Positions 1 to 49,511 of a DNA stretch of 49,511 bases are shown in pieces (the first letter of the stretch is position 1; each line of letters starts with the position of its first letter). The notes beneath the pieces are model-generated. The model saw only the letters and a list, made by a program, of their open reading frames with translations. It was not told where the DNA came from and made no database searches. The position numbers and the translations under genes were made by a program. Origin of the DNA: Tannerella sp. (GTDB lineage Bacteria > Bacteroidota > Bacteroidia > Bacteroidales > Tannerellaceae); NCBI GenBank assembly GCA_031276175.1, contig JAISNP010000054.1, positions 1-49,511 on the forward strand, read 5' to 3'.

Positions 1-1
1 C

Positions 2-130
2 GAAGCGTTGCGGTTTGTCGGGATGCCCAATTCCATTGCCGCCAATATGCGTCAAATCATTTACGGAGGGATACTGATTTTTATGATGTTCAGGTACAGT
101 AGAGGATTTGAATATAAAATCAATAAATAA
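2..130 (+). CDS. C-terminal end of a LivM-like ABC transporter permease (partial)
   Basis: The window opens inside a reading frame that ends at a TAA at 128-130, leaving 42 residues. The tail contains one hydrophobic segment (IIYGGILIFMMF) preceded by ALRFVGMPNSIAANMRQ. This matches the usual end of LivM/LivH-type branched-chain amino-acid permeases, where a short NxRQIIYG-like stretch leads into the last membrane helix. The usual RPxGL ending is here YSRGF. The start lies outside the window, and no livG/livF ATPase gene follows, so either the cassette is arranged differently or it was cut here. Frame and stop are seen directly; the family call is inference from about 40 residues. Confidence 0.5.
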   Translation, partial: EALRFVGMPNSIAANMRQIIYGGILIFMMFRYSRGFEYKINK

Positions 131-482
131 TAGATAAAACCAATGGAAAAGTGTTGCTATCCGGAGTGTATGATGCGGCGCAAAACTATAAGTTATTGAC
201 CGATATGTCATCAACTTCGCCGATGTTCCGGTTTTCGAGAGTTCAGTAGTTTTGAACAGTCAACCAAAACAATAATTGTATCTTTGAAGCAAAAAATATA
301 AGAATATGACACAAGACACTGTCATCAAACTGTTTGATAGGGCAACCGCATCAAAAGCGTTTCCGCAAGGTTAAGATAAGGAGAGTATGGAGGAAGAAAG
401 AAGATGGAAAGTCCCCTCTTCACCCAAAGTTTGCGATGGCACATGACATTCTTAGCCCGATAAACTAATTTTGTCGAACTAC
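131..482. other. gene-poor stretch with decayed coding remnants
   Basis: No intact gene is seen here. A TATCTTTG box (279-286) with a TTTG at 251-254 resembles a Bacteroidota promoter, though the 24-base spacer is longer than usual. It precedes a 22-codon frame (306-374) whose start, MTQDTVIKLFD, resembles the first residues of BRO/antirepressor-like proteins before a TAA ends it. This looks like a promoter with the stump of a lost gene. The remaining bases show nothing recognisable. Confidence 0.35.
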
Positions 483-488
483 TTAATA

Positions 489-536
489 TGTATATCGAAT
501 ATGATCCCTCAACCGGCTAAAAGCCGCAATCCTCAT
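489..536. repeat. dispersed hairpin repeat, copy 1
   Basis: This copy contains CGGCT-AAA-AGCCG, a perfect five-base-pair hairpin, preceded by TATATCGAATATGATCCCTCA and followed by CAATCCTCAT. The same module occurs at about 42766-42792, 44916-44962 and 45465-45490, where the loop is GAA instead of AAA and the stem is kept. It lies just beyond the 3' end of the RND operon's tolC gene, so it could act as a transcript end or simply be a mobile palindromic repeat. Confidence 0.6.
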
Positions 537-565
537 TCCCTCACATTCCGTAACCCCGCTTACTC

Positions 566-1978
566 TTACAGCCCGCCCGCCGCTTTCCGGTAATACGTTT
601 CATGGAGGCGTCGGTTGATGCGTGCGTCAATCATTTCCAGCCATGCCTGTTGCCACAGGGTTTGGGCTTCGAGGTAGTCGGCCAGCGTCTCCATACCTGC
701 TTCGTAATGATTGCGGCTCGTCTTCATGTTTTCTTCCGCCTGTTCCAGTGCACGGGCGGTCAGGGCTATTTCCAGTTCGGATTCTTCGTATTTGTCCAGC
801 GCCTGCCGCAGTTCAAGTTCCATTTTTTCGTTCAGGTCGTCGCGCTGTAATTGCATAATTTGTTTGTCGGTTTTGGCGGCGCGGATTTTGTTCAGCCCTT
901 CTCCCCAGTGGAAAACGGGTATCCTGACGGAAAGCAGTGCGGAAAACGACGTTTTGTCGACAAGCGGCGTACCGTTCAGTTGAAATCCTTGCATATAGCC
1001 GTAATTGGCCGTGATGCCCACATTCGGCAGAAAATCGCTGCGAACCAGTTTTACCTGCTGATTTTTCAGTTCGATTTGTTTTTCCAGAATCGAATATTCG
1101 GGACGTGCGGTGAAATCGGTCGTGCGCGAAATCTCCGCATGATTCTCGTCGAGCGATTCGGCAAGTTCGATTTCCGAAACAAGCGGCAAACCCATAATCC
1201 GGCAAAGGTTCATTCTCGACAGACGGATGGCATTCTCCGCCTGTTGCAACTGCAACTCCGCCCTGTTGACTTGTATCCTCACTTTGAGCACATCGTTTTT
1301 TGTTTTCATGCCGGCCTTGCAGGCATCTTCTACGTTACGCAGGAGTTCGTTCGCTACTTCCCGGAAGGCGACGGCGACTTTTCGCGACTCGACCGCTTTC
1401 AGGTGCAGCCAGTATGCCTCGTCGGTTTCGACAATGATTTCCGAACGGACAAGGCGCCTGTTCAGGCGGGCAATGTCTTTCCCGACCAGCGACATTTTGT
1501 AGGCGGACACGATTTTGCCGCCCATGAAAACAGGCTGCTCGGCGCGAATACCTGCAAAATACGTACCGTCGAGACCGAGATCGAATTTCATGCCGGGGAA
1601 ATACGCATATTGCCCGAACACAGGCTTTCCGTCGGCCCCAATCACGGGAGTACCGTCGGGTTTCGTCAGGAGATTGGGTTTTAACTGCCCCGTGGCGGGA
1701 TCGGGCACAAAGGTCGGCAGGTAATTTCCCTCGACGGATTTGCTCATGCGTGCAGTAGTGTAAATATACGCGCCCGAAACCGATATTCGGGGAAAGAAAT
1801 TGGCGCGATAGCCATTTGATTCGTAGCCTGCCTTTTCTTCTGTCTTTTCGGCGACGGCAATCGCTTTGTTGTTTTGCCACGCTTTTTCGCGACATGCTTC
1901 GAGCGTCCACTTCTGTTGCGCCCGGACGCTTATGCAGCAAAGGGCTAAAGCCGGCAACAGGAATTTTATTTTATACAT
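566..1978 (-). CDS. TolC-family outer membrane efflux protein (RND partner)
   Basis: This is an outer membrane channel protein of about 470 residues that would form the exit duct of the RND pump encoded just upstream. The start at 1978 gives MYKIKFLLPALALCC...VRAQQ, a good signal peptide cleaved before QQKWTLEACREKAWQNN, which is the typical first helix of TolC-family proteins. A start at 2008 would put eleven extra polar residues in front of the signal and is less likely. The body has two long helical OEP repeats, for example around LELRQALDKYEESELEIALTA and near the C-terminus EAQTLWQQAWLEMIDARI. The gene overlaps the pump gene by 8 bases and is the last of a three-gene operon. Substrate cannot be told from the sequence. 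Confidence 0.9.
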   Translation of the reverse strand: MYKIKFLLPALALCCISVRAQQKWTLEACREKAWQNNKAIAVAEKTEEKAGYESNGYRANFFPRISVSGAYIYTTARMSKSVEGNYLPTFVPDPATGQLKPNLLTKPDGTPVIGADGKPVFGQYAYFPGMKFDLGLDGTYFAGIRAEQPVFMGGKIVSAYKMSLVGKDIARLNRRLVRSEIIVETDEAYWLHLKAVESRKVAVAFREVANELLRNVEDACKAGMKTKNDVLKVRIQVNRAELQLQQAENAIRLSRMNLCRIMGLPLVSEIELAESLDENHAEISRTTDFTARPEYSILEKQIELKNQQVKLVRSDFLPNVGITANYGYMQGFQLNGTPLVDKTSFSALLSVRIPVFHWGEGLNKIRAAKTDKQIMQLQRDDLNEKMELELRQALDKYEESELEIALTARALEQAEENMKTSRNHYEAGMETLADYLEAQTLWQQAWLEMIDARINRRLHETYYRKAAGGL

Positions 1979-4900
1979 ACTTGTTCTTGTTGTTCTCATT
2001 CTTTTCAATTTTTATTCCGAAAAATGCGGCATACAATACGGGGACAATGAGCAAGGTGATAATCGAGCCGAACAGCAGGCCTCCCATAATCGTTACCGCG
2101 CCCGCGCCGAACATGTCGTCCGCGACCAGCGGCAACATGCCGAAGATGGTCGTCAGCGAAGCCATCATCACCGGCCGGAAACGCGCGGAGGCGCTGTCGA
2201 GCAAAGCGCGCACCGGCTCTGTTCCACGCGAAATCTGTGCGGCTATTTCATCCATCAACACGATGCCGTTCTTGATCATCATGCCCGTCAGCCCCAGTGC
2301 GCCGACGATGGCCACGAATCCGAACGTTTTGCCCGTAAGGAGTATCGAAATAATCACGCCCGTCATTATAAGCGGGATGCAGCAGAGGATAATAAGCGGT
2401 TTCCTGTAATCGCCGAACAGCATGATCAGAATCGAAATCATCAGGATGACGCCCAGAGGCAGGTTTTTGAACAGGTATTTCATTGCTTGCGAACTGGCTT
2501 TGTATTCGCCTTCCCACTGATACGAATAGCCTTCGGGGATATTTATTTTCTTCACTTCTTCGAGGATGCTTCGGCGGGCGTCTTCCGTGCTGACGCCGAA
2601 AACGGGATTGCCCTGCGCACGCATTGCGCGCTGCCCGTTATAACGAATCACGACGGGGTCTTCCCATACTATTCCGACGCCGTCCGTAGCCTGACTTAAA
2701 GGGACGGTTCCCAATATCGACTCCAGAATATCTTCTTCCGAAACGGCGCCCGTCAGCAGATGCCGGACGGTAGTCCGGTCGAATAGCCCGTTTAGCGAGG
2801 GGATAAGGCCGAAAACAGGCGAACTGTCGAGCGTTTCAACCGGCTTGCCGTCTCGATCCACGCACTTCAGGTATATCGTCCGGCTGTGCGTGCCGTCGTA
2901 GAAAACGCCCACCGGGATGCCGCTCGTAGCAGCCAGCAGAGAAATACCCACATCCTGCCGGCTCAGCCCGATATTACGGGCGACAGGCTGGTTGTATTTT
3001 ACCGACAGGGTCGGCGTCTTCGGCTCCCAGTCCGAATTGACGAGGAAAATGCCGGGACTTTTTTGCATAATCTCTATTGCCTGAGCCGTCAGGTTTCGCA
3101 GGACGGCGGGATCAGGGCCGTTAAATTGCAGTTCGAGGGGATACTGTTTATACATCAGGTTGTAGCGTTTCAGCCGCACGTATGCTTCGGGATAAGCTTG
3201 CGTCAAATGCGCCTGAATCTCTTTCATGCCCGAAACCAGCGCTTCCGGCGATGTGAAATCCACAATCAACTCGCCGTAGGAAAGCGACGGGTCGGCGATG
3301 CTGCGCACCAGATTGTAGCGCGCAGGCGTGCCGCCGACGGAACTCGTGACATGCGCGACGTCTTCACGGCCGAACAGATAGTCTTCTATCTCCGTCAAAC
3401 CGGCTTTTACTTCGGAACTGTTCGTGCCTTCGGGCAGTTTGTATTCGATGTACAACTGGTCGTAGTTCATGTCGGGGAAAAAGCCCTTCGGCAGAAAGCG
3501 GTAGCAGTATGCGCTGGCAGCGACCAGCAGTACGGCGCCGAGCAGGGTTGCGGATTTGTGGCGGAACGTCCAGGACAGCGTCTTCCGCAATGCCCGGTAG
3601 TATTTATTGTCGAACATGTGCTCCGGGTTTTTGTCCGGCTCGATCTTCAGCATAAATCCAGCCTGAATCGGCACCTGCGTCAGCGCCAGCAGCCAGCTCA
3701 GGAGCAGCGACACCGCCAGGACGATAAACAGGTCGCGGACATAAATGCCTGCCGTATCGGGCGAGAGGAAGATGGGGAAAAACGCCAGCACGGCAATCAG
3801 CGTAGCCGCCAGCAGGGGCATCCCCGTTTTCCGCCCGATAGCCGTCAGCGCTTCGCGCCGCGCCGTACCGCGCTTCAAATCCACCAGAATCCCGTCGATA
3901 ATCACTATCGCATTATCTACAAGCATCCCCATCGCCAGCACGAAAGCAGCCAGCGAAACCCGCTGCAACGTGCCGTCGAACAGGTTCAGGATAAAGAACG
4001 AGCCGATGACTACAATCACAAGGCTGCTGCCGATGATGACGCCGCTCTTGAAGCCCATAGTGCACATCAACAGCAGGATGACAATCACCAGCGATGCGGC
4101 AAGGTTCACCATGAAATCGCCGATCGCTTCGTTGACACGTTCGGGCTGGAAAAACACTTTATGATATTCGACGCCTGCGGGGAGACGGGTATTTTTCAGT
4201 TCCTGCAGCCTGATGTCCACCTGCTCGCCGAGTTTGGTAATGTCCGTGCCTTTCTGCGCGGCGACGGCGATTCCGAGCGCGCGCCGGCGGTCGTAGCGCA
4301 TTTCGTTGCGGACAGGCTCTTCGACGGCTTTGACGACGTGCGCAATGTCCCGTATCCGCAACTGGTCGTCTTCATGCCCCTGCAGGATAAGATCGCCTAT
4401 GTCTTCGACCGTCCTGTACTTATCGCCGACCGAAACGCGGAGACGGTTGCCGCCGATGTCGCTGTAACCCGAATAGACGGTTTTGTTTTGCCCGTCCAGT
4501 GTGGCGAGCGCTTCCGCAGGCATCACGCCGAGGGTGGCCATACGGGCTTCGTTCAGCTCTATACGGATACATTCCTGCTGTTCGCCGTAAATATTCACGC
4601 GTGCAATGCCTTCAATGGCCTGTATCTCGCGCTTAATCAGATTTGCGTAGTCGCCATGTTCGCGGTCTGTGTAGCCCTCGGCGGTCAGGGCGTAAAACAT
4701 GCCGTACATGTCGCCGAAGTCGTCCATCACTTCCGGCCGTCCGGCGCCTTCCGGCAAATCGCCCTCCGCATCCGCCACTTTCCGGCGCAACATGTCCCAG
4801 CGCTGCTCCACATCGTCGTTCCCGACAAGGGTAGAAAGCTGGACGGTTATTATCGACACGTCGTGCATCGAGCGGCTCCGGACAAACTCAAGGTCTTTCA

Positions 4901-5123
4901 TCGTGCCGATATGTTTTTCCAGCGCATCGGTGACTTCCAGCTCTACCTGATGTGCCGACGCGCCGGGATAAGTCGTAACGACCAGCGCCTGCTTGACCTT
5001 GATTTCGGGGTCTTCGAGCTTGCTCATGTCGTAGAACGACACTGCTCCGCCCGCCAGCAATGCAAAAATCAGGAAATACACAAGTTTGCTGTTGTCCAGC
5101 GCCCATTTGCCCGCATCTTTCAT
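1971..5123 (-). CDS. RND-family efflux pump, inner membrane subunit (AcrB/MdtB-like)
   Basis: This 1050-residue protein has the usual length of an HAE1-type RND exporter. It has an N-terminal membrane helix (VYFLIFALLAGGAVSF), a large periplasmic porter region, a cluster of membrane helices from about residue 330 including GMLVDNAIVIIDGI (the conserved proton-relay aspartate of transmembrane helix 4), a second periplasmic half, and a final helix bundle with GLTGMMIKNGIVLMDEI. The protein uses the proton gradient to move small molecules from the periplasm or inner membrane to TolC. Its ATG overlaps the stop of the adaptor gene by four bases (ATGA), showing translational coupling. The absence of CusA-type metal-relay residues cannot be judged by eye, so drug versus metal export is left open. 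Confidence 0.93.
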   Translation of the reverse strand: MKDAGKWALDNSKLVYFLIFALLAGGAVSFYDMSKLEDPEIKVKQALVVTTYPGASAHQVELEVTDALEKHIGTMKDLEFVRSRSMHDVSIITVQLSTLVGNDDVEQRWDMLRRKVADAEGDLPEGAGRPEVMDDFGDMYGMFYALTAEGYTDREHGDYANLIKREIQAIEGIARVNIYGEQQECIRIELNEARMATLGVMPAEALATLDGQNKTVYSGYSDIGGNRLRVSVGDKYRTVEDIGDLILQGHEDDQLRIRDIAHVVKAVEEPVRNEMRYDRRRALGIAVAAQKGTDITKLGEQVDIRLQELKNTRLPAGVEYHKVFFQPERVNEAIGDFMVNLAASLVIVILLLMCTMGFKSGVIIGSSLVIVVIGSFFILNLFDGTLQRVSLAAFVLAMGMLVDNAIVIIDGILVDLKRGTARREALTAIGRKTGMPLLAATLIAVLAFFPIFLSPDTAGIYVRDLFIVLAVSLLLSWLLALTQVPIQAGFMLKIEPDKNPEHMFDNKYYRALRKTLSWTFRHKSATLLGAVLLVAASAYCYRFLPKGFFPDMNYDQLYIEYKLPEGTNSSEVKAGLTEIEDYLFGREDVAHVTSSVGGTPARYNLVRSIADPSLSYGELIVDFTSPEALVSGMKEIQAHLTQAYPEAYVRLKRYNLMYKQYPLELQFNGPDPAVLRNLTAQAIEIMQKSPGIFLVNSDWEPKTPTLSVKYNQPVARNIGLSRQDVGISLLAATSGIPVGVFYDGTHSRTIYLKCVDRDGKPVETLDSSPVFGLIPSLNGLFDRTTVRHLLTGAVSEEDILESILGTVPLSQATDGVGIVWEDPVVIRYNGQRAMRAQGNPVFGVSTEDARRSILEEVKKINIPEGYSYQWEGEYKASSQAMKYLFKNLPLGVILMISILIMLFGDYRKPLIILCCIPLIMTGVIISILLTGKTFGFVAIVGALGLTGMMIKNGIVLMDEIAAQISRGTEPVRALLDSASARFRPVMMASLTTIFGMLPLVADDMFGAGAVTIMGGLLFGSIITLLIVPVLYAAFFGIKIEKNENNKNKYV

Positions 5124-6187
5124 AACAGTCCTCCCACGTTGGTTGCGGATACAGGCGACAGGCGTTTTACCTTTTCGCCTTCTCCCAGCGAATGTACGCC
5201 GGCAGTAACCACAATTTCTCCGGCCTTCAATCCTTCGGAAACGACGACCGTCCCGTCGGCATGTAATTCGTGCACGACGACTTTGCGCGCCGTTACGGTA
5301 GAATTATCCGGATTGCAGACCCAGACGGATGATGCCGAATTGATTTCAAACAGGGCTGTGTACGGGATACGGACAAGCTCCGAGGCTTCCGTCCGGTAGC
5401 GGATCGTCACCATCGTCGCCATGCCGGGCGAAGGGGTTTGCCTGTCCCGACCCTTCATTTTCAGCCTTACGGTATACAGTTGGTTCATATTGGCCTTTTG
5501 CGTAATTCCGATCAATTCCAGCGGGAAAATACGGCCGGGATAAACGTCCGCCTCGCAGGAGAAAGATTCGAACCTGTCGCGACGGATATATTCCGCGGAG
5601 GGGATATTGATTTCCACTTCGGGAGCGCCCGCATCAATCATGGAAAGTACGGGCATCCCGGCTCCGACCGTTTCGCCCGCAACGAAAAACCGCTTCTGGA
5701 CGTATCCGTCGAAAGGCGCAACAAGCCGGGTATCGGCCAGGGCGTTTTTGTGGGCATCGTACTTGGCGGCGATTTGTTTCAGCCCGTAGACGGCCTTGTC
5801 GTAATCGTTTTGCGTAACGCTGCCTTTTTCGTACAGCGCGACGATGCGTTCTGCCTCCGCCCTGATTTGCCTGTATTCCGCTTCGGTGGCGGCAAGCTGT
5901 ATTTCGTAATCGCGCGGGTCTATCCCGGCAAGCGTATCTCCTTTCCCGACAAATGCACCCACATTCACACGGATTACGGAAATGGTACCTGCCGCCCGGA
6001 ACGACAAATCGACCTCGGACGCCGCCTTCACTTTTCCGGGGAAAACAACCTTCGGCTGCTCGCCGTAAATCCGGGCGGTATCCGTCTTCACGCTCCGGAC
6101 AATCTCTTCCGTATCTGTTTTTACCTGCGAACAGGCCGTCGCCGCGACGACGAAAACGAATACGGACAAGTCAAACATATTTTTCAT
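5120..6187 (-). CDS. RND efflux periplasmic adaptor (membrane fusion lipoprotein)
   Basis: This adaptor of about 355 residues links the RND pump to TolC. The start at 6187 (MKNMFDLSVFVFVVAATACSQ) gives a short lipoprotein signal with a lipobox ending at Cys, and it lies just downstream of a promoter at 6212-6240. The longer frame reaching 6262 would start upstream of that promoter and is rejected. The order is a beta-barrel/lipoyl half (VDLSFRAAGTISVIRVNVGAFVGKGDTLAGID), a short helical hairpin, the second lipoyl half (TRLVAPFDGYVQKRFFVAGETVGAGMPVLSM), then the membrane-proximal domain ending AGVHSLGEGEKVKRL. It is the first gene of the operon. No regulator gene sits next to it. Confidence 0.92.
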   Translation of the reverse strand: MKNMFDLSVFVFVVAATACSQVKTDTEEIVRSVKTDTARIYGEQPKVVFPGKVKAASEVDLSFRAAGTISVIRVNVGAFVGKGDTLAGIDPRDYEIQLAATEAEYRQIRAEAERIVALYEKGSVTQNDYDKAVYGLKQIAAKYDAHKNALADTRLVAPFDGYVQKRFFVAGETVGAGMPVLSMIDAGAPEVEINIPSAEYIRRDRFESFSCEADVYPGRIFPLELIGITQKANMNQLYTVRLKMKGRDRQTPSPGMATMVTIRYRTEASELVRIPYTALFEINSASSVWVCNPDNSTVTARKVVVHELHADGTVVVSEGLKAGEIVVTAGVHSLGEGEKVKRLSPVSATNVGGLL

Positions 6188-6211
6188 AACTGCGTCATTT
6201 AATGTACATGA

Positions 6212-6240
6212 CAAATATAGGGATAAGATTCGACATACAA
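6212..6240 (-). promoter_or_regulatory. promoter of the RND operon
   Basis: On the minus strand TATATTTG (6219-6212) matches the Bacteroidota -7 box TAnnTTTG, and a TTG at 6240-6238 lies 18 bases upstream as a -33 element. Transcription would begin about 10-20 bases before the adaptor ATG at 6187. Confidence 0.6.
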
Positions 6241-6721
6241 CCGGCGGACGACGGATAAACAAATCCGCATATGCCGTTTTTAGCGTTTTTTGAAAGTATC
6301 AATCCTCCGTCCCGGCTACCGGTTATAAAGATTACGGCTTTCCGCCGGTTGAAGTATCATATCCGATATATACTGTAATGTTATCATGCTGGGAATAAGG
6401 TCTTTTTTGCCTTCCCCGGAAGATTTGGGGAGTTCCCCGGCGGTTGTCCGCCCCGCTTCAAAAAACGGTTTGCGGGTCAAATAAAACCCCGGCAGCGGAA
6501 AAAAGGAAAGCGTGAAAGGAGATTTCTTTAAATTGACGGGCATCGAATCGACACAGGTAAGAAGCCCATCCTCAACCTGTCGCCCCGAACCTGCTTAAAA
6601 ATGAGAAAACACCTAAAGTATGAGTTAGGGGAAACGATTAAAAGCCGGATGGGATAACCAATACCTTATTAAACTTCTAAAAAATTAGATGCGTCAGCCC
6701 TGCTTATTTCCTGTTTCATTT
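6241..6721. other. intergenic region between divergent genes
   Basis: About 480 bases separate the minus-strand efflux operon from the plus-strand zupT gene. A 75-codon minus-strand frame (6316-6543) exists, but it has no recognisable domain, no convincing ribosome site and biased low-complexity composition, so it is not called. A short GGGGAGTTCCCC near 6427 is the only visible symmetry. Nothing else is supported. Confidence 0.4.
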
Positions 6722-6750
6722 TTTGCTGAATGAGGAAAGCATTATTTTTG
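6722..6750 (+). promoter_or_regulatory. promoter of zupT
   Basis: TATTTTTG (6743-6750) fits TAnnTTTG, and a TTTG at 6722-6725 lies 17 bases upstream, slightly shorter than the usual spacing. This places the transcript start after 6750, which rules out the in-frame ATG at 6730 and supports a start at 6763 or 6772. Confidence 0.5.
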
Positions 6751-6762
6751 CAACTAAAATTC

Positions 6763-7575
6763 ATGAATTATATGCAGAATAATATAGTAATACCTCTTTT
6801 ACTTACGCTGTTTGCCGGTTTGGCAACGGTGATAGGCAGTTTGATCGCTTTTCTTTCGAGCCGTACGAACAGGCGTTTACTTTCGTTTTCGCTGGGATTG
6901 TCGGCGGGAGTAATGATTTTCGTGTCGTTTGTCGAACTGTATGCCGAAGCTCAGGCTACGCTAAAGGATTCGGTTGGCGAGAAGGCCGGGATGTGGATAT
7001 GTATGGCAAGTTTTTTTTGCGGGATATTGCTGATAGGTATCATCGACAGGCTTGTCCCGTCGTACGAAAACCCGCACGAGGCGCGCGCACTGGAAGACAT
7101 TCAGGCTTCGCCGTCGAAAGATAGCCGGTTGATGAGAATGGGCGTGTTGACGTCTCTTGCGATTGCAATACACAATTTTCCCGAAGGCATTGCCACGTTT
7201 ATGGCGGCGGTAGAGAATCCGGCGCTGGGCGTGGCCATCGCGATTGCCATTGCCATTCACAACATTCCCGAAGGCATTGCCGTATCGGTGCCGGTGTATT
7301 TTGCGACGGGCGACCGACGGAAGGCTTTCTGGATCTCGTTTCTTTCGGGGATAGCCGAGCCGGTCGGCGCACTGATTGCCTATCTGTTTCTGATGCGGTT
7401 CATGTCTCCTTTCCTGATGGGATGCGTGTTTGCCGTAGTGGCGGGGATTATGGTTTTCATTTCGCTGGACGAACTGCTGCCTGCCGCGCATGAATACGGC
7501 GAACATCATGTGGCCATTTACGGCCTGATTGCAGGAATGGGCATCATGGCGGCGAGTCTTGCCTTGTTATTGTAA
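6763..7575 (+). CDS. zupT: ZIP-family zinc transporter, ZupT-like
   Basis: This is an inner membrane importer of zinc and possibly other divalent metals. The 270-residue protein has about eight hydrophobic segments and both diagnostic metal-site helices, HNFPEGIATF and HNIPEGIAVS, followed by GIAEPVGALIAYL. Those HNxPEG motifs are the binuclear metal centre of ZIP proteins, and the overall order is that of bacterial ZupT. Starts at 6763 (MNYMQNN) or 6772 (MQNN) are both possible; the earlier ATG at 6730 overlaps the promoter. It stands alone: the next gene downstream is separated by a perfect hairpin at 7622-7663. Confidence 0.93.
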   Translation: MNYMQNNIVIPLLLTLFAGLATVIGSLIAFLSSRTNRRLLSFSLGLSAGVMIFVSFVELYAEAQATLKDSVGEKAGMWICMASFFCGILLIGIIDRLVPSYENPHEARALEDIQASPSKDSRLMRMGVLTSLAIAIHNFPEGIATFMAAVENPALGVAIAIAIAIHNIPEGIAVSVPVYFATGDRRKAFWISFLSGIAEPVGALIAYLFLMRFMSPFLMGCVFAVVAGIMVFISLDELLPAAHEYGEHHVAIYGLIAGMGIMAASLALLL

Positions 7576-7621
7576 GCGGGGATATTGCCCGAACCCGGAA
7601 TGTTGCGGGAGAGGGTATGAG

Positions 7622-7663
7622 AGTGTCAAAAAATTGGACAGCAGTGTCCAATTTTTTGACACT
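7622..7663. terminator. perfect 19-bp hairpin, probable bidirectional terminator
   Basis: AGTGTCAAAAAATTGGACA is followed by the loop GCAG and then its exact complement. Read either way, the inner stem TTGGACA/TGTCCAA runs into a run of six T, the layout of an intrinsic terminator. It lies 46 bases after zupT and about 95 bases before the next tolC start. A full 19-bp perfect stem is longer than a terminator needs, so a palindromic operator or small mobile repeat is the alternative. Confidence 0.65.
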
Positions 7664-7757
7664 TGTCGTTTCTCCCCGATTTAACAAAACGCTGTATAAT
7701 AGATTATTGATACCTATGGCACGCTATTTGTATCTTATCTGTGCAAAAAGAGACAAG

Positions 7758-9119
7758 ATGATGAAAAAAGCAGTATTATTATTTCTATTGATGCCCCTTG
7801 GATGGGGAGTGATGCCGACAGCAACGGCTCAGGAAAGGCTATGGACGGCGGATGACTGCATGGGCTATGCGGTAGCAAACAGCCCGGCGGTGCGGAAACA
7901 GCTTTACAAAAACGATACGCATCAAGCGGAGTACAAGGCGGCGGTAGCGTCTTTTTTTCCGAGCTTGACGACCAGCGTGTCTACGCAACACAATTTCGGC
8001 CGCGCGGTCGACCCGGAAACCAATACGTATGTGAACACGACGACCTTCAACAACTACTACGAGGGATATACGTCGCTCCCGCTCTTCGACGGCGGACAGC
8101 TCGTGAATCAGCTGCGTATGGCGAAGGTGAACCGTCAGGCGGGGATGAACGACTTGCAGAAGGCTAAGGACGACCTGGCGCTCGTGACGCTGGAGGCTTT
8201 TGTCAACGTGCTGTACTATCGCGGAACCGTGCGCTTTGCCGCAGAGAAGCGGGAGGAGAGCCACCGACTGTTGTATAAGGTGCGCCGCGAGGAGGAACTG
8301 GGTCTGAAGGGCAGCGCCGACGTGGCGCTCGCCGAAGCGCAGGCTGCCGGAGACGATTATATCCTGGCCAACCAGCAACACTTGTATCACACGGCGATGC
8401 TGAAACTGAAGGAACACATGAACTATCCTTCCGGCGAAACGCTGGAGATCGATACAGCGGTAGCAGCGCCGGAGTTGCTCCCTCATGCCGGCGAACCGGC
8501 GCAGGCTATCTTCGAATCGGCGCAGGCGACGAATCCCACGGCGTTGCAGGCCGGATTCAAGGTGGACATTGCCCGCAAACAACTCCTGATACGCAGGGGG
8601 CAGCTTTTCCCCACCGTCTCGCTCTCGGCGGGCGTTTATACCAGCTACTACAAGAACCTGAAGTCCGAGGTGAAACCGAATGCTTTCGGAACGCAGTTCG
8701 CCAACAATCGCGGCGAGTACGTGAGCCTCAATTTCCGCTTCCCCATGTTCAACGGCTTGACCCGGCTGAAGGAGGTGCGCACGGCGCGCAACCAGATGCG
8801 CATTGCACGTGAGGAACAGACGGAAGTCCTGCGGCAGTTGCAGACTGCTGTCGAACAGTCGCTCGCCGACCGCGACGACTATGCCCTCGAAAGCATCCGG
8901 ATGGAAAAGAAACTGCACGCCGACGAACTGGCTTACCGGCTTACGCTGCGTAAGTTTGAGGAGGGGCTGATGAGTCCGCTCGACGTGCAGACGTGCGCCG
9001 GCACGCTGCTCGAATCGAAAGCCACCTTGCTGCAAAAGCAACTTATGTATCTCCTCAAGTGCAGGCAGGTGGACTATTACAGCGGGAAACCCATCATAAG
9101 GACGCACAACGCACGATAA
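7758..9119 (+). CDS. TolC-family outer membrane protein (ABC-type exporter partner)
   Basis: This outer membrane channel has about 453 residues and is the first gene of a second export cluster. The start at 7758 or 7761 gives MMKKAVLLFLLMPLGWGVMPTATAQ, a clear signal peptide, then ERLWTADDCMGYAVANSPAVRKQLY, the typical first TolC helix. The frame opens upstream at 7617, but that part covers the hairpin at 7622-7663 and is not coding. The helical repeats and conserved FPSLT.S and YVSLNFRFPMFNGLTR strands are seen. The adaptor gene follows after 44 bases. It is distinct from the TolC at 566-1978, so each of the two exporters has its own channel. Confidence 0.9.
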   Translation: MMKKAVLLFLLMPLGWGVMPTATAQERLWTADDCMGYAVANSPAVRKQLYKNDTHQAEYKAAVASFFPSLTTSVSTQHNFGRAVDPETNTYVNTTTFNNYYEGYTSLPLFDGGQLVNQLRMAKVNRQAGMNDLQKAKDDLALVTLEAFVNVLYYRGTVRFAAEKREESHRLLYKVRREEELGLKGSADVALAEAQAAGDDYILANQQHLYHTAMLKLKEHMNYPSGETLEIDTAVAAPELLPHAGEPAQAIFESAQATNPTALQAGFKVDIARKQLLIRRGQLFPTVSLSAGVYTSYYKNLKSEVKPNAFGTQFANNRGEYVSLNFRFPMFNGLTRLKEVRTARNQMRIAREEQTEVLRQLQTAVEQSLADRDDYALESIRMEKKLHADELAYRLTLRKFEEGLMSPLDVQTCAGTLLESKATLLQKQLMYLLKCRQVDYYSGKPIIRTHNAR

Positions 9120-9163
9120 TCGCAACACGATAATTATACACCACAAAATAAAATCGCAACAAC

Positions 9164-10414
9164 ATGGACATTCAATTGGAACAGAAGAAAGGAATCCGCA
9201 GGAAACACGTGCCTTACCTGATTGGGGGGGCACTGTTTCTCACACTGCTGGGATGGATCGTTTTCGGCGACCATTCCTCCACACTGAAAATCGACGCGCG
9301 CGGCGTCAGCACCGGAACGGTTACGGCCGACCTGTTTAACGACTTTGTCCGCGTGGACGGACAGGTGCAACCCATCACCGTCGTACAGCTTAGCCCCGAA
9401 GAGGGCGGTATCGTGCAGGAAATTGTCATCGAAGAAGGCGCCGGGGTGCGCCGGGGCGACGTCATCGTTCGCCTCAGTAATTCGCAACTCGACCTGCAAA
9501 TCCTCCAGGCCGAGGCCGACCTCGCCGAGAAGCAGAATTTCCTCCGCAACACGCTGGTCACGATGGAACAGGACCGGCTGAGCAACCAGAACGAAAAGCT
9601 GCTGCTCGAACTGGAGACCATGCGCAAGAAGCGCGCCTTCGGCCAGCAGGAAAAGCTCTACGCCGAGCGTCTCACTGCGCACGAAGATTACCTGCAGGCT
9701 CGCGAGGATTATGACCTGGCGATGCAGAAACACGCCCTCATCATGGAACGCATCCGGCAGGACTCCATCCTGCGCACCACGCAGGTGGAACAGATGGAGG
9801 AAAACCTGGCCAACATGCGCCGCAACGTCTTGCTGGTGCGCGAACGCAAGGCGCATCTGGACATCCGCTCGCAGATTGACGGCGAACTGGGGCTGCTCGA
9901 CGTGGTGCTCGGACAGAACGTGTCGCCGGGGCAGAAGATCGGGCAGATCAACGACCTGTCGGACTACAAGGTGGAGGCGCTTATCGACGAGCACTACATC
10001 GACCGTGTGCGGACGGAACTGAGCGCCGCCTTCGAGCGGCAGGGCGCACGTTTTGCGCTGGTTGTCCGCAAGGTGTATCCCGAAGTGCGCGACGGCAAGT
10101 TCCGCACCGACTTTATCTTCACCGGCGAACGGCCGGACAACATCCGCAGCGGACAGACGTATTACATCAACCTTGAGTTGGGGCAGCCCTCGGAGAGCAT
10201 CATCATCCCCAAGGGGACGTTTTTCCAGAATACCGGCGGACGGTGGATCTTCGTGCTCGACCCGGACGGCAAAAAGGCGCACCGGCGCAGTATCCGCATC
10301 GGGAGGCAGAATCCGCAGTACTACGAAGTGCTCGAAGGCCTCAGCGCGGGGGAGAAGGTGATACTTTCGGGGTATGAATCGTTCGGGGATAATCAGGTGC
10401 TGGTAATCGAATAG
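9164..10414 (+). CDS. HlyD/MacA-type periplasmic adaptor
   Basis: This 416-residue adaptor has a short cytoplasmic tail, one membrane helix (YLIGGALFLTLLGWIVF, residues about 18-34) and a periplasmic body. The lipoyl half-motif VVQLSPEEGGIVQEIVIEEGAGVRRGDVIVRL, a long coiled-coil hairpin (about residues 115-235, rich in E, Q, L and R), the second lipoyl part (GLLDVVLGQNVSPGQKIGQI) and a beta-barrel follow in order. It would connect FtsX/MacB-type permeases to the TolC encoded just upstream. Unlike the RND adaptor in this window it is anchored by a helix rather than a lipid. A run of seven G at 9224-9230 lies in the helix codons. The permease gene begins 32 bases later. Confidence 0.9.
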   Translation: MDIQLEQKKGIRRKHVPYLIGGALFLTLLGWIVFGDHSSTLKIDARGVSTGTVTADLFNDFVRVDGQVQPITVVQLSPEEGGIVQEIVIEEGAGVRRGDVIVRLSNSQLDLQILQAEADLAEKQNFLRNTLVTMEQDRLSNQNEKLLLELETMRKKRAFGQQEKLYAERLTAHEDYLQAREDYDLAMQKHALIMERIRQDSILRTTQVEQMEENLANMRRNVLLVRERKAHLDIRSQIDGELGLLDVVLGQNVSPGQKIGQINDLSDYKVEALIDEHYIDRVRTELSAAFERQGARFALVVRKVYPEVRDGKFRTDFIFTGERPDNIRSGQTYYINLELGQPSESIIIPKGTFFQNTGGRWIFVLDPDGKKAHRRSIRIGRQNPQYYEVLEGLSAGEKVILSGYESFGDNQVLVIE

Positions 10415-10445
10415 GCAGAAACAAATCACATTAACATACTGAGAT

Positions 10446-12824
10446 ATGAAAGCAATTATTGTAGCCTTTCGCTCGCTCTTCTCGAAAGGGAACAGCCACG
10501 CGATAAAGATCGTTTCCCTGGGCACGGGGCTTGCCGTGGGACTGGCGCTGATAGCCAAGGTGTATTTCGAACAGTCGTATGACGACTTCTTCCCGGATGC
10601 CGACCGCATCTTCATGATTTGCACCAATTACAGCATGGGCGACGCCGAGCCGGAGGATTTCCCGCAGGTGAGCGGAGCCATCGCTCCGGGCATGAAGGCC
10701 GAGATCCCCGAAGTGGAAGCGGCTACGCGGATGACGGGACTGGGGCTTGAGGCCGTCTTTTTTACCTCCGACAGGCGGAAGTATGCGGCAAACCTCTACC
10801 TGGCGGATACCTGCCTGTTCGACGTCTTCCCGCACCGTATTCTGGCCGGAGACCCGAAGGATGTGCTCGCACGGCCGATGTATGTCATGATAGCCCGCAA
10901 GGTGGCCGAGCGCATGGGCGGCGTCGATGCCGCGATGGGGCAGACGATCATCTTCTCCAGCTATCCGGGGCGTACGCTCACCGTGGGCGGCGTGTTTGAA
11001 GACCTGCCGCTCAATTCGCATATGAATTACTCGATGCTCGTCTCCATGCCCTCCATCGGGCAGTTCACCTACGACGGCTCGATGAACTGGGTGGGCAACG
11101 ACCGCTACCGCGCATACGTCAGGATGCAGCGCGGCGCGACGCCCGAAAGCGTAGCCCCGGCCATCGCCCGGATGCAGGAAAAGAACCAGCCGATGGACAT
11201 GCTCAAGGAGCGGGGCATCACGCTCGGCTATTTCCTCACGCCCCTGCTCGACGTCCACAGCGGCACGGACGAGGTGCGGCGCATGACCGGCCTGCTGGCC
11301 ATCCTCGCCTTTGTGCTCATCTTCACGGCGGTGATGAACTACGTGCTGATCGTCATCTCCTCGCTTGTAGGCCGCACCCGCGAGATGGCGGTCAACAAGT
11401 GCTACGGCGCGTCGGAAGCGAACATATACGGCAAGATGCTGGCCGAGACGTTTGCCGACCTCACCGTCTCGCTCCTCCTGGCCGCCGGGCTGCTGTATGC
11501 CTGCCGCGGCATCGTGGAGGATTTGCTGGGCGCGGAGATCGAGACGCTTTTCAACCTCCGCAGCGCCGTGTGGCTGGCCGCCGTCTGCCTTGTCGTCTTC
11601 CTTGTCTCCGGGCTGGCGCCGGGATACAGCTTTGCCCGCGTGCCGGTGGCTGCCGCCTTCCGCAATTACAGGGAGAACAAGCGCGTCTGGAAGCTCGCGC
11701 TGCTCTTCTTCCAGATTGCCTGCGCCGGGTTCCTCTTCTCGCTCCTCGTCGTCATTGCGCGGCAGTACGCGCATATGATCCAAAGCAATCCGGGATATGA
11801 ATACGAACAGCTGGCTTACAGCTCGCTTTCCGGCGTACCCGAAGAGCAGCGGCGCAAGGTGATTGAAGAGGTGGCGCGCCTGCCCGAAGTAGACCGGGTG
11901 ACGACCTGCACCTCCACGCTCCTGGGCTTTCTCAGCGGCAACGAGGTGTCGGTGCCCGGCGATACCAAAAGCCTGCTGCACATCGGCGACCTGTACTGGG
12001 TCGGCGACGGATACCTGGACATGATGGGGATTCCCGTCGTCGAGGGGCGGTCGTTTACCGAAAATGTCTCCCCGTCGCACGAGGTAATGGTCGACCGCCG
12101 CTTTGCAGAGCAGGCCGCCGGGCTTGCCGGATGGACGGACGGCGTGGTGGGCAAAAGCATCATCGTCAGCGAGCACAGCCGCAACGGGGTGGAGCCGTTC
12201 ACCATCTGCGGCGTCTTCGAAAACGTCCGCAACGGGGCTATCGGGGCGGATACGCACGAACCCACCGTGCTGTTCTACCGTAGCGCGCCCGGCAGCGTGC
12301 TGCTCGTCAAGTATCACCGGCAGACGCCCGAAGCCGTCCGGCGCACGACCGAAACGCTCGAACGCCTCCTGCCCGACCACGACGTCGCCGTATATTCCTA
12401 TCCCGCCGAGATGGTGAATCTCTACGCCGCGTCGCGCCGGTTTCGCGACGCGGTGATGATCGGCAGCCTCATCACGCTGCTTATCACCCTCATCGGACTG
12501 GTGGGATACACGCGCGACGAAATCAACCGCCGCCGCAAGGAAACGGCCATACGGAAGATCAACGGCGCTACGCTGCTCGACGTCCTGCGGCTCTTCATGA
12601 CCGACGTCAGCCGCATAGCCCTGCCTGCGATCGCAATCGGCGGCGGCCTCTCGGCCTATGTAGCCGTGCAGTGGCAGATGCAGTTTTCCGAAAAGTCCGC
12701 CCTTGCGCCGCTGCTGTTCGTCGGCTGCGCGGCGGGGGTGCTGCTCATCGTCCTGTTCACCGTGTACGTCAATTGCTACCGCACGGCGAACGAGAATCCG
12801 GCGTTGAGCCTTAAGAGCGAATAG
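10446..12824 (+). CDS. FtsX/MacB-type ABC transporter permease 1
   Basis: This 792-residue membrane protein shows the duplicated layout of large Bacteroidota FtsX permeases. It has an N-terminal helix (about residues 22-40), a MacB periplasmic core domain (about 45-270), three helices around 285-395, a helix near 415-440, a second periplasmic domain (about 445-660) and three C-terminal helices, ending NENPALSLKSE. The short motif GRTREMAVNKCYGAS after the second helix, and RRKETAIRKINGAT near the end, are the FtsX cytoplasmic coupling segments that contact an ATPase. No ATPase domain is fused and none is encoded nearby. It works with the adaptor and TolC upstream, probably exporting lipids, peptides or drugs; the substrate is unknown. 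Confidence 0.9.
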   Translation: MKAIIVAFRSLFSKGNSHAIKIVSLGTGLAVGLALIAKVYFEQSYDDFFPDADRIFMICTNYSMGDAEPEDFPQVSGAIAPGMKAEIPEVEAATRMTGLGLEAVFFTSDRRKYAANLYLADTCLFDVFPHRILAGDPKDVLARPMYVMIARKVAERMGGVDAAMGQTIIFSSYPGRTLTVGGVFEDLPLNSHMNYSMLVSMPSIGQFTYDGSMNWVGNDRYRAYVRMQRGATPESVAPAIARMQEKNQPMDMLKERGITLGYFLTPLLDVHSGTDEVRRMTGLLAILAFVLIFTAVMNYVLIVISSLVGRTREMAVNKCYGASEANIYGKMLAETFADLTVSLLLAAGLLYACRGIVEDLLGAEIETLFNLRSAVWLAAVCLVVFLVSGLAPGYSFARVPVAAAFRNYRENKRVWKLALLFFQIACAGFLFSLLVVIARQYAHMIQSNPGYEYEQLAYSSLSGVPEEQRRKVIEEVARLPEVDRVTTCTSTLLGFLSGNEVSVPGDTKSLLHIGDLYWVGDGYLDMMGIPVVEGRSFTENVSPSHEVMVDRRFAEQAAGLAGWTDGVVGKSIIVSEHSRNGVEPFTICGVFENVRNGAIGADTHEPTVLFYRSAPGSVLLVKYHRQTPEAVRRTTETLERLLPDHDVAVYSYPAEMVNLYAASRRFRDAVMIGSLITLLITLIGLVGYTRDEINRRRKETAIRKINGATLLDVLRLFMTDVSRIALPAIAIGGGLSAYVAVQWQMQFSEKSALAPLLFVGCAAGVLLIVLFTVYVNCYRTANENPALSLKSE

Positions 12825-12866
12825 ACGGACCGCTTTGCAATGTGTTCATTTACATGCGATAAACCT

Positions 12867-13119
12867 TGCAAGCGTTAGCAGGGGTAGCCTGCAAGCGTTA
12901 GCAGGGGTGTCTTGCAAGCGTTAGCAGGGGTAGCCTGCAAGCGTTAGCAGGGGTGGCCTGCAAGCGTTAGCAGGGGTGCCTTGCAAGCGTTAGCAGGGGT
13001 GGCCTGCAAGCGTTAGCAGGGGTGGCCTGCAAGCATTAGCAGGGGTGGCCTGCAAGAATTGGAGGGAGTGTCCCTCAAGCGTTAGAGAGAGTGTCTCTCA
13101 AGCGTTGGAGAGAGTGTCT
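12867..13119. repeat. tandem array of 11 x 23 bp hairpin units
   Basis: Eleven units of exactly 23 bp follow one another between permease genes 1 and 2. In units 1-8 the arms CCTGC and GCAGG flank the loop AAGCGTTA (AAGCATTA in one), then GGGTGGCC or a near variant. In units 10-11 the arms change to CTCTC/GAGAG-like sequences (for example TCTCTC and GAGAGA) while AAGCGTTA or AAGCGTTG stays. Unit 9 is a transition form. The paired change of both arms argues that folding is being kept. The array fills nearly the whole gap and sits inside what should be an operon. Confidence 0.9.
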
Positions 13120-13158
13120 CTTCAAAGGATATGGAATTATTTTTTAAAACAAGAGAAT

Positions 13159-15507
13159 ATGTTACGAGATTTTTTATTTGTCTTTAAGCGTTTTCGGACG
13201 TCCGGTCTGCTAAACGTCATAGGCCTGTCGGCAGCCTTTGCCGCCTTCATCATGATGATGATGAAAGTAAGTTATGAATATGGCTTCGACCGTTGCCATC
13301 CTGCCGCCGACCGGATTTACCGTGTCGACCTGGTGCGGGACGGGCGTCCGGTCAATATTTTGCCGCGGGCGTTTGCCGACGCCATTATCGCCTCGTCGCC
13401 GCAGATAGAAGAAGGAACGATCGTGATGCCGTTAGACGAATGGCTGGGCGATAATTACTTCACGACGGGCGAGGGCGCGGAGAGGCGCGGCTTTAACCTG
13501 CCGGTTGAAGCCTGCTACCCGGCTATTACGCGCATCTTCGGGTTTGACTTCACGGAGGGAGACGCCGACTGCCTTGCCGCGCCCCTTCAGGTGATTATCC
13601 CGCAGAGCATGGCGTAGCGCCTGTTTGCCGGGGAACCGGCTGTGGGCAAAACGCTGCATCCCGACAATATTCTGGGAAGCAATCAACCCATCACAATCGG
13701 CGGCGTGTACCGTGATTTCCCGGACAATACGCAGGTGAAAAACGTGATTTATACGTCTATCGGCCGGATGCAGCAAAACGACTGGCGGTCGCAAAACTAC
13801 CATCTGTATCTCCTGTTTAACGGGGCGAAGGAGGCGGAGGGGTTTGAGGAGCGTTTTAACCGCACGTTCGATTTCTCCCCGCTGGCCAACAATGCCGAGA
13901 ACGGCATCCGTCTGATGGCGCTGACCGACATTTATTTCAGCCGGACGGGGTTCCGGGCGGGCAACGTGGGCACGGTGCGGATACTTTTTGCGATTGCATT
14001 GCTGGTGATCGTCATTGCCGCCATCAATTACATGAATTTCAGCGTTGCCATGACGCCGGCGCGTATCCGCGGCATCAATGTGCGGAAGATTCTGGGCTGC
14101 TCTACGGCCGCGCTGCGCGCTTCCCTTGTGGGCGAAGCGCTGATTACGGCCTTGCTGTCGTGGCTGGCGGCGCTGTGTCTCGTCTATGTACTGTCGGAGC
14201 GTGAGGTACTTTCGTTCATGGAGGCGGACATGCGCCTGCAAAACCATCTCCCGCTTGTGGGGCTGACGGGGCTGGCGGCGTTGCTGACGGGGCTGGCGGC
14301 CGGACTGTATCCTGCGTTTTATACCACTTCGTTCCAGCCGGCATGGGCGTTGAAGGGCAACTTCGGGCTGTCGCCTGCCGGACGTCGCCTGCGCGCCGCC
14401 CTGATCGGCTTCCAGTACGTCGTTTCCATCTGCCTGATCATTGCCGCCCTGTTTATATACAAGCAAAACCGGTATTTGCAGGATTTCAACACGGGTTTCG
14501 ACCGCGAGCAGATTGCTATCGTCAAACTTAACGCCGACCTCTATTCCCGGAGCAGGGATTCGTACGTCAATGCGCTGAAGGCCTATGCCGGCATCGACGA
14601 CGTCGCCTTTTCGAAACAGAAACTGGGCGCTTCCGACTCTTACACGAGCTACGGCTTCCGGTACGCCGAGGGCAGTGAGTTCGGCGGATACACGCTCGAA
14701 GTGAGCGAAAACTTTCTCGACGTCATGCGCATATCCGTCGTCGATGGCCGGAGCTTTCTGCCTGCGGACACGGCCGGCGGGCGGTTTGCCTTCATACTGA
14801 ATAAGCCGCTGGCGGAACACGTCGGCATAAAAGCCGGCGAAACGGTGGAGATGACGTCGTGGGGCAATCCGGTCTGTCCGGTCGTGGGGATTACGGACGA
14901 CGTGAAGTTCACATCCCTGCGGCAGGGGCAGGATCGCATCCTGTTCTGGGTCGGCTCGCCCGCCGCGCTTCCCGTCTCGTATATCCGGTTGAAAGCCGGG
15001 GTGAATGTGTTCGACGCCGTCGATCATATCCGCCGCACGGTGGCCGACATCGACCCGGCTTATCCGGTGGACGTGGAGTTTTACGACGGCGTGTTCCGAC
15101 AATTGTACCGCAAGGAGGCGAACCTGAACCGGAGCATCTCCCTGCTCAGCCTGCTGGCCATCATCATCTCCGTTGCCGGGATATTCGGGCTGGTGCTGTT
15201 CGAAACGCAGTACCGCCGCCGGGAGATCGGCATCCGCAAGGTGTTCGGCTCCACTACCGCCGAAATCCTGTCGCTGTTCGGCAAGACGTATATCCGCCTG
15301 CTGTGCATCAGCTTCGTGCCGGCTGCGCCGATGGCATGGTATGCTGTGAGCCGGTGGATGGAAACCTTTGCCTATAAGACGCGGATGGACTGGTGGATCT
15401 ACCTGCTGGCCTTTGCCGCAGTGCTGACGCTCACGGCCGCCACCGTCGTCTTCCAAAGCTGGCGCGCAGCCGTCGCCAACCCGGCGGACAGCATCAGGAC
15501 GGAATGA
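13159..15507 (+). pseudogene. FtsX/MacB-type ABC permease 2, interrupted by in-frame TAG
   Basis: The frame starts at 13159 (MLRDFLFVFKRFRTSGLLNVIGL) and runs in one phase to a stop at 15507, about 781 residues, the size of its two neighbours. It is cut by a single TAG at 13615-13617, codon 153, in the context PQSMA-stop-RLFAGEPAVGKTLHP. Related permeases normally read a glutamate or similar residue there (SxAERLFG-like), so GAG to TAG is the simplest change. Everything after the stop is intact, including GRxL-type periplasmic parts and the coupling segment RRREIGIRKVFGSTTAEIL. The gene may be a recent null, a sequencing error or a read-through case. A 152-residue fragment and a restart at 13642 are the alternative readings. 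Confidence 0.85.
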
Positions 15508-15535
15508 TTTTACTCACGCTAATGAATGAACAGCT

Positions 15536-17899
15536 ATGAACAGATGGATGGACATTAAGTCCTTTTTCAGGTTTTTGGGCAAGAACAGGTTTTATACCCT
15601 TGTCAATGTGTTCGGCCTGTCGGTATCGCTGATGTTTGTGATACTGATAGCCGTGTATGCGATGCAGGAAATGTCGGTCGACACCTTTCATGCGAAAGGC
15701 GACCGGATTTATATTCTGGGTCGAGAAGACTCTCCCGGCGCGGCCTGGAAGCTGGGCAGTCGCCTCAAGGCGCGCTATCCCGAAATAGAAGAGACCTGCG
15801 CAACGGTCCTCGGGCGGAACGTTCCGGTGGAAATTAACGACCGCAAAGTGAAGGCCGACCTGACGCTGGCGGACAGTACGTTTTTCAACCTCTTTTCCTT
15901 CGAACTGCTCAGCGGCGACCGGCGGCAGGCGCTGGATGCGCGCAACGGGGCGGTCGTCTCCGAATCATTCGCCCGCAAGGCTTTCCCGGATACCGACCCC
16001 GTGGGGCAAACCCTCAGGTTGTACGATTCGCTCTACGTGACGGTGAACGGCGTGATGAAGGACATCCGCCGGTCGACCGTCCCCTACGCCGACATCCTGC
16101 TGCGGATTGAGCACGTGAATTATTTCAACTCAAGCCTTGCCTCGGATACGTATGGTAACTACGGCTCTACCGCGCTCTTCCTGCTGGCACGGGAACGCGC
16201 CGACCTCCGTGCACGGGAGGCCGACATGCTGGAATGGTTCAAGGAAGAGGTGTGGCTTTACAGGGACGGACATGCCGGGCAGGTGCACATCGTCCCGCTG
16301 CGGGAGCTTTATTTCGCCGACCGGTATCCGGCGTACAGGAACTACAACGGCTGGCTGCTGAACTTCGGCAACTCTTCGCTGATGACCATCCTGATGTGGG
16401 TGGGGATACTGATCCTGCTCTTTGCCGTAATCAACTACATCAACCTGACGACGGCGCAGGCCGGCTTCCGGGCGAAAGAGATGGCTGCGCGGCGGCTGCT
16501 GGGTTCGAGCCGGGCGGAGCTGTTCGTGCGGCTGATGACGGAGTCCACGCTGCTGTGCTTCGTGTCTTTCGCCGCCGGGCTGCTGCTGGCCTGCTTTGCC
16601 GCGCCGTATGCGGGGCAGCTGGTGGAGCGGCCGCTCGACCTGAACGGAGCCGTTACGCCGGGCAGCGTGGCCGTGGCAGCCGGGGTCGTCCTGCTGCTGG
16701 GCGCCGTAAGCGGGCTGTTGCCGGCGGTGGTCATCTCGAACGCCAAGCCGATAGAGATTGTGCGGGGCGGATTCCGGAGGAAAACGAAGATGACGTTCGG
16801 CAGGGTGTTCATCACCTTCCAGAACGCCGTCACCATCGTCCTTTTAGCCTCCTCCATCACCATGATTAGCCAGGTGAACCACCTGATTCGCGCGCCGCTG
16901 GGGTATCGCACGGAAAACCTGATCGACATTGCCTTTTCCCCCGGAGACAGCCGGGAGGCCAAGTTGCTGCTTGCCGAAGAGCTGAAGCGCCTGCCCGTCG
17001 TCAAACGCACCGGATTCAGCGCAGGGACGCCGTTCACCAGAGGCAACAACCAGACCATGAAACTGAGCGACGGCAAGCAGATCAGTTTCCAGCAATTCTT
17101 CTGCAACGAGGACTTCTTCGACATGATAGGGTGGGAGAAGCTGCGCGACAACCACGTGTCGGGCGAAGCCTTCTACCTGAACGAACGCGCCCTGACGGAG
17201 CTTGGAATTGCGGAAGACGCGCCGACCTTTCCCTACTACGAAGGGGTCGAGCAGGTGGCCGGCGTGGTGCGCGACTTTCAGTTGCGCAACATCACCACGC
17301 GTCCCAGCCCGGTGATGATACGGGTCATGAAACAGGAAGAACTCGCGGAGAGATATTCGGGAGGGTTTCTCTGGAACCTCGTGGTCGAGGTCGAAGGCCG
17401 GCCTGCCGCAGCCTGGAGCGCGGTGAAGGAAGTCTACGAGCGCATCATGCGCAGCGAGTTCGACGGGAAGTTTATCGACCGGCAGGTGGCTGCCTCCTTC
17501 GACGCCGAGCGTCGCACCTCGCGGATGCTGATACTCTTCACCGCCGTGGCCGTACTGATTTCGCTGCTTGGGCTGCTGGCCATGTCCACCTACTTCATCC
17601 GCCTGCGCGAGAAGGAAATTGCCGTCCGCAAGATATTCGGTTCCACCAATCCCGAAGTATTGCGGCGGATGGTGGGCACGTTCATGAGTTACGTGCTGAT
17701 AGCCTTCGCAGCGGCTGCGCCCGTGGCGTGGTACCTGATGCACCGCTGGCTGTCGGGCTACGCCTACCGGATTACGCTCGGCGTGTGGATATTTCTGGCC
17801 GCCGGCGCGTTTTGCCTGCTGGTATCGTTTGCCACCGTATTCTTCCAAAGCTATGCCGCGGCCTGCGCCAATCCGGCGGTGAGTATTAAGGCGGAATGA
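15536..17899 (+). CDS. FtsX/MacB-type ABC transporter permease 3
   Basis: This 787-residue permease has the same plan as its two upstream neighbours: N-terminal helix (FYTLVNVFGLSVSLMFVILIAVYAM), periplasmic domain with the GDRIYILGRED and DPVGQTLRLYDS strands, central helices starting FAVINYINLTTAQAGFRAKEMAARRLLGSS, a second periplasmic domain, and last helices with RLREKEIAVRKIFGSTNPEVLRRMVG. Both coupling segments are present, so it should dock on an ATPase. Permeases 2 and 3 resemble each other more than permease 1 by eye (shared VFGSTxxE and NPAxSIxxE ends), suggesting local duplication. It is the last gene of the cluster; 197 bases separate it from the next gene. Confidence 0.9.
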   Translation: MNRWMDIKSFFRFLGKNRFYTLVNVFGLSVSLMFVILIAVYAMQEMSVDTFHAKGDRIYILGREDSPGAAWKLGSRLKARYPEIEETCATVLGRNVPVEINDRKVKADLTLADSTFFNLFSFELLSGDRRQALDARNGAVVSESFARKAFPDTDPVGQTLRLYDSLYVTVNGVMKDIRRSTVPYADILLRIEHVNYFNSSLASDTYGNYGSTALFLLARERADLRAREADMLEWFKEEVWLYRDGHAGQVHIVPLRELYFADRYPAYRNYNGWLLNFGNSSLMTILMWVGILILLFAVINYINLTTAQAGFRAKEMAARRLLGSSRAELFVRLMTESTLLCFVSFAAGLLLACFAAPYAGQLVERPLDLNGAVTPGSVAVAAGVVLLLGAVSGLLPAVVISNAKPIEIVRGGFRRKTKMTFGRVFITFQNAVTIVLLASSITMISQVNHLIRAPLGYRTENLIDIAFSPGDSREAKLLLAEELKRLPVVKRTGFSAGTPFTRGNNQTMKLSDGKQISFQQFFCNEDFFDMIGWEKLRDNHVSGEAFYLNERALTELGIAEDAPTFPYYEGVEQVAGVVRDFQLRNITTRPSPVMIRVMKQEELAERYSGGFLWNLVVEVEGRPAAAWSAVKEVYERIMRSEFDGKFIDRQVAASFDAERRTSRMLILFTAVAVLISLLGLLAMSTYFIRLREKEIAVRKIFGSTNPEVLRRMVGTFMSYVLIAFAAAAPVAWYLMHRWLSGYAYRITLGVWIFLAAGAFCLLVSFATVFFQSYAAACANPAVSIKAE

Positions 17900-18016
17900 C
17901 GGATGATACGAACCGGCGCGGCACGAAAATTTCCGCCCGCCCTTTCATGCGGCGAAAAGCCGAATGTTACGAAATTATTAATTACACGAGAAAAGTTTGC
18001 GAAAACTTTCAAAAAA

Positions 18017-18049
18017 TTTGAGCAGTGTAATATTTTCCGCTTATCTTTG
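18017..18049 (+). promoter_or_regulatory. promoter of the small lipoprotein gene
   Basis: TTTG (18017-18020) and TATCTTTG (18042-18049) are separated by 21 bases, a close match to the Bacteroidota consensus. The lipoprotein ATG follows 47 bases later. Confidence 0.7.
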
Positions 18050-18096
18050 CAGCGTAAATAGAACCAATACGAATTTATTAATTAAAAAAAGACGAA

Positions 18097-18459
18097 ATGA
18101 AAAAGTATTATTCATTATTATTAGGCGTTGCAATGGTAGCGCTTGTTGCATGTGGAGGAGGTTCCAAAAGCAGCGAATCGACGGAACAGGCTGCTCCGGA
18201 GCAAACCAAGGTTGACGAAGGCGCTTCGGCGTCGAAGTCGAGTGTGTTGAGCGAATACGAAGCTTTTGTTGAGAAGGCAGTACCGTTATTGAAAAAGATG
18301 AAGTCCGGCGATACCGCCGCCGCTACGGAGTATGCCGAGCTGGCGCAGAAATTATCGGAGTTCGTAACTTCTCATTCGGAAGATTTTTCGGCGCTCTCCG
18401 GCGAAGACGTGAAAAAGTATCAGGAACTGGCACAAAAGCTAACCGATGCGGCAAACTGA
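18097..18459 (+). CDS. small lipoprotein of unknown function
   Basis: This 120-residue protein has a lipoprotein signal (MKKYYSLLLGVAMVALVACGGG) with cleavage before Cys19 or so. A Ser/Glu/Gln-rich linker follows, then a short all-helical domain (YEAFVEKAVPLLKKMKSGDTAAATEYAELAQKLSEFV). Similar small lipoproteins with a helical YExxVEK...YxxLAQ repeat are common in Bacteroidales, but no function is known to me. It has its own promoter and a good terminator, so it is a single-gene unit, probably well expressed. Confidence 0.85.
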   Translation: MKKYYSLLLGVAMVALVACGGGSKSSESTEQAAPEQTKVDEGASASKSSVLSEYEAFVEKAVPLLKKMKSGDTAAATEYAELAQKLSEFVTSHSEDFSALSGEDVKKYQELAQKLTDAAN

Positions 18460-18482
18460 TTTCCGGGGGATATGACGGATAT

Positions 18483-18517
18483 AAAAAGCGGGTATGCAAG
18501 ACATATCCGCTTTTTTT
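18483..18517 (+). terminator. intrinsic terminator after the small lipoprotein gene
   Basis: AAAAGCGGGTATG pairs with CATATCCGCTTTT around the loop CAAGA, with one G-T pair, and runs into seven T. Confidence 0.85.
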
Positions 18518-18574
18518 ATCGTTCCGCACGCCGGACGTTGAGCCGCGGAATATATCCGCACGCCGGTATCCTGA

Positions 18575-18712
18575 TTAGATACGTCGCGGTAGCTCGCTTA
18601 GATACGCCGCGGTAGCTAACTTAGATACGCATCGGTAGCTAACTTAGATACGCACCGGTAGCTAACTTAGATACGTCGCGGTAGCTAACTTAGATACGCC
18701 GGCGTATCAGGC
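18575..18712. repeat. tandem array of five full and one partial 23-bp units
   Basis: Units start TTAGATACG, carry a variable four-base block (TCGC, CCGC, CATC, CACC, TCGC) and end GGTAGCTAAC (GGTAGCTCGC in the first). Across unit junctions GTAGCTAA-C-TTAGATAC is a near palindrome. The partial sixth unit ends in a perfect 16-base palindrome, GATACGCCGGCGTATC (18693-18708). The array lies between a terminator and the surE promoter. Confidence 0.88.
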
Positions 18713-18758
18713 CGGGATACGCGGACGGCAAAAAATCATCCCCCGGAACAGGCCTGAT

Positions 18759-18790
18759 ATTGACTGCTGTATTTAAAATGCTTACTTTTG
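18759..18790 (+). promoter_or_regulatory. promoter of surE-lpxB
   Basis: ATTG (18759-18762) and TACTTTTG (18783-18790) are 20 bases apart. This puts the transcript start after the earliest in-frame ATG at 18788 and favours a surE start at 18806 or 18815. Confidence 0.6.
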
Positions 18791-18814
18791 CGACTTATTT
18801 TGCAGATGACCGGA

Positions 18815-19594
18815 ATGGACAATAACATACCATTGATTTTGATTACAAACGACGACGGCATAAATGCGAAAGGCCTCAAACAGCTTACCGCGAGCCTGCG
18901 TGGCCTTGGGCGGCTGGTCGTATTTGCGCCGGACGGGCCGCGTTCGGGCATGTCGTGCGCCATTACGTCGAACGTGCCCCTGACCTGTACGCTGATGCAG
19001 GAGTCGGACGAACTGACCGTGTACCGCTGTTCGGGTACGCCGGTCGACTGTGTGAAACTTGCCGTCAACGAGATACTCGACCGTACGCCCGACCTGCTGG
19101 TGTCGGGCATCAATCACGGAGGCAACGAGGCCGTCTGCGTGCACTATTCCGGCACGATGGGGGCAGTGATAGAGGGCTGCGTGATCGGCATCCCCTCGCT
19201 GGGGGTGTCGCTGTCGGGCTGTACCCCCGATGCCGGCTTTGCGGAATCGGGACGGCTGGGGCGGACGGTTGCGCGTCAGACGCTCGCGCAAGGCCTGCCG
19301 CGCGGCACCTGCCTGAACCTGAACGTGCCGAACGTGAAGGGCCGGGTGAAGGGCATTGCCGTTTGCCGGCAGACCGAGGGGCGGTGGGTGAACGAGTTCG
19401 ACCGCGAAACGGACAGGGACGGGCGGGTGCGGTACAGGCTGGCAGGCGATTTCGTACCCGTCGCACCTCCGCGCCCCGACAACGATACGCTGGCGCTGGA
19501 CAGGGGGTATGCTTCGCTGGTGCCGTGTCGTATAGACATGACGGACTACGCGTTTGCGGAGACGCTGAAGGCGTGGGATTTTTCTAACGAATGA
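18815..19594 (+). CDS. surE: 5'/3'-nucleotidase SurE
   Basis: SurE is a metal-dependent nucleotidase that removes phosphate from nucleoside monophosphates. The 259-residue protein begins [15 protein letters not shown]; the paired Asp of [11 protein letters not shown] are metal ligands, followed by [38 protein letters not shown] (metal-binding Asn) and [11 protein letters not shown]. Length is normal for the family. A start at 18806 would add MTG. The lpxB start lies 4 bases after its stop, so the two are cotranscribed, an arrangement often seen in Bacteroidota. Confidence 0.95.
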
Positions 19595-19598
19595 AGAT

Positions 19599-20753
19599 AT
19601 GAAATACTTTCTGGTGGCAGGCGAGGCTTCGGGCGACCTTCATGCGTCCAACCTGATGACAGCGCTGAAGGCGGAAGATGCAGATGCGGGGTTTTGCTTC
19701 TTCGGCGGCGACCTGATGCAGTCCGTCGGCGGTACGCAGGCAGGCCATTACCGCGAAATGGCGTACATGGGCGTCGTGCCGGTACTGCTTCATGCGCGAA
19801 CCATCCTGCGCTGTATGAAGCGCTGCCGTGAGGCCATCCGCGCGTACCGCCCCGACGTGGTGATACTGGTCGACTATCCGGGCTTCAACCTCCGGATAGC
19901 GAAATTCGTCAAAACAAAATGCCGTATCCCTATACATTATTATATATCGCCCAAAATCTGGGCATGGAAGAAGTATCGCATCCGTACGCTTCGCCGCTAC
20001 GTAGACCGCATGTTCTGCATCCTGCCCTTCGAAGCGTCGTTCTATCGGGCGCTGCACTTCCCGGTGGATTACGTCGGCAATCCGTCGGTCGACTCCGTAG
20101 CGGCATACCGCGCAACACGCGCCGTCGCGCCGTCGCCTTTCCTGCCCGATCACGGACGGGAGGGAAGCCTGCCGCTGATTGCCGTACTGGCAGGAAGCCG
20201 CCGGCAGGAAATAAAAGGCAACCTGCCGGCAATGCTGGATGCCGCCGCCGCGTTCACCGGATACCGTTGCGTCGTAGCCGGCGCTCCGGGACTGGAACGG
20301 GATGATTACGTAAAATACATGAACGGTCGCGACGTCCCCGTAGTCTTCGGACAAACTTACGCACTGCTGGAACACAGCCATGCGGCGCTGGTGACTTCGG
20401 GCACGGCCACGCTCGAAACCGCCCTGCTCCGCATCCCGCAGGTGGTATGTTACCATTTCTCCGGCGGATGGCTGGTGAACTTCGTTTTCCGTCACTTCTT
20501 CCACGTCCCCTACATTTCGTTAGTCAACCTGATTGGAGGGCGCGAAATCGTAAGAGAACTGTTCGGGGCAAAGTTTTCGCGTAAACGGATTCGCGCCGAG
20601 CTGGCACGCCTGCTTCGCGAACCGGCATACCGGCAGCGGATGCAGGACGATTACGACGAAGTCATCCGCCTGCTGGGGCAGCCCGGCGCCTCGCAACGTG
20701 CGGCCGTCCGGATCGTGGAGGCGCTGAAAAGCGAACCGTCCGGGCGCGGATAA
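19599..20753 (+). CDS. lpxB: lipid-A-disaccharide synthase
   Basis: LpxB joins UDP-diacylglucosamine and lipid X to make the lipid A disaccharide at the inner membrane. The 384-residue GT-B fold enzyme starts MKYFLVAGEASGDLHASNLM, the strongly conserved LpxB opening. Later come VILVDYPGFNLRIAKF, HYYISPKIWAWK, the nucleotide-binding YVGNPSVDSV and LAGSRRQEIKGNLP, and SGTATLETALLRIPQVVCY. The length is normal. It follows surE by 4 bases and is the end of the unit; the next gene is convergent. Confidence 0.96.
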   Translation: MKYFLVAGEASGDLHASNLMTALKAEDADAGFCFFGGDLMQSVGGTQAGHYREMAYMGVVPVLLHARTILRCMKRCREAIRAYRPDVVILVDYPGFNLRIAKFVKTKCRIPIHYYISPKIWAWKKYRIRTLRRYVDRMFCILPFEASFYRALHFPVDYVGNPSVDSVAAYRATRAVAPSPFLPDHGREGSLPLIAVLAGSRRQEIKGNLPAMLDAAAAFTGYRCVVAGAPGLERDDYVKYMNGRDVPVVFGQTYALLEHSHAALVTSGTATLETALLRIPQVVCYHFSGGWLVNFVFRHFFHVPYISLVNLIGGREIVRELFGAKFSRKRIRAELARLLREPAYRQRMQDDYDEVIRLLGQPGASQRAAVRIVEALKSEPSGRG

Positions 20754-20782
20754 CTCCTTCGCCGTCCTGCGGGGTATGTTAC

Positions 20783-21571
20783 TCAAAAAGCCGGCAGTCC
20801 GAAATGCGCCAGGGCGCGGCTGATGCCGTCGTCGTCGACCGAAGAGGTGACCCATGCGGCAGCATCCTTCACCCTGTCTTCCGCATTACCCATGGCAATA
20901 CCCGTAGCCACATGCTGCAACATCGTGATGTCGTTTCCCCCGTCGCCGAAAGCCATCGTCTCCTCAAGCCGGATGCCGCAGTGCGCCAACATGCGGTCGA
21001 TACCCGTCCGCTTGCTGTTGCCCGCCACATTCACATCGACAAAGTAAGGCGTCCACCTGCTGTAACTGCAATGCCTCATCCTGCCGTCCATAAGCCGCCG
21101 CACCTTGTCGTCGTCCGCATACATGCATATCTGGTAAACAGGCCTGCCGATGGTATCCCGCACCGCGCGCACCGCCGGAGGCTGTATCCCCACCAGCGCG
21201 GAGGCCTCAAGGACGCGGTCGTTCACGCAATTGATGGTAATTTCCGTCTCCGACATGAAAGCGACCGGAAAAGGATCGCCTTCGAGATACGCGGCAAGCG
21301 CCTCGAGGTCGGTCTGCGGAACGGGAGCGGCGTATATCCGCACGCCGGCGCCGTCCGTGCAATATACCCCGTTGCAAGTGATGTAGCCGTCGAAAGGTAT
21401 GCCGTCAAGCACACTCAGCATGGGCAACATCCGCCCCGTCGCAATAAAAATCCTGACGCCTGCCGCGCGCAAGCCTGCCAGAGCCTTCGCGGCAGATGCA
21501 GGCACACGGTGCGTCCTGAAACTGACAAGCGTCCCGTCGACATCAAAGAAAATGGCTTTTACCGGTTTCAT
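20783..21571 (-). CDS. Cof-type HAD-superfamily IIB phosphatase
   Basis: This cytoplasmic sugar-phosphate or nucleotide phosphatase of the Cof family has 262 residues. HAD motif I is FFDVDGTLVSF (nucleophile and acid/base Asp), motif II IFIATGR, a type IIB cap lies in the middle, motif III includes a Lys (SKRTGID), and motif IV is FGDGGNDITMLQ, followed by GIAMGNAEDRVKDAAAWVTSS, all typical. The ATG at 21571 is chosen because the longer frame to 21646 runs through a promoter at 21590-21621. The substrate is not predictable. Confidence 0.93.
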   Translation of the reverse strand: MKPVKAIFFDVDGTLVSFRTHRVPASAAKALAGLRAAGVRIFIATGRMLPMLSVLDGIPFDGYITCNGVYCTDGAGVRIYAAPVPQTDLEALAAYLEGDPFPVAFMSETEITINCVNDRVLEASALVGIQPPAVRAVRDTIGRPVYQICMYADDDKVRRLMDGRMRHCSYSRWTPYFVDVNVAGNSKRTGIDRMLAHCGIRLEETMAFGDGGNDITMLQHVATGIAMGNAEDRVKDAAAWVTSSVDDDGISRALAHFGLPAF

Positions 21572-21589
21572 TCCTGTAATTTGAGGCGG

Positions 21590-21621
21590 CAAAGATAACG
21601 GATAATTCCGTAGCCGGCAAA
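21590..21621 (-). promoter_or_regulatory. promoter of the HAD phosphatase gene
   Basis: On the minus strand TATCTTTG (21597-21590) is preceded by TTTG (21621-21618) with a 20-base spacer, a close consensus match. Confidence 0.65.
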
Positions 21622-21692
21622 TCCGCCGCCTTCCGGACATCCACACGGAACCCCGCGCCGACTTTTTTATTCCCGTTCAGTAAAAAAATAAC

Positions 21693-21700
21693 TAACTTTG
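21693..21700 (+). promoter_or_regulatory. -7 box of the amidase-MCE unit
   Basis: TAACTTTG fits TAnnTTTG and lies 28 bases before the amidase ATG. No clear TTTG is seen at the -33 spacing. Confidence 0.4.
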
Positions 21701-21728
21701 CCGGCGTACTCGAAAGAGTGAAATAAAA

Positions 21729-22820
21729 ATGAAGCGGAAAGTATACATAACGACAGCGGGGTTACTTGCATTTTTGATTGTTTGGGCAGTCCCCGTATTC
21801 GACAGGCAACAACCTTTCACGGTAGTGATAGATGCCGGACACGGAGGCCGGGATCCCGGAAGCATAGGCTCCGCAACAAAAGAAAAGACCATCAATCTTG
21901 CCGTAGCCCTCAAACTGGGCAAACTGATTTCCGACGCACACAAAGACGTGAACGTCATTTATACGCGAAAGACCGACCGCTTCGTCGAAGTCGTCGAACG
22001 CGCCAACATCGCCAACCGCCACAACGCCGATCTGTTTATCTCTATCCACACCAACTCCGTAAAAAAGGCCTCAAACGTAAAAGGCGCGGAAACCTATACT
22101 CTGGGACTTGCCAAAACGCAGGAAAACCTGGAAGTCGCCATGCTCGAAAACTCGGTAATCTTAATGGAAGACAACTACGAGCAGCGCTACGAAGGCTTCG
22201 ACCCCAACTCGTCCGAATCGTATATCATCTTCGAATATTTGCAAAACATCTACCTCGAACAAAGCATATCGCTCGCTTCCGGGATACAAAATGCCTTCGC
22301 ATCCGCCAAACGCATCAATCGAGGCGTACGGCAGGCCGGATTCCTTGTACTCAAGGCGACAAGTATGCCCAGCGTCCTGATCGAACTCGGTTTCATCTCC
22401 AACAAAGACGAAGAAAAATACATGCGCTCGGAAGCAGGTCAAAACCAACTGGCAAAATCCATCTACACCGCCTTTGCGAAATACAAGAACGAATACGACC
22501 TCAGGCAAAGCTATCCGGACAATTCGCACCCCGCAAAAGCGCACAACGAAGAACTGCCTGCCGCCTCTGCCGCAAACGGACAGGTAATCTATAAAGTGCA
22601 GATATTATCGTCGGACAAAAAACTGTCTCCCGCCTCCCCCAAACTAAAAGGATACAAAGCCGACTGCTACGAAGAAAACGGACTGTACAAATATACCTTC
22701 GGCGAATCGACCGACTATAACGCCGCACGGCAAATACAAAAAAAAGTATCCGAAGACTTTAAAGACGCCTTTATCATCCGTACAAGAAACGGTAAAAGAC
22801 TAAAATCAAATGAGAAATAA
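21729..22820 (+). CDS. N-acetylmuramoyl-L-alanine amidase (AmiC-like)
   Basis: This 363-residue peptidoglycan amidase would cleave the bond between muramic acid and the stem peptide, usually at division. An N-terminal signal or anchor (ITTAGLLAFLIVWAVPVF) leads into Amidase_3: VIDAGHGGRDPGSIG (zinc His), KEKTINLAVALKLG (zinc Glu), FISIHTNS (zinc His) and VLIELGFISNKDEEKYM (catalytic Glu). After about residue 280 a linker leads to a small domain starting VYKVQILSS-type strands (here VIYKVQILSSDKKL) and ending AFIIRTRNGKR, which resembles a SPOR peptidoglycan-binding domain. The MCE gene follows after 56 bases, a neighbour pair common in Bacteroidota. Confidence 0.93.
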   Translation: MKRKVYITTAGLLAFLIVWAVPVFDRQQPFTVVIDAGHGGRDPGSIGSATKEKTINLAVALKLGKLISDAHKDVNVIYTRKTDRFVEVVERANIANRHNADLFISIHTNSVKKASNVKGAETYTLGLAKTQENLEVAMLENSVILMEDNYEQRYEGFDPNSSESYIIFEYLQNIYLEQSISLASGIQNAFASAKRINRGVRQAGFLVLKATSMPSVLIELGFISNKDEEKYMRSEAGQNQLAKSIYTAFAKYKNEYDLRQSYPDNSHPAKAHNEELPAASAANGQVIYKVQILSSDKKLSPASPKLKGYKADCYEENGLYKYTFGESTDYNAARQIQKKVSEDFKDAFIIRTRNGKRLKSNEK

Positions 22821-22876
22821 AACGACAGCTACAAAATCAATAATAACCGCACGCATCTGTGCACAACAAAATCAAT

Positions 22877-23761
22877 ATGAAAGCTAAATTCACAAAAGAA
22901 ATGGTTATCGGAATTGTAACCACCATAAGCCTTGCATTACTATATATAGGCTTAAACTACCTGAAAGGTATTAACCTCTTCAAATCGGTAAACTACTACT
23001 ACGTGTCATGCAGCAACGTAAAAGACCTTGTCGTTTCAAGTCCCGTCTTTGTAGAAGGATTCAAGGTCGGACTGGTACACAAAATCAATTACGACTACTC
23101 GTCGACGAATAAAATCAATGTAGAAATTCACCTCGACAAAGGAATGAAAATCAACAAGGGCAGCTACATCTTGCTCGAAAAGACGTTGCTCAGCGGCGCA
23201 GAACTGCATATCCACCTGAACACATACGTCGACGAATATCTGGAACCCGGCTCAACAATCGAAGGCCGATTGCAGACCGACATGATGGTTGCCGTACAGA
23301 CGCAGTTGCTCCCCAAATTCATCGACATGTTGCCCAAACTGGACTCTATCCTGTACGGATTGCAAACGCTCATAAACCATCCCGCATTGTCTCAATCGCT
23401 GGCGCACATTGAGCAAACGACGGCCAATCTGGAAGTATCGTCCCGCCGGTTGAACCTGTTGCTGGAGCAAGACGTTCCCGGCATTGCCGGCAACCTGAAA
23501 ACCACGACCGACAACTTCGTCGAATTGAGCGAAAACATGAAACAGCTAAATCTGTCCGAAAGCGTGGAAACATTAAATATTACGCTCGGCAACCTGAACA
23601 GGACGACGGACAAACTGAACTCGACAGACAATTCATTAGGCCTTCTGCTGAACGATACCTTGTTATATAACAATATCAACAAAACAATTAATAACGCATC
23701 AAACCTTATCATTGATTTTCAGCAACATCCGAAGAAATACCTTCATTTCTCCGTTTTCTGA
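22877..23761 (+). CDS. MCE/MlaD-family lipid transport protein
   Basis: This 294-residue protein is anchored by one N-terminal helix (MVIGIVTTISLALLYIGLNYLKGI) and carries an MCE domain at about residues 35-115 (VKDLVVSSPVFVEGFKVGLVHKI ... LLEKTLLSGAELHI). A helical region then contains repeated TTDNFVELSENMKQLN-like segments. MCE proteins form hexameric rings that pass phospholipids between inner and outer membrane; the ATPase and permease partners (MlaF/MlaE) are not in this window. ATG 22877 is preferred over 22859 because it directly starts MKAKFTKEM, the usual form of these proteins. Confidence 0.9.
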   Translation: MKAKFTKEMVIGIVTTISLALLYIGLNYLKGINLFKSVNYYYVSCSNVKDLVVSSPVFVEGFKVGLVHKINYDYSSTNKINVEIHLDKGMKINKGSYILLEKTLLSGAELHIHLNTYVDEYLEPGSTIEGRLQTDMMVAVQTQLLPKFIDMLPKLDSILYGLQTLINHPALSQSLAHIEQTTANLEVSSRRLNLLLEQDVPGIAGNLKTTTDNFVELSENMKQLNLSESVETLNITLGNLNRTTDKLNSTDNSLGLLLNDTLLYNNINKTINNASNLIIDFQQHPKKYLHFSVF

Positions 23762-24117
23762 AACAACAAAGCCGCACAATAATTAGAATAACTCCAAATT
23801 TAGGCAAAACCCGCGTTCGTTTGTGGAAGATGTAATTTCTTGATTCTATGAATGTTTTTTGCAGGCAATAAAATAACGTAATAAAACCGTAATAAATAAT
23901 ATACAAGCGTGTAATGCGGAGAAAAGGAAAAGAGAACCGTCGTTTTACCCGTAACAAGCAAAACCATAAATATATATAAACAACAATCTAATAACCACAG
24001 AGTTGCATATAAGCAAAAAACCATGTAACGCAACGCTCTTTTTCATTTGAAAATTATTTCTGAACTTTACAGCCGGAAAGCAAGAAATGTATAAATACTT
24101 TTTAACAACAAAAAAAG
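23762..24117. other. AT-rich gap upstream of dnaA
   Basis: No gene is seen in 356 AT-rich bases. Two weak resemblances to DnaA boxes are present, TGTGGAAGA (23822-23830) and ATAACCACA (23991-23999), each matching 7 of 9 consensus positions. They are too few and too weak to call an origin. The dnaA promoter could not be placed with confidence. Confidence 0.4.
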
Positions 24118-25503
24118 ATGCAATTAGACTACAAATCATTATGGAGCGAGTGTTTGACCGTTATCAAAGGTGTGGTGTCCGAAACAACCTATGAGACATG
24201 GTTTCGTCCCATTATTCCCATTTCGTATCAGGACAAGAAAATCACGGTGCAGGTGCCCAGTCAGTTCTTTTATGAATATCTGGAAGAAAAGTATATTCAC
24301 ATATTGCACATGTCGCTTGAACGTGTTTTCGGTATGGGCACATCTCTGAGTTACCGCGTAGTAGTCGGAAACCAGACAGGCTTGCCCGTGACGGACGGTC
24401 ATATCGAAAAAAACGGAAAGCAAACGGTAAATATATCAATGACTCCATTCACGCAAATCGCGCCGCAAGAGTTGGACTCCCAGCTTGTTTCCAGATATAC
24501 GTTTGATAATTTCTTTGAAGGAACAAGCAACAACCTGGCGCGAAGCACAGGTTTGTCCATCGCCGAAAAACCCGGTAAAACAGCATTCAATCCGCTGTTT
24601 ATCTATGGAGATACGGGAGTAGGTAAAACTCATCTGTGCCACGCTATCGGCTTGTGCACGCGTGAACTCCATCCCGAAAAACGCGTCTTATACGTGTCGT
24701 CCCATCTTTTCCGCGTTCAGTTTACGGATGCCGTCCGCAAAAATACAACGAACGACTTTCTGACTTTCTATCAAAGCCTCGACGTCCTCATTATGGATGA
24801 CATACAGGAATTTATCGGGATGGACAAAACACAGCATATTTTTTTTCAAATATTTAATAACCTGCACCAGTTAGGGAAACAAATCGTTCTGACATCGGAC
24901 AAACCACCCGTAGCATTACAGGGAATAGAAGCCCGGCTTATCACCCGTCTGAAATGGGGATTGACGGCAAAAATAGAACGTCCCGATTATGAATTGAGAA
25001 AACAAATATTAAGGCATTTAATTGAAGAAGAAAACATTGACATCGACAGCAACGTATTCGACTACATTGTTGAACACGTAACGGAAAACGTCCGCGATTT
25101 GGAAGGCGTCTTAATCTCGGTATCGGCAAATTCGCGTATAAACAAGAAAAAAATAGATATGTCGTTAGTACAAGAAGTCATCAGTCAAATGGTTATGATA
25201 GAGAATCATCAAATCTCCATTGAAAAGATAACCAAATTGGTATGTGAGCATTTCAACATGGACGAATCGCAGATTCAAACCTCTTCACGAAAAAGAGAAA
25301 TCGTTCTGGCACGCCAGATATGCATGTATTTAACCAAGAAATATACGGATCACTCGCTTGCGTATATTGGGAGAAAAATCGGCGGAAAAGATCATGCTAC
25401 CGTTCTGCACTCAATTAATGCTATAAAAAACCAGATGGAAACAGACAAATCTTTCAATGCCATGATTGAATCTATTGAACGCAAATCTAAAAGTAAAATA
25501 TAA
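24118..25503 (+). CDS. dnaA: chromosomal replication initiator DnaA
   Basis: DnaA binds origin boxes, forms an ATP-dependent helix and melts the origin. The 461-residue protein has domain I (about 1-85, helicase loading, with SLWSECLTVIKG and TYETWFRPI), a short linker, AAA+ domain III with Walker A GDTGVGKT (164-171), Walker B LIMDD (224-228), sensor RLITRLKWGL, and domain IV ending with the DNA-binding signature DHSLAYIGRKIGGKDHATVLHS. Length and all motifs are normal. The start follows an A-rich stretch, AACAACAAAAAAAG, without a strong Shine-Dalgarno, as usual in this phylum. Confidence 0.98.
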   Translation: MQLDYKSLWSECLTVIKGVVSETTYETWFRPIIPISYQDKKITVQVPSQFFYEYLEEKYIHILHMSLERVFGMGTSLSYRVVVGNQTGLPVTDGHIEKNGKQTVNISMTPFTQIAPQELDSQLVSRYTFDNFFEGTSNNLARSTGLSIAEKPGKTAFNPLFIYGDTGVGKTHLCHAIGLCTRELHPEKRVLYVSSHLFRVQFTDAVRKNTTNDFLTFYQSLDVLIMDDIQEFIGMDKTQHIFFQIFNNLHQLGKQIVLTSDKPPVALQGIEARLITRLKWGLTAKIERPDYELRKQILRHLIEEENIDIDSNVFDYIVEHVTENVRDLEGVLISVSANSRINKKKIDMSLVQEVISQMVMIENHQISIEKITKLVCEHFNMDESQIQTSSRKREIVLARQICMYLTKKYTDHSLAYIGRKIGGKDHATVLHSINAIKNQMETDKSFNAMIESIERKSKSKI

Positions 25504-25532
25504 TTCCCTAATCCCTCTAATTCTTTATTTCT

Positions 25533-25590
25533 AAGGCAGGCGCACTAAGGTTAAACCGATTTGTGATCTGCCTTTATTTCTTTTTTGTTT
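25533..25590 (+). terminator. possible terminator after dnaA
   Basis: AAGGCAG (25533-25539) pairs with CTGCCTT (25568-25574), with an inner CAC/GTG pairing, followed by T-rich sequence. The loop is long, so this is tentative. The rest of the gap to 25794 shows nothing else. Confidence 0.4.
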
Positions 25591-25794
25591 TTTGTCATGA
25601 AGCGTGTGTAGCCGTTTCATTTTTCTTATTTTTCACTTCTCCTCCGTTTCACTTCATGGACAACAATGCTTTCGGTATATTTTCTCTTTTGGAAAATTAT
25701 TTGACTGTGCTATTTTAATATAATGTTGAACATGAGGTATTTATATATTGAATTGGAAAACTTTTCAACAATACAGGATTTTCTTGTTGGACAA

Positions 25795-25827
25795 TTTGTA
25801 CGGCAAGTGAAATAATCCATATCTTTG
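25795..25827 (+). promoter_or_regulatory. promoter of nrdJ
   Basis: TTTG (25795-25798) and TATCTTTG (25820-25827) are 21 bases apart, a near-perfect consensus match 20 bases before the ATG. No cobalamin riboswitch-like structure was recognised in the short leader. Confidence 0.7.
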
Positions 25828-25847
25828 CGGCAGGTAAAATTTATATT

Positions 25848-28379
25848 ATGACTCGTTTGAAAACATACTCTTTTGACGAAGCTTATAATGCTTCTTTGGA
25901 ATATTTTGCAGGAGACGAATTGGCTGCAAAAGTTTGGGCAAACAAATATGCTCTCAAAGATGCTTTTGGTAATATCTTCGAAAAAACACCCGAAGATATG
26001 CATCGACGTCTGGCAAAGGAAATTGCCGGAATAGAAAAAAAATACCCGAATCCTTTATCAGAGCAGGAATTATTTGATTTGTTCGACCATTTCCGTTATA
26101 TCGTTCCGCAGGGCAGTCCGATGACCGGTATCGGAAACGATTTTCAAATTGCATCCTTGTCCAACTGCTTTGTAGTCGGATTAGAAGGCGATGCAGATTC
26201 TTACGGCGCTGTTATCCGCATTGACGAAGAACAAGTACAACTGATGAAACGGCGTGGAGGCGTAGGACACGACTTGTCGCATATCCGACCGAAAGGTTCG
26301 CCGGTGAAAAATTCGGCGCTGACTTCCACCGGGCTGGTACCGTTTATGGAGAGATATTCAAATTCTACACGCGAAGTGGCGCAAGATGGACGACGAGGCG
26401 CTCTGATGCTGAGTGTTTCCGTCAAACATCCTGATTCGGAATCGTTTATAGATGCCAAGATGACGGAGGGGAGAGTTACGGGAGCCAATGTTTCCGTAAA
26501 GATAGATGATGATTTCATGAACGCCGTCATTAATCATTCACCTTACGTACAGCAATATCCGATTGATTCGGCCAATCCCAAAATGAAAAAAGAAATTGAT
26601 GCCACCGCATTGTGGACAAAAATCATCCACAATGCATGGAAATCTGCCGAGCCGGGCGTATTATTCTGGGATACAATTATTCGTGAATCGGTTCCCGACT
26701 CATATGCCGATTTGGGGTTCCGCACGGTATCGACCAATCCATGCGGCGAAATTCCGCTCTGCCCCTACGACAGTTGCCGATTATTGGCGATTAACTTGTA
26801 TTCATATGTAGTCGATCCTTTTACGGACAAAGCCCGCTTTGACTTTGATCTTTTTAAAAAACATGCGATTTTGGCTCAGCGCATTATGGACGATATCATT
26901 GACCTCGAATCCGAAAAGATTGAAAAAATCCTGCAAAAAATCAGTGATGATCCCGAATCGAGCGAAATAAAGCACACGGAAATGCATTTATGGGAAAAAA
27001 TTCAAAAGAAAACATTGCAGGGACGTCGTACAGGCGTGGGGATCACTGCCGAAGGTGATATGCTGGCCGCTCTTAATCTGCGCTATGGAACGGAAAAAGC
27101 CACGGATTTTGCCGAAACCATCCAGAAAACACTTGCATTGGCGGCTTACAGTTCGTCCGTTACCATGGCTAAAGAACGCGGCGCTTTCGAAATATACGAT
27201 GCTAAACGCGAAGAAAACAATCCGTTTATCAATCGCCTGAAAGCCGAAGACGAACAATTATACAAGGACATGGTCAAATACGGCAGACGAAACATCGCAT
27301 GTCTGACCATCGCTCCGACGGGAAGTACCAGTCTGATGACGCAAACGACGTCGGGCATTGAACCGGCCTTTTTGCTGGTATATAAACGCCGTCGCAAAGT
27401 GAATCCGAATGACAAATCCGTCAGAGTCGATTTCGTGAATGAAACGGGCGATGCGTTCGAAGAATATATCGTTTTTCACCACAAATTCAACATATGGATG
27501 AAGACGCAAGGCTATTCTACTTCAAAAAAGTATACTCCTGCGGAAATTGATGAAATTGTCGAAAAATCACCTTATCATAAGGCCACATCCAATGATATTG
27601 ACTGGATTCAAAAAGTAAAAATGCAGGGACGCATTCAAAAATGGGTAGACCATTCCATAAGCGTTACCATCAATCTTCCGAATGAAGCTACGGAAGAATT
27701 GGTAAATTCGTTATACATTGAAGCGTGGAAATCAGGATGTAAAGGATGTACCGTATACCGCGAAGGCTCTCGCTCCGGCATACTGCTGGCGCCCGACAAT
27801 AAAAAGAAAAAAGACCGGGATTGTATCGAGCCGCCCATCATCGTGGCAAAACGTCCGCGCGAACTGGAAGCCGATGTCGTCAAATTCCAAAACAACAGAG
27901 AGAAATGGATCGCTTTCGTCGGATTGCTAAACAACCGTCCGTACGAAATCTTTACCGGACTGGCTGACGATGACGAAGGAATCATGTTGCCGAAAAACGT
28001 GACAAAAGGCACGATCATAAAGAATCACAATGTGGACGGCACGAAGCACTATGATTTCCAGTTTAAAAACAAACGCGGTTTTAAAATGACGCTGGAAGGA
28101 CTGGACGGCAAGTTCGAACCGATCTATTGGAATTACGCCAAACTGATTTCGGGCGTACTCCGCTACGGAATGCCTATCGACCAGGTTGTGAAACTCGTAG
28201 AAGGACTTGAACTGGATGACGAATCTATTAACACGTGGAAAAACGGCGTAGAAAGGGCTTTAAGGAAGTATCTGCCGAACGGCCCTACCAAAGGAAAATG
28301 CGGACATTGCGGAATGGAAACCCTTATCAATCAGGAAGGCTGTATAATCTGCTCGAACTGCGGAACTTCAAAATGCTGA
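25848..28379 (+). CDS. nrdJ: adenosylcobalamin-dependent ribonucleotide reductase (class II)
   Basis: This enzyme makes deoxyribonucleotides using a B12-derived radical, independent of oxygen. The 843-residue protein has SLSNCFVVG (first active-site Cys), RRGGVGHDLSHIRPKGS, the radical-site loop NPCGEIPLCPYDSCRLLAINLYSYV with its Cys and Glu, APTGSTSLMTQTTSGIEPAF, and KSGCKGCTVYREGSRSGIL. After these comes a TSCPD-type domain (about 655-800) and a C-terminal zinc ribbon CGHCGMETL...CIICSNCGTSKC, which supplies the shuttle thiols. No small radical subunit is needed. It is followed by malQ after 19 bases, and they may share a transcript. Confidence 0.95.
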   Translation: MTRLKTYSFDEAYNASLEYFAGDELAAKVWANKYALKDAFGNIFEKTPEDMHRRLAKEIAGIEKKYPNPLSEQELFDLFDHFRYIVPQGSPMTGIGNDFQIASLSNCFVVGLEGDADSYGAVIRIDEEQVQLMKRRGGVGHDLSHIRPKGSPVKNSALTSTGLVPFMERYSNSTREVAQDGRRGALMLSVSVKHPDSESFIDAKMTEGRVTGANVSVKIDDDFMNAVINHSPYVQQYPIDSANPKMKKEIDATALWTKIIHNAWKSAEPGVLFWDTIIRESVPDSYADLGFRTVSTNPCGEIPLCPYDSCRLLAINLYSYVVDPFTDKARFDFDLFKKHAILAQRIMDDIIDLESEKIEKILQKISDDPESSEIKHTEMHLWEKIQKKTLQGRRTGVGITAEGDMLAALNLRYGTEKATDFAETIQKTLALAAYSSSVTMAKERGAFEIYDAKREENNPFINRLKAEDEQLYKDMVKYGRRNIACLTIAPTGSTSLMTQTTSGIEPAFLLVYKRRRKVNPNDKSVRVDFVNETGDAFEEYIVFHHKFNIWMKTQGYSTSKKYTPAEIDEIVEKSPYHKATSNDIDWIQKVKMQGRIQKWVDHSISVTINLPNEATEELVNSLYIEAWKSGCKGCTVYREGSRSGILLAPDNKKKKDRDCIEPPIIVAKRPRELEADVVKFQNNREKWIAFVGLLNNRPYEIFTGLADDDEGIMLPKNVTKGTIIKNHNVDGTKHYDFQFKNKRGFKMTLEGLDGKFEPIYWNYAKLISGVLRYGMPIDQVVKLVEGLELDDESINTWKNGVERALRKYLPNGPTKGKCGHCGMETLINQEGCIICSNCGTSKC

Positions 28380-28398
28380 CAAACAGGGGCAACGGCAA

Positions 28399-31080
28399 AT
28401 GAAGATTACATTTAATATCCATTATCTTGCCGGCACGGGACAAAAAATATGTATTGTCGGGGCGATTGATGAACTTGGCGCATGGCAAACCGTTCTCGCA
28501 AAAGAAATGAATGACTGCGGCAACGGACAATGGATTTTGGATGTGGAAATTCCCTTCTTCGTCAAAACGCTTGATTATCGGTATGTGTTGAAATTGCCTG
28601 ACGGAACAACGATATTCGAACCTTGCAACAAAACACACTCGACGCAATTCTCTCCGAAACAAGCACGGTATTATCTATTTGATTACTGGCTGGCTATGCC
28701 TGAAAACCCTGTGCTTTACACATCTGCATTCATTCGGACGATATTTGCGCACGCATCGCAGGCATATCCCGCAAAAGAGGAAGACGGGGAAATCATCATC
28801 CGCGTATCTAATCCCCATGTCGGTAAGGATCAGCACGTGGCTATCGCAGGCAATCAGGATGTACTCGGAATGTGGCAACCCGAAGATGCAAAAGAAATGA
28901 TTTGCACGCATTTTCCCGAATGGGAAATCAGGCTCGGCTTCGACGGGATAACCTTTCCCGTCGAATACAAGTTTCTTATTCGCGACACGAAGAAACAAAC
29001 ATGCCTGTGGGAAACAGGCGATAACAGAATACTGCCGCCACTTCCGCAGCACGAAAAGGCCGCGTGCGTCGTATCCGAATATCCGTATCGAGACAACCGT
29101 ATGCCGTGGAAAGGCGCCGGAGTCGTTATCCCTGTTTTTTCGCTACGCTCGGCACGCAGTTTCGGTATCGGCGATTTGTACGACCTGAAGTTGCTTGTCG
29201 ACTGGGCAGTACTTGCAGGCTTGCATCTGATTCAGATTTTGCCTGTAAACGACACGACACGCACGCATACATGGGAAGATTCATATCCCTACAGCGCGAT
29301 TTCGATTTATGCGCTGCATCCGGTTTACATCTCGCTGCAGGAAATGGGCGCGCCGAAAGACGAAAAGAAGGCTGCATTTTATGCACGTAAACAACAGGCG
29401 CTGAACAGGGAGAACGCCGTGGACTACGAGGAGGTGGAAAAATACAAAATGCAATACTGCCGCGACTTTTTTGAGCAGGAAGGTGCGCAGATTCTGAAAT
29501 CGCCGGCGTTCAAATCGTTCCTGAAAGCCAACCGATCATGGCTGATCCCCTATGCCGCGTTCTGTTTCTTCAGAGAAAAATATCATACGTCCGATTTCAC
29601 GCAGTGGGGCGAAGATGCCCGCTGCAACCTGCCCCGAATACAGTCGCTTTGCAAGGAAAGCAGCTCAATTTATTCCGATATATCATACACTTACTTTCTG
29701 CAATTCGTCCTGCACACCCAATTCAAGTCCGTGTCGGACTATGCGCGCAAAAAAGGGGTCATCCTCAAAGGCGACCTGCCGATCGGCATCCACCGCACAA
29801 GCGTCGACGCATGGCTTGAGCCGCCGCTTTTCAATCACGAAGGACAGGCCGGCGCGCCGCCCGACGATTTTTCCGAAACAGGACAAAACTGGTCTTTCCC
29901 CACTTACAACTGGGACGTAATGGAAAAGAATGATTTCCTCTGGTGGAAAAAACGGTTTGCCAAACTGGGCGATTATTTCAATTGCATCAGAATCGATCAC
30001 ATACTCGGTTTTTTCCGCATCTGGGAAGTGCCCAACGATTTTGTACAGGGGCTTTGCGGACATTTCAGACCCGCCCTGCCGCTTACCGTCCGCGAGATAG
30101 AATCGTTCGGACTGGAATGGGACGAGCGCCTGCTGAAACCGCGCATACATCGCCGGTGCTTGGATGAACTTTTCGGCGTCGACGCCCGAAAGCATCTTGA
30201 CACGTTTCTGATCGAAGAAGACAGCGCGCATCTGACGCTGAAACCGGTATACGATACGCAACGAAAAATTGAAGGCGCGCTTGGAAAACATGCGGACGCG
30301 CTTTCGGTCGAAATTAAAAACGGCCTGTTTGCCATCGCCCACGAAGTCCTCTTTCTGAAAGACCCGTATGCACAGGCAAAATTTCATCCCCGTATCTCCG
30401 GAAACAGATCGTTTGCATACGCCGAACTGTCGCCGAAAGCACAAACTGCCTTCGACAGGCTTTCGCATCATTTCTTTTATGAACGGCACAACGCTTTCTG
30501 GAAAGCGGAAGCGCTCAAACGGCTCATCCCGATTATCGAAAGCACGGACATGCTGATTTGCGGCGAAGACCTGGGCATGATACCTGCATCCGTCCATGAA
30601 GTAATGACGCAACTCCACATCCTGAGCCTCGAACTGGAACGCACGCCTAAAATACTCGGAGAGCAATTTGCGTGCCTGAGCAAACTGCCTTACCTTTCCG
30701 TATGCACCACGTCGACCCACGACATGAGTCCTCTACGCCTCTGGTGGAAAGAAAACCCCGAAAAGCGACAACAATACTACCAGTCCGTCTTACGGAGAAA
30801 CGGTACGGCGCCGGCATCATGCTCCGCAAAAATTGCCGCACAGATACTCGGCAACCATCTGGGCGCATCTTCCATTCTCGCCGTCATTCCGCTTCAAGAC
30901 TGGCTTGCCATGAGCGACGCACTGAAATATCCCCGCGCGGAAGACGAACGCATCAACATTCCCGCCGATCCCAATCACTATTGGCGATACAGAATGCACC
31001 TCACGCTCGAAAAACTTATCGAATCCGACGAATTTAACCGTAAAATCCGCAACATGCTGGCCGAATACGGCCGATTATGA
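28399..31080 (+). CDS. malQ: 4-alpha-glucanotransferase with two N-terminal CBM20 modules
   Basis: Amylomaltase moves maltosyl units between alpha-glucans in glycogen and maltodextrin use. The 893-residue protein starts with two starch-binding CBM20 modules (about 1-110 and 125-235; the second reads VSNPHVGKDQHVAIAGNQDVLGMWQP). The GH77 catalytic domain follows: GIGDLYDLKLLVDWAVLAGLHLIQILPVNDT, YPYSAISIYALHPVYI, KGDLPIGIHRTSVDAW, NCIRIDHILGFFRIWEVP (nucleophile Asp), LICGEDLGMIPASV (acid/base Glu) and CTTSTHDMSPLRLW. Length and layout are those of the long Bacteroidota and plant DPE2-like type. No signal peptide is present, so it is cytoplasmic. A 22-unit repeat array begins 85 bases after its stop. 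Confidence 0.95.
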   Translation: MKITFNIHYLAGTGQKICIVGAIDELGAWQTVLAKEMNDCGNGQWILDVEIPFFVKTLDYRYVLKLPDGTTIFEPCNKTHSTQFSPKQARYYLFDYWLAMPENPVLYTSAFIRTIFAHASQAYPAKEEDGEIIIRVSNPHVGKDQHVAIAGNQDVLGMWQPEDAKEMICTHFPEWEIRLGFDGITFPVEYKFLIRDTKKQTCLWETGDNRILPPLPQHEKAACVVSEYPYRDNRMPWKGAGVVIPVFSLRSARSFGIGDLYDLKLLVDWAVLAGLHLIQILPVNDTTRTHTWEDSYPYSAISIYALHPVYISLQEMGAPKDEKKAAFYARKQQALNRENAVDYEEVEKYKMQYCRDFFEQEGAQILKSPAFKSFLKANRSWLIPYAAFCFFREKYHTSDFTQWGEDARCNLPRIQSLCKESSSIYSDISYTYFLQFVLHTQFKSVSDYARKKGVILKGDLPIGIHRTSVDAWLEPPLFNHEGQAGAPPDDFSETGQNWSFPTYNWDVMEKNDFLWWKKRFAKLGDYFNCIRIDHILGFFRIWEVPNDFVQGLCGHFRPALPLTVREIESFGLEWDERLLKPRIHRRCLDELFGVDARKHLDTFLIEEDSAHLTLKPVYDTQRKIEGALGKHADALSVEIKNGLFAIAHEVLFLKDPYAQAKFHPRISGNRSFAYAELSPKAQTAFDRLSHHFFYERHNAFWKAEALKRLIPIIESTDMLICGEDLGMIPASVHEVMTQLHILSLELERTPKILGEQFACLSKLPYLSVCTTSTHDMSPLRLWWKENPEKRQQYYQSVLRRNGTAPASCSAKIAAQILGNHLGASSILAVIPLQDWLAMSDALKYPRAEDERINIPADPNHYWRYRMHLTLEKLIESDEFNRKIRNMLAEYGRL

Positions 31081-31164
31081 GTATTCGATCACAAGTTTAC
31101 TTTTTATTAAATTATTATTTTCAATATTTAAGGACAAACAATGTGGAAAAGTGCATTTTTTTCA

Positions 31165-31626
31165 GCAAAAAACACATGTGTTAGGGCAAAAAACACGTGT
31201 TTTGGAGCTGAAAACGTATGTTTTGGGGCAAAAAACTCGTGTCTCAGGGCTGAATACGCATGTTTTTAGGCAAAAAACTCGTTTTTTTGAACTAAAAACT
31301 CATGTTTTAGGGCTAAAAACTCGTGTCTTTATCGTAAAGACTCGTGTTTTTATCACAAAGACTCGTGTTTTTGTCGTAAAAACACGTGCTTTTGTTGTAA
31401 AGACTCGTGTCTTTGTTGTAAAGACTCGTGTTTTTGTCTCAAAGACTCGTGTTTTTATCGTAAAGACTCGTGTTTTTGCTGTAAAGACACGTGTCTTTGT
31501 CGTAAAGACACGTGTCTTTGTTATAAAGACTCGTGTTTTCGTCGTAAAAACACGTGTTTTTGTCTTAAAGACTCGTGTTTTTGGCGTAAAGACACGTGTT
31601 TTTTGGTGAAAGACTCGTGCTTCTTG
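31165..31626. repeat. tandem array of 22 x 21 bp palindromic units
   Basis: Twenty-two units of exactly 21 bp, with no slippage, each centre on ACxCGTGT between A-rich and T-rich arms. The clearest units read AAAGACACGTGTCTTT, a perfect 16-base palindrome. Linkers differ along the array: units 1-8 mostly use GG-GC joins, units 9-22 mostly TGT-CGT. Because 21 is a multiple of three, the array leaves an open frame on the plus strand (31151-31609, heptads like KTRVFVV). That frame would start with GTG and shows no domain, so it is judged a by-product. Right after it, ATAAACGAG (31630-31638) pairs with CTCGTTTAT (31665-31673). Confidence 0.92.
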
Positions 31627-31847
31627 ATCATAAACGAGGGGTTTTTTAACATATACGCTGTTTTCTCGTTTATCATAGCTGTCTTTCGGGCGGTTTTTCT
31701 CCTTTTGCCGTATTAATTTTTAGTTTTTTCGGCAATAATTATTGTTTAAAGCGGCAGGGGGTTGATTGTATCCCGGATTCGGGCAGGTTTTTTCCGGGTA
31801 TTCTTGCATTAAGTGCAGTTAGTATAATTTATGTGAATAGTATTTAA

Positions 31848-32152
31848 TGATTATCCGCAAATCGACCGGAGAGAAACGGTCGGAAACTGTTGTGATGATG
31901 CCGTTGCAAAAGCCGTTACGGCACAGGTTGACGCAGAGGCGGAGCCGGCTGCCGACGATTCGACAGCGTATGCAAGTCGGGCAGGGATGTAAAATCGCTT
32001 GAGGCGCATGTTGTAGCGGCAAAATATAGCCCGAAGATATTTCCCCGGGCAGATGCGGCCGTCGGTAAGTCAAACGGCTGCAAGAAGCAGCCGTTTCATA
32101 CGATACCGATGTGAAGTCGAAAATTTATAGCAAGTCGCTTTGCGGATAATCA
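31848..32152. repeat. 305-bp element bounded by a perfect 14-bp inverted repeat
   Basis: TGATTATCCGCAAA (31848-31861) recurs in exact inverted form as TTTGCGGATAATCA (32139-32152). Inside are two further hairpins, CGACCG/CGGTCG near 31862-31881 and AACGGCTGC-AAGAA-GCAGCCGTT near 32070-32095. No gene is seen inside. It abuts the bactofilin stop at 32157. The form is that of a small non-autonomous mobile element or a structured RNA; no second copy is in the window. Confidence 0.55.
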
Positions 32153-32156
32153 CATT

Positions 32157-32591
32157 TTATTTCCGCTGTGGGGCGGCGGGGACGGAAAACGCGGTTTCAT
32201 TCGTCGTTTCATCGTCGTTTCCCAACGGATTCTCTCCCGACATTGTGCAGGTGCCGTTGAACTGGGCGCCCGGTTCAATCTCAAGCGTCTGGATAAATAT
32301 GTCGCCCCTGATGATTGCTGTGGATTTGAAGACCAGTTTTTCTCTGATTCTCACGGTGCCTTCCACTTCGCCCAATATTTCCGCATTTTCGGAACGGATG
32401 TTTCCTTTGATGCTTCCTTTCGGCCCGATGACGATTTTGCCTTTGCAGGTAATGTCGCCTTCTATCCGTCCGTCCAGACGAAAATCGGATACCGTGAGCA
32501 CACTGCCCTTGACTGAAGTTCCTACTGCCAATACATTGAGCATTCCGCCGTTACCGGAAGGCGTTTCTTCGTTTTGTTTTGTACGTACCAT
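32157..32591 (-). CDS. bactofilin (polymer-forming cytoskeletal protein)
   Basis: This 144-residue protein has a short flexible N-terminus (MVRTKQNEETPSGNGGM) and a central right-handed beta-helix built from repeats such as FRLDGRIEGDITCKGKIVIGPKGSIKGNIRSENAEILGEVEG. A flexible tail follows the core. Bactofilins polymerise without nucleotide on or near the inner membrane and position cell-wall or division proteins. Length and N/C-tails are typical. The gene stands alone on the minus strand, divergent from folB. Confidence 0.93.
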   Translation of the reverse strand: MVRTKQNEETPSGNGGMLNVLAVGTSVKGSVLTVSDFRLDGRIEGDITCKGKIVIGPKGSIKGNIRSENAEILGEVEGTVRIREKLVFKSTAIIRGDIFIQTLEIEPGAQFNGTCTMSGENPLGNDDETTNETAFSVPAAPQRK

Positions 32592-32613
32592 AGAGTGTTT
32601 GTTTATATTTCCG

Positions 32614-32621
32614 CAAATGTA
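32614..32621 (-). promoter_or_regulatory. -7 box of the bactofilin gene
   Basis: On the minus strand the bases read TACATTTG, fitting TAnnTTTG, 23 bases before the start codon. No convincing -33 element is seen. Confidence 0.4.
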
Positions 32622-32680
32622 GCAAAAAAAGCAATCCGCCCATTTTTTTCATTACCTTTACGCAATCTTTTTTACATTAT

Positions 32681-33043
32681 ATGAAAACGATGATTGAACT
32701 GAAATCAATGAGGTTTCATGCTTTTCACGGCGTTTCTCCGCAGGAAAGGAAAGTCGGCAATGATTTTGCGGTTGACATTGAATATACTTCCGCCTGCATC
32801 GAAAAAGCCGCAGGGAGCGACAGTTTGGACGATACGGTCAGCTATGCGGATGTATACCGGATGGTGAAAGAGGAGATGAGTATGCCGTCGGGGTTGCTCG
32901 AAAATCTTGCGGGGCGCATGTTGTCTGCGTTAAAAGCGCGTTTCCCTCAACTTGCATACATTAAAATAAAGGTATCCAAGCTTTGTCCGCCGCTGGGAGG
33001 CGAAGTGCACAGCGCTTCGGTTACGCTCGAAGAGTGCTGGTAA
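32681..33043 (+). CDS. folB: dihydroneopterin aldolase
   Basis: FolB converts dihydroneopterin to 6-hydroxymethyl-dihydropterin in folate synthesis. The 120-residue protein shows MRFHAFHGVSPQERKVGNDFAVDIEYT (family opening, with the pterin-site residues), DSLDDTVSYADVYRMVKEEM (conserved Tyr/Asp segment), LLENLAGRM and the catalytic-region Lys in YIKIKVSKLCPPLGGEVHSASVTLEE. Length is normal. Start at 32681 or 32690 (MIELKSM) are both possible. The rhomboid genes begin 150 bases later behind their own promoter. Confidence 0.95.
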   Translation: MKTMIELKSMRFHAFHGVSPQERKVGNDFAVDIEYTSACIEKAAGSDSLDDTVSYADVYRMVKEEMSMPSGLLENLAGRMLSALKARFPQLAYIKIKVSKLCPPLGGEVHSASVTLEECW

Positions 33044-33147
33044 CAGGCGCAAGGGTACGGACGGACGGCACGACGGGCGAAGGTTTTTCGGCTCCTGCGT
33101 AAGGCCTCCGTATTTGAATTTGACATTTTTACAGAAATTTGAGTGGC

Positions 33148-33174
33148 TTGTTCGAACTTAATGATATATTTTTG
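33148..33174 (+). promoter_or_regulatory. likely promoter of the rhomboid operon
   Basis: TATTTTTG (33167-33174) fits the -7 consensus; a TTG at 33148-33150 is 16 bases upstream, somewhat close. It rules out a rhomboid start before 33175. Confidence 0.4.
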
Positions 33175-33192
33175 CCCAAAAACAGAATACGA

Positions 33193-33888
33193 ATGGAACA
33201 GTTTCAAAAAACAGGCTTTTTAAGCAGTATTCCGCCTGTAACTAAAAATCTTATTATAATCAATCTGCTGTGCTGGGTGGCAAGTATTGCGTTGCCCAAA
33301 GTGAATATCGACATGATCGGTTTGTTCGGGCTGCATTTTCCCGGCACATCGGATTTCCGGTTTTTCCAGTTTTTCACCTATATGTTTATGCACGATACAC
33401 ATTCTTTCGAACATGTTTTTTTCAACATGTTTGCTGTGTATATGTTCGGAAATGTCCTTGAGCAGGTCTGGGGTCCGAAGCGTTTTTTGCTGTTCTATCT
33501 CGTGACGGGACTTGGCGCGGCGATTACGCAGGAACTGGCCTGGCTCTGGTCTATTCAGTCCGTGGCTTCGGCCAATCAGATAAGCATTGCCGCGCAACTG
33601 GCTTTCGACCCTAACGTGCATCTTCTGGTAACGGTAGGGGCGTCCGGCGCTGTGTTCGGAATCTTGCTTGCCTTCGGGATTTTATTCCCCAATATGCCGT
33701 TATACATTATCTTTATACCGATTCCCATCAAGGCAAAATATTTCGTGACGGGCTACGGATTAATCGAGCTGTTTTTGGGGATAGCCAACTTCGGAGGAGA
33801 TAATGTGGCGCATTTTGCTCATCTGGGCGGGATGGTTTTCGGGTTTTTCATGATTATGTACTGGCGGAGGAAGATCGGTAATGGATGA
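33193..33888 (+). CDS. rhomboid-family intramembrane serine protease 1
   Basis: This 231-residue inner membrane protease would cut transmembrane segments of other proteins. It has six hydrophobic segments, the loop/helix HSFEHVFFNMFAVYMFGNVLE (rhomboid HxxxN region), catalytic GASGAVFG with Ser151, and HFAHLGGMVFG with catalytic His210. The start MEQFQKTGFL at 33193 is chosen because the longer frame crosses the promoter. The next rhomboid gene overlaps its end by 8 bases, so the pair is translated together. Confidence 0.93.
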   Translation: MEQFQKTGFLSSIPPVTKNLIIINLLCWVASIALPKVNIDMIGLFGLHFPGTSDFRFFQFFTYMFMHDTHSFEHVFFNMFAVYMFGNVLEQVWGPKRFLLFYLVTGLGAAITQELAWLWSIQSVASANQISIAAQLAFDPNVHLLVTVGASGAVFGILLAFGILFPNMPLYIIFIPIPIKAKYFVTGYGLIELFLGIANFGGDNVAHFAHLGGMVFGFFMIMYWRRKIGNG

Positions 33889-34762
33889 TATCCTTGTTAA
33901 AATAAAACGTTTTTACGTGCAGGGAAGTATGTCGACCAAATTGATCTTTATCAATGTGGCGGTGTTTTTGGGTATGCGCCTGTTTTTTGTTGCGGCGACG
34001 CTGTTCGGGGCGGGCGACGGCGATTTCCTCGGCTACCTGCAGATGCCTTCGTCGCCGGAGCGGTTTATTTACCGCCCGTGGACGATACTGACGTATATGT
34101 TCCTGCATGTCGATTTTCTTCATATACTGTTCAACATGCTTTGGCTGTACTGGTTCGGGAACATATTCCTGCGGTTTTTCAGCGGGCGGCATCTGGGAGG
34201 GATCTACGTGCTGGGGGGGATTGCAGGGGCGCTGATGTTTATGGCTGCATATAACATTTTCCCCTACTTCAGAGATCCCGTGCGGCAGGACAACCTGCTT
34301 ATGGGCGCGTCGGCATCGGTGATGGCCATCGTCTTTGCCGTTTCTTTCTACCGGAAGGATTATGAGATAAATCTGCTGATTGTGGGGCGTATCAAACTGG
34401 TGTACCTTGCCCTGTTCGTGTTGCTGATTGATTTGCTGTCCGTCACGTCCGAGAATGCGGGCGGGCATATTGCGCATCTGGGAGGGGCTTTGTTCGGCAT
34501 CTTTTTTACCCTCCGGTTTCGCAGGGGGACGGATTTGACCGCGGCGATTAATCGGATGATAGACCGGGCGGTCAATCTGTTTAAGCGGAAACCGCACATG
34601 AAAGTAACTTACAAGCGTGCGGAAACGGATATGGAATATAACGCGCGGAAGCGGGACGAGATGGAAAAATTAGACGCCATACTGGACAAGCTGAAACGTT
34701 CGGGCTACGAAAGTTTATCGGCAGAGGAGAAGAAGACGCTTTTTAACGCAAGCAGGAGATAG
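33881..34762 (+). CDS. rhomboid-family intramembrane serine protease 2
   Basis: This 293-residue protein has the same six-helix core: FLHVDFLHILFNMLWLYWFGNIFL, GASASVMAIVFA with the predicted catalytic Ser144, and HIAHLGGALFG with His199. It also has a cytoplasmic tail of about 75 charged residues (YKRAETDMEYNARKRDEMEKLDAILDKLKRSGYESLSAEEKKTLF), which resembles the short helical tail found on many Bacteroidota rhomboids. Both catalytic residues are kept, so both members of the pair look active. It overlaps the upstream rhomboid gene by 8 bases and is followed after 3 bases by the phosphatase-fold gene. A run of seven G lies at 34213-34219. Confidence 0.92.
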   Translation: MDDILVKIKRFYVQGSMSTKLIFINVAVFLGMRLFFVAATLFGAGDGDFLGYLQMPSSPERFIYRPWTILTYMFLHVDFLHILFNMLWLYWFGNIFLRFFSGRHLGGIYVLGGIAGALMFMAAYNIFPYFRDPVRQDNLLMGASASVMAIVFAVSFYRKDYEINLLIVGRIKLVYLALFVLLIDLLSVTSENAGGHIAHLGGALFGIFFTLRFRRGTDLTAAINRMIDRAVNLFKRKPHMKVTYKRAETDMEYNARKRDEMEKLDAILDKLKRSGYESLSAEEKKTLFNASRR

Positions 34763-34765
34763 GAG

Positions 34766-35866
34766 ATGAAACCGCTCGGCTTCTTTCACCGCGTAATGCT
34801 GATGCTGAACATGATCGTGATGCTGCTCTTTGTGGTGGCGGCATATTCGTATCTTGTTTCGCCGAAGCAAAGTGTCGTTTTCCCGTTCCTTGGGCTGATG
34901 TTTCCCGTGTTTATGGTTGCGAATTTGTTTTTTACGGTCTACTGGCTGTGTTTCCGCAAATGGCTGCGTTTCCTTGTGGTGGTGTTTTCTTTTTTGATTT
35001 GCTGGAAGTCCGTGTCGAGCTATGTGCCGATACACATACCGCACGCCGAAGCGCCGGCGAAGGGTGTGATAAAAATATTAAGCTACAACGTGATGGGATT
35101 CGGCTACAAAGATCATACGGCGAAAAAGCCCAATCCGATTCTCCGCTACATTATTGATTCGGGCGCCGACATCGTCTGCCTGCAGGAGTACATGACCGGA
35201 ATTTCGCCCGACGGCATACTTACGGAAAAGAAGATAAGGGACGCCCTCAAGATGTATCCCTACTACTATAAGTTGCCGCTGACCCGTAATGCCCGCTACA
35301 CTGTCGGGCTGGGGATTTTTTCGAAATATCCGATTCTCAAGTCGCGCAAGGTACGTTACGACAGCGCGTTCAACGGCTCTACCCTCCACGAGATCCGGGT
35401 CGACGGCAAGACGGTATACGTGATAAACAACCACCTGGAGTCGTTCAAACTGACGATGGGCGACCGCTCCCGTTACGCGGAGTTCATCGGCAGCATCAGC
35501 TCCGGCGTGTCCGACAATTTGATTGAAACGATGCAGCGCAAGCTCGGCGCCGCGTTCCGTATCCGCGCCGAGCAGGCCGAAATTGTCGCCGAGGAGATTG
35601 CGGCGCTCAAGGACGAGCGCATTGTGGTGTGCGGCGATTTCAACGACACCCCCGTTTCGTACGCCTACCGTACGGTGCGCGGCCGGCTGTCCGACGCCTT
35701 CGAAGAATCGGGGTGCGGCGTGGGCGCCACGTACAACCAGAATTTTTTCCGCTTCCGGCTGGATCATATCCTTTTTTCGCAGCACATCTCGGTTTGCGAA
35801 ACGAAGATCGACAGGATTCCTTTCTCGGATCACTATCCCGTCTGGTGCAGGGTGGAGATACGGTAG
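34766..35866 (+). CDS. membrane-anchored endonuclease/exonuclease/phosphatase family protein
   Basis: This 366-residue protein has two or three N-terminal hydrophobic segments (to about residue 85) and then an EEP catalytic domain: ILSYNVMGFG (metal Asn), DIVCLQEYM (metal Glu), VINNHLES (catalytic His region), VVCGDFNDTPVSYAYR (Asp and Asn), RLDHILFS and FSDHYPVWCRVEI (final Asp-His pair). The full active site is present. The domain would lie on the periplasmic side if the helices insert as usual. In Bacteroidota this architecture is frequently next to rhomboid genes, as here. The substrate could be a phospholipid, sugar phosphate or nucleic acid; the sequence does not decide. Confidence 0.9.
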   Translation: MKPLGFFHRVMLMLNMIVMLLFVVAAYSYLVSPKQSVVFPFLGLMFPVFMVANLFFTVYWLCFRKWLRFLVVVFSFLICWKSVSSYVPIHIPHAEAPAKGVIKILSYNVMGFGYKDHTAKKPNPILRYIIDSGADIVCLQEYMTGISPDGILTEKKIRDALKMYPYYYKLPLTRNARYTVGLGIFSKYPILKSRKVRYDSAFNGSTLHEIRVDGKTVYVINNHLESFKLTMGDRSRYAEFIGSISSGVSDNLIETMQRKLGAAFRIRAEQAEIVAEEIAALKDERIVVCGDFNDTPVSYAYRTVRGRLSDAFEESGCGVGATYNQNFFRFRLDHILFSQHISVCETKIDRIPFSDHYPVWCRVEIR

Positions 35867-35971
35867 ACGTACGAAAAAACAGCGCCGGGGATTTTCTTCC
35901 CTTACTTTTTGCCGCGCGCGAAGGGAGTGCGCGAAAATCGATACCTTTGCAGGATTAAAGAAAAAGCGCTT

Positions 35972-36964
35972 ATGAAGAATTTTTTGCTGCTGCCTGTTTT
36001 GTGTGCGATGATGTCGTGCGGCGGGCAAACGTATTATTACGAAGAGACGGGAAACGTTTTCCATACCTACTACAGGATTAAATACCGGTCGGAACGTATT
36101 TTGACGAACGAAATCGAAACCGAACTCCGCGCCTTCGATCTTTCGCTGAACCCGTTCAATCCCAATTCTACGGTGGCGAAGGTGAACCGCAACGAAGACA
36201 CGGAGGTGGACGCATGGTTTGCCTCGGTGTTTACAAAAGCCATGGAAGTGTCGGAAAAGTCGGGCGGCCTTTTCGACGTCACGGCCGCGCCGCTGATCAA
36301 CGTCTGGGGATTCGGTTTTGAGCGGAAAGACAGCGTTACGCCGCACGTGCTGGACAGCCTCAAGACCTTTGTCGGCTACCGGAAGGTGCGCCTCGAAGGC
36401 AACCGCGTGGTGAAAGACGATCCGCGCCTGATGCTCAACTTTTCGGCCATCGCCAAGGGATATGCCTGCGACGTAGTGGCCGCCGCGCTCGAACGCGAGG
36501 GGGTGAAGGACTACATGATCGACATCGGCGGCGAGGTAGCCGTAGCGGGGCTGAATCCCCACGGCGAATGTTGGCGGATAGGCATCAACACGCCTGAAGA
36601 AGGGGCGCCCGCAACGGAAGACCACCTGAGCGAGATCGTCCGGCTGTGCCGCAAGTGCGGGATGGCCACGTCGGGGAACTACCGTAACTTTTACGTGAAA
36701 GACGGGAAACGATATGCCCACACGATAAATCCCTCGACAGGCTATCCTTCCGAAAACACCATCCTCAGCGCCACAATCGTAGCGCCGGACTGCATGACGG
36801 CCGATGCCTACGCCACGGCATTCATGGTCATGGGAGCCGAAGACGCTCGCCGAATGGCCGAAGGTATCCCCGAAATCGCTTACTACATCATCTGCACCGG
36901 CGCAGACGGGAACGACGAGGTCTTGTATTCCGCCACGATGGAAGAGATGATTGGGAAGCGATGA
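35972..36964 (+). CDS. apbE: FAD:protein FMN transferase (ApbE lipoprotein)
   Basis: ApbE attaches FMN to threonine residues of periplasmic flavoproteins such as NqrB/NqrC or RnfG. The start at 35972 gives a lipoprotein signal MKNFLLLPVLCAMMSCGG. The 330-residue protein contains FDLSLNPFNPNSTVAKVN, GGLFDVTAAPLINVWGFG, LMLNFSAIAKGYACDVVAAALE (metal/FAD loop), DIGGEVAVAGLNP and ATSGNYRNFY...YAHTINPSTGYPSENTILSATIVAPDCMTADAYATAFMVMG, where the Asp/Thr-containing segments bind magnesium. A TACCTTTG box lies at 35942-35949. No flavoprotein target gene is adjacent. Confidence 0.94.
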   Translation: MKNFLLLPVLCAMMSCGGQTYYYEETGNVFHTYYRIKYRSERILTNEIETELRAFDLSLNPFNPNSTVAKVNRNEDTEVDAWFASVFTKAMEVSEKSGGLFDVTAAPLINVWGFGFERKDSVTPHVLDSLKTFVGYRKVRLEGNRVVKDDPRLMLNFSAIAKGYACDVVAAALEREGVKDYMIDIGGEVAVAGLNPHGECWRIGINTPEEGAPATEDHLSEIVRLCRKCGMATSGNYRNFYVKDGKRYAHTINPSTGYPSENTILSATIVAPDCMTADAYATAFMVMGAEDARRMAEGIPEIAYYIICTGADGNDEVLYSATMEEMIGKR

Positions 36965-37325
36965 ACCCGGACAAATGCAAGCGGCAACAGTGCATATAAA
37001 AAAAGCAGGCATATTCCCGGCAATCGCCGGAAAACATACGTGAGATAAAAACAATCTCCTGCATGTTTTTTTCATCCGTACACCCGAAAAATGCAGTCCC
37101 ACGGTTGCCTTTGTCCCGGGCGTTGCGGTGCACGGCGCCATCACGGAAGGCGTGCTGTCCGGCATCCGGGGCTGTCTCAAAAGCATAACGCCCCTTTATT
37201 TATTTTTCATATCCATTAAATTCGGCAACTTGACCGCATAAAATAAAAGACATGGCTAAAACGAATGTTTTTCCTGTGTCTTTTCATTGCTTTTCGCCCG
37301 GTTTGCCGAAAATCGGTCAAACTAA

Positions 37326-37522
37326 ACTGTACGCAGTATCGTCTTGTGCATTGCCCGTCAGGGCATTCCTGTCAACAGAAAAGCGCATCTGCCAAAGCGC
37401 CTCATTGCCCGTCAGGGCATTCACTTGCTGTGTATGACTCCCCTGAACGGGGAACAGGGAAGGCGGGGCGACCGATATTTCTCAGGGCTGCTTTCATTGC
37501 ACAAAACCATGCCGCGAAAAGT
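37326..37522. repeat. palindrome-ended repeat, copy A
   Basis: The copy begins ACTGTACGCAGTATCGTC (arm 37326-37350) and ends with a diverged complement of that arm (37498-37522; 18 of 25 bases pair). Inside are two TGCCC-GTCA-GGGCA hairpins and a CCCCTGAACGGGG segment. Copy B at 37779-37950 has the same order of parts. Confidence 0.7.
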
Positions 37523-37539
37523 GTAAGCCCCGACGACAG

Positions 37540-37770
37540 GAACTCAAGTCCCTGCGACGCGGACTCAAGTTCCTGCGACGCGAACTTGAGTCCCTGCGAC
37601 GCGTACTCAAGTTCCTGCGGCGCGAACTTGAGTTCCTGCGACGCGTACTCAAGTTCCTGCGGCGCGGACTTGAGTCCCTGCGATGCGTACTCAAGTTCCT
37701 GCGGCGCGGACTTGAGTCCCTGCGACGCGTACTCAAGTTCCTGCGGCGCGGACTTGAGTTCCTGCGATGC
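37540..37770. repeat. tandem array of 11 x 21 bp units with alternating core orientation
   Basis: Every unit is 21 bp with a constant C-rich half (CCTGCGACGC or CCTGCGGCGC) and an eight-base core. From unit 2 on the core alternates ACTCAAGT, ACTTGAGT, ACTCAAGT and so on; the two are reverse complements. Neighbouring units therefore form ten-base-pair stems such as ACTCAAGTTC/GAACTTGAGT around nine-base loops, about five in a row. It lies between copies A and B. An open frame across it (Ser/Cys/Asp-rich heptads) follows from the 21-bp period and is not called. Confidence 0.92.
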
Positions 37771-37778
37771 GAACTTAC

Positions 37779-37950
37779 ACTGTCCGCGGTATCGTCTTGT
37801 ACATTGACCGTCAGGGCATTACTGTCAATATAAAAGCGCATCTGCCCACGCGCCTCATTGCCCGTCAGGGCATTCACCTGCTGCTTATGAATCCCCTGAA
37901 CAGGGAAGAACAGGTCTGCTTTCATTGCACAAAACGATACCGCGTACAGT
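37779..37950. repeat. palindrome-ended repeat, copy B
   Basis: The arms are ACTGTCCGCGGTATCGTC... (37779-37803) and their inverse at 37926-37950, pairing at 22 of 25 positions. The interior repeats copy A with base changes, including two copies of a TGCCC/GGGCA-type hairpin, one imperfect (TGACCGTCAGGGCA). The copies are direct repeats flanking the 21-bp array. Confidence 0.7.
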
Positions 37951-38187
37951 ATAAACACTTCGGGTTGGTAAAACAGGGCTTGCGCCGCCTGAAAATATAA
38001 ATGAGGCTGCTGCGTTTTGGGACAGCCCCATGTTTCCGACTGTTTTTGCGGAACTGTCCATGGACAGAAATGTTTTCCCGTTTTCCTTCCCGTTTTCGGC
38101 CGGATAATATTCCGGGGAAAAAGGAAGTGATGCCGGACAAACGCGGTCTGCCGCCTCACCGGATTTTCGAATCTTGAATTAAATGAT

Positions 38188-38195
38188 TAACTTTG
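38188..38195 (+). promoter_or_regulatory. -7 box of ychF
   Basis: TAACTTTG fits TAnnTTTG and lies 34 bases before the ychF ATG. A -33 element is not clear. Confidence 0.4.
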
Positions 38196-38229
38196 CCGCC
38201 ACAGAAAAAGAAACAATAATTCAATCAAT

Positions 38230-39333
38230 ATGGCTTTACGGTGTGGTATCGTAGGACTTCCCAACGTGGGCAAGTCCACCCTGTTTAATTGCCTGTCCGG
38301 TGCAAAGGCTCAGGCGGCAAATTTCCCTTTTTGCACGATTGACCCGAATGTGGGGACGATTACCGTCCCCGACGAACGGCTGAATACGCTTGCGGCGCTC
38401 GTACATCCCGAAAAAGTTGTCCCTACAAGCGTGGAAATAGTCGATATTGCCGGATTGGTCAAGGGCGCAAGCCAGGGCGAAGGTTTGGGAAACAAATTCC
38501 TCGCCAACATTCGCGAGACGGACGCCATCGTGCACGTGCTGCGATGTTTCGACGACGAAAACGTGACGCATGTCGACGGAACGGTCGATCCCGTGCGCGA
38601 CAAGGAAATCATCGACTGCGAACTGCAACTGAAAGACCTCGATACGGTCGAGACGCGCATCGGCAAAGTGCGGAAACAGGCGCAAACCGGCGGCGACAAG
38701 CAGGCGCAAACCGCGCTCGACGTCCTGCTGCAATACAAGGCCGCCCTTGAGCAGGGCAAGCCGGCGCGTGCCGTCCGCTTCGACGGCAAGGACGACGAAA
38801 AGATTGCCCGCGAGCTGTTCCTCCTGACGAACAAGCCCGTGCTGTATGTCTGCAACGTAGACGAGGCTTCCGCCGTATCGGGAAACAAGTATGTCGACGC
38901 CGTCCGCCGCGCCGTCCGCGAAGAAGATGCCGAACTGCTGGTCGTCGCAGCCAAAATAGAATCGGAAATTGCCGAACTGGAAACTTACGCAGAGCGCGAG
39001 CTTTTCCTCGGCGAACTCGGACTGCAGGAATCGGGCGTAAACCGACTGGTCAAGACGGCTTACAGGTTGCTCAATCTGGAAACGTTCCTTACCGCCGGAC
39101 CGCAGGAAGTACGCGCATGGACATACCGCAAGGGCAGCAAGGCGCCGCGATGCGCAGGTATCATACACACCGATTTCGAACGGGGATTCATTCGCGTCGA
39201 AGTCATCAAGTATGACGACTTTGTCCGTCTCGGCTCCGAAAGCGCTTGCCGGGAAGCAGGTAAAATCAACGTCGAAGGAAAAGATTACGTCGTGCAGGAC
39301 GGCGACATCATGCACTTCCGGTTCAACGTCTGA
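38230..39333 (+). CDS. ychF: redox-responsive ATPase YchF (Obg-like)
   Basis: YchF is a ribosome-associated P-loop protein that hydrolyses ATP rather than GTP. The 367-residue protein starts MALRCGIVGLPNVGKST (P-loop 9-17), continues NFPFCTIDPNVGTITVPDERL, the G3 region DIAGLVKGASQGEGLGNKFL, a coiled-coil insert (about 130-200), YVCNVDE as the altered G4 that gives ATP preference, and a C-terminal TGS domain ending GKDYVVQDGDIMHFRFNV. Length and motifs are normal. It is a single-gene unit. Confidence 0.97.
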   Translation: MALRCGIVGLPNVGKSTLFNCLSGAKAQAANFPFCTIDPNVGTITVPDERLNTLAALVHPEKVVPTSVEIVDIAGLVKGASQGEGLGNKFLANIRETDAIVHVLRCFDDENVTHVDGTVDPVRDKEIIDCELQLKDLDTVETRIGKVRKQAQTGGDKQAQTALDVLLQYKAALEQGKPARAVRFDGKDDEKIARELFLLTNKPVLYVCNVDEASAVSGNKYVDAVRRAVREEDAELLVVAAKIESEIAELETYAERELFLGELGLQESGVNRLVKTAYRLLNLETFLTAGPQEVRAWTYRKGSKAPRCAGIIHTDFERGFIRVEVIKYDDFVRLGSESACREAGKINVEGKDYVVQDGDIMHFRFNV

Positions 39334-39417
39334 AACTGCGGGGCGGACAGCCTCCGCACACGCATCACCCTCGAATTTTTATCCATTATAATATAGTAAA
39401 CAATAAAATTTTTATCC

Positions 39418-42400
39418 ATGAAATCATTATCATTATCTCTGTTTTCAGGAATATTCCTGTTCCTGTTTTTCTCGTGCGGGAATCGTTTTTCCGATTTGGA
39501 GCAAGGATTTGCAACGCCTCCCGACAGTATCAGAACGAGCGTGTACTGGTATTGGATCAACGACCACATTTCGAAAGAAGGTGTGACGAAAGACCTGCAA
39601 TCAATGAAGCAGGCCGGCATTACCCGCGCTTTTATCGGCAGCAACATTGTGAGCGGCGATTATTTCGGAACCGTAAAAGTCTTTTCCGACGAATGGTGGG
39701 AAGTGCTGCACACCGCCCTGAAAACCGCATCCGAGCTGGACATCGAAATCGGCCTGTTCAACTGTCCCGGCTGGAGCCAGTCGGGCGGGCCGTGGGTGAA
39801 GCCGGAGCAGGCAATGCGTTACCTCGACGCATCCGAATTGCGCGTCAAAGGGCCTGCAAAGATTTCGCAGCAACTCGTCAAGCCCGACACCTTCTTTCAG
39901 GACGTGAAAGTACTGGCCTTTCCCGTAACGGCGGACTACGGGCGTAACCTGTTGAGCGCACCGGGCGTAAAGCTCATCCCTTCGAACCTTCGGATACTTC
40001 CCCCGTCGCCGAAGCCCGGACAGGCAAAATTCGTTTTGCATGAAAGCAAATCCGCGCTCGACATCGTGTTGCCGGAAACCGGAACCGTGCGAAGCCTCTC
40101 CGTATATCCTGCCGGAAACATGCACGTCACGGTAGAAGTCTGCGTCGACAACGGCGACGGATACAAACCGGTCAAGCGGTTCGACGCCCGGCGAACCAAT
40201 TACAGCGTACAGGTCGGTTTCAACCCTTATTCTCCCGTAGTAATATCGCTCGGCGAACTGAAGGGGCAGAAGTTCAGGCTTGCGTTCGACAAACATGGAA
40301 ACGGCGACAGCGAGATACGCGACATCGTACTCACATCGACGCCCGCGCTCGAACGGTTTGCCGAGAAGACGCTGGCCAAAATGTCCGAAGGCACGCTTCC
40401 CGAATGGGCGCACTACCTCTGGGACGTGCAGCCGGAGCCGGGCGACGTGCGCATTGCGCAGGCCGCGCAGGTCGTGGACATTTCCGACCGCATGTCGGCA
40501 GACGGCCTGCTGGAATGGGATGCGCCCGAAGGCGAATGGATAGTCATGCGCACGGGGATGCGATTGACGGGTGTGAAAAACTCGCCCGCCTCGCCCGAAG
40601 GCACAGGCCTGGAAGTAGACAAAATGAGCCGGGCGCACGTAGCCGCGCATTTCGACGGGTTCATAGGCAAAGTGCTGGCACGAATCCCGGCCGAAGACCG
40701 CAAATCGTTCAAAGTCGTGGTGGAAGACAGTTACGAAATGGGCAGCCAGAACTTTACCGACGGCTATCTCGACGAATTTAAACAACGCTACGGATACGAC
40801 GCAACGCCGTTCCTGCCCGTCTTCCGGGGACACATCATCGGGAGTCCGGACTTGTCGGAGCGGTTCATGTGGGATGTGCGGCGGATGGTGGCCGACAAGG
40901 TGTCGTATGACTACGTCGGCGGGCTGCGCGAAATCAGCCGGCAACACGGCTTAACCACGTGGCTCGAAAACTACGGCCACTGGGGTTTCCCCGGAGAATT
41001 TCTGCAGTACGGCGGGCAGTCGGACGAAGTAGGCGGCGAGTTCTGGGACGGACAGGGCACCGACCGCTACGAAAACCGGATAGCCGCCTCGTGCGCCCAT
41101 ATCTACGGAAAAAACAAAGTCTCCGCCGAATCCTTCACCAGCGGAGGCCCCGCCTTCTCCCGCTATCCGAAAAACTTCAAGGGACATGCCGACTGGTCGT
41201 TCACCGAAGGCGTCAACAACACCCTGCTGCACGTGTACATCGAACAGCCCTACGAAAACGATTACCCCGGCATCGACGCATGGTTCGGCAACGAATTTAA
41301 CAGGAAAAACACGTGGTTCGCACAAATGGACCTGTTCACCCTCTACCTGAAACGGTGCAACTTCATGATGCAGCAAGGACTGAACGTAGCCGACGTAGCC
41401 TATTTTATCGGCGAAGACGCCCCTAAAATGACCGGCATCCGCCACCCCGAAATCCCCAGGGGATACAACTACGATTACATTAACGCCGAAGTCATCCTGC
41501 GCGACCTGTCGGTTCGCGACGGGCGCCTCGTCCTGCCCCACGGCACGTCATATAGTGTGCTTGTACTCCCGCCGCTCGAAACGATGCGCCCCGAACTCCT
41601 GCAAAAGATCGGGCAACTGGCTGCCGACGGCGCCGTGATCCTCGGCAACCCGCCGAGCCGCTCGCCGAGCATGAAAGATTATCCCGAAGCCGACCGGCTG
41701 GTGCGCGAACTCGCGCAAAAGATGTGGGGCGACCTGTCGGCATGGAAGCAGCGAGCTTACGGAAAGGGAACAATAATTAACGACAAAACGCTCGAAAAAA
41801 CCTTCGCCCTCCTGTCGCTTCCGCCCGACTGCCTGACGGACAATCCCGCGGTTTTGTACACGCACCGGACGCTCGGCGGCGCAGACATTTACTTCCTTTC
41901 CAACCAAAGCGAAGAGGCCGTGAGCTTCAAAACGCAGTTCCGCGTAGCGGGGATGCAGCCCGAACTATGGGACGCCCTCACGGGCGAAATCCGTCCGTTG
42001 CCCGCCTTCGAGCAGCTCGCGGAAACAACCGTCGTCCCGCTGAAACTGGAAGCTGCCGGCAGCGCGCTGATTGTCTTCCGCAGAAAAGGAAGCCCTTCGA
42101 CCGCCGACGTCGCAGCCAACTTCCCACAGCCGGAAGTAATCGCCGTCGCCGAATCGCCGTGGAAAGTCGTGTTTGAACACGACGCCCTGAAGCGCGGCCC
42201 TTCCGAACCGGTCGTCTTTACCGAACCGGCAGACTGGGCGCAATCCGCCGACCCGCGCATACGCTACTATTCCGGCGCCGCCGTCTACACAAACACACTG
42301 CACATCGGCGAAATCCCCCCGCGGAAAACCTTATACCTCAGCCTCGGCGCGGTGAGCGCCATGGCCAAAGTAAAGGTAAACGGCATTTACGCCGGCGGCG

Positions 42401-42627
42401 TATGGACGGAACCCTGCCGCGTGAACATCACCGGCCTTGTCCGTCCCGGCGAAAACACGCTGGAAATAGAAGTCGTCAACACGTGGCGCAACCGGTTGAT
42501 CGGCGACATGCAACTGCCCGAAAACGACAGACCGGTACGCTCGCAATACAGCCGCTGGACGGCCGACTCGCCCCTGCAACCTTCCGGACTGATGGGGCCT
42601 GTGGAAATCCTTGCCGCAGACTATTAA
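39418..42627 (+). CDS. GH106-like glycoside hydrolase lipoprotein (probable alpha-L-rhamnosidase)
   Basis: This large cell-surface or periplasmic enzyme of 1069 residues has a lipoprotein signal (FSGIFLFLFFSCGN). Its opening, PDSIRTSVYWYWINDHISKEGVTKDLQSMKQAGI, followed by IGLFNCPGWSQSGGPWVKPEQAMRYL, matches the first part of GH106 enzymes, where a WWW/WYW-xxGxIxKEG pattern and NCxGWSxSGGPWI recur. A long middle with DSYEMGSQNFTDGYLDEFKQRYGYD and YGHWGFPGEFLQYGGQSDEVGGEFW contains the likely catalytic acids, and it ends in a beta-sandwich (AKVKVNGIYAGGVWTEPCRVNITG). GH106 members remove rhamnose from pectins and glycoproteins. No SusC/SusD genes are adjacent, so it is not in a classic polysaccharide locus. 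Family assignment is good; substrate is inferred. Confidence 0.82.
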   Translation: MKSLSLSLFSGIFLFLFFSCGNRFSDLEQGFATPPDSIRTSVYWYWINDHISKEGVTKDLQSMKQAGITRAFIGSNIVSGDYFGTVKVFSDEWWEVLHTALKTASELDIEIGLFNCPGWSQSGGPWVKPEQAMRYLDASELRVKGPAKISQQLVKPDTFFQDVKVLAFPVTADYGRNLLSAPGVKLIPSNLRILPPSPKPGQAKFVLHESKSALDIVLPETGTVRSLSVYPAGNMHVTVEVCVDNGDGYKPVKRFDARRTNYSVQVGFNPYSPVVISLGELKGQKFRLAFDKHGNGDSEIRDIVLTSTPALERFAEKTLAKMSEGTLPEWAHYLWDVQPEPGDVRIAQAAQVVDISDRMSADGLLEWDAPEGEWIVMRTGMRLTGVKNSPASPEGTGLEVDKMSRAHVAAHFDGFIGKVLARIPAEDRKSFKVVVEDSYEMGSQNFTDGYLDEFKQRYGYDATPFLPVFRGHIIGSPDLSERFMWDVRRMVADKVSYDYVGGLREISRQHGLTTWLENYGHWGFPGEFLQYGGQSDEVGGEFWDGQGTDRYENRIAASCAHIYGKNKVSAESFTSGGPAFSRYPKNFKGHADWSFTEGVNNTLLHVYIEQPYENDYPGIDAWFGNEFNRKNTWFAQMDLFTLYLKRCNFMMQQGLNVADVAYFIGEDAPKMTGIRHPEIPRGYNYDYINAEVILRDLSVRDGRLVLPHGTSYSVLVLPPLETMRPELLQKIGQLAADGAVILGNPPSRSPSMKDYPEADRLVRELAQKMWGDLSAWKQRAYGKGTIINDKTLEKTFALLSLPPDCLTDNPAVLYTHRTLGGADIYFLSNQSEEAVSFKTQFRVAGMQPELWDALTGEIRPLPAFEQLAETTVVPLKLEAAGSALIVFRRKGSPSTADVAANFPQPEVIAVAESPWKVVFEHDALKRGPSEPVVFTEPADWAQSADPRIRYYSGAAVYTNTLHIGEIPPRKTLYLSLGAVSAMAKVKVNGIYAGGVWTEPCRVNITGLVRPGENTLEIEVVNTWRNRLIGDMQLPENDRPVRSQYSRWTADSPLQPSGLMGPVEILAADY

Positions 42628-42709
42628 CATACCGTCTCCTTCCTGCGCGTGCGCACATTCGTCCGGATGTGCGCACGTTTGCTTTTCCGGCAGGGCAGGA
42701 CGCCCCTCC

Positions 42710-42852
42710 GTTGGGACGAGATTCCATCTCGTGCCTGCTATCCGTGAGATTCCATCTCACACACACAACCGGCTGAAAGCCGCAATCTTCATAACCGGCG
42801 GTCGCCGACCGCCGGCACGGATAGACCCGACGAGCCGGAATCTCGTCCCAAC
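42710..42852. repeat. 143-bp element with perfect 16-bp inverted ends and internal hairpins
   Basis: GTTGGGACGAGATTCC (42710-42725) recurs inverted at 42837-42852. Inside are ACGAG-ATTCCAT-CTCGT, GTGAG-ATTCCAT-CTCAC, the CGGCT-GAA-AGCCG hairpin module (about 42769-42781) and a CCGGCGGTCG/CGACCGCCGG stem (42795-42815). The constant ATTCCAT centre with different but complementary arms recurs in the copy at 44984. The rest of the gap from 42628 to 43069 has no gene. Confidence 0.75.
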
Positions 42853-43069
42853 AGCCGGTTTTCGACCCCGCAATCTTTCTTTTGTTCAGGAAACCCCGCC
42901 TTTCGTACAAAATAGATGAATACAGGATAAGTTTCAAAAAAATTTCCCTTTCCTTTGTGCCCTGTGAAAATCGCTTGCGTAGAGAAAAGAAAACTTACTC
43001 ACGCGGTTTACGCATTCAATAATTGAACTTTTAATTAAACGAATAATAACTTTTAAAAACAAATTGCTT

Positions 43070-44305
43070 ATGAAAAAGAAAATTTTTACTTTGATTTGCC
43101 TCAGCTTCTTGCTGAGTGGTACGGCTTTTACGGCGATGGCGCAGACGGCGGTGTTTGAGAGAAACTATATTGGACAAGGGGTTCCGCCGATAGATGGTCG
43201 TCAAACGGGTTTTGAGGACTTCTATTACCCACTGACATCTCCCTTATATTCCAATTGTAATTATACGGTAAAACTCAAGGCTGGTAATGACGCAACGAAT
43301 TTTGTACTTTCATTGTGGGGATCTTATATAGATGAAAATGGTGCTACTCATCGAGATTCCCTTACATCCTATTTGAGTGTACCGGCTATTCCCAAGGTTG
43401 CAGCAAAGGATTCGATAAATGTTACTTATTACATAAAAGATCTTCCTGCGAAGTATACAGGGATTGAGGTGTTGGCTCATAAGGACAAAATTCCTGTTGG
43501 TGGTAGCGGTGCGGTTGGAAGTATTGGTGTTACGAGATATTTCAATTACCCCCAAATCACCGTGAAATATGAAGCGCCTACTCCGGACTATGACGGCAGT
43601 GCGGAACTCTCAATTGTAGGCGGCAGTTCACAATTGCAATACTTGTTAGGTAACGGAAAGTGGGAGTACGTTTATACGGCAGGTTTGCAAGGTGAGACTT
43701 GGAATCCCAATGCCGATTCGATTGTCCCGTTTACGGCTACTCAAATCAGCAACTTCCCCGATGTCATTTACTTTAAAGAACCTAATACTTCTACGTACAG
43801 GGAGATAAGAATCAGAGGCGAGGAATATCCGGTTGTCCCGATCACGCCCCGTCTGGTTACGATCCCGACGGTTTCCGGCGCTACACTGTTGCCCTCCGGC
43901 AAGGTATACGTAGAAAGCGGCAAAGATTTGGAACTTACGATTACGGTGGACGATGTGAAGAAAGAGCCGAAACTGACTGCCGACCAGGGATGGGAGGTAG
44001 AAAGAGAATATCTGGGCGGCAACGTGTATAAATACACGATAAAACGTGTAACCAAAGCCACCAACATCCATGTAGAACTTGTACCTGCCGGCATTTCGGA
44101 CGTCGAAGGCAGCAGCGTATGGAGCGCAGGCGGACAGATATACGTCACAGCCGCAACAGCCGCATCGGCACAGATCTACGGCGCAACAGGCGCGGTAATC
44201 AAGCAGGTGTCGCTCGGAGCAGGCGAAACGACCTCCGTTTCCCTCCCCGCAGGCTTCTACATCGTGACCCTGAACGGGAATGCGTATAAAGTGATTCTGA
44301 AATAA
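43070..44305 (+). CDS. secreted protein with type IX secretion-like C-terminal domain
   Basis: This 411-residue protein has a signal peptide (MKKKIFTLICLSFLLSGTAFTAMA, cut before QTAVFERNY). The first 200 residues form beta-rich regions with no family I recognise. The end, SSVWSAGGQIYVTAATAASAQIYGATGAVIKQVSLGAGETTSVSLPAGFYIVTLNGNAYKVILK, has the features of C-terminal sorting domains seen in Bacteroidales: conserved GQIYV, GxxV, LPAGFYIV and a basic KVxxK end. This predicts passage through the outer membrane by the type IX system, whose genes are not in the window. ATG 43070 is preferred; the longer frame would use TTG. A strong terminator follows. Confidence 0.8.
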   Translation: MKKKIFTLICLSFLLSGTAFTAMAQTAVFERNYIGQGVPPIDGRQTGFEDFYYPLTSPLYSNCNYTVKLKAGNDATNFVLSLWGSYIDENGATHRDSLTSYLSVPAIPKVAAKDSINVTYYIKDLPAKYTGIEVLAHKDKIPVGGSGAVGSIGVTRYFNYPQITVKYEAPTPDYDGSAELSIVGGSSQLQYLLGNGKWEYVYTAGLQGETWNPNADSIVPFTATQISNFPDVIYFKEPNTSTYREIRIRGEEYPVVPITPRLVTIPTVSGATLLPSGKVYVESGKDLELTITVDDVKKEPKLTADQGWEVEREYLGGNVYKYTIKRVTKATNIHVELVPAGISDVEGSSVWSAGGQIYVTAATAASAQIYGATGAVIKQVSLGAGETTSVSLPAGFYIVTLNGNAYKVILK

Positions 44306-44349
44306 CCATTTTTTTTTGTAATAGGGATTATAGATTATTCATGACTGTG

Positions 44350-44389
44350 AATCCCGGACGTCTTTGTGATGTCCGGGATTTTTTTTTTT
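44350..44389 (+). terminator. intrinsic terminator after the T9SS-like cargo gene
   Basis: AATCCCGGAC pairs perfectly with GTCCGGGATT around an 11-base loop and runs into nine further T. Confidence 0.92.
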
Positions 44390-44470
44390 GCTGCCTTCCG
44401 GCGGGATTCCATCACGCATTAGCGGTTGGCGGTGGTTCGACCGCCGCCGCCGCACGTTAAAACGCGCGGT

Positions 44471-44790
44471 TAATAAAGTGTCGCCCCTGCGGGGCTTCCC
44501 TCGCAGCAGCCGCCTGTCCCGCAGGGACGACACTTGATTAACGGTAACAAGGGAACACATCTACCTCCAAGTCCCGCAGGGACGGCACTTTATTAACCGT
44601 ATGCTTCAGCTTACGGTAACAAGGGAACGCATCTACCTCCAAGTCCCGCAGGGACGGCACTTGATTAACCGTATGCTTCAGCTTACGGTAACAATCAGCT
44701 TACGGTAACAAGGGAACGCACACACCGCCAAGTCCCGCAGGGACGGCACTTGATTAACCGTATGCTTCAGCTTACGGTTCAGGGAAAAAT
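44471..44790. repeat. array of 72-bp hairpin-rich repeats
   Basis: A unit of 72 bp (starts near 44569, 44641 and, after a 17-base duplication, 44730) contains GTCCC-GCA-GGGAC, CACTTGATTAA, the near-palindrome CCGTATGCTTCAGCTTACGG and AACAAGGGAACGCA. The left part (44471-44494 against 44518-44540) is a long inverted pair of the same motif, with TAATAAAGTGTCG paired to CGACACTTGATTA. Part of the unit recurs inverted at 44873-44911. Confidence 0.85.
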
Positions 44791-44872
44791 ACGAAGCATT
44801 TATCTATGAGATGGCATAGCATTGGATGCGCGCGATCGGGACAGGTAATAGCGTGTTGTCCCTGCGAGACGG

Positions 44873-44911
44873 CCTTGTTACCGTAAGCTGAAGCATACGG
44901 TTAATAAAGTA
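44873..44911. repeat. inverted fragment of the 72-bp repeat
   Basis: TTGTTACCGTAAGCTGAAGC and the following bases up to TTAATAAAGT are the reverse complement of the central part of the 72-bp unit, so the whole segment 44471-44911 has inverted ends. Confidence 0.8.
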
Positions 44912-44915
44912 TTAT

Positions 44916-45097
44916 GTATATCGGATATAATACCTCAATCGGCTGAAAGCCGTAATCTTCATAATCGGCGGTCGGGATGCTCCGTTCGGACGAGATTCTA
45001 TCTCGTCCCTTCTATCCACACGGATTCCATCCGTATACTTTGTATATGAGACAGAATCTCCGGTGATAGACCCGACGAGATAGAATCTCGTAGCAAC
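44916..45097. repeat. dispersed hairpin module plus second copy of the 42710 element
   Basis: The CGGCT-GAA-AGCCG module (44916-44962) is followed by an element at about 44984-45097. Its ends, GTTCGGACGAGATTCTAT and (inverted) ATAGAATCTCGTAGCAAC, pair at 15 of 18 positions. It contains GGACGAG-ATTCTAT-CTCGTCC (44988-45008) and ACGG-ATTCCAT-CCGT (45020-45034). The arms differ from those of copy 1 but remain complementary. Confidence 0.75.
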
Positions 45098-45106
45098 AGC
45101 GCGTTT

Positions 45107-45240
45107 GCGACATAGTAATAACGTAGCACATGAGATAATAATAACGCGAGCGCGACATAGTAATAATGCAACGCATGAGATAGTAATCACGCATATCATG
45201 TTATTACTATGTCGCGCGTGCGTGATTACTATGTCGCGAG
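45107..45240. repeat. inverted-repeat cluster with GCGACATAGTAATAA motif
   Basis: GCGACATAGTAATAA occurs at 45107 and 45152 in forward orientation, and its complement TTATTACTATGTCGC occurs at 45201, with a variant (GATTACTATGTCGCGAG) at 45224. Intervening bases (ATGAGATA, CACGCAT) are also repeated. The block could fold into one long stem. Confidence 0.8.
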
Positions 45241-45380
45241 CAGCCTCTTCATCAAGAGGCCACATGCCCCGTTGGGGCTGTATCAAAAGCTCTTTTTCAA
45301 GCAAATTACTCCTGCTACAAAATGTGTTGTGTGTGTGGGGGGGGGAATTGTAAATTCCGGCCTTTTGACACACCTCCACC

Positions 45381-45490
45381 TATCCGTGAGATTTCATCTC
45401 ACATATAATATACGGATGGAATCCGCAGGAATAAACCGAACGAGAATCTCGTCGGAACATGGATATGATACCTCAATCGGCTGAAAGCCG
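45381..45490. repeat. mosaic fragment of the dispersed hairpin family
   Basis: It contains GTGAG-ATTTCAT-CTCAC (45386-45402), CGG-ATGGAAT-CCG (the complement of the ATTCCAT centre), GAACGAGAATCTCGTCGGAAC, and finally the CGGCT-GAA-AGCCG module. The order of parts differs from the other copies. Immediately upstream is a run of nine G (45337-45345). The stretch 45491-45868 shows only a short duplication, ACAGGAACCAT, near 45602. Confidence 0.7.
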
Positions 45491-45868
45491 CCCGATCGCA
45501 GAGGCATTTATTGCGTTAAGATAAGACAATAAGTCTGATGAAACATGAATTGCATGTATTTTCATTACGTTTTCTTCACTAAAAACGTCCGATTTGCGTG
45601 ATACAGGAACCATACAGGAACCATACAGACAGTATACAGGATCCCTATAAGGATGCTTTGGGTGGATTTTAATATGTGTTATGATATGGCGGTTAATTTT
45701 ATCTTATTCCTGCGGATTCCATATGTACGTATCCTTATTATATGTGTCGAACTCACGTCATTCGGGGATATGCTTGCGGCGTTAAACGCGCATTGCTACT
45801 GAGGTTGTTTTGTTGTTTAAATTAGGTGTAAATTAGGTTTAACTTACCGCTTATCGTTTACAGTTCAT

Positions 45869-45921
45869 CCGAGCCGGAATCTCCGGTGATAGACCGAACG
45901 AGCCGGAATCTCGTCGGAACC
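45869..45921. repeat. fragment of the dispersed hairpin family
   Basis: CCGGAATCTCCGG and then GATAGACCGAACGAG and CCGGAATCTCGTCGGAAC match the right end of the 42710 element. The left end is missing. From here to 46061 nothing else is recognised. Confidence 0.65.
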
Positions 45922-46061
45922 TAATTTCCACCTAATTTCTTTCCACAAAACAACCGCAGCAGCCAAGTGACGATACGCGCACAATAACCTAATTACCTAA
46001 TTAGTCAGTCCTTATTAACCTTTCATTTAACTGAATATCAATAAAATAATTGCGAAAAAGC

Positions 46062-46092
46062 TTGTCGGTATCAACCGGTTTTTGTACCTTTG
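46062..46092 (+). promoter_or_regulatory. promoter of the transposase remnant
   Basis: TTG (46062-46064) and TACCTTTG (46085-46092) are 20 bases apart, a normal Bacteroidota promoter 22 bases before the ATG at 46114. Confidence 0.5.
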
Positions 46093-46113
46093 TCGCATAA
46101 AAACCGGAAAATT

Positions 46114-46713
46114 ATGTCAGGAAAATTACCTGTGGATGACCATCGCGAACTGTTTCGCACCCGACTGGCGGATTTGATTAATCCTGAGCACGAACCAGCC
46201 CTTTCGGCAAACGGGATCGACGGGAATTACTTTGAAGATGAGTTTAAGAATTTGTATTTCGACAAGCCAAATCGTCCCCAGATGCCCATATGGTTTATGG
46301 TTGGCGTTATGATGCTCAGGCATTTATACAATCTTGGTGATGAACGGATACCGGAGTATTGGATTCGCGATGTTTACTTTCAATACTTTTGCAGCGGGGT
46401 GTTTTTCGAACATAAATTTCCCTGTGATCCGAGCGACTTTGTCCTTTTTCGTAAGCGGATCGGCGAATCGGGATTTCAAAAGATTTTTGCTTACACAGCG
46501 TGCATCTTCATGGCGAGGAGGTGGTCAAACAATCCAAATTTGTATTGTCGGACACTACCGTTCAGGGTAATTTTACGACCTTCCAGACAGACGCAAAAAT
46601 ATGAGTGAAGGTGATTGACATTAGTTCGACAAACCTACAACAGCAAGCATCCCAAACGAGCGAAAGCAGCAAAGAAAGCGAAAAAACGATTGAAAACGAT
46701 TGCCAATTACAGC
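46114..46713 (+). pseudogene. transposase remnant (IS5/IS1182-like, DUF772 N-terminus)
   Basis: The first 125 codons from MSGKLPVDDHRELFRTRLADLINPEH through WFMVGVMMLRHLYNLGDERIPEYWIRDVYFQYFCSG read as the N-terminal domain of IS1182/IS5-type transposases. At about 46489-46500 an extra AC in TTACACAGCG shifts the frame. In the next phase SVHLHGEEVVKQSKFVLSD TTVQGNFTTFQTDAKI carries the first catalytic Asp region, then stops. After a deletion, VRQTYNSKHPKRAKAAKKAKKRLKTIAN (about 46623-46705) is recognisable. The C-terminal catalytic half is gone and the sequence runs straight into the end of the minus-strand nuclease gene. No terminal inverted repeats were found. Confidence 0.85.
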
Positions 46714-47750
46714 GCTCCGTTCAAATTGGCGATGCCTGCTTCTAAAAGCATGGTTGCAAATGCAGGTCCGTCAAAAAGTTGAACATTCCCGGTGTTTGCC
46801 GATTTTCGTGCTTCTTCCGAAAAGCTATCGCTGGAAGAAATCACCCAGGCAATTTTTGAATATCCATCGACTGTCCCCTCCTTTTGCAATTTATAGTTAG
46901 TTATCTGTTCGATTGCCCAAGCCGAAGTTTCGCCCAAATGAAATTTTACTCGCGTGTAAATGATGGTTTTTATCGGCTCAAAGACGGCTACAACATCGGC
47001 ATCGCCTTCTTTTCCGCTTTCATTTTTGACAGGGATATCGACGTTCGTAGCGCCGATTCTTTCAAAATACCATTTTACTAACTGCTCAAACTTGTCGGGC
47101 GTTAATTCCGATCGTATCGCGTCCAAAATTTGTTGGCTTGCCGTTTCAACAATCCGGGAGTAAATATTCAGCAGCTTCTCTTGTTTGAATGTAGCCAATG
47201 CTTTTTCGACGCTGCCTTTCAAGTCGCTAATGTCGGCACTGGCTTGACGGATTTTCATTCGTGCCGTCAATGCAGCATCGGCGTAATCGTAGCGTGGAAT
47301 CTCGGTGGCGACCGGTTTTATTCGTCTGAAAAATCCAAGGTCAACCGGATCGTTTGCCGCCCCTCCTTTTTTGTACAGATATCCGTTTTTTCCCATTTCA
47401 ATTGCGTTACCGGACAAGTCTTTGACAGCCGTCAATTGAAGCAATTCAGGAACAGATAACACGTTGTCGTCGGTTATTTCGAAAATAGAAAACGTTCCCG
47501 TCTTCGGAACAACCACCCAATCGCCTGTTTTCATTTCGGCGATAAAATGCCACAGTGAATAACGATTGCGGGGAAGATTTCCCCATTCGTTTTGAATAGT
47601 TTTATTAAAATAATTTCTGCCATTTTCGCCCAACGATTTTTTAATAAATTCAGGCTTGCTGAAATCAGACCAGCCGATTGATAAATACCCTTCGTCGAGA
47701 AGTGGGTATGAAACTTCCGCGCAATGCGAGATTCTGTGTAACCAAATCAT
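46707..47750 (-). CDS. Mrr-like restriction endonuclease (orphan)
   Basis: This 347-residue protein combines an N-terminal region of about 130 residues (MIWLHRISHCAEVSYPLLDEGYLSIGWSDF ... LWHFIAEMKTGDWVVVP) that resembles small PUA/EVE-type modified-base readers, a helical linker, and a C-terminal Mrr-type nuclease domain (LTPDKFEQLVKWYFERIGATNVDIP ... GKEGDADVVAVFEPIKTIIYTRVKF). The nuclease motif has Asp250/Asp252 and Lys269. The usual Gln or Glu two residues before the Lys is here Arg267, so the active site is atypical. No methyltransferase gene is near, consistent with a modification-dependent (type IV) enzyme. Its stop overlaps the transposase remnant. Composition is more AT-rich than the core genes, suggesting transfer. 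Confidence 0.8.
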   Translation of the reverse strand: MIWLHRISHCAEVSYPLLDEGYLSIGWSDFSKPEFIKKSLGENGRNYFNKTIQNEWGNLPRNRYSLWHFIAEMKTGDWVVVPKTGTFSIFEITDDNVLSVPELLQLTAVKDLSGNAIEMGKNGYLYKKGGAANDPVDLGFFRRIKPVATEIPRYDYADAALTARMKIRQASADISDLKGSVEKALATFKQEKLLNIYSRIVETASQQILDAIRSELTPDKFEQLVKWYFERIGATNVDIPVKNESGKEGDADVVAVFEPIKTIIYTRVKFHLGETSAWAIEQITNYKLQKEGTVDGYSKIAWVISSSDSFSEEARKSANTGNVQLFDGPAFATMLLEAGIANLNGAL

Positions 47751-47763
47751 ATTCGTTTAATTT

Positions 47764-47973
47764 TCATTGTTTATTGCCTAATACTTTCGCTATCGTTTCC
47801 GAAATCTTCATTCCGGTTTCCAGTTCAATCCGGAGCCATTGTCCGTTAGGGCTACCCTTCAAAAATATTTGCTTGTCTTTTGGCGTTACATCTGTCGAAA
47901 CAGCCGAAATGCAGATTCTTTTTTTCAAGTATGGCATACCATCTGTCTGGAAACCGGTGAAATTATATATCAA
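47764..47973 (-). CDS. short hypothetical frame, possibly a gene fragment
   Basis: The frame of 69 codons would start with TTG at 47973, or with ATG at 47937 (MPYLKKRICISAVSTDVTPKDKQIFLKG), and it directly follows the stop of the upstream frame. It ends in LETGMKISETIAKVLGNKQ. I recognise no family. Given the damaged neighbour it is probably a fragment of a larger gene. Confidence 0.35.
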   Translation of the reverse strand: MIYNFTGFQTDGMPYLKKRICISAVSTDVTPKDKQIFLKGSPNGQWLRIELETGMKISETIAKVLGNKQ

Positions 47974-48717
47974 TCAGTTTTTTGCAATTTTGACCAATTT
48001 GTCGCCTGAGAAATATAAATAAGTTGGACTCCCATTCCAATAACTACGGACTTGCCACGTTTCAGTAGCCGCTGTTTTCTCAACAACCATAACTTGGGCT
48101 GCAATTTCTTTACAAACTGCTTTGCTCATTCCTATTTCATATTTGCCTGCGAGAATCTTATTTGCCATTGTTGCACCATATTTAGTGGTAAGGCGCTGCT
48201 TGTGTTGAGCCTGCTCTTTTGGTATTTGTTGTTCATTCAAAGCTATTTTCTGTTTTTCTTGTTGTTTGCGGAGAGCTAGTTTTTTTTCATGACTTAGATA
48301 TGTTTTTTTTAATACCATACCCTCGTCGTAATCTCTTATTTCATCAAAAATGTCCACAAGACGATAATTTATTTGTAAAGTAGTATCTTGTTTATTTTGT
48401 AAAACAAGAGCCGCAGTTTCCCCTGTTATGAGATAGATATAGCCATATTCATCAATAAAATCTTTCGCAACCGACACATCAATACATTTCCATTCGCTCT
48501 TTACTTCTTTGTTTTTGCAATGAACAAAATCTTGCCCTGTCAATTCATTTTTGAGTTTCAGAAATCCACCAACTAAAATAAATTGTGGCCATGTGTGTGA
48601 ATACCAAGGAATATGCTCGCGCCTTTCAGAACTGTAGAAGCTCAAAAAATCAGAACGGAAGTCTATTATATGAGAGCCTCCAAAAGATCCGCCGCTCAGT
48701 ACAAATATTGATCCACT
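47974..48717 (-). CDS. C-terminal part of a probably frameshifted secreted protein
   Basis: The open frame extends from just after a TAA near 48718 to a stop at 47974. The only plausible internal start is a TTG at 48645. It begins SGGSFGGSHIIDFRSDFLSFY and continues with WPQFILVGGFLKLKNELTGQDFVHCKN, a Lys/Gln-rich coiled-coil (about 110-150 from the TTG), and a final module, YGATMANKILAGKYEIGMSKAVCKEI ... YWNGSPTYLYFSGDKLVKI. That last module is a common Bacteroidota domain reminiscent of SmpA/OmlA (IGMSKxxC, then a YLYFxxGKL strand). The absence of a signal peptide here and its presence in the adjacent frame argue that the two frames were one gene of about 400 residues, split by a one-base loss near 48697. 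Confidence 0.6.
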   Translation of the reverse strand, partial: SGSIFVLSGGSFGGSHIIDFRSDFLSFYSSERREHIPWYSHTWPQFILVGGFLKLKNELTGQDFVHCKNKEVKSEWKCIDVSVAKDFIDEYGYIYLITGETAALVLQNKQDTTLQINYRLVDIFDEIRDYDEGMVLKKTYLSHEKKLALRKQQEKQKIALNEQQIPKEQAQHKQRLTTKYGATMANKILAGKYEIGMSKAVCKEIAAQVMVVEKTAATETWQVRSYWNGSPTYLYFSGDKLVKIAKN

Positions 48718-49178
48718 TTATCTTTTTCCAACAAAAGAAACCATGGTAGACTATCTATGGGAACATCACAGGGATGACTACCACCCAGTTTGTGAGGATA
48801 ACGAAAGTTACACCTTTCTCCAAAATCGTTTTTAGGATTTCTTTTGCTCATTTCCGCGTGTGAAATAACATCAATTATCTCATAATATTTGTTCTTTTCT
48901 CCTATTCCTATAAGTTCGCCATTGGTATCCCATACCGTATATCCGCTTTCAGCAGAAAATAATTGTTGCCCGATGTATTTTTTATATGGCTCAAATAGTG
49001 GATATGGCTTCATGTATATGTAAGTACTGTCATAAGGCGCTAAATAAGTGTCTTTCAGATATGACCATCCGGGTTCTTCTACTTTCTTTTGCGGTGGTTT
49101 AGACTCTGTAAAAGTAATTTGTGCCGACAAACTAATTGACAGCAGCAGGCTCACTATTGTAAAAATAATATTTTTCAT
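48696..49178 (-). CDS. secreted protein, N-terminal part (probably frameshifted)
   Basis: This 160-residue product has a clear signal peptide (MKNIIFTIVSLLLSISLSAQ). The body contains YMKPYPLFEPYKKYIGQQLFSAESGYTVWDTNGELIGI and YYEIIDVISHAEMSKRN, short beta-rich segments of a kind seen repeatedly in uncharacterised Bacteroidota secreted proteins. It ends EKDKVDQYLY at a TGA, exactly where the next frame becomes open. The next frame supplies the domain ending that the protein lacks. Function unknown. Confidence 0.65.
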   Translation of the reverse strand: MKNIIFTIVSLLLSISLSAQITFTESKPPQKKVEEPGWSYLKDTYLAPYDSTYIYMKPYPLFEPYKKYIGQQLFSAESGYTVWDTNGELIGIGEKNKYYEIIDVISHAEMSKRNPKNDFGERCNFRYPHKLGGSHPCDVPIDSLPWFLLLEKDKVDQYLY

Positions 49179-49423
49179 ATTCGTAAATTATTTATTTGTT
49201 ATTAGACCATTGAAAACACAGTCTCCAATCATCGACTCTTTTAATTTAATATGTATTCAAAATTTGTTATTTCTTCCCTACTCATTTGGCTTTTCGGACT
49301 CGCCCCGTTTTTGAAATGGTCTCTGGTCTCCATTCTCGAATTGCTGTTCAAACTAACTGGTACATTCATTTTGTCTGTAATTTAAATTATTATTGATCGG
49401 TTGTTTATTTCATTTTGGACAAT

Positions 49424-49454
49424 AAAAAAAGCGTGAAACTTAACTGTTCCCCGC
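49424..49454 (-). terminator. terminator of a gene entering from the right edge
   Basis: On the minus strand AGCG-G-GGAAC pairs with GTTTC-A-CGCT around AGTTAA, with one G-T pair, and runs into seven T. The gap 49179-49423 shows no other feature. Confidence 0.6.
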
Positions 49455-49511
49455 TATCTGAGGTATTTGGCGTAACCTTGCGTACTGAGATTAGTCAAGT
49501 CCACGCTCTCT
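49454..49511 (-). CDS. C-terminal end of an unidentified gene (partial)
   Basis: Seventeen or more codons on the minus strand end at a TAG (49454-49456) with VDLTNLSTQGYAKYLR, directly before a terminator. The start lies outside the window. I do not recognise the family. Confidence 0.35.
   Translation of the reverse strand, partial: ESVDLTNLSTQGYAKYLR

Follow-up and report, generated by a model that had tools for sequence, protein, structure and literature searches.

The closest published kind of element to the arrays described here is BrickBuilt, an intergenic MITE of Porphyromonas gingivalis in which tandem 23-nt repeats without spacers, from 1 to 22.8 per copy, lie between a conserved leader and tail with TIRs (PMC4596501). 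It is described with 12-nt IS5-like TIRs and short direct repeats, predicted stem-loops with mention of dyad symmetry, promoter elements with a capability for bidirectional transcription, and, in strain ATCC 33277, a single family of repeats spread over 19 loci (PMC4596501). The same paper describes PgRS/MITE464, a P. gingivalis MITE with 41-nt tandem repeats (PMC4596501). The BOX elements of Streptococcus pneumoniae, of 67-637 bp, have a similar modular plan, boxA-(boxB)n-boxC, the likeness being one of plan (PMC3049150). They belong to another phylum and have another sequence. The boxB module, about 45 bp in length, is one repeat family rather than a 21-23-bp palindrome whose arms change. 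REP/BIME and REPIN can be set beside our arrays by description, being short palindromic repeats that are mostly intergenic, and REPINs are defined by RAYT transposases. Both are defined by GTAG/CGTC tags (PMC3733652, PMC3116915).

With regard to BrickBuilt, the window (the whole stretch of 49,511 nucleotides of Tannerella sp. DNA that was analysed) comes from the same order, its arrays are likewise intergenic, and families A and B of its genome share the modular plan, the comparison being by description and not by sequence. However, BrickBuilt as described is one family, whereas here the palindromes fall into several families unrelated in sequence, the 21-bp class predominates and arms covary. 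The repeat length of PgRS/MITE464 is that of the 41-bp arrays found in L025 (of the same genome as the window), G004 and G041, a likeness of length alone.

The arrays of the window

TRF recovers all four arrays to which the earlier note had drawn attention, and one further weak array.

12867..13121, no strand assigned: array 1, 23 bp x 11 units
18575..18722, no strand assigned: array 2, 23 bp x about 6, unit TTAGATACGCCGCGGTAGCTAAC
31165..31627, no strand assigned: array 3, 21 bp x 22 units
37540..37775, no strand assigned: array 4, 21/42 bp x 11 units, alternating as 42
45107..45193, no strand assigned: further weak array, 23 bp x 3.6 by TRF, near a family A TIR at 44918-44934

The units of the window arrays keep register when printed out, and all four noted arrays lie outside the genes predicted by a simple purpose-made gene caller, so that the note was right in taking them as real, periodic and outside predicted genes.

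Array 1 starts 43 bp past the stop codon of an FtsX/MacB-type permease gene, and its hairpin arms flank an RRGTG loop: several of units 1-8 are GCAGG-GGTGG-CCTGC, and units 9-11 are GAGGG-AGTGT-CCCTC and GAGAG-AGTGT-CTCTC. Array 2 is flanked by surE and by a gene for a small lipoprotein-like product. In G007 there is also a 23-bp array ahead of surE, which had the look of a reused site; we make no claim of orthology, since its sequence differs and tblastn finds no hit in G007 for the lipoprotein and FtsX proteins encoded upstream in the window. In array 3, downstream of a 4-alpha-glucanotransferase gene, the unit is a AAAGACACGTGTCTTT-type palindrome plus a 5-bp spacer. Array 4 consists of near-palindromes GAACTTGAGTTC / GTACTCAAGTTC with an alternating centre, which to the eye is GAACT..AGTTC with the centre flipping every 21 bp.

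Dyad symmetry had been claimed for all four. When whole arrays are compared with column-permuted arrays this holds for array 1 (p=0.005), array 2 (p=0.020) and array 3 (p=0.005), unlike array 4, which is not significant at period 21 (p=0.189) and where the symmetry is seen by eye only. The weak array at 45107-45193 gives p=0.31. The four had also been called unrelated, and indeed show no likeness to one another by blastn (best pairwise E = 0.82), but arrays 1-3 each have relatives elsewhere in the genome. Those of array 1 are at G000 C104, C46 and C131, array 2 is 75% similar to an array at L018 1510, and array 3 matches C88 weakly and has sister arrays at C74, C120 and C108, with which it shares no flanking sequence.

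Near array 4 there are the following features.

36960..37092, no strand assigned: one-unit family B element (unit palindromic, 21 bp), directly after an apbE-type gene
37168..38029, no strand assigned: TIR-bounded block of 862 bp, ends GGGGCTGTCTCAAAA / TTTTGGGACAGCCCC, 93% complementary
37323..37522, + strand: family C copy left of array 4, with TIR-like ends, the right border set by eye
37775..37954, + strand: family C copy right of array 4

The block encloses array 4 and the two family C copies, one on each side; for arrays 1-3 an enclosing element is conjectural. Family C, a dispersed MITE-like repeat, is matched at 26 places in this genome, among them the two copies of the window.

A class of arrays in this genome and other Bacteroidales

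The note had proposed a class of element rather than chance, and wider sampling bears this out. In 355,720 bp of the same genome there are 37 arrays at period 20-24/41-46 and 2 at other periods (periods 12-60 being covered), and the class density is about 10 arrays per 100 kb sampled, with periods mostly 21, 23 or 41-42. Higher-order periods of 42/63/84 bp are also seen, and 22-bp arrays occur in Phocaeicola oris and G041. In 121 kb sampled from P. loveana, a relative of P. gingivalis, there were 0 such arrays.

A first dyad score, taken from TRF consensus units, had low sensitivity (p<0.05 in 5/33 arrays of this genome) and gave way to the permutation test on whole arrays, which in its first run gave 22/36 arrays at p<=0.05. 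Over all samples 52/99 class arrays have significant dyads, the other 47 falling short of p<=0.05, against 0/22 tandem repeats of other periods, and enrichment was seen in the period class alone, both in this genome and in the other Bacteroidales sampled. The RRGTG loop between arms is found in 4/15 arrays of period 22-24 from this genome and genus, and in 0/16 arrays of G041.

With regard to coding sequence, 33/38 arrays have at most half of their length in a predicted ORF, and the other 5 overlap what by eye look like N-terminal extensions of repeat peptide (3) or 74-aa all-repeat ORFs (2). We reject coding repeats, as 23 cannot be divided by 3 and in view of the nature of these in-ORF cases. 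The arrays would have been a matter of chance had periods been random, dyads not enriched and arrays equally frequent within genes; the samples show none of these. They are also not CRISPR arrays, as in the 13 that were printed the whole unit repeats with nothing unique between units.

Ordinary neutral minisatellites, formed by replication slippage with nothing specific to palindromes, would give the variation from 1 to 18 units described below for family A, and the higher-order periods. However, such slippage predicts broad periods where we find clustering at 20-24 and 41-46, and predicts no palindromy where dyads mark the class and its arms covary, and we regard it as a very unlikely origin. 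That the arrays are artefacts of assembly is extremely improbable: a class array stands at the start or end of contigs L022 and L024, a 54-bp tandem repeat at the end of L010, and contig ends cut 3 family A copies, but other arrays, with diverged units, lie inside contigs, arrays recur in other genomes including the cultured species Phocaeicola oris, and the P. gingivalis counterpart is already published.

The note had proposed that the period is two helical turns, with symmetric sites on one face of the DNA for a cooperatively binding protein, which would be a nucleoid or regulatory protein. Spacing in the 21-bp arrays of this genome is well kept, with 385 substitutions to 7 indels in 26 arrays, the 41-bp arrays are 2 x 20.5, and dyad cores are present. 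As a control the flanks of elements gave 257 substitutions to 7 indels on the left (about 25 bp beyond the element included) and 74 to 13 on the right, with a pooled p=0.005, the control being a weak one. But in the array-rich G041 spacing is looser, with 200 substitutions to 20 indels in 12 arrays, and two turns fit neither the 23-bp class nor the 22-bp arrays of P. oris and G041. No single recognition sequence was found across the sites, given the best E of 0.82 among the four arrays and the differing arms of neighbouring units; palindromes differ among loci, among copies of an element and between adjacent units, and a protein would have to read symmetry or structure and not sequence. With sequences that differ and a 23-bp class that does not stay in phase, a helically phased binding array is unsupported, and we consider this part of the note unlikely to be correct.

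The position of arrays relative to genes bears on a role at RNA level, in which transcribed chains of hairpins would terminate transcription or stabilise 3' ends. BOX and BrickBuilt are both discussed as transcribed (PMC3049150, PMC4596501). Among the 23-bp arrays 8/9 are 13-116 bp from the nearest stop codon, convergent gaps tend toward over-representation (8/26 arrays against 10/79 gaps of 150 bp or more, p=0.07), and in the one-unit family B element of the window a T run follows the stem as read by eye. Against this, 4/26 arrays lie between divergent genes, and for periods 21, 22 or 42 the nearest stop codon is 121-1093 bp away in 9/17 arrays, and in another 4 neither neighbouring gene runs toward the array. 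On the sense strand G-U mismatches number 21 and A-C mismatches 25, in a weak test that covered arrays with arms of 4 or more and pairs at least 50% complementary; there is no excess and hence no sign of selection on RNA hairpins, and this lack of RNA-strand bias would also fit a DNA-level role such as protein binding. No array in the window, L221, L230 or L236 matches Rfam at the gathering threshold. We consider it unlikely that the arrays are RNA-level elements. The lone Rfam match in that search is a DUF805 RNA at window 49270-49338, outside any array.

Unit number and arm covariation in families A and B

Families A and B both have tandem repeats in variable number between a conserved leader and tail. 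The left half of family A is present in at least 15 genome copies (40/75 candidates scored), 14 of which cover 114-131 of the 131 query bases. Copies are at different places in the genome with nearly identical borders, and the 12 uncut by a contig end have 1, 1, 1, 2, 2, 2, 4, 8, 12, 13, 13 and 18 units, the 3 cut copies being left out of the series. Family A is MITE-like, and its long TIRs bound an element that has the array as its interior. Among the 7 copies with both ends located by script, direct repeats are exact in 3, at 10, 9 and 8 bp, and imperfect in one more, at 8 bp; in the other 3 they are absent or unreadable, one of these being L235, where the script set the right end wrongly. 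The TIR and the 8-10-bp direct repeats are unlike the 12-nt IS5-like TIRs and short direct repeats in the description of BrickBuilt. In G004, arrays near a family A TIR appear by eye to sit outside the TIRs.

In family B the six resolved copies have 1 (the window copy), 4, 4, 6, 9 and 14 units, partial matches at C126 and C96 being outside this set. Both arms of the palindrome change together. In 26 distinct inner units (38 units less 11 first or last units and one duplicate row) and 6 pairs, 89.7% of cells pair with G-U counted, compared with 40-56% when partners are slid, and the covariation score is 0.67 compared with at most 0.29 in slid controls. The outermost pair, which pairs in 9/27 units only, was left out of these figures. 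With all 14 units and 7 pairs of the L230 copy there are 13 compensatory cells for 6.7 expected, and in a sample of 27 arrays from this genome the count is 42 for 16.8 expected.

Origin and significance of the arrays

Period and palindromy are conserved while sequence varies, which indicates structure-driven amplification or selection and is in our view unusual for bacterial repeats. We think it probable that the arrays are minisatellites built of short palindromic units, and that in at least some cases they form the expandable internal module of small MITE-like elements that are non-autonomous and intergenic. Recombination or slippage between neighbouring units would account for their gain and loss. 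Each unit may fold as a DNA hairpin or cruciform in which one arm is recopied from the other; alternatively or additionally, selection on the folded form could keep the arms complementary. Hairpin-templated repair of arms is what we infer, and selection would yield identical covariation. The unit length of 20.5-23 bp would then be set by this step of folding and copying and not by one sequence-specific protein.

A more general form has an activity in Bacteroidales turning any suitable palindrome into an array, with a 20.5-23-bp ruler and recopying of arms, independent of sequence, dependent on structure and acting in several element families and genera; we hold this to be unlikely. The other suggestion of the note, that a single amplification mechanism acts on any palindrome, survives best, in the form of gain and loss of units inside MITE-like elements, though this does not account for the length ruler.

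The kind of element is already known; what looks new is that there are many families unrelated to each other, that a 21-bp class exists and that arms covary, and in open-licence PMC full text we recognised no earlier account of a 21-bp class or of covarying arms. What is a single element in P. gingivalis appears to be an instance of a broader class in the Bacteroidales. The arrays should serve as strain-typing loci; some in the present assembly are at contig ends. Family A is a ready series of 1-18 units in otherwise similar elements, and gain and loss of units and effects on neighbouring genes are thus measurable.

The window arrays and the period class

TRF recovers all four tandem arrays of the window, which are confirmed as real, plus a weak fifth at 45107. 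The four are:

12867-13121, array 1, 23 bp
18575-18722, array 2, 23 bp
31165-31627, array 3, 21 bp
37540-37775, array 4, 21/42 bp

Much of what the earlier note said of them is borne out, as the units hold register in aligned rows, all four lie outside predicted genes, and they have no common sequence (best pairwise match E 0.82). Dyad symmetry had been claimed for all four: when whole-array palindromy is compared with that of column-permuted arrays, it is significant in arrays 1, 2 and 3 (p 0.005, 0.020 and 0.005) but not in array 4 (p 0.189). The 72- and 89-bp tandem repeats at 44541-44778, with an inner near-palindrome AAGTCCCGCAGGGACGGCACTT, are apparently another mosaic repeat.

The window is one entire contig (C16, 49,511 bp) of a 2.79 Mb genome in 145 contigs, from which 20 further stretches were sampled, about 306 kb (355,720 bp with the window), with four contigs (C42, C46, C104 and C131) picked for matching array 1 or its flank. 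With 2.5 copies and a score of 70 as minimum, the sample has 37 arrays with periods of 20-24 or 41-46 bp, the period class, against 2 of other periods within 12-60; three arrays with periods 62, 72 and 84 fall outside the count. Without the four picked contigs, and with periods in multiples of 21, 22 or 23 bp at score 80, there are 30 arrays in 291,829 bp, or about 10 per 100 kb. The mean overlap of arrays with predicted ORFs is 13%, against 81% ORF coverage of the sample, and the five arrays located in ORFs are by eye apparent repeat-peptide N-terminal extensions or 74-aa all-repeat ORFs. For the 23-bp class the nearest stop codon is 13-116 bp away in 8 of 9 arrays, which fits a candidate 3'-end role or a tolerated insertion. 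Arrays stand at the contig edge at the start of stretch L022 and the ends of L024 and L010, and three copies of the dispersed family A described below are cut by contig ends, so the assembly may undercount arrays.

Palindromy, period and related species

Period and palindromy are linked within our samples. With all samples pooled, 52/99 period-class arrays have dyads at p<=0.05 in the permuted-column test and 0/22 tandem repeats of other periods do (Fisher p about 1e-6, with unit lengths that differ between the groups and unequal power). The proposal that such arrays are a class of element rather than chance survives this check of period and dyad enrichment, which the earlier note had proposed and which was made here on samples rather than whole genomes.

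Period-class arrays with dyad p<=0.05, and number of other-period repeats, by sample
Own genome: 24/37; 2
Same-genus stretches: 7/14; 5
G041 ('uncultured Parabacteroides'): 12/24; 0
Five cultured species and two MAGs: 4/9; 1
Other named loci: 5/14; 13
Other families: 0/1; 1

Arrays of 20, 21, 23 or 41 bp occur in 7 of 20 same-genus species (one to four stretches each, score at least 80), palindromic by eye and of differing sequence. G041, with SurE 59% identical, equals this genome in array richness (24 arrays in 181 kb), and several of its 41-42 bp units contain two different palindromes with centres, measured by eye, 20.5-21 bp apart. The 80 kb sampled of Phocaeicola oris contain five arrays of 22 bp and one of 42 bp, and an equal length of B. 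fragilis contains a single 22-bp array; there were no arrays in the 121 kb sampled of P. loveana, and stretches of 15 other-family genomes gave 1 array in 294 kb.

Elements around the arrays and their precedents

A genome search with one array's flank as query identified family A, a MITE-like element with at least 15 copies sharing one left half. It has long terminal inverted repeats (TIRs) and border sequences that are nearly alike, with inner palindromes differing from copy to copy. Unit number also differs between copies of one element, the 12 copies with an array clear of a contig end having 1, 1, 1, 2, 2, 2, 4, 8, 12, 13, 13 and 18 21-bp units. Direct repeats are exact in 3 of the 7 copies with both ends located (10, 9 and 8 bp) and imperfect (8 bp) in one more; of the three copies without, one had its right end wrongly assigned by the script. 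The family A TIR is present at five loci in another genome, G004, with 21-bp arrays within about 500 bp at four (one weak, score 55) and no array near the fifth, and these arrays appear to sit outside the TIRs. At locus L239 a further 21-bp array, of GGAGTTAACTCCG type, comes after the right part of a family A copy, an arrangement that suggests nested arrays.

The window itself has the following, the TIR ends being in inverted orientation:

492-508 (+), family A-type TIR end
6353-6369 (-), family A-type TIR end
36960-37092, one-unit copy of family B

The two TIR ends bracket an RND efflux operon (OEP, AcrB-type and HlyD-type genes) and may be single insertions at either end of it. Copies of family B elsewhere in the genome have 4, 4, 6, 9 and 14 units. 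Within an 862-bp block with 15-bp TIRs, array 4 has on each side a copy of a third dispersed repeat, family C, an internal piece of which has undergone a 54-bp tandem expansion of 6.5 copies at L010 12932-13283. No enclosing element was detected for arrays 1-3; array 3 has units, and not flanks, in common with three other loci.

This kind of element is already known from the precedents of BrickBuilt and BOX. BrickBuilt of P. gingivalis is an intergenic MITE with predicted stem-loops, in which a leader and a tail enclose 1-22.8 tandem repeats of 23 nt; PgRS/MITE464 has 41-nt repeats, and strain W83 has 22-, 23- and 41-nt repeats (PMC4596501). BrickBuilt is mentioned in two later papers (PMC5771137, PMC10969869), and BOX shares the modular plan (PMC3049150). 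In the passages of these papers that were consulted and in literature searches we found no prior description of so many families, of a 21-bp class, of arms that covary or of a period-palindromy link, and to that extent these look new.

Covariation of palindrome arms and possible mechanism

The palindrome arms covary. One slot of family B holds CATCTC/GAGATG, CAAAAA/TTTTTG, ATTCC/GGAAT, GCTTC/GAAGC or ATCCC/GGGAT. Pairing, scored at 6 pairs in 26 distinct inner units, reaches 89.7% of cells, compared with 40-56% once partners are slid by 1-3 columns; the covariation score is 0.67, compared with at most 0.29. A separate count (27 inner units, 7 pairs) agrees: 145/189 cells are Watson-Crick and 39 are compensatory against 13.9 expected. 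The units are related by duplication, and shuffles therefore overstate significance. Over 27 own-genome arrays there are 42 compensatory cells against 16.8 expected. Array 1 and one array of genome G007 have an RRGTG loop in common, with flanking arms that differ yet are complementary. Among mismatches, G-U is not favoured over A-C on the sense strand (21 against 25), a result that points to a cause at the DNA level.

The earlier note had offered either a protein-binding face repeated every two helical turns or one amplification mechanism acting on any palindrome. The 21-bp arrays of this genome have 385 substitutions and 7 indels (26 arrays), and 12 arrays of G041 have 200 substitutions and 20 indels; indels are rare here but not in G041, which contradicts strict helical phasing as a general rule. 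We infer that recombination or slippage would add or remove whole units, that hairpin or cruciform templating would restore the arms, and/or selection keep them, and that unit length would derive from the arm-restoring step.

The dnaA gene is at 24118-25503, 5.7 kb from array 3, but since arrays are found at many sites across the genome sample, array 3 is not tied to an origin. For YchF the closest named loci among the best 80 matches are in a Dysgonamonadaceae MAG (83%), a Bacteroidia genome (81%) and a Candidatus Symbiothrix MAG (81%), and some of these genomes come from termite guts. A locus of the MAG Tannerella sp. Cd354_bin75 (L031) is found letter for letter inside L144, a contig of the same-genus genome G009, and on this match the two are probably one genome. 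The sole Rfam match in the window at gathering threshold is the DUF805 RNA motif (RF03081, 78 bits) at 49270-49338 (-).
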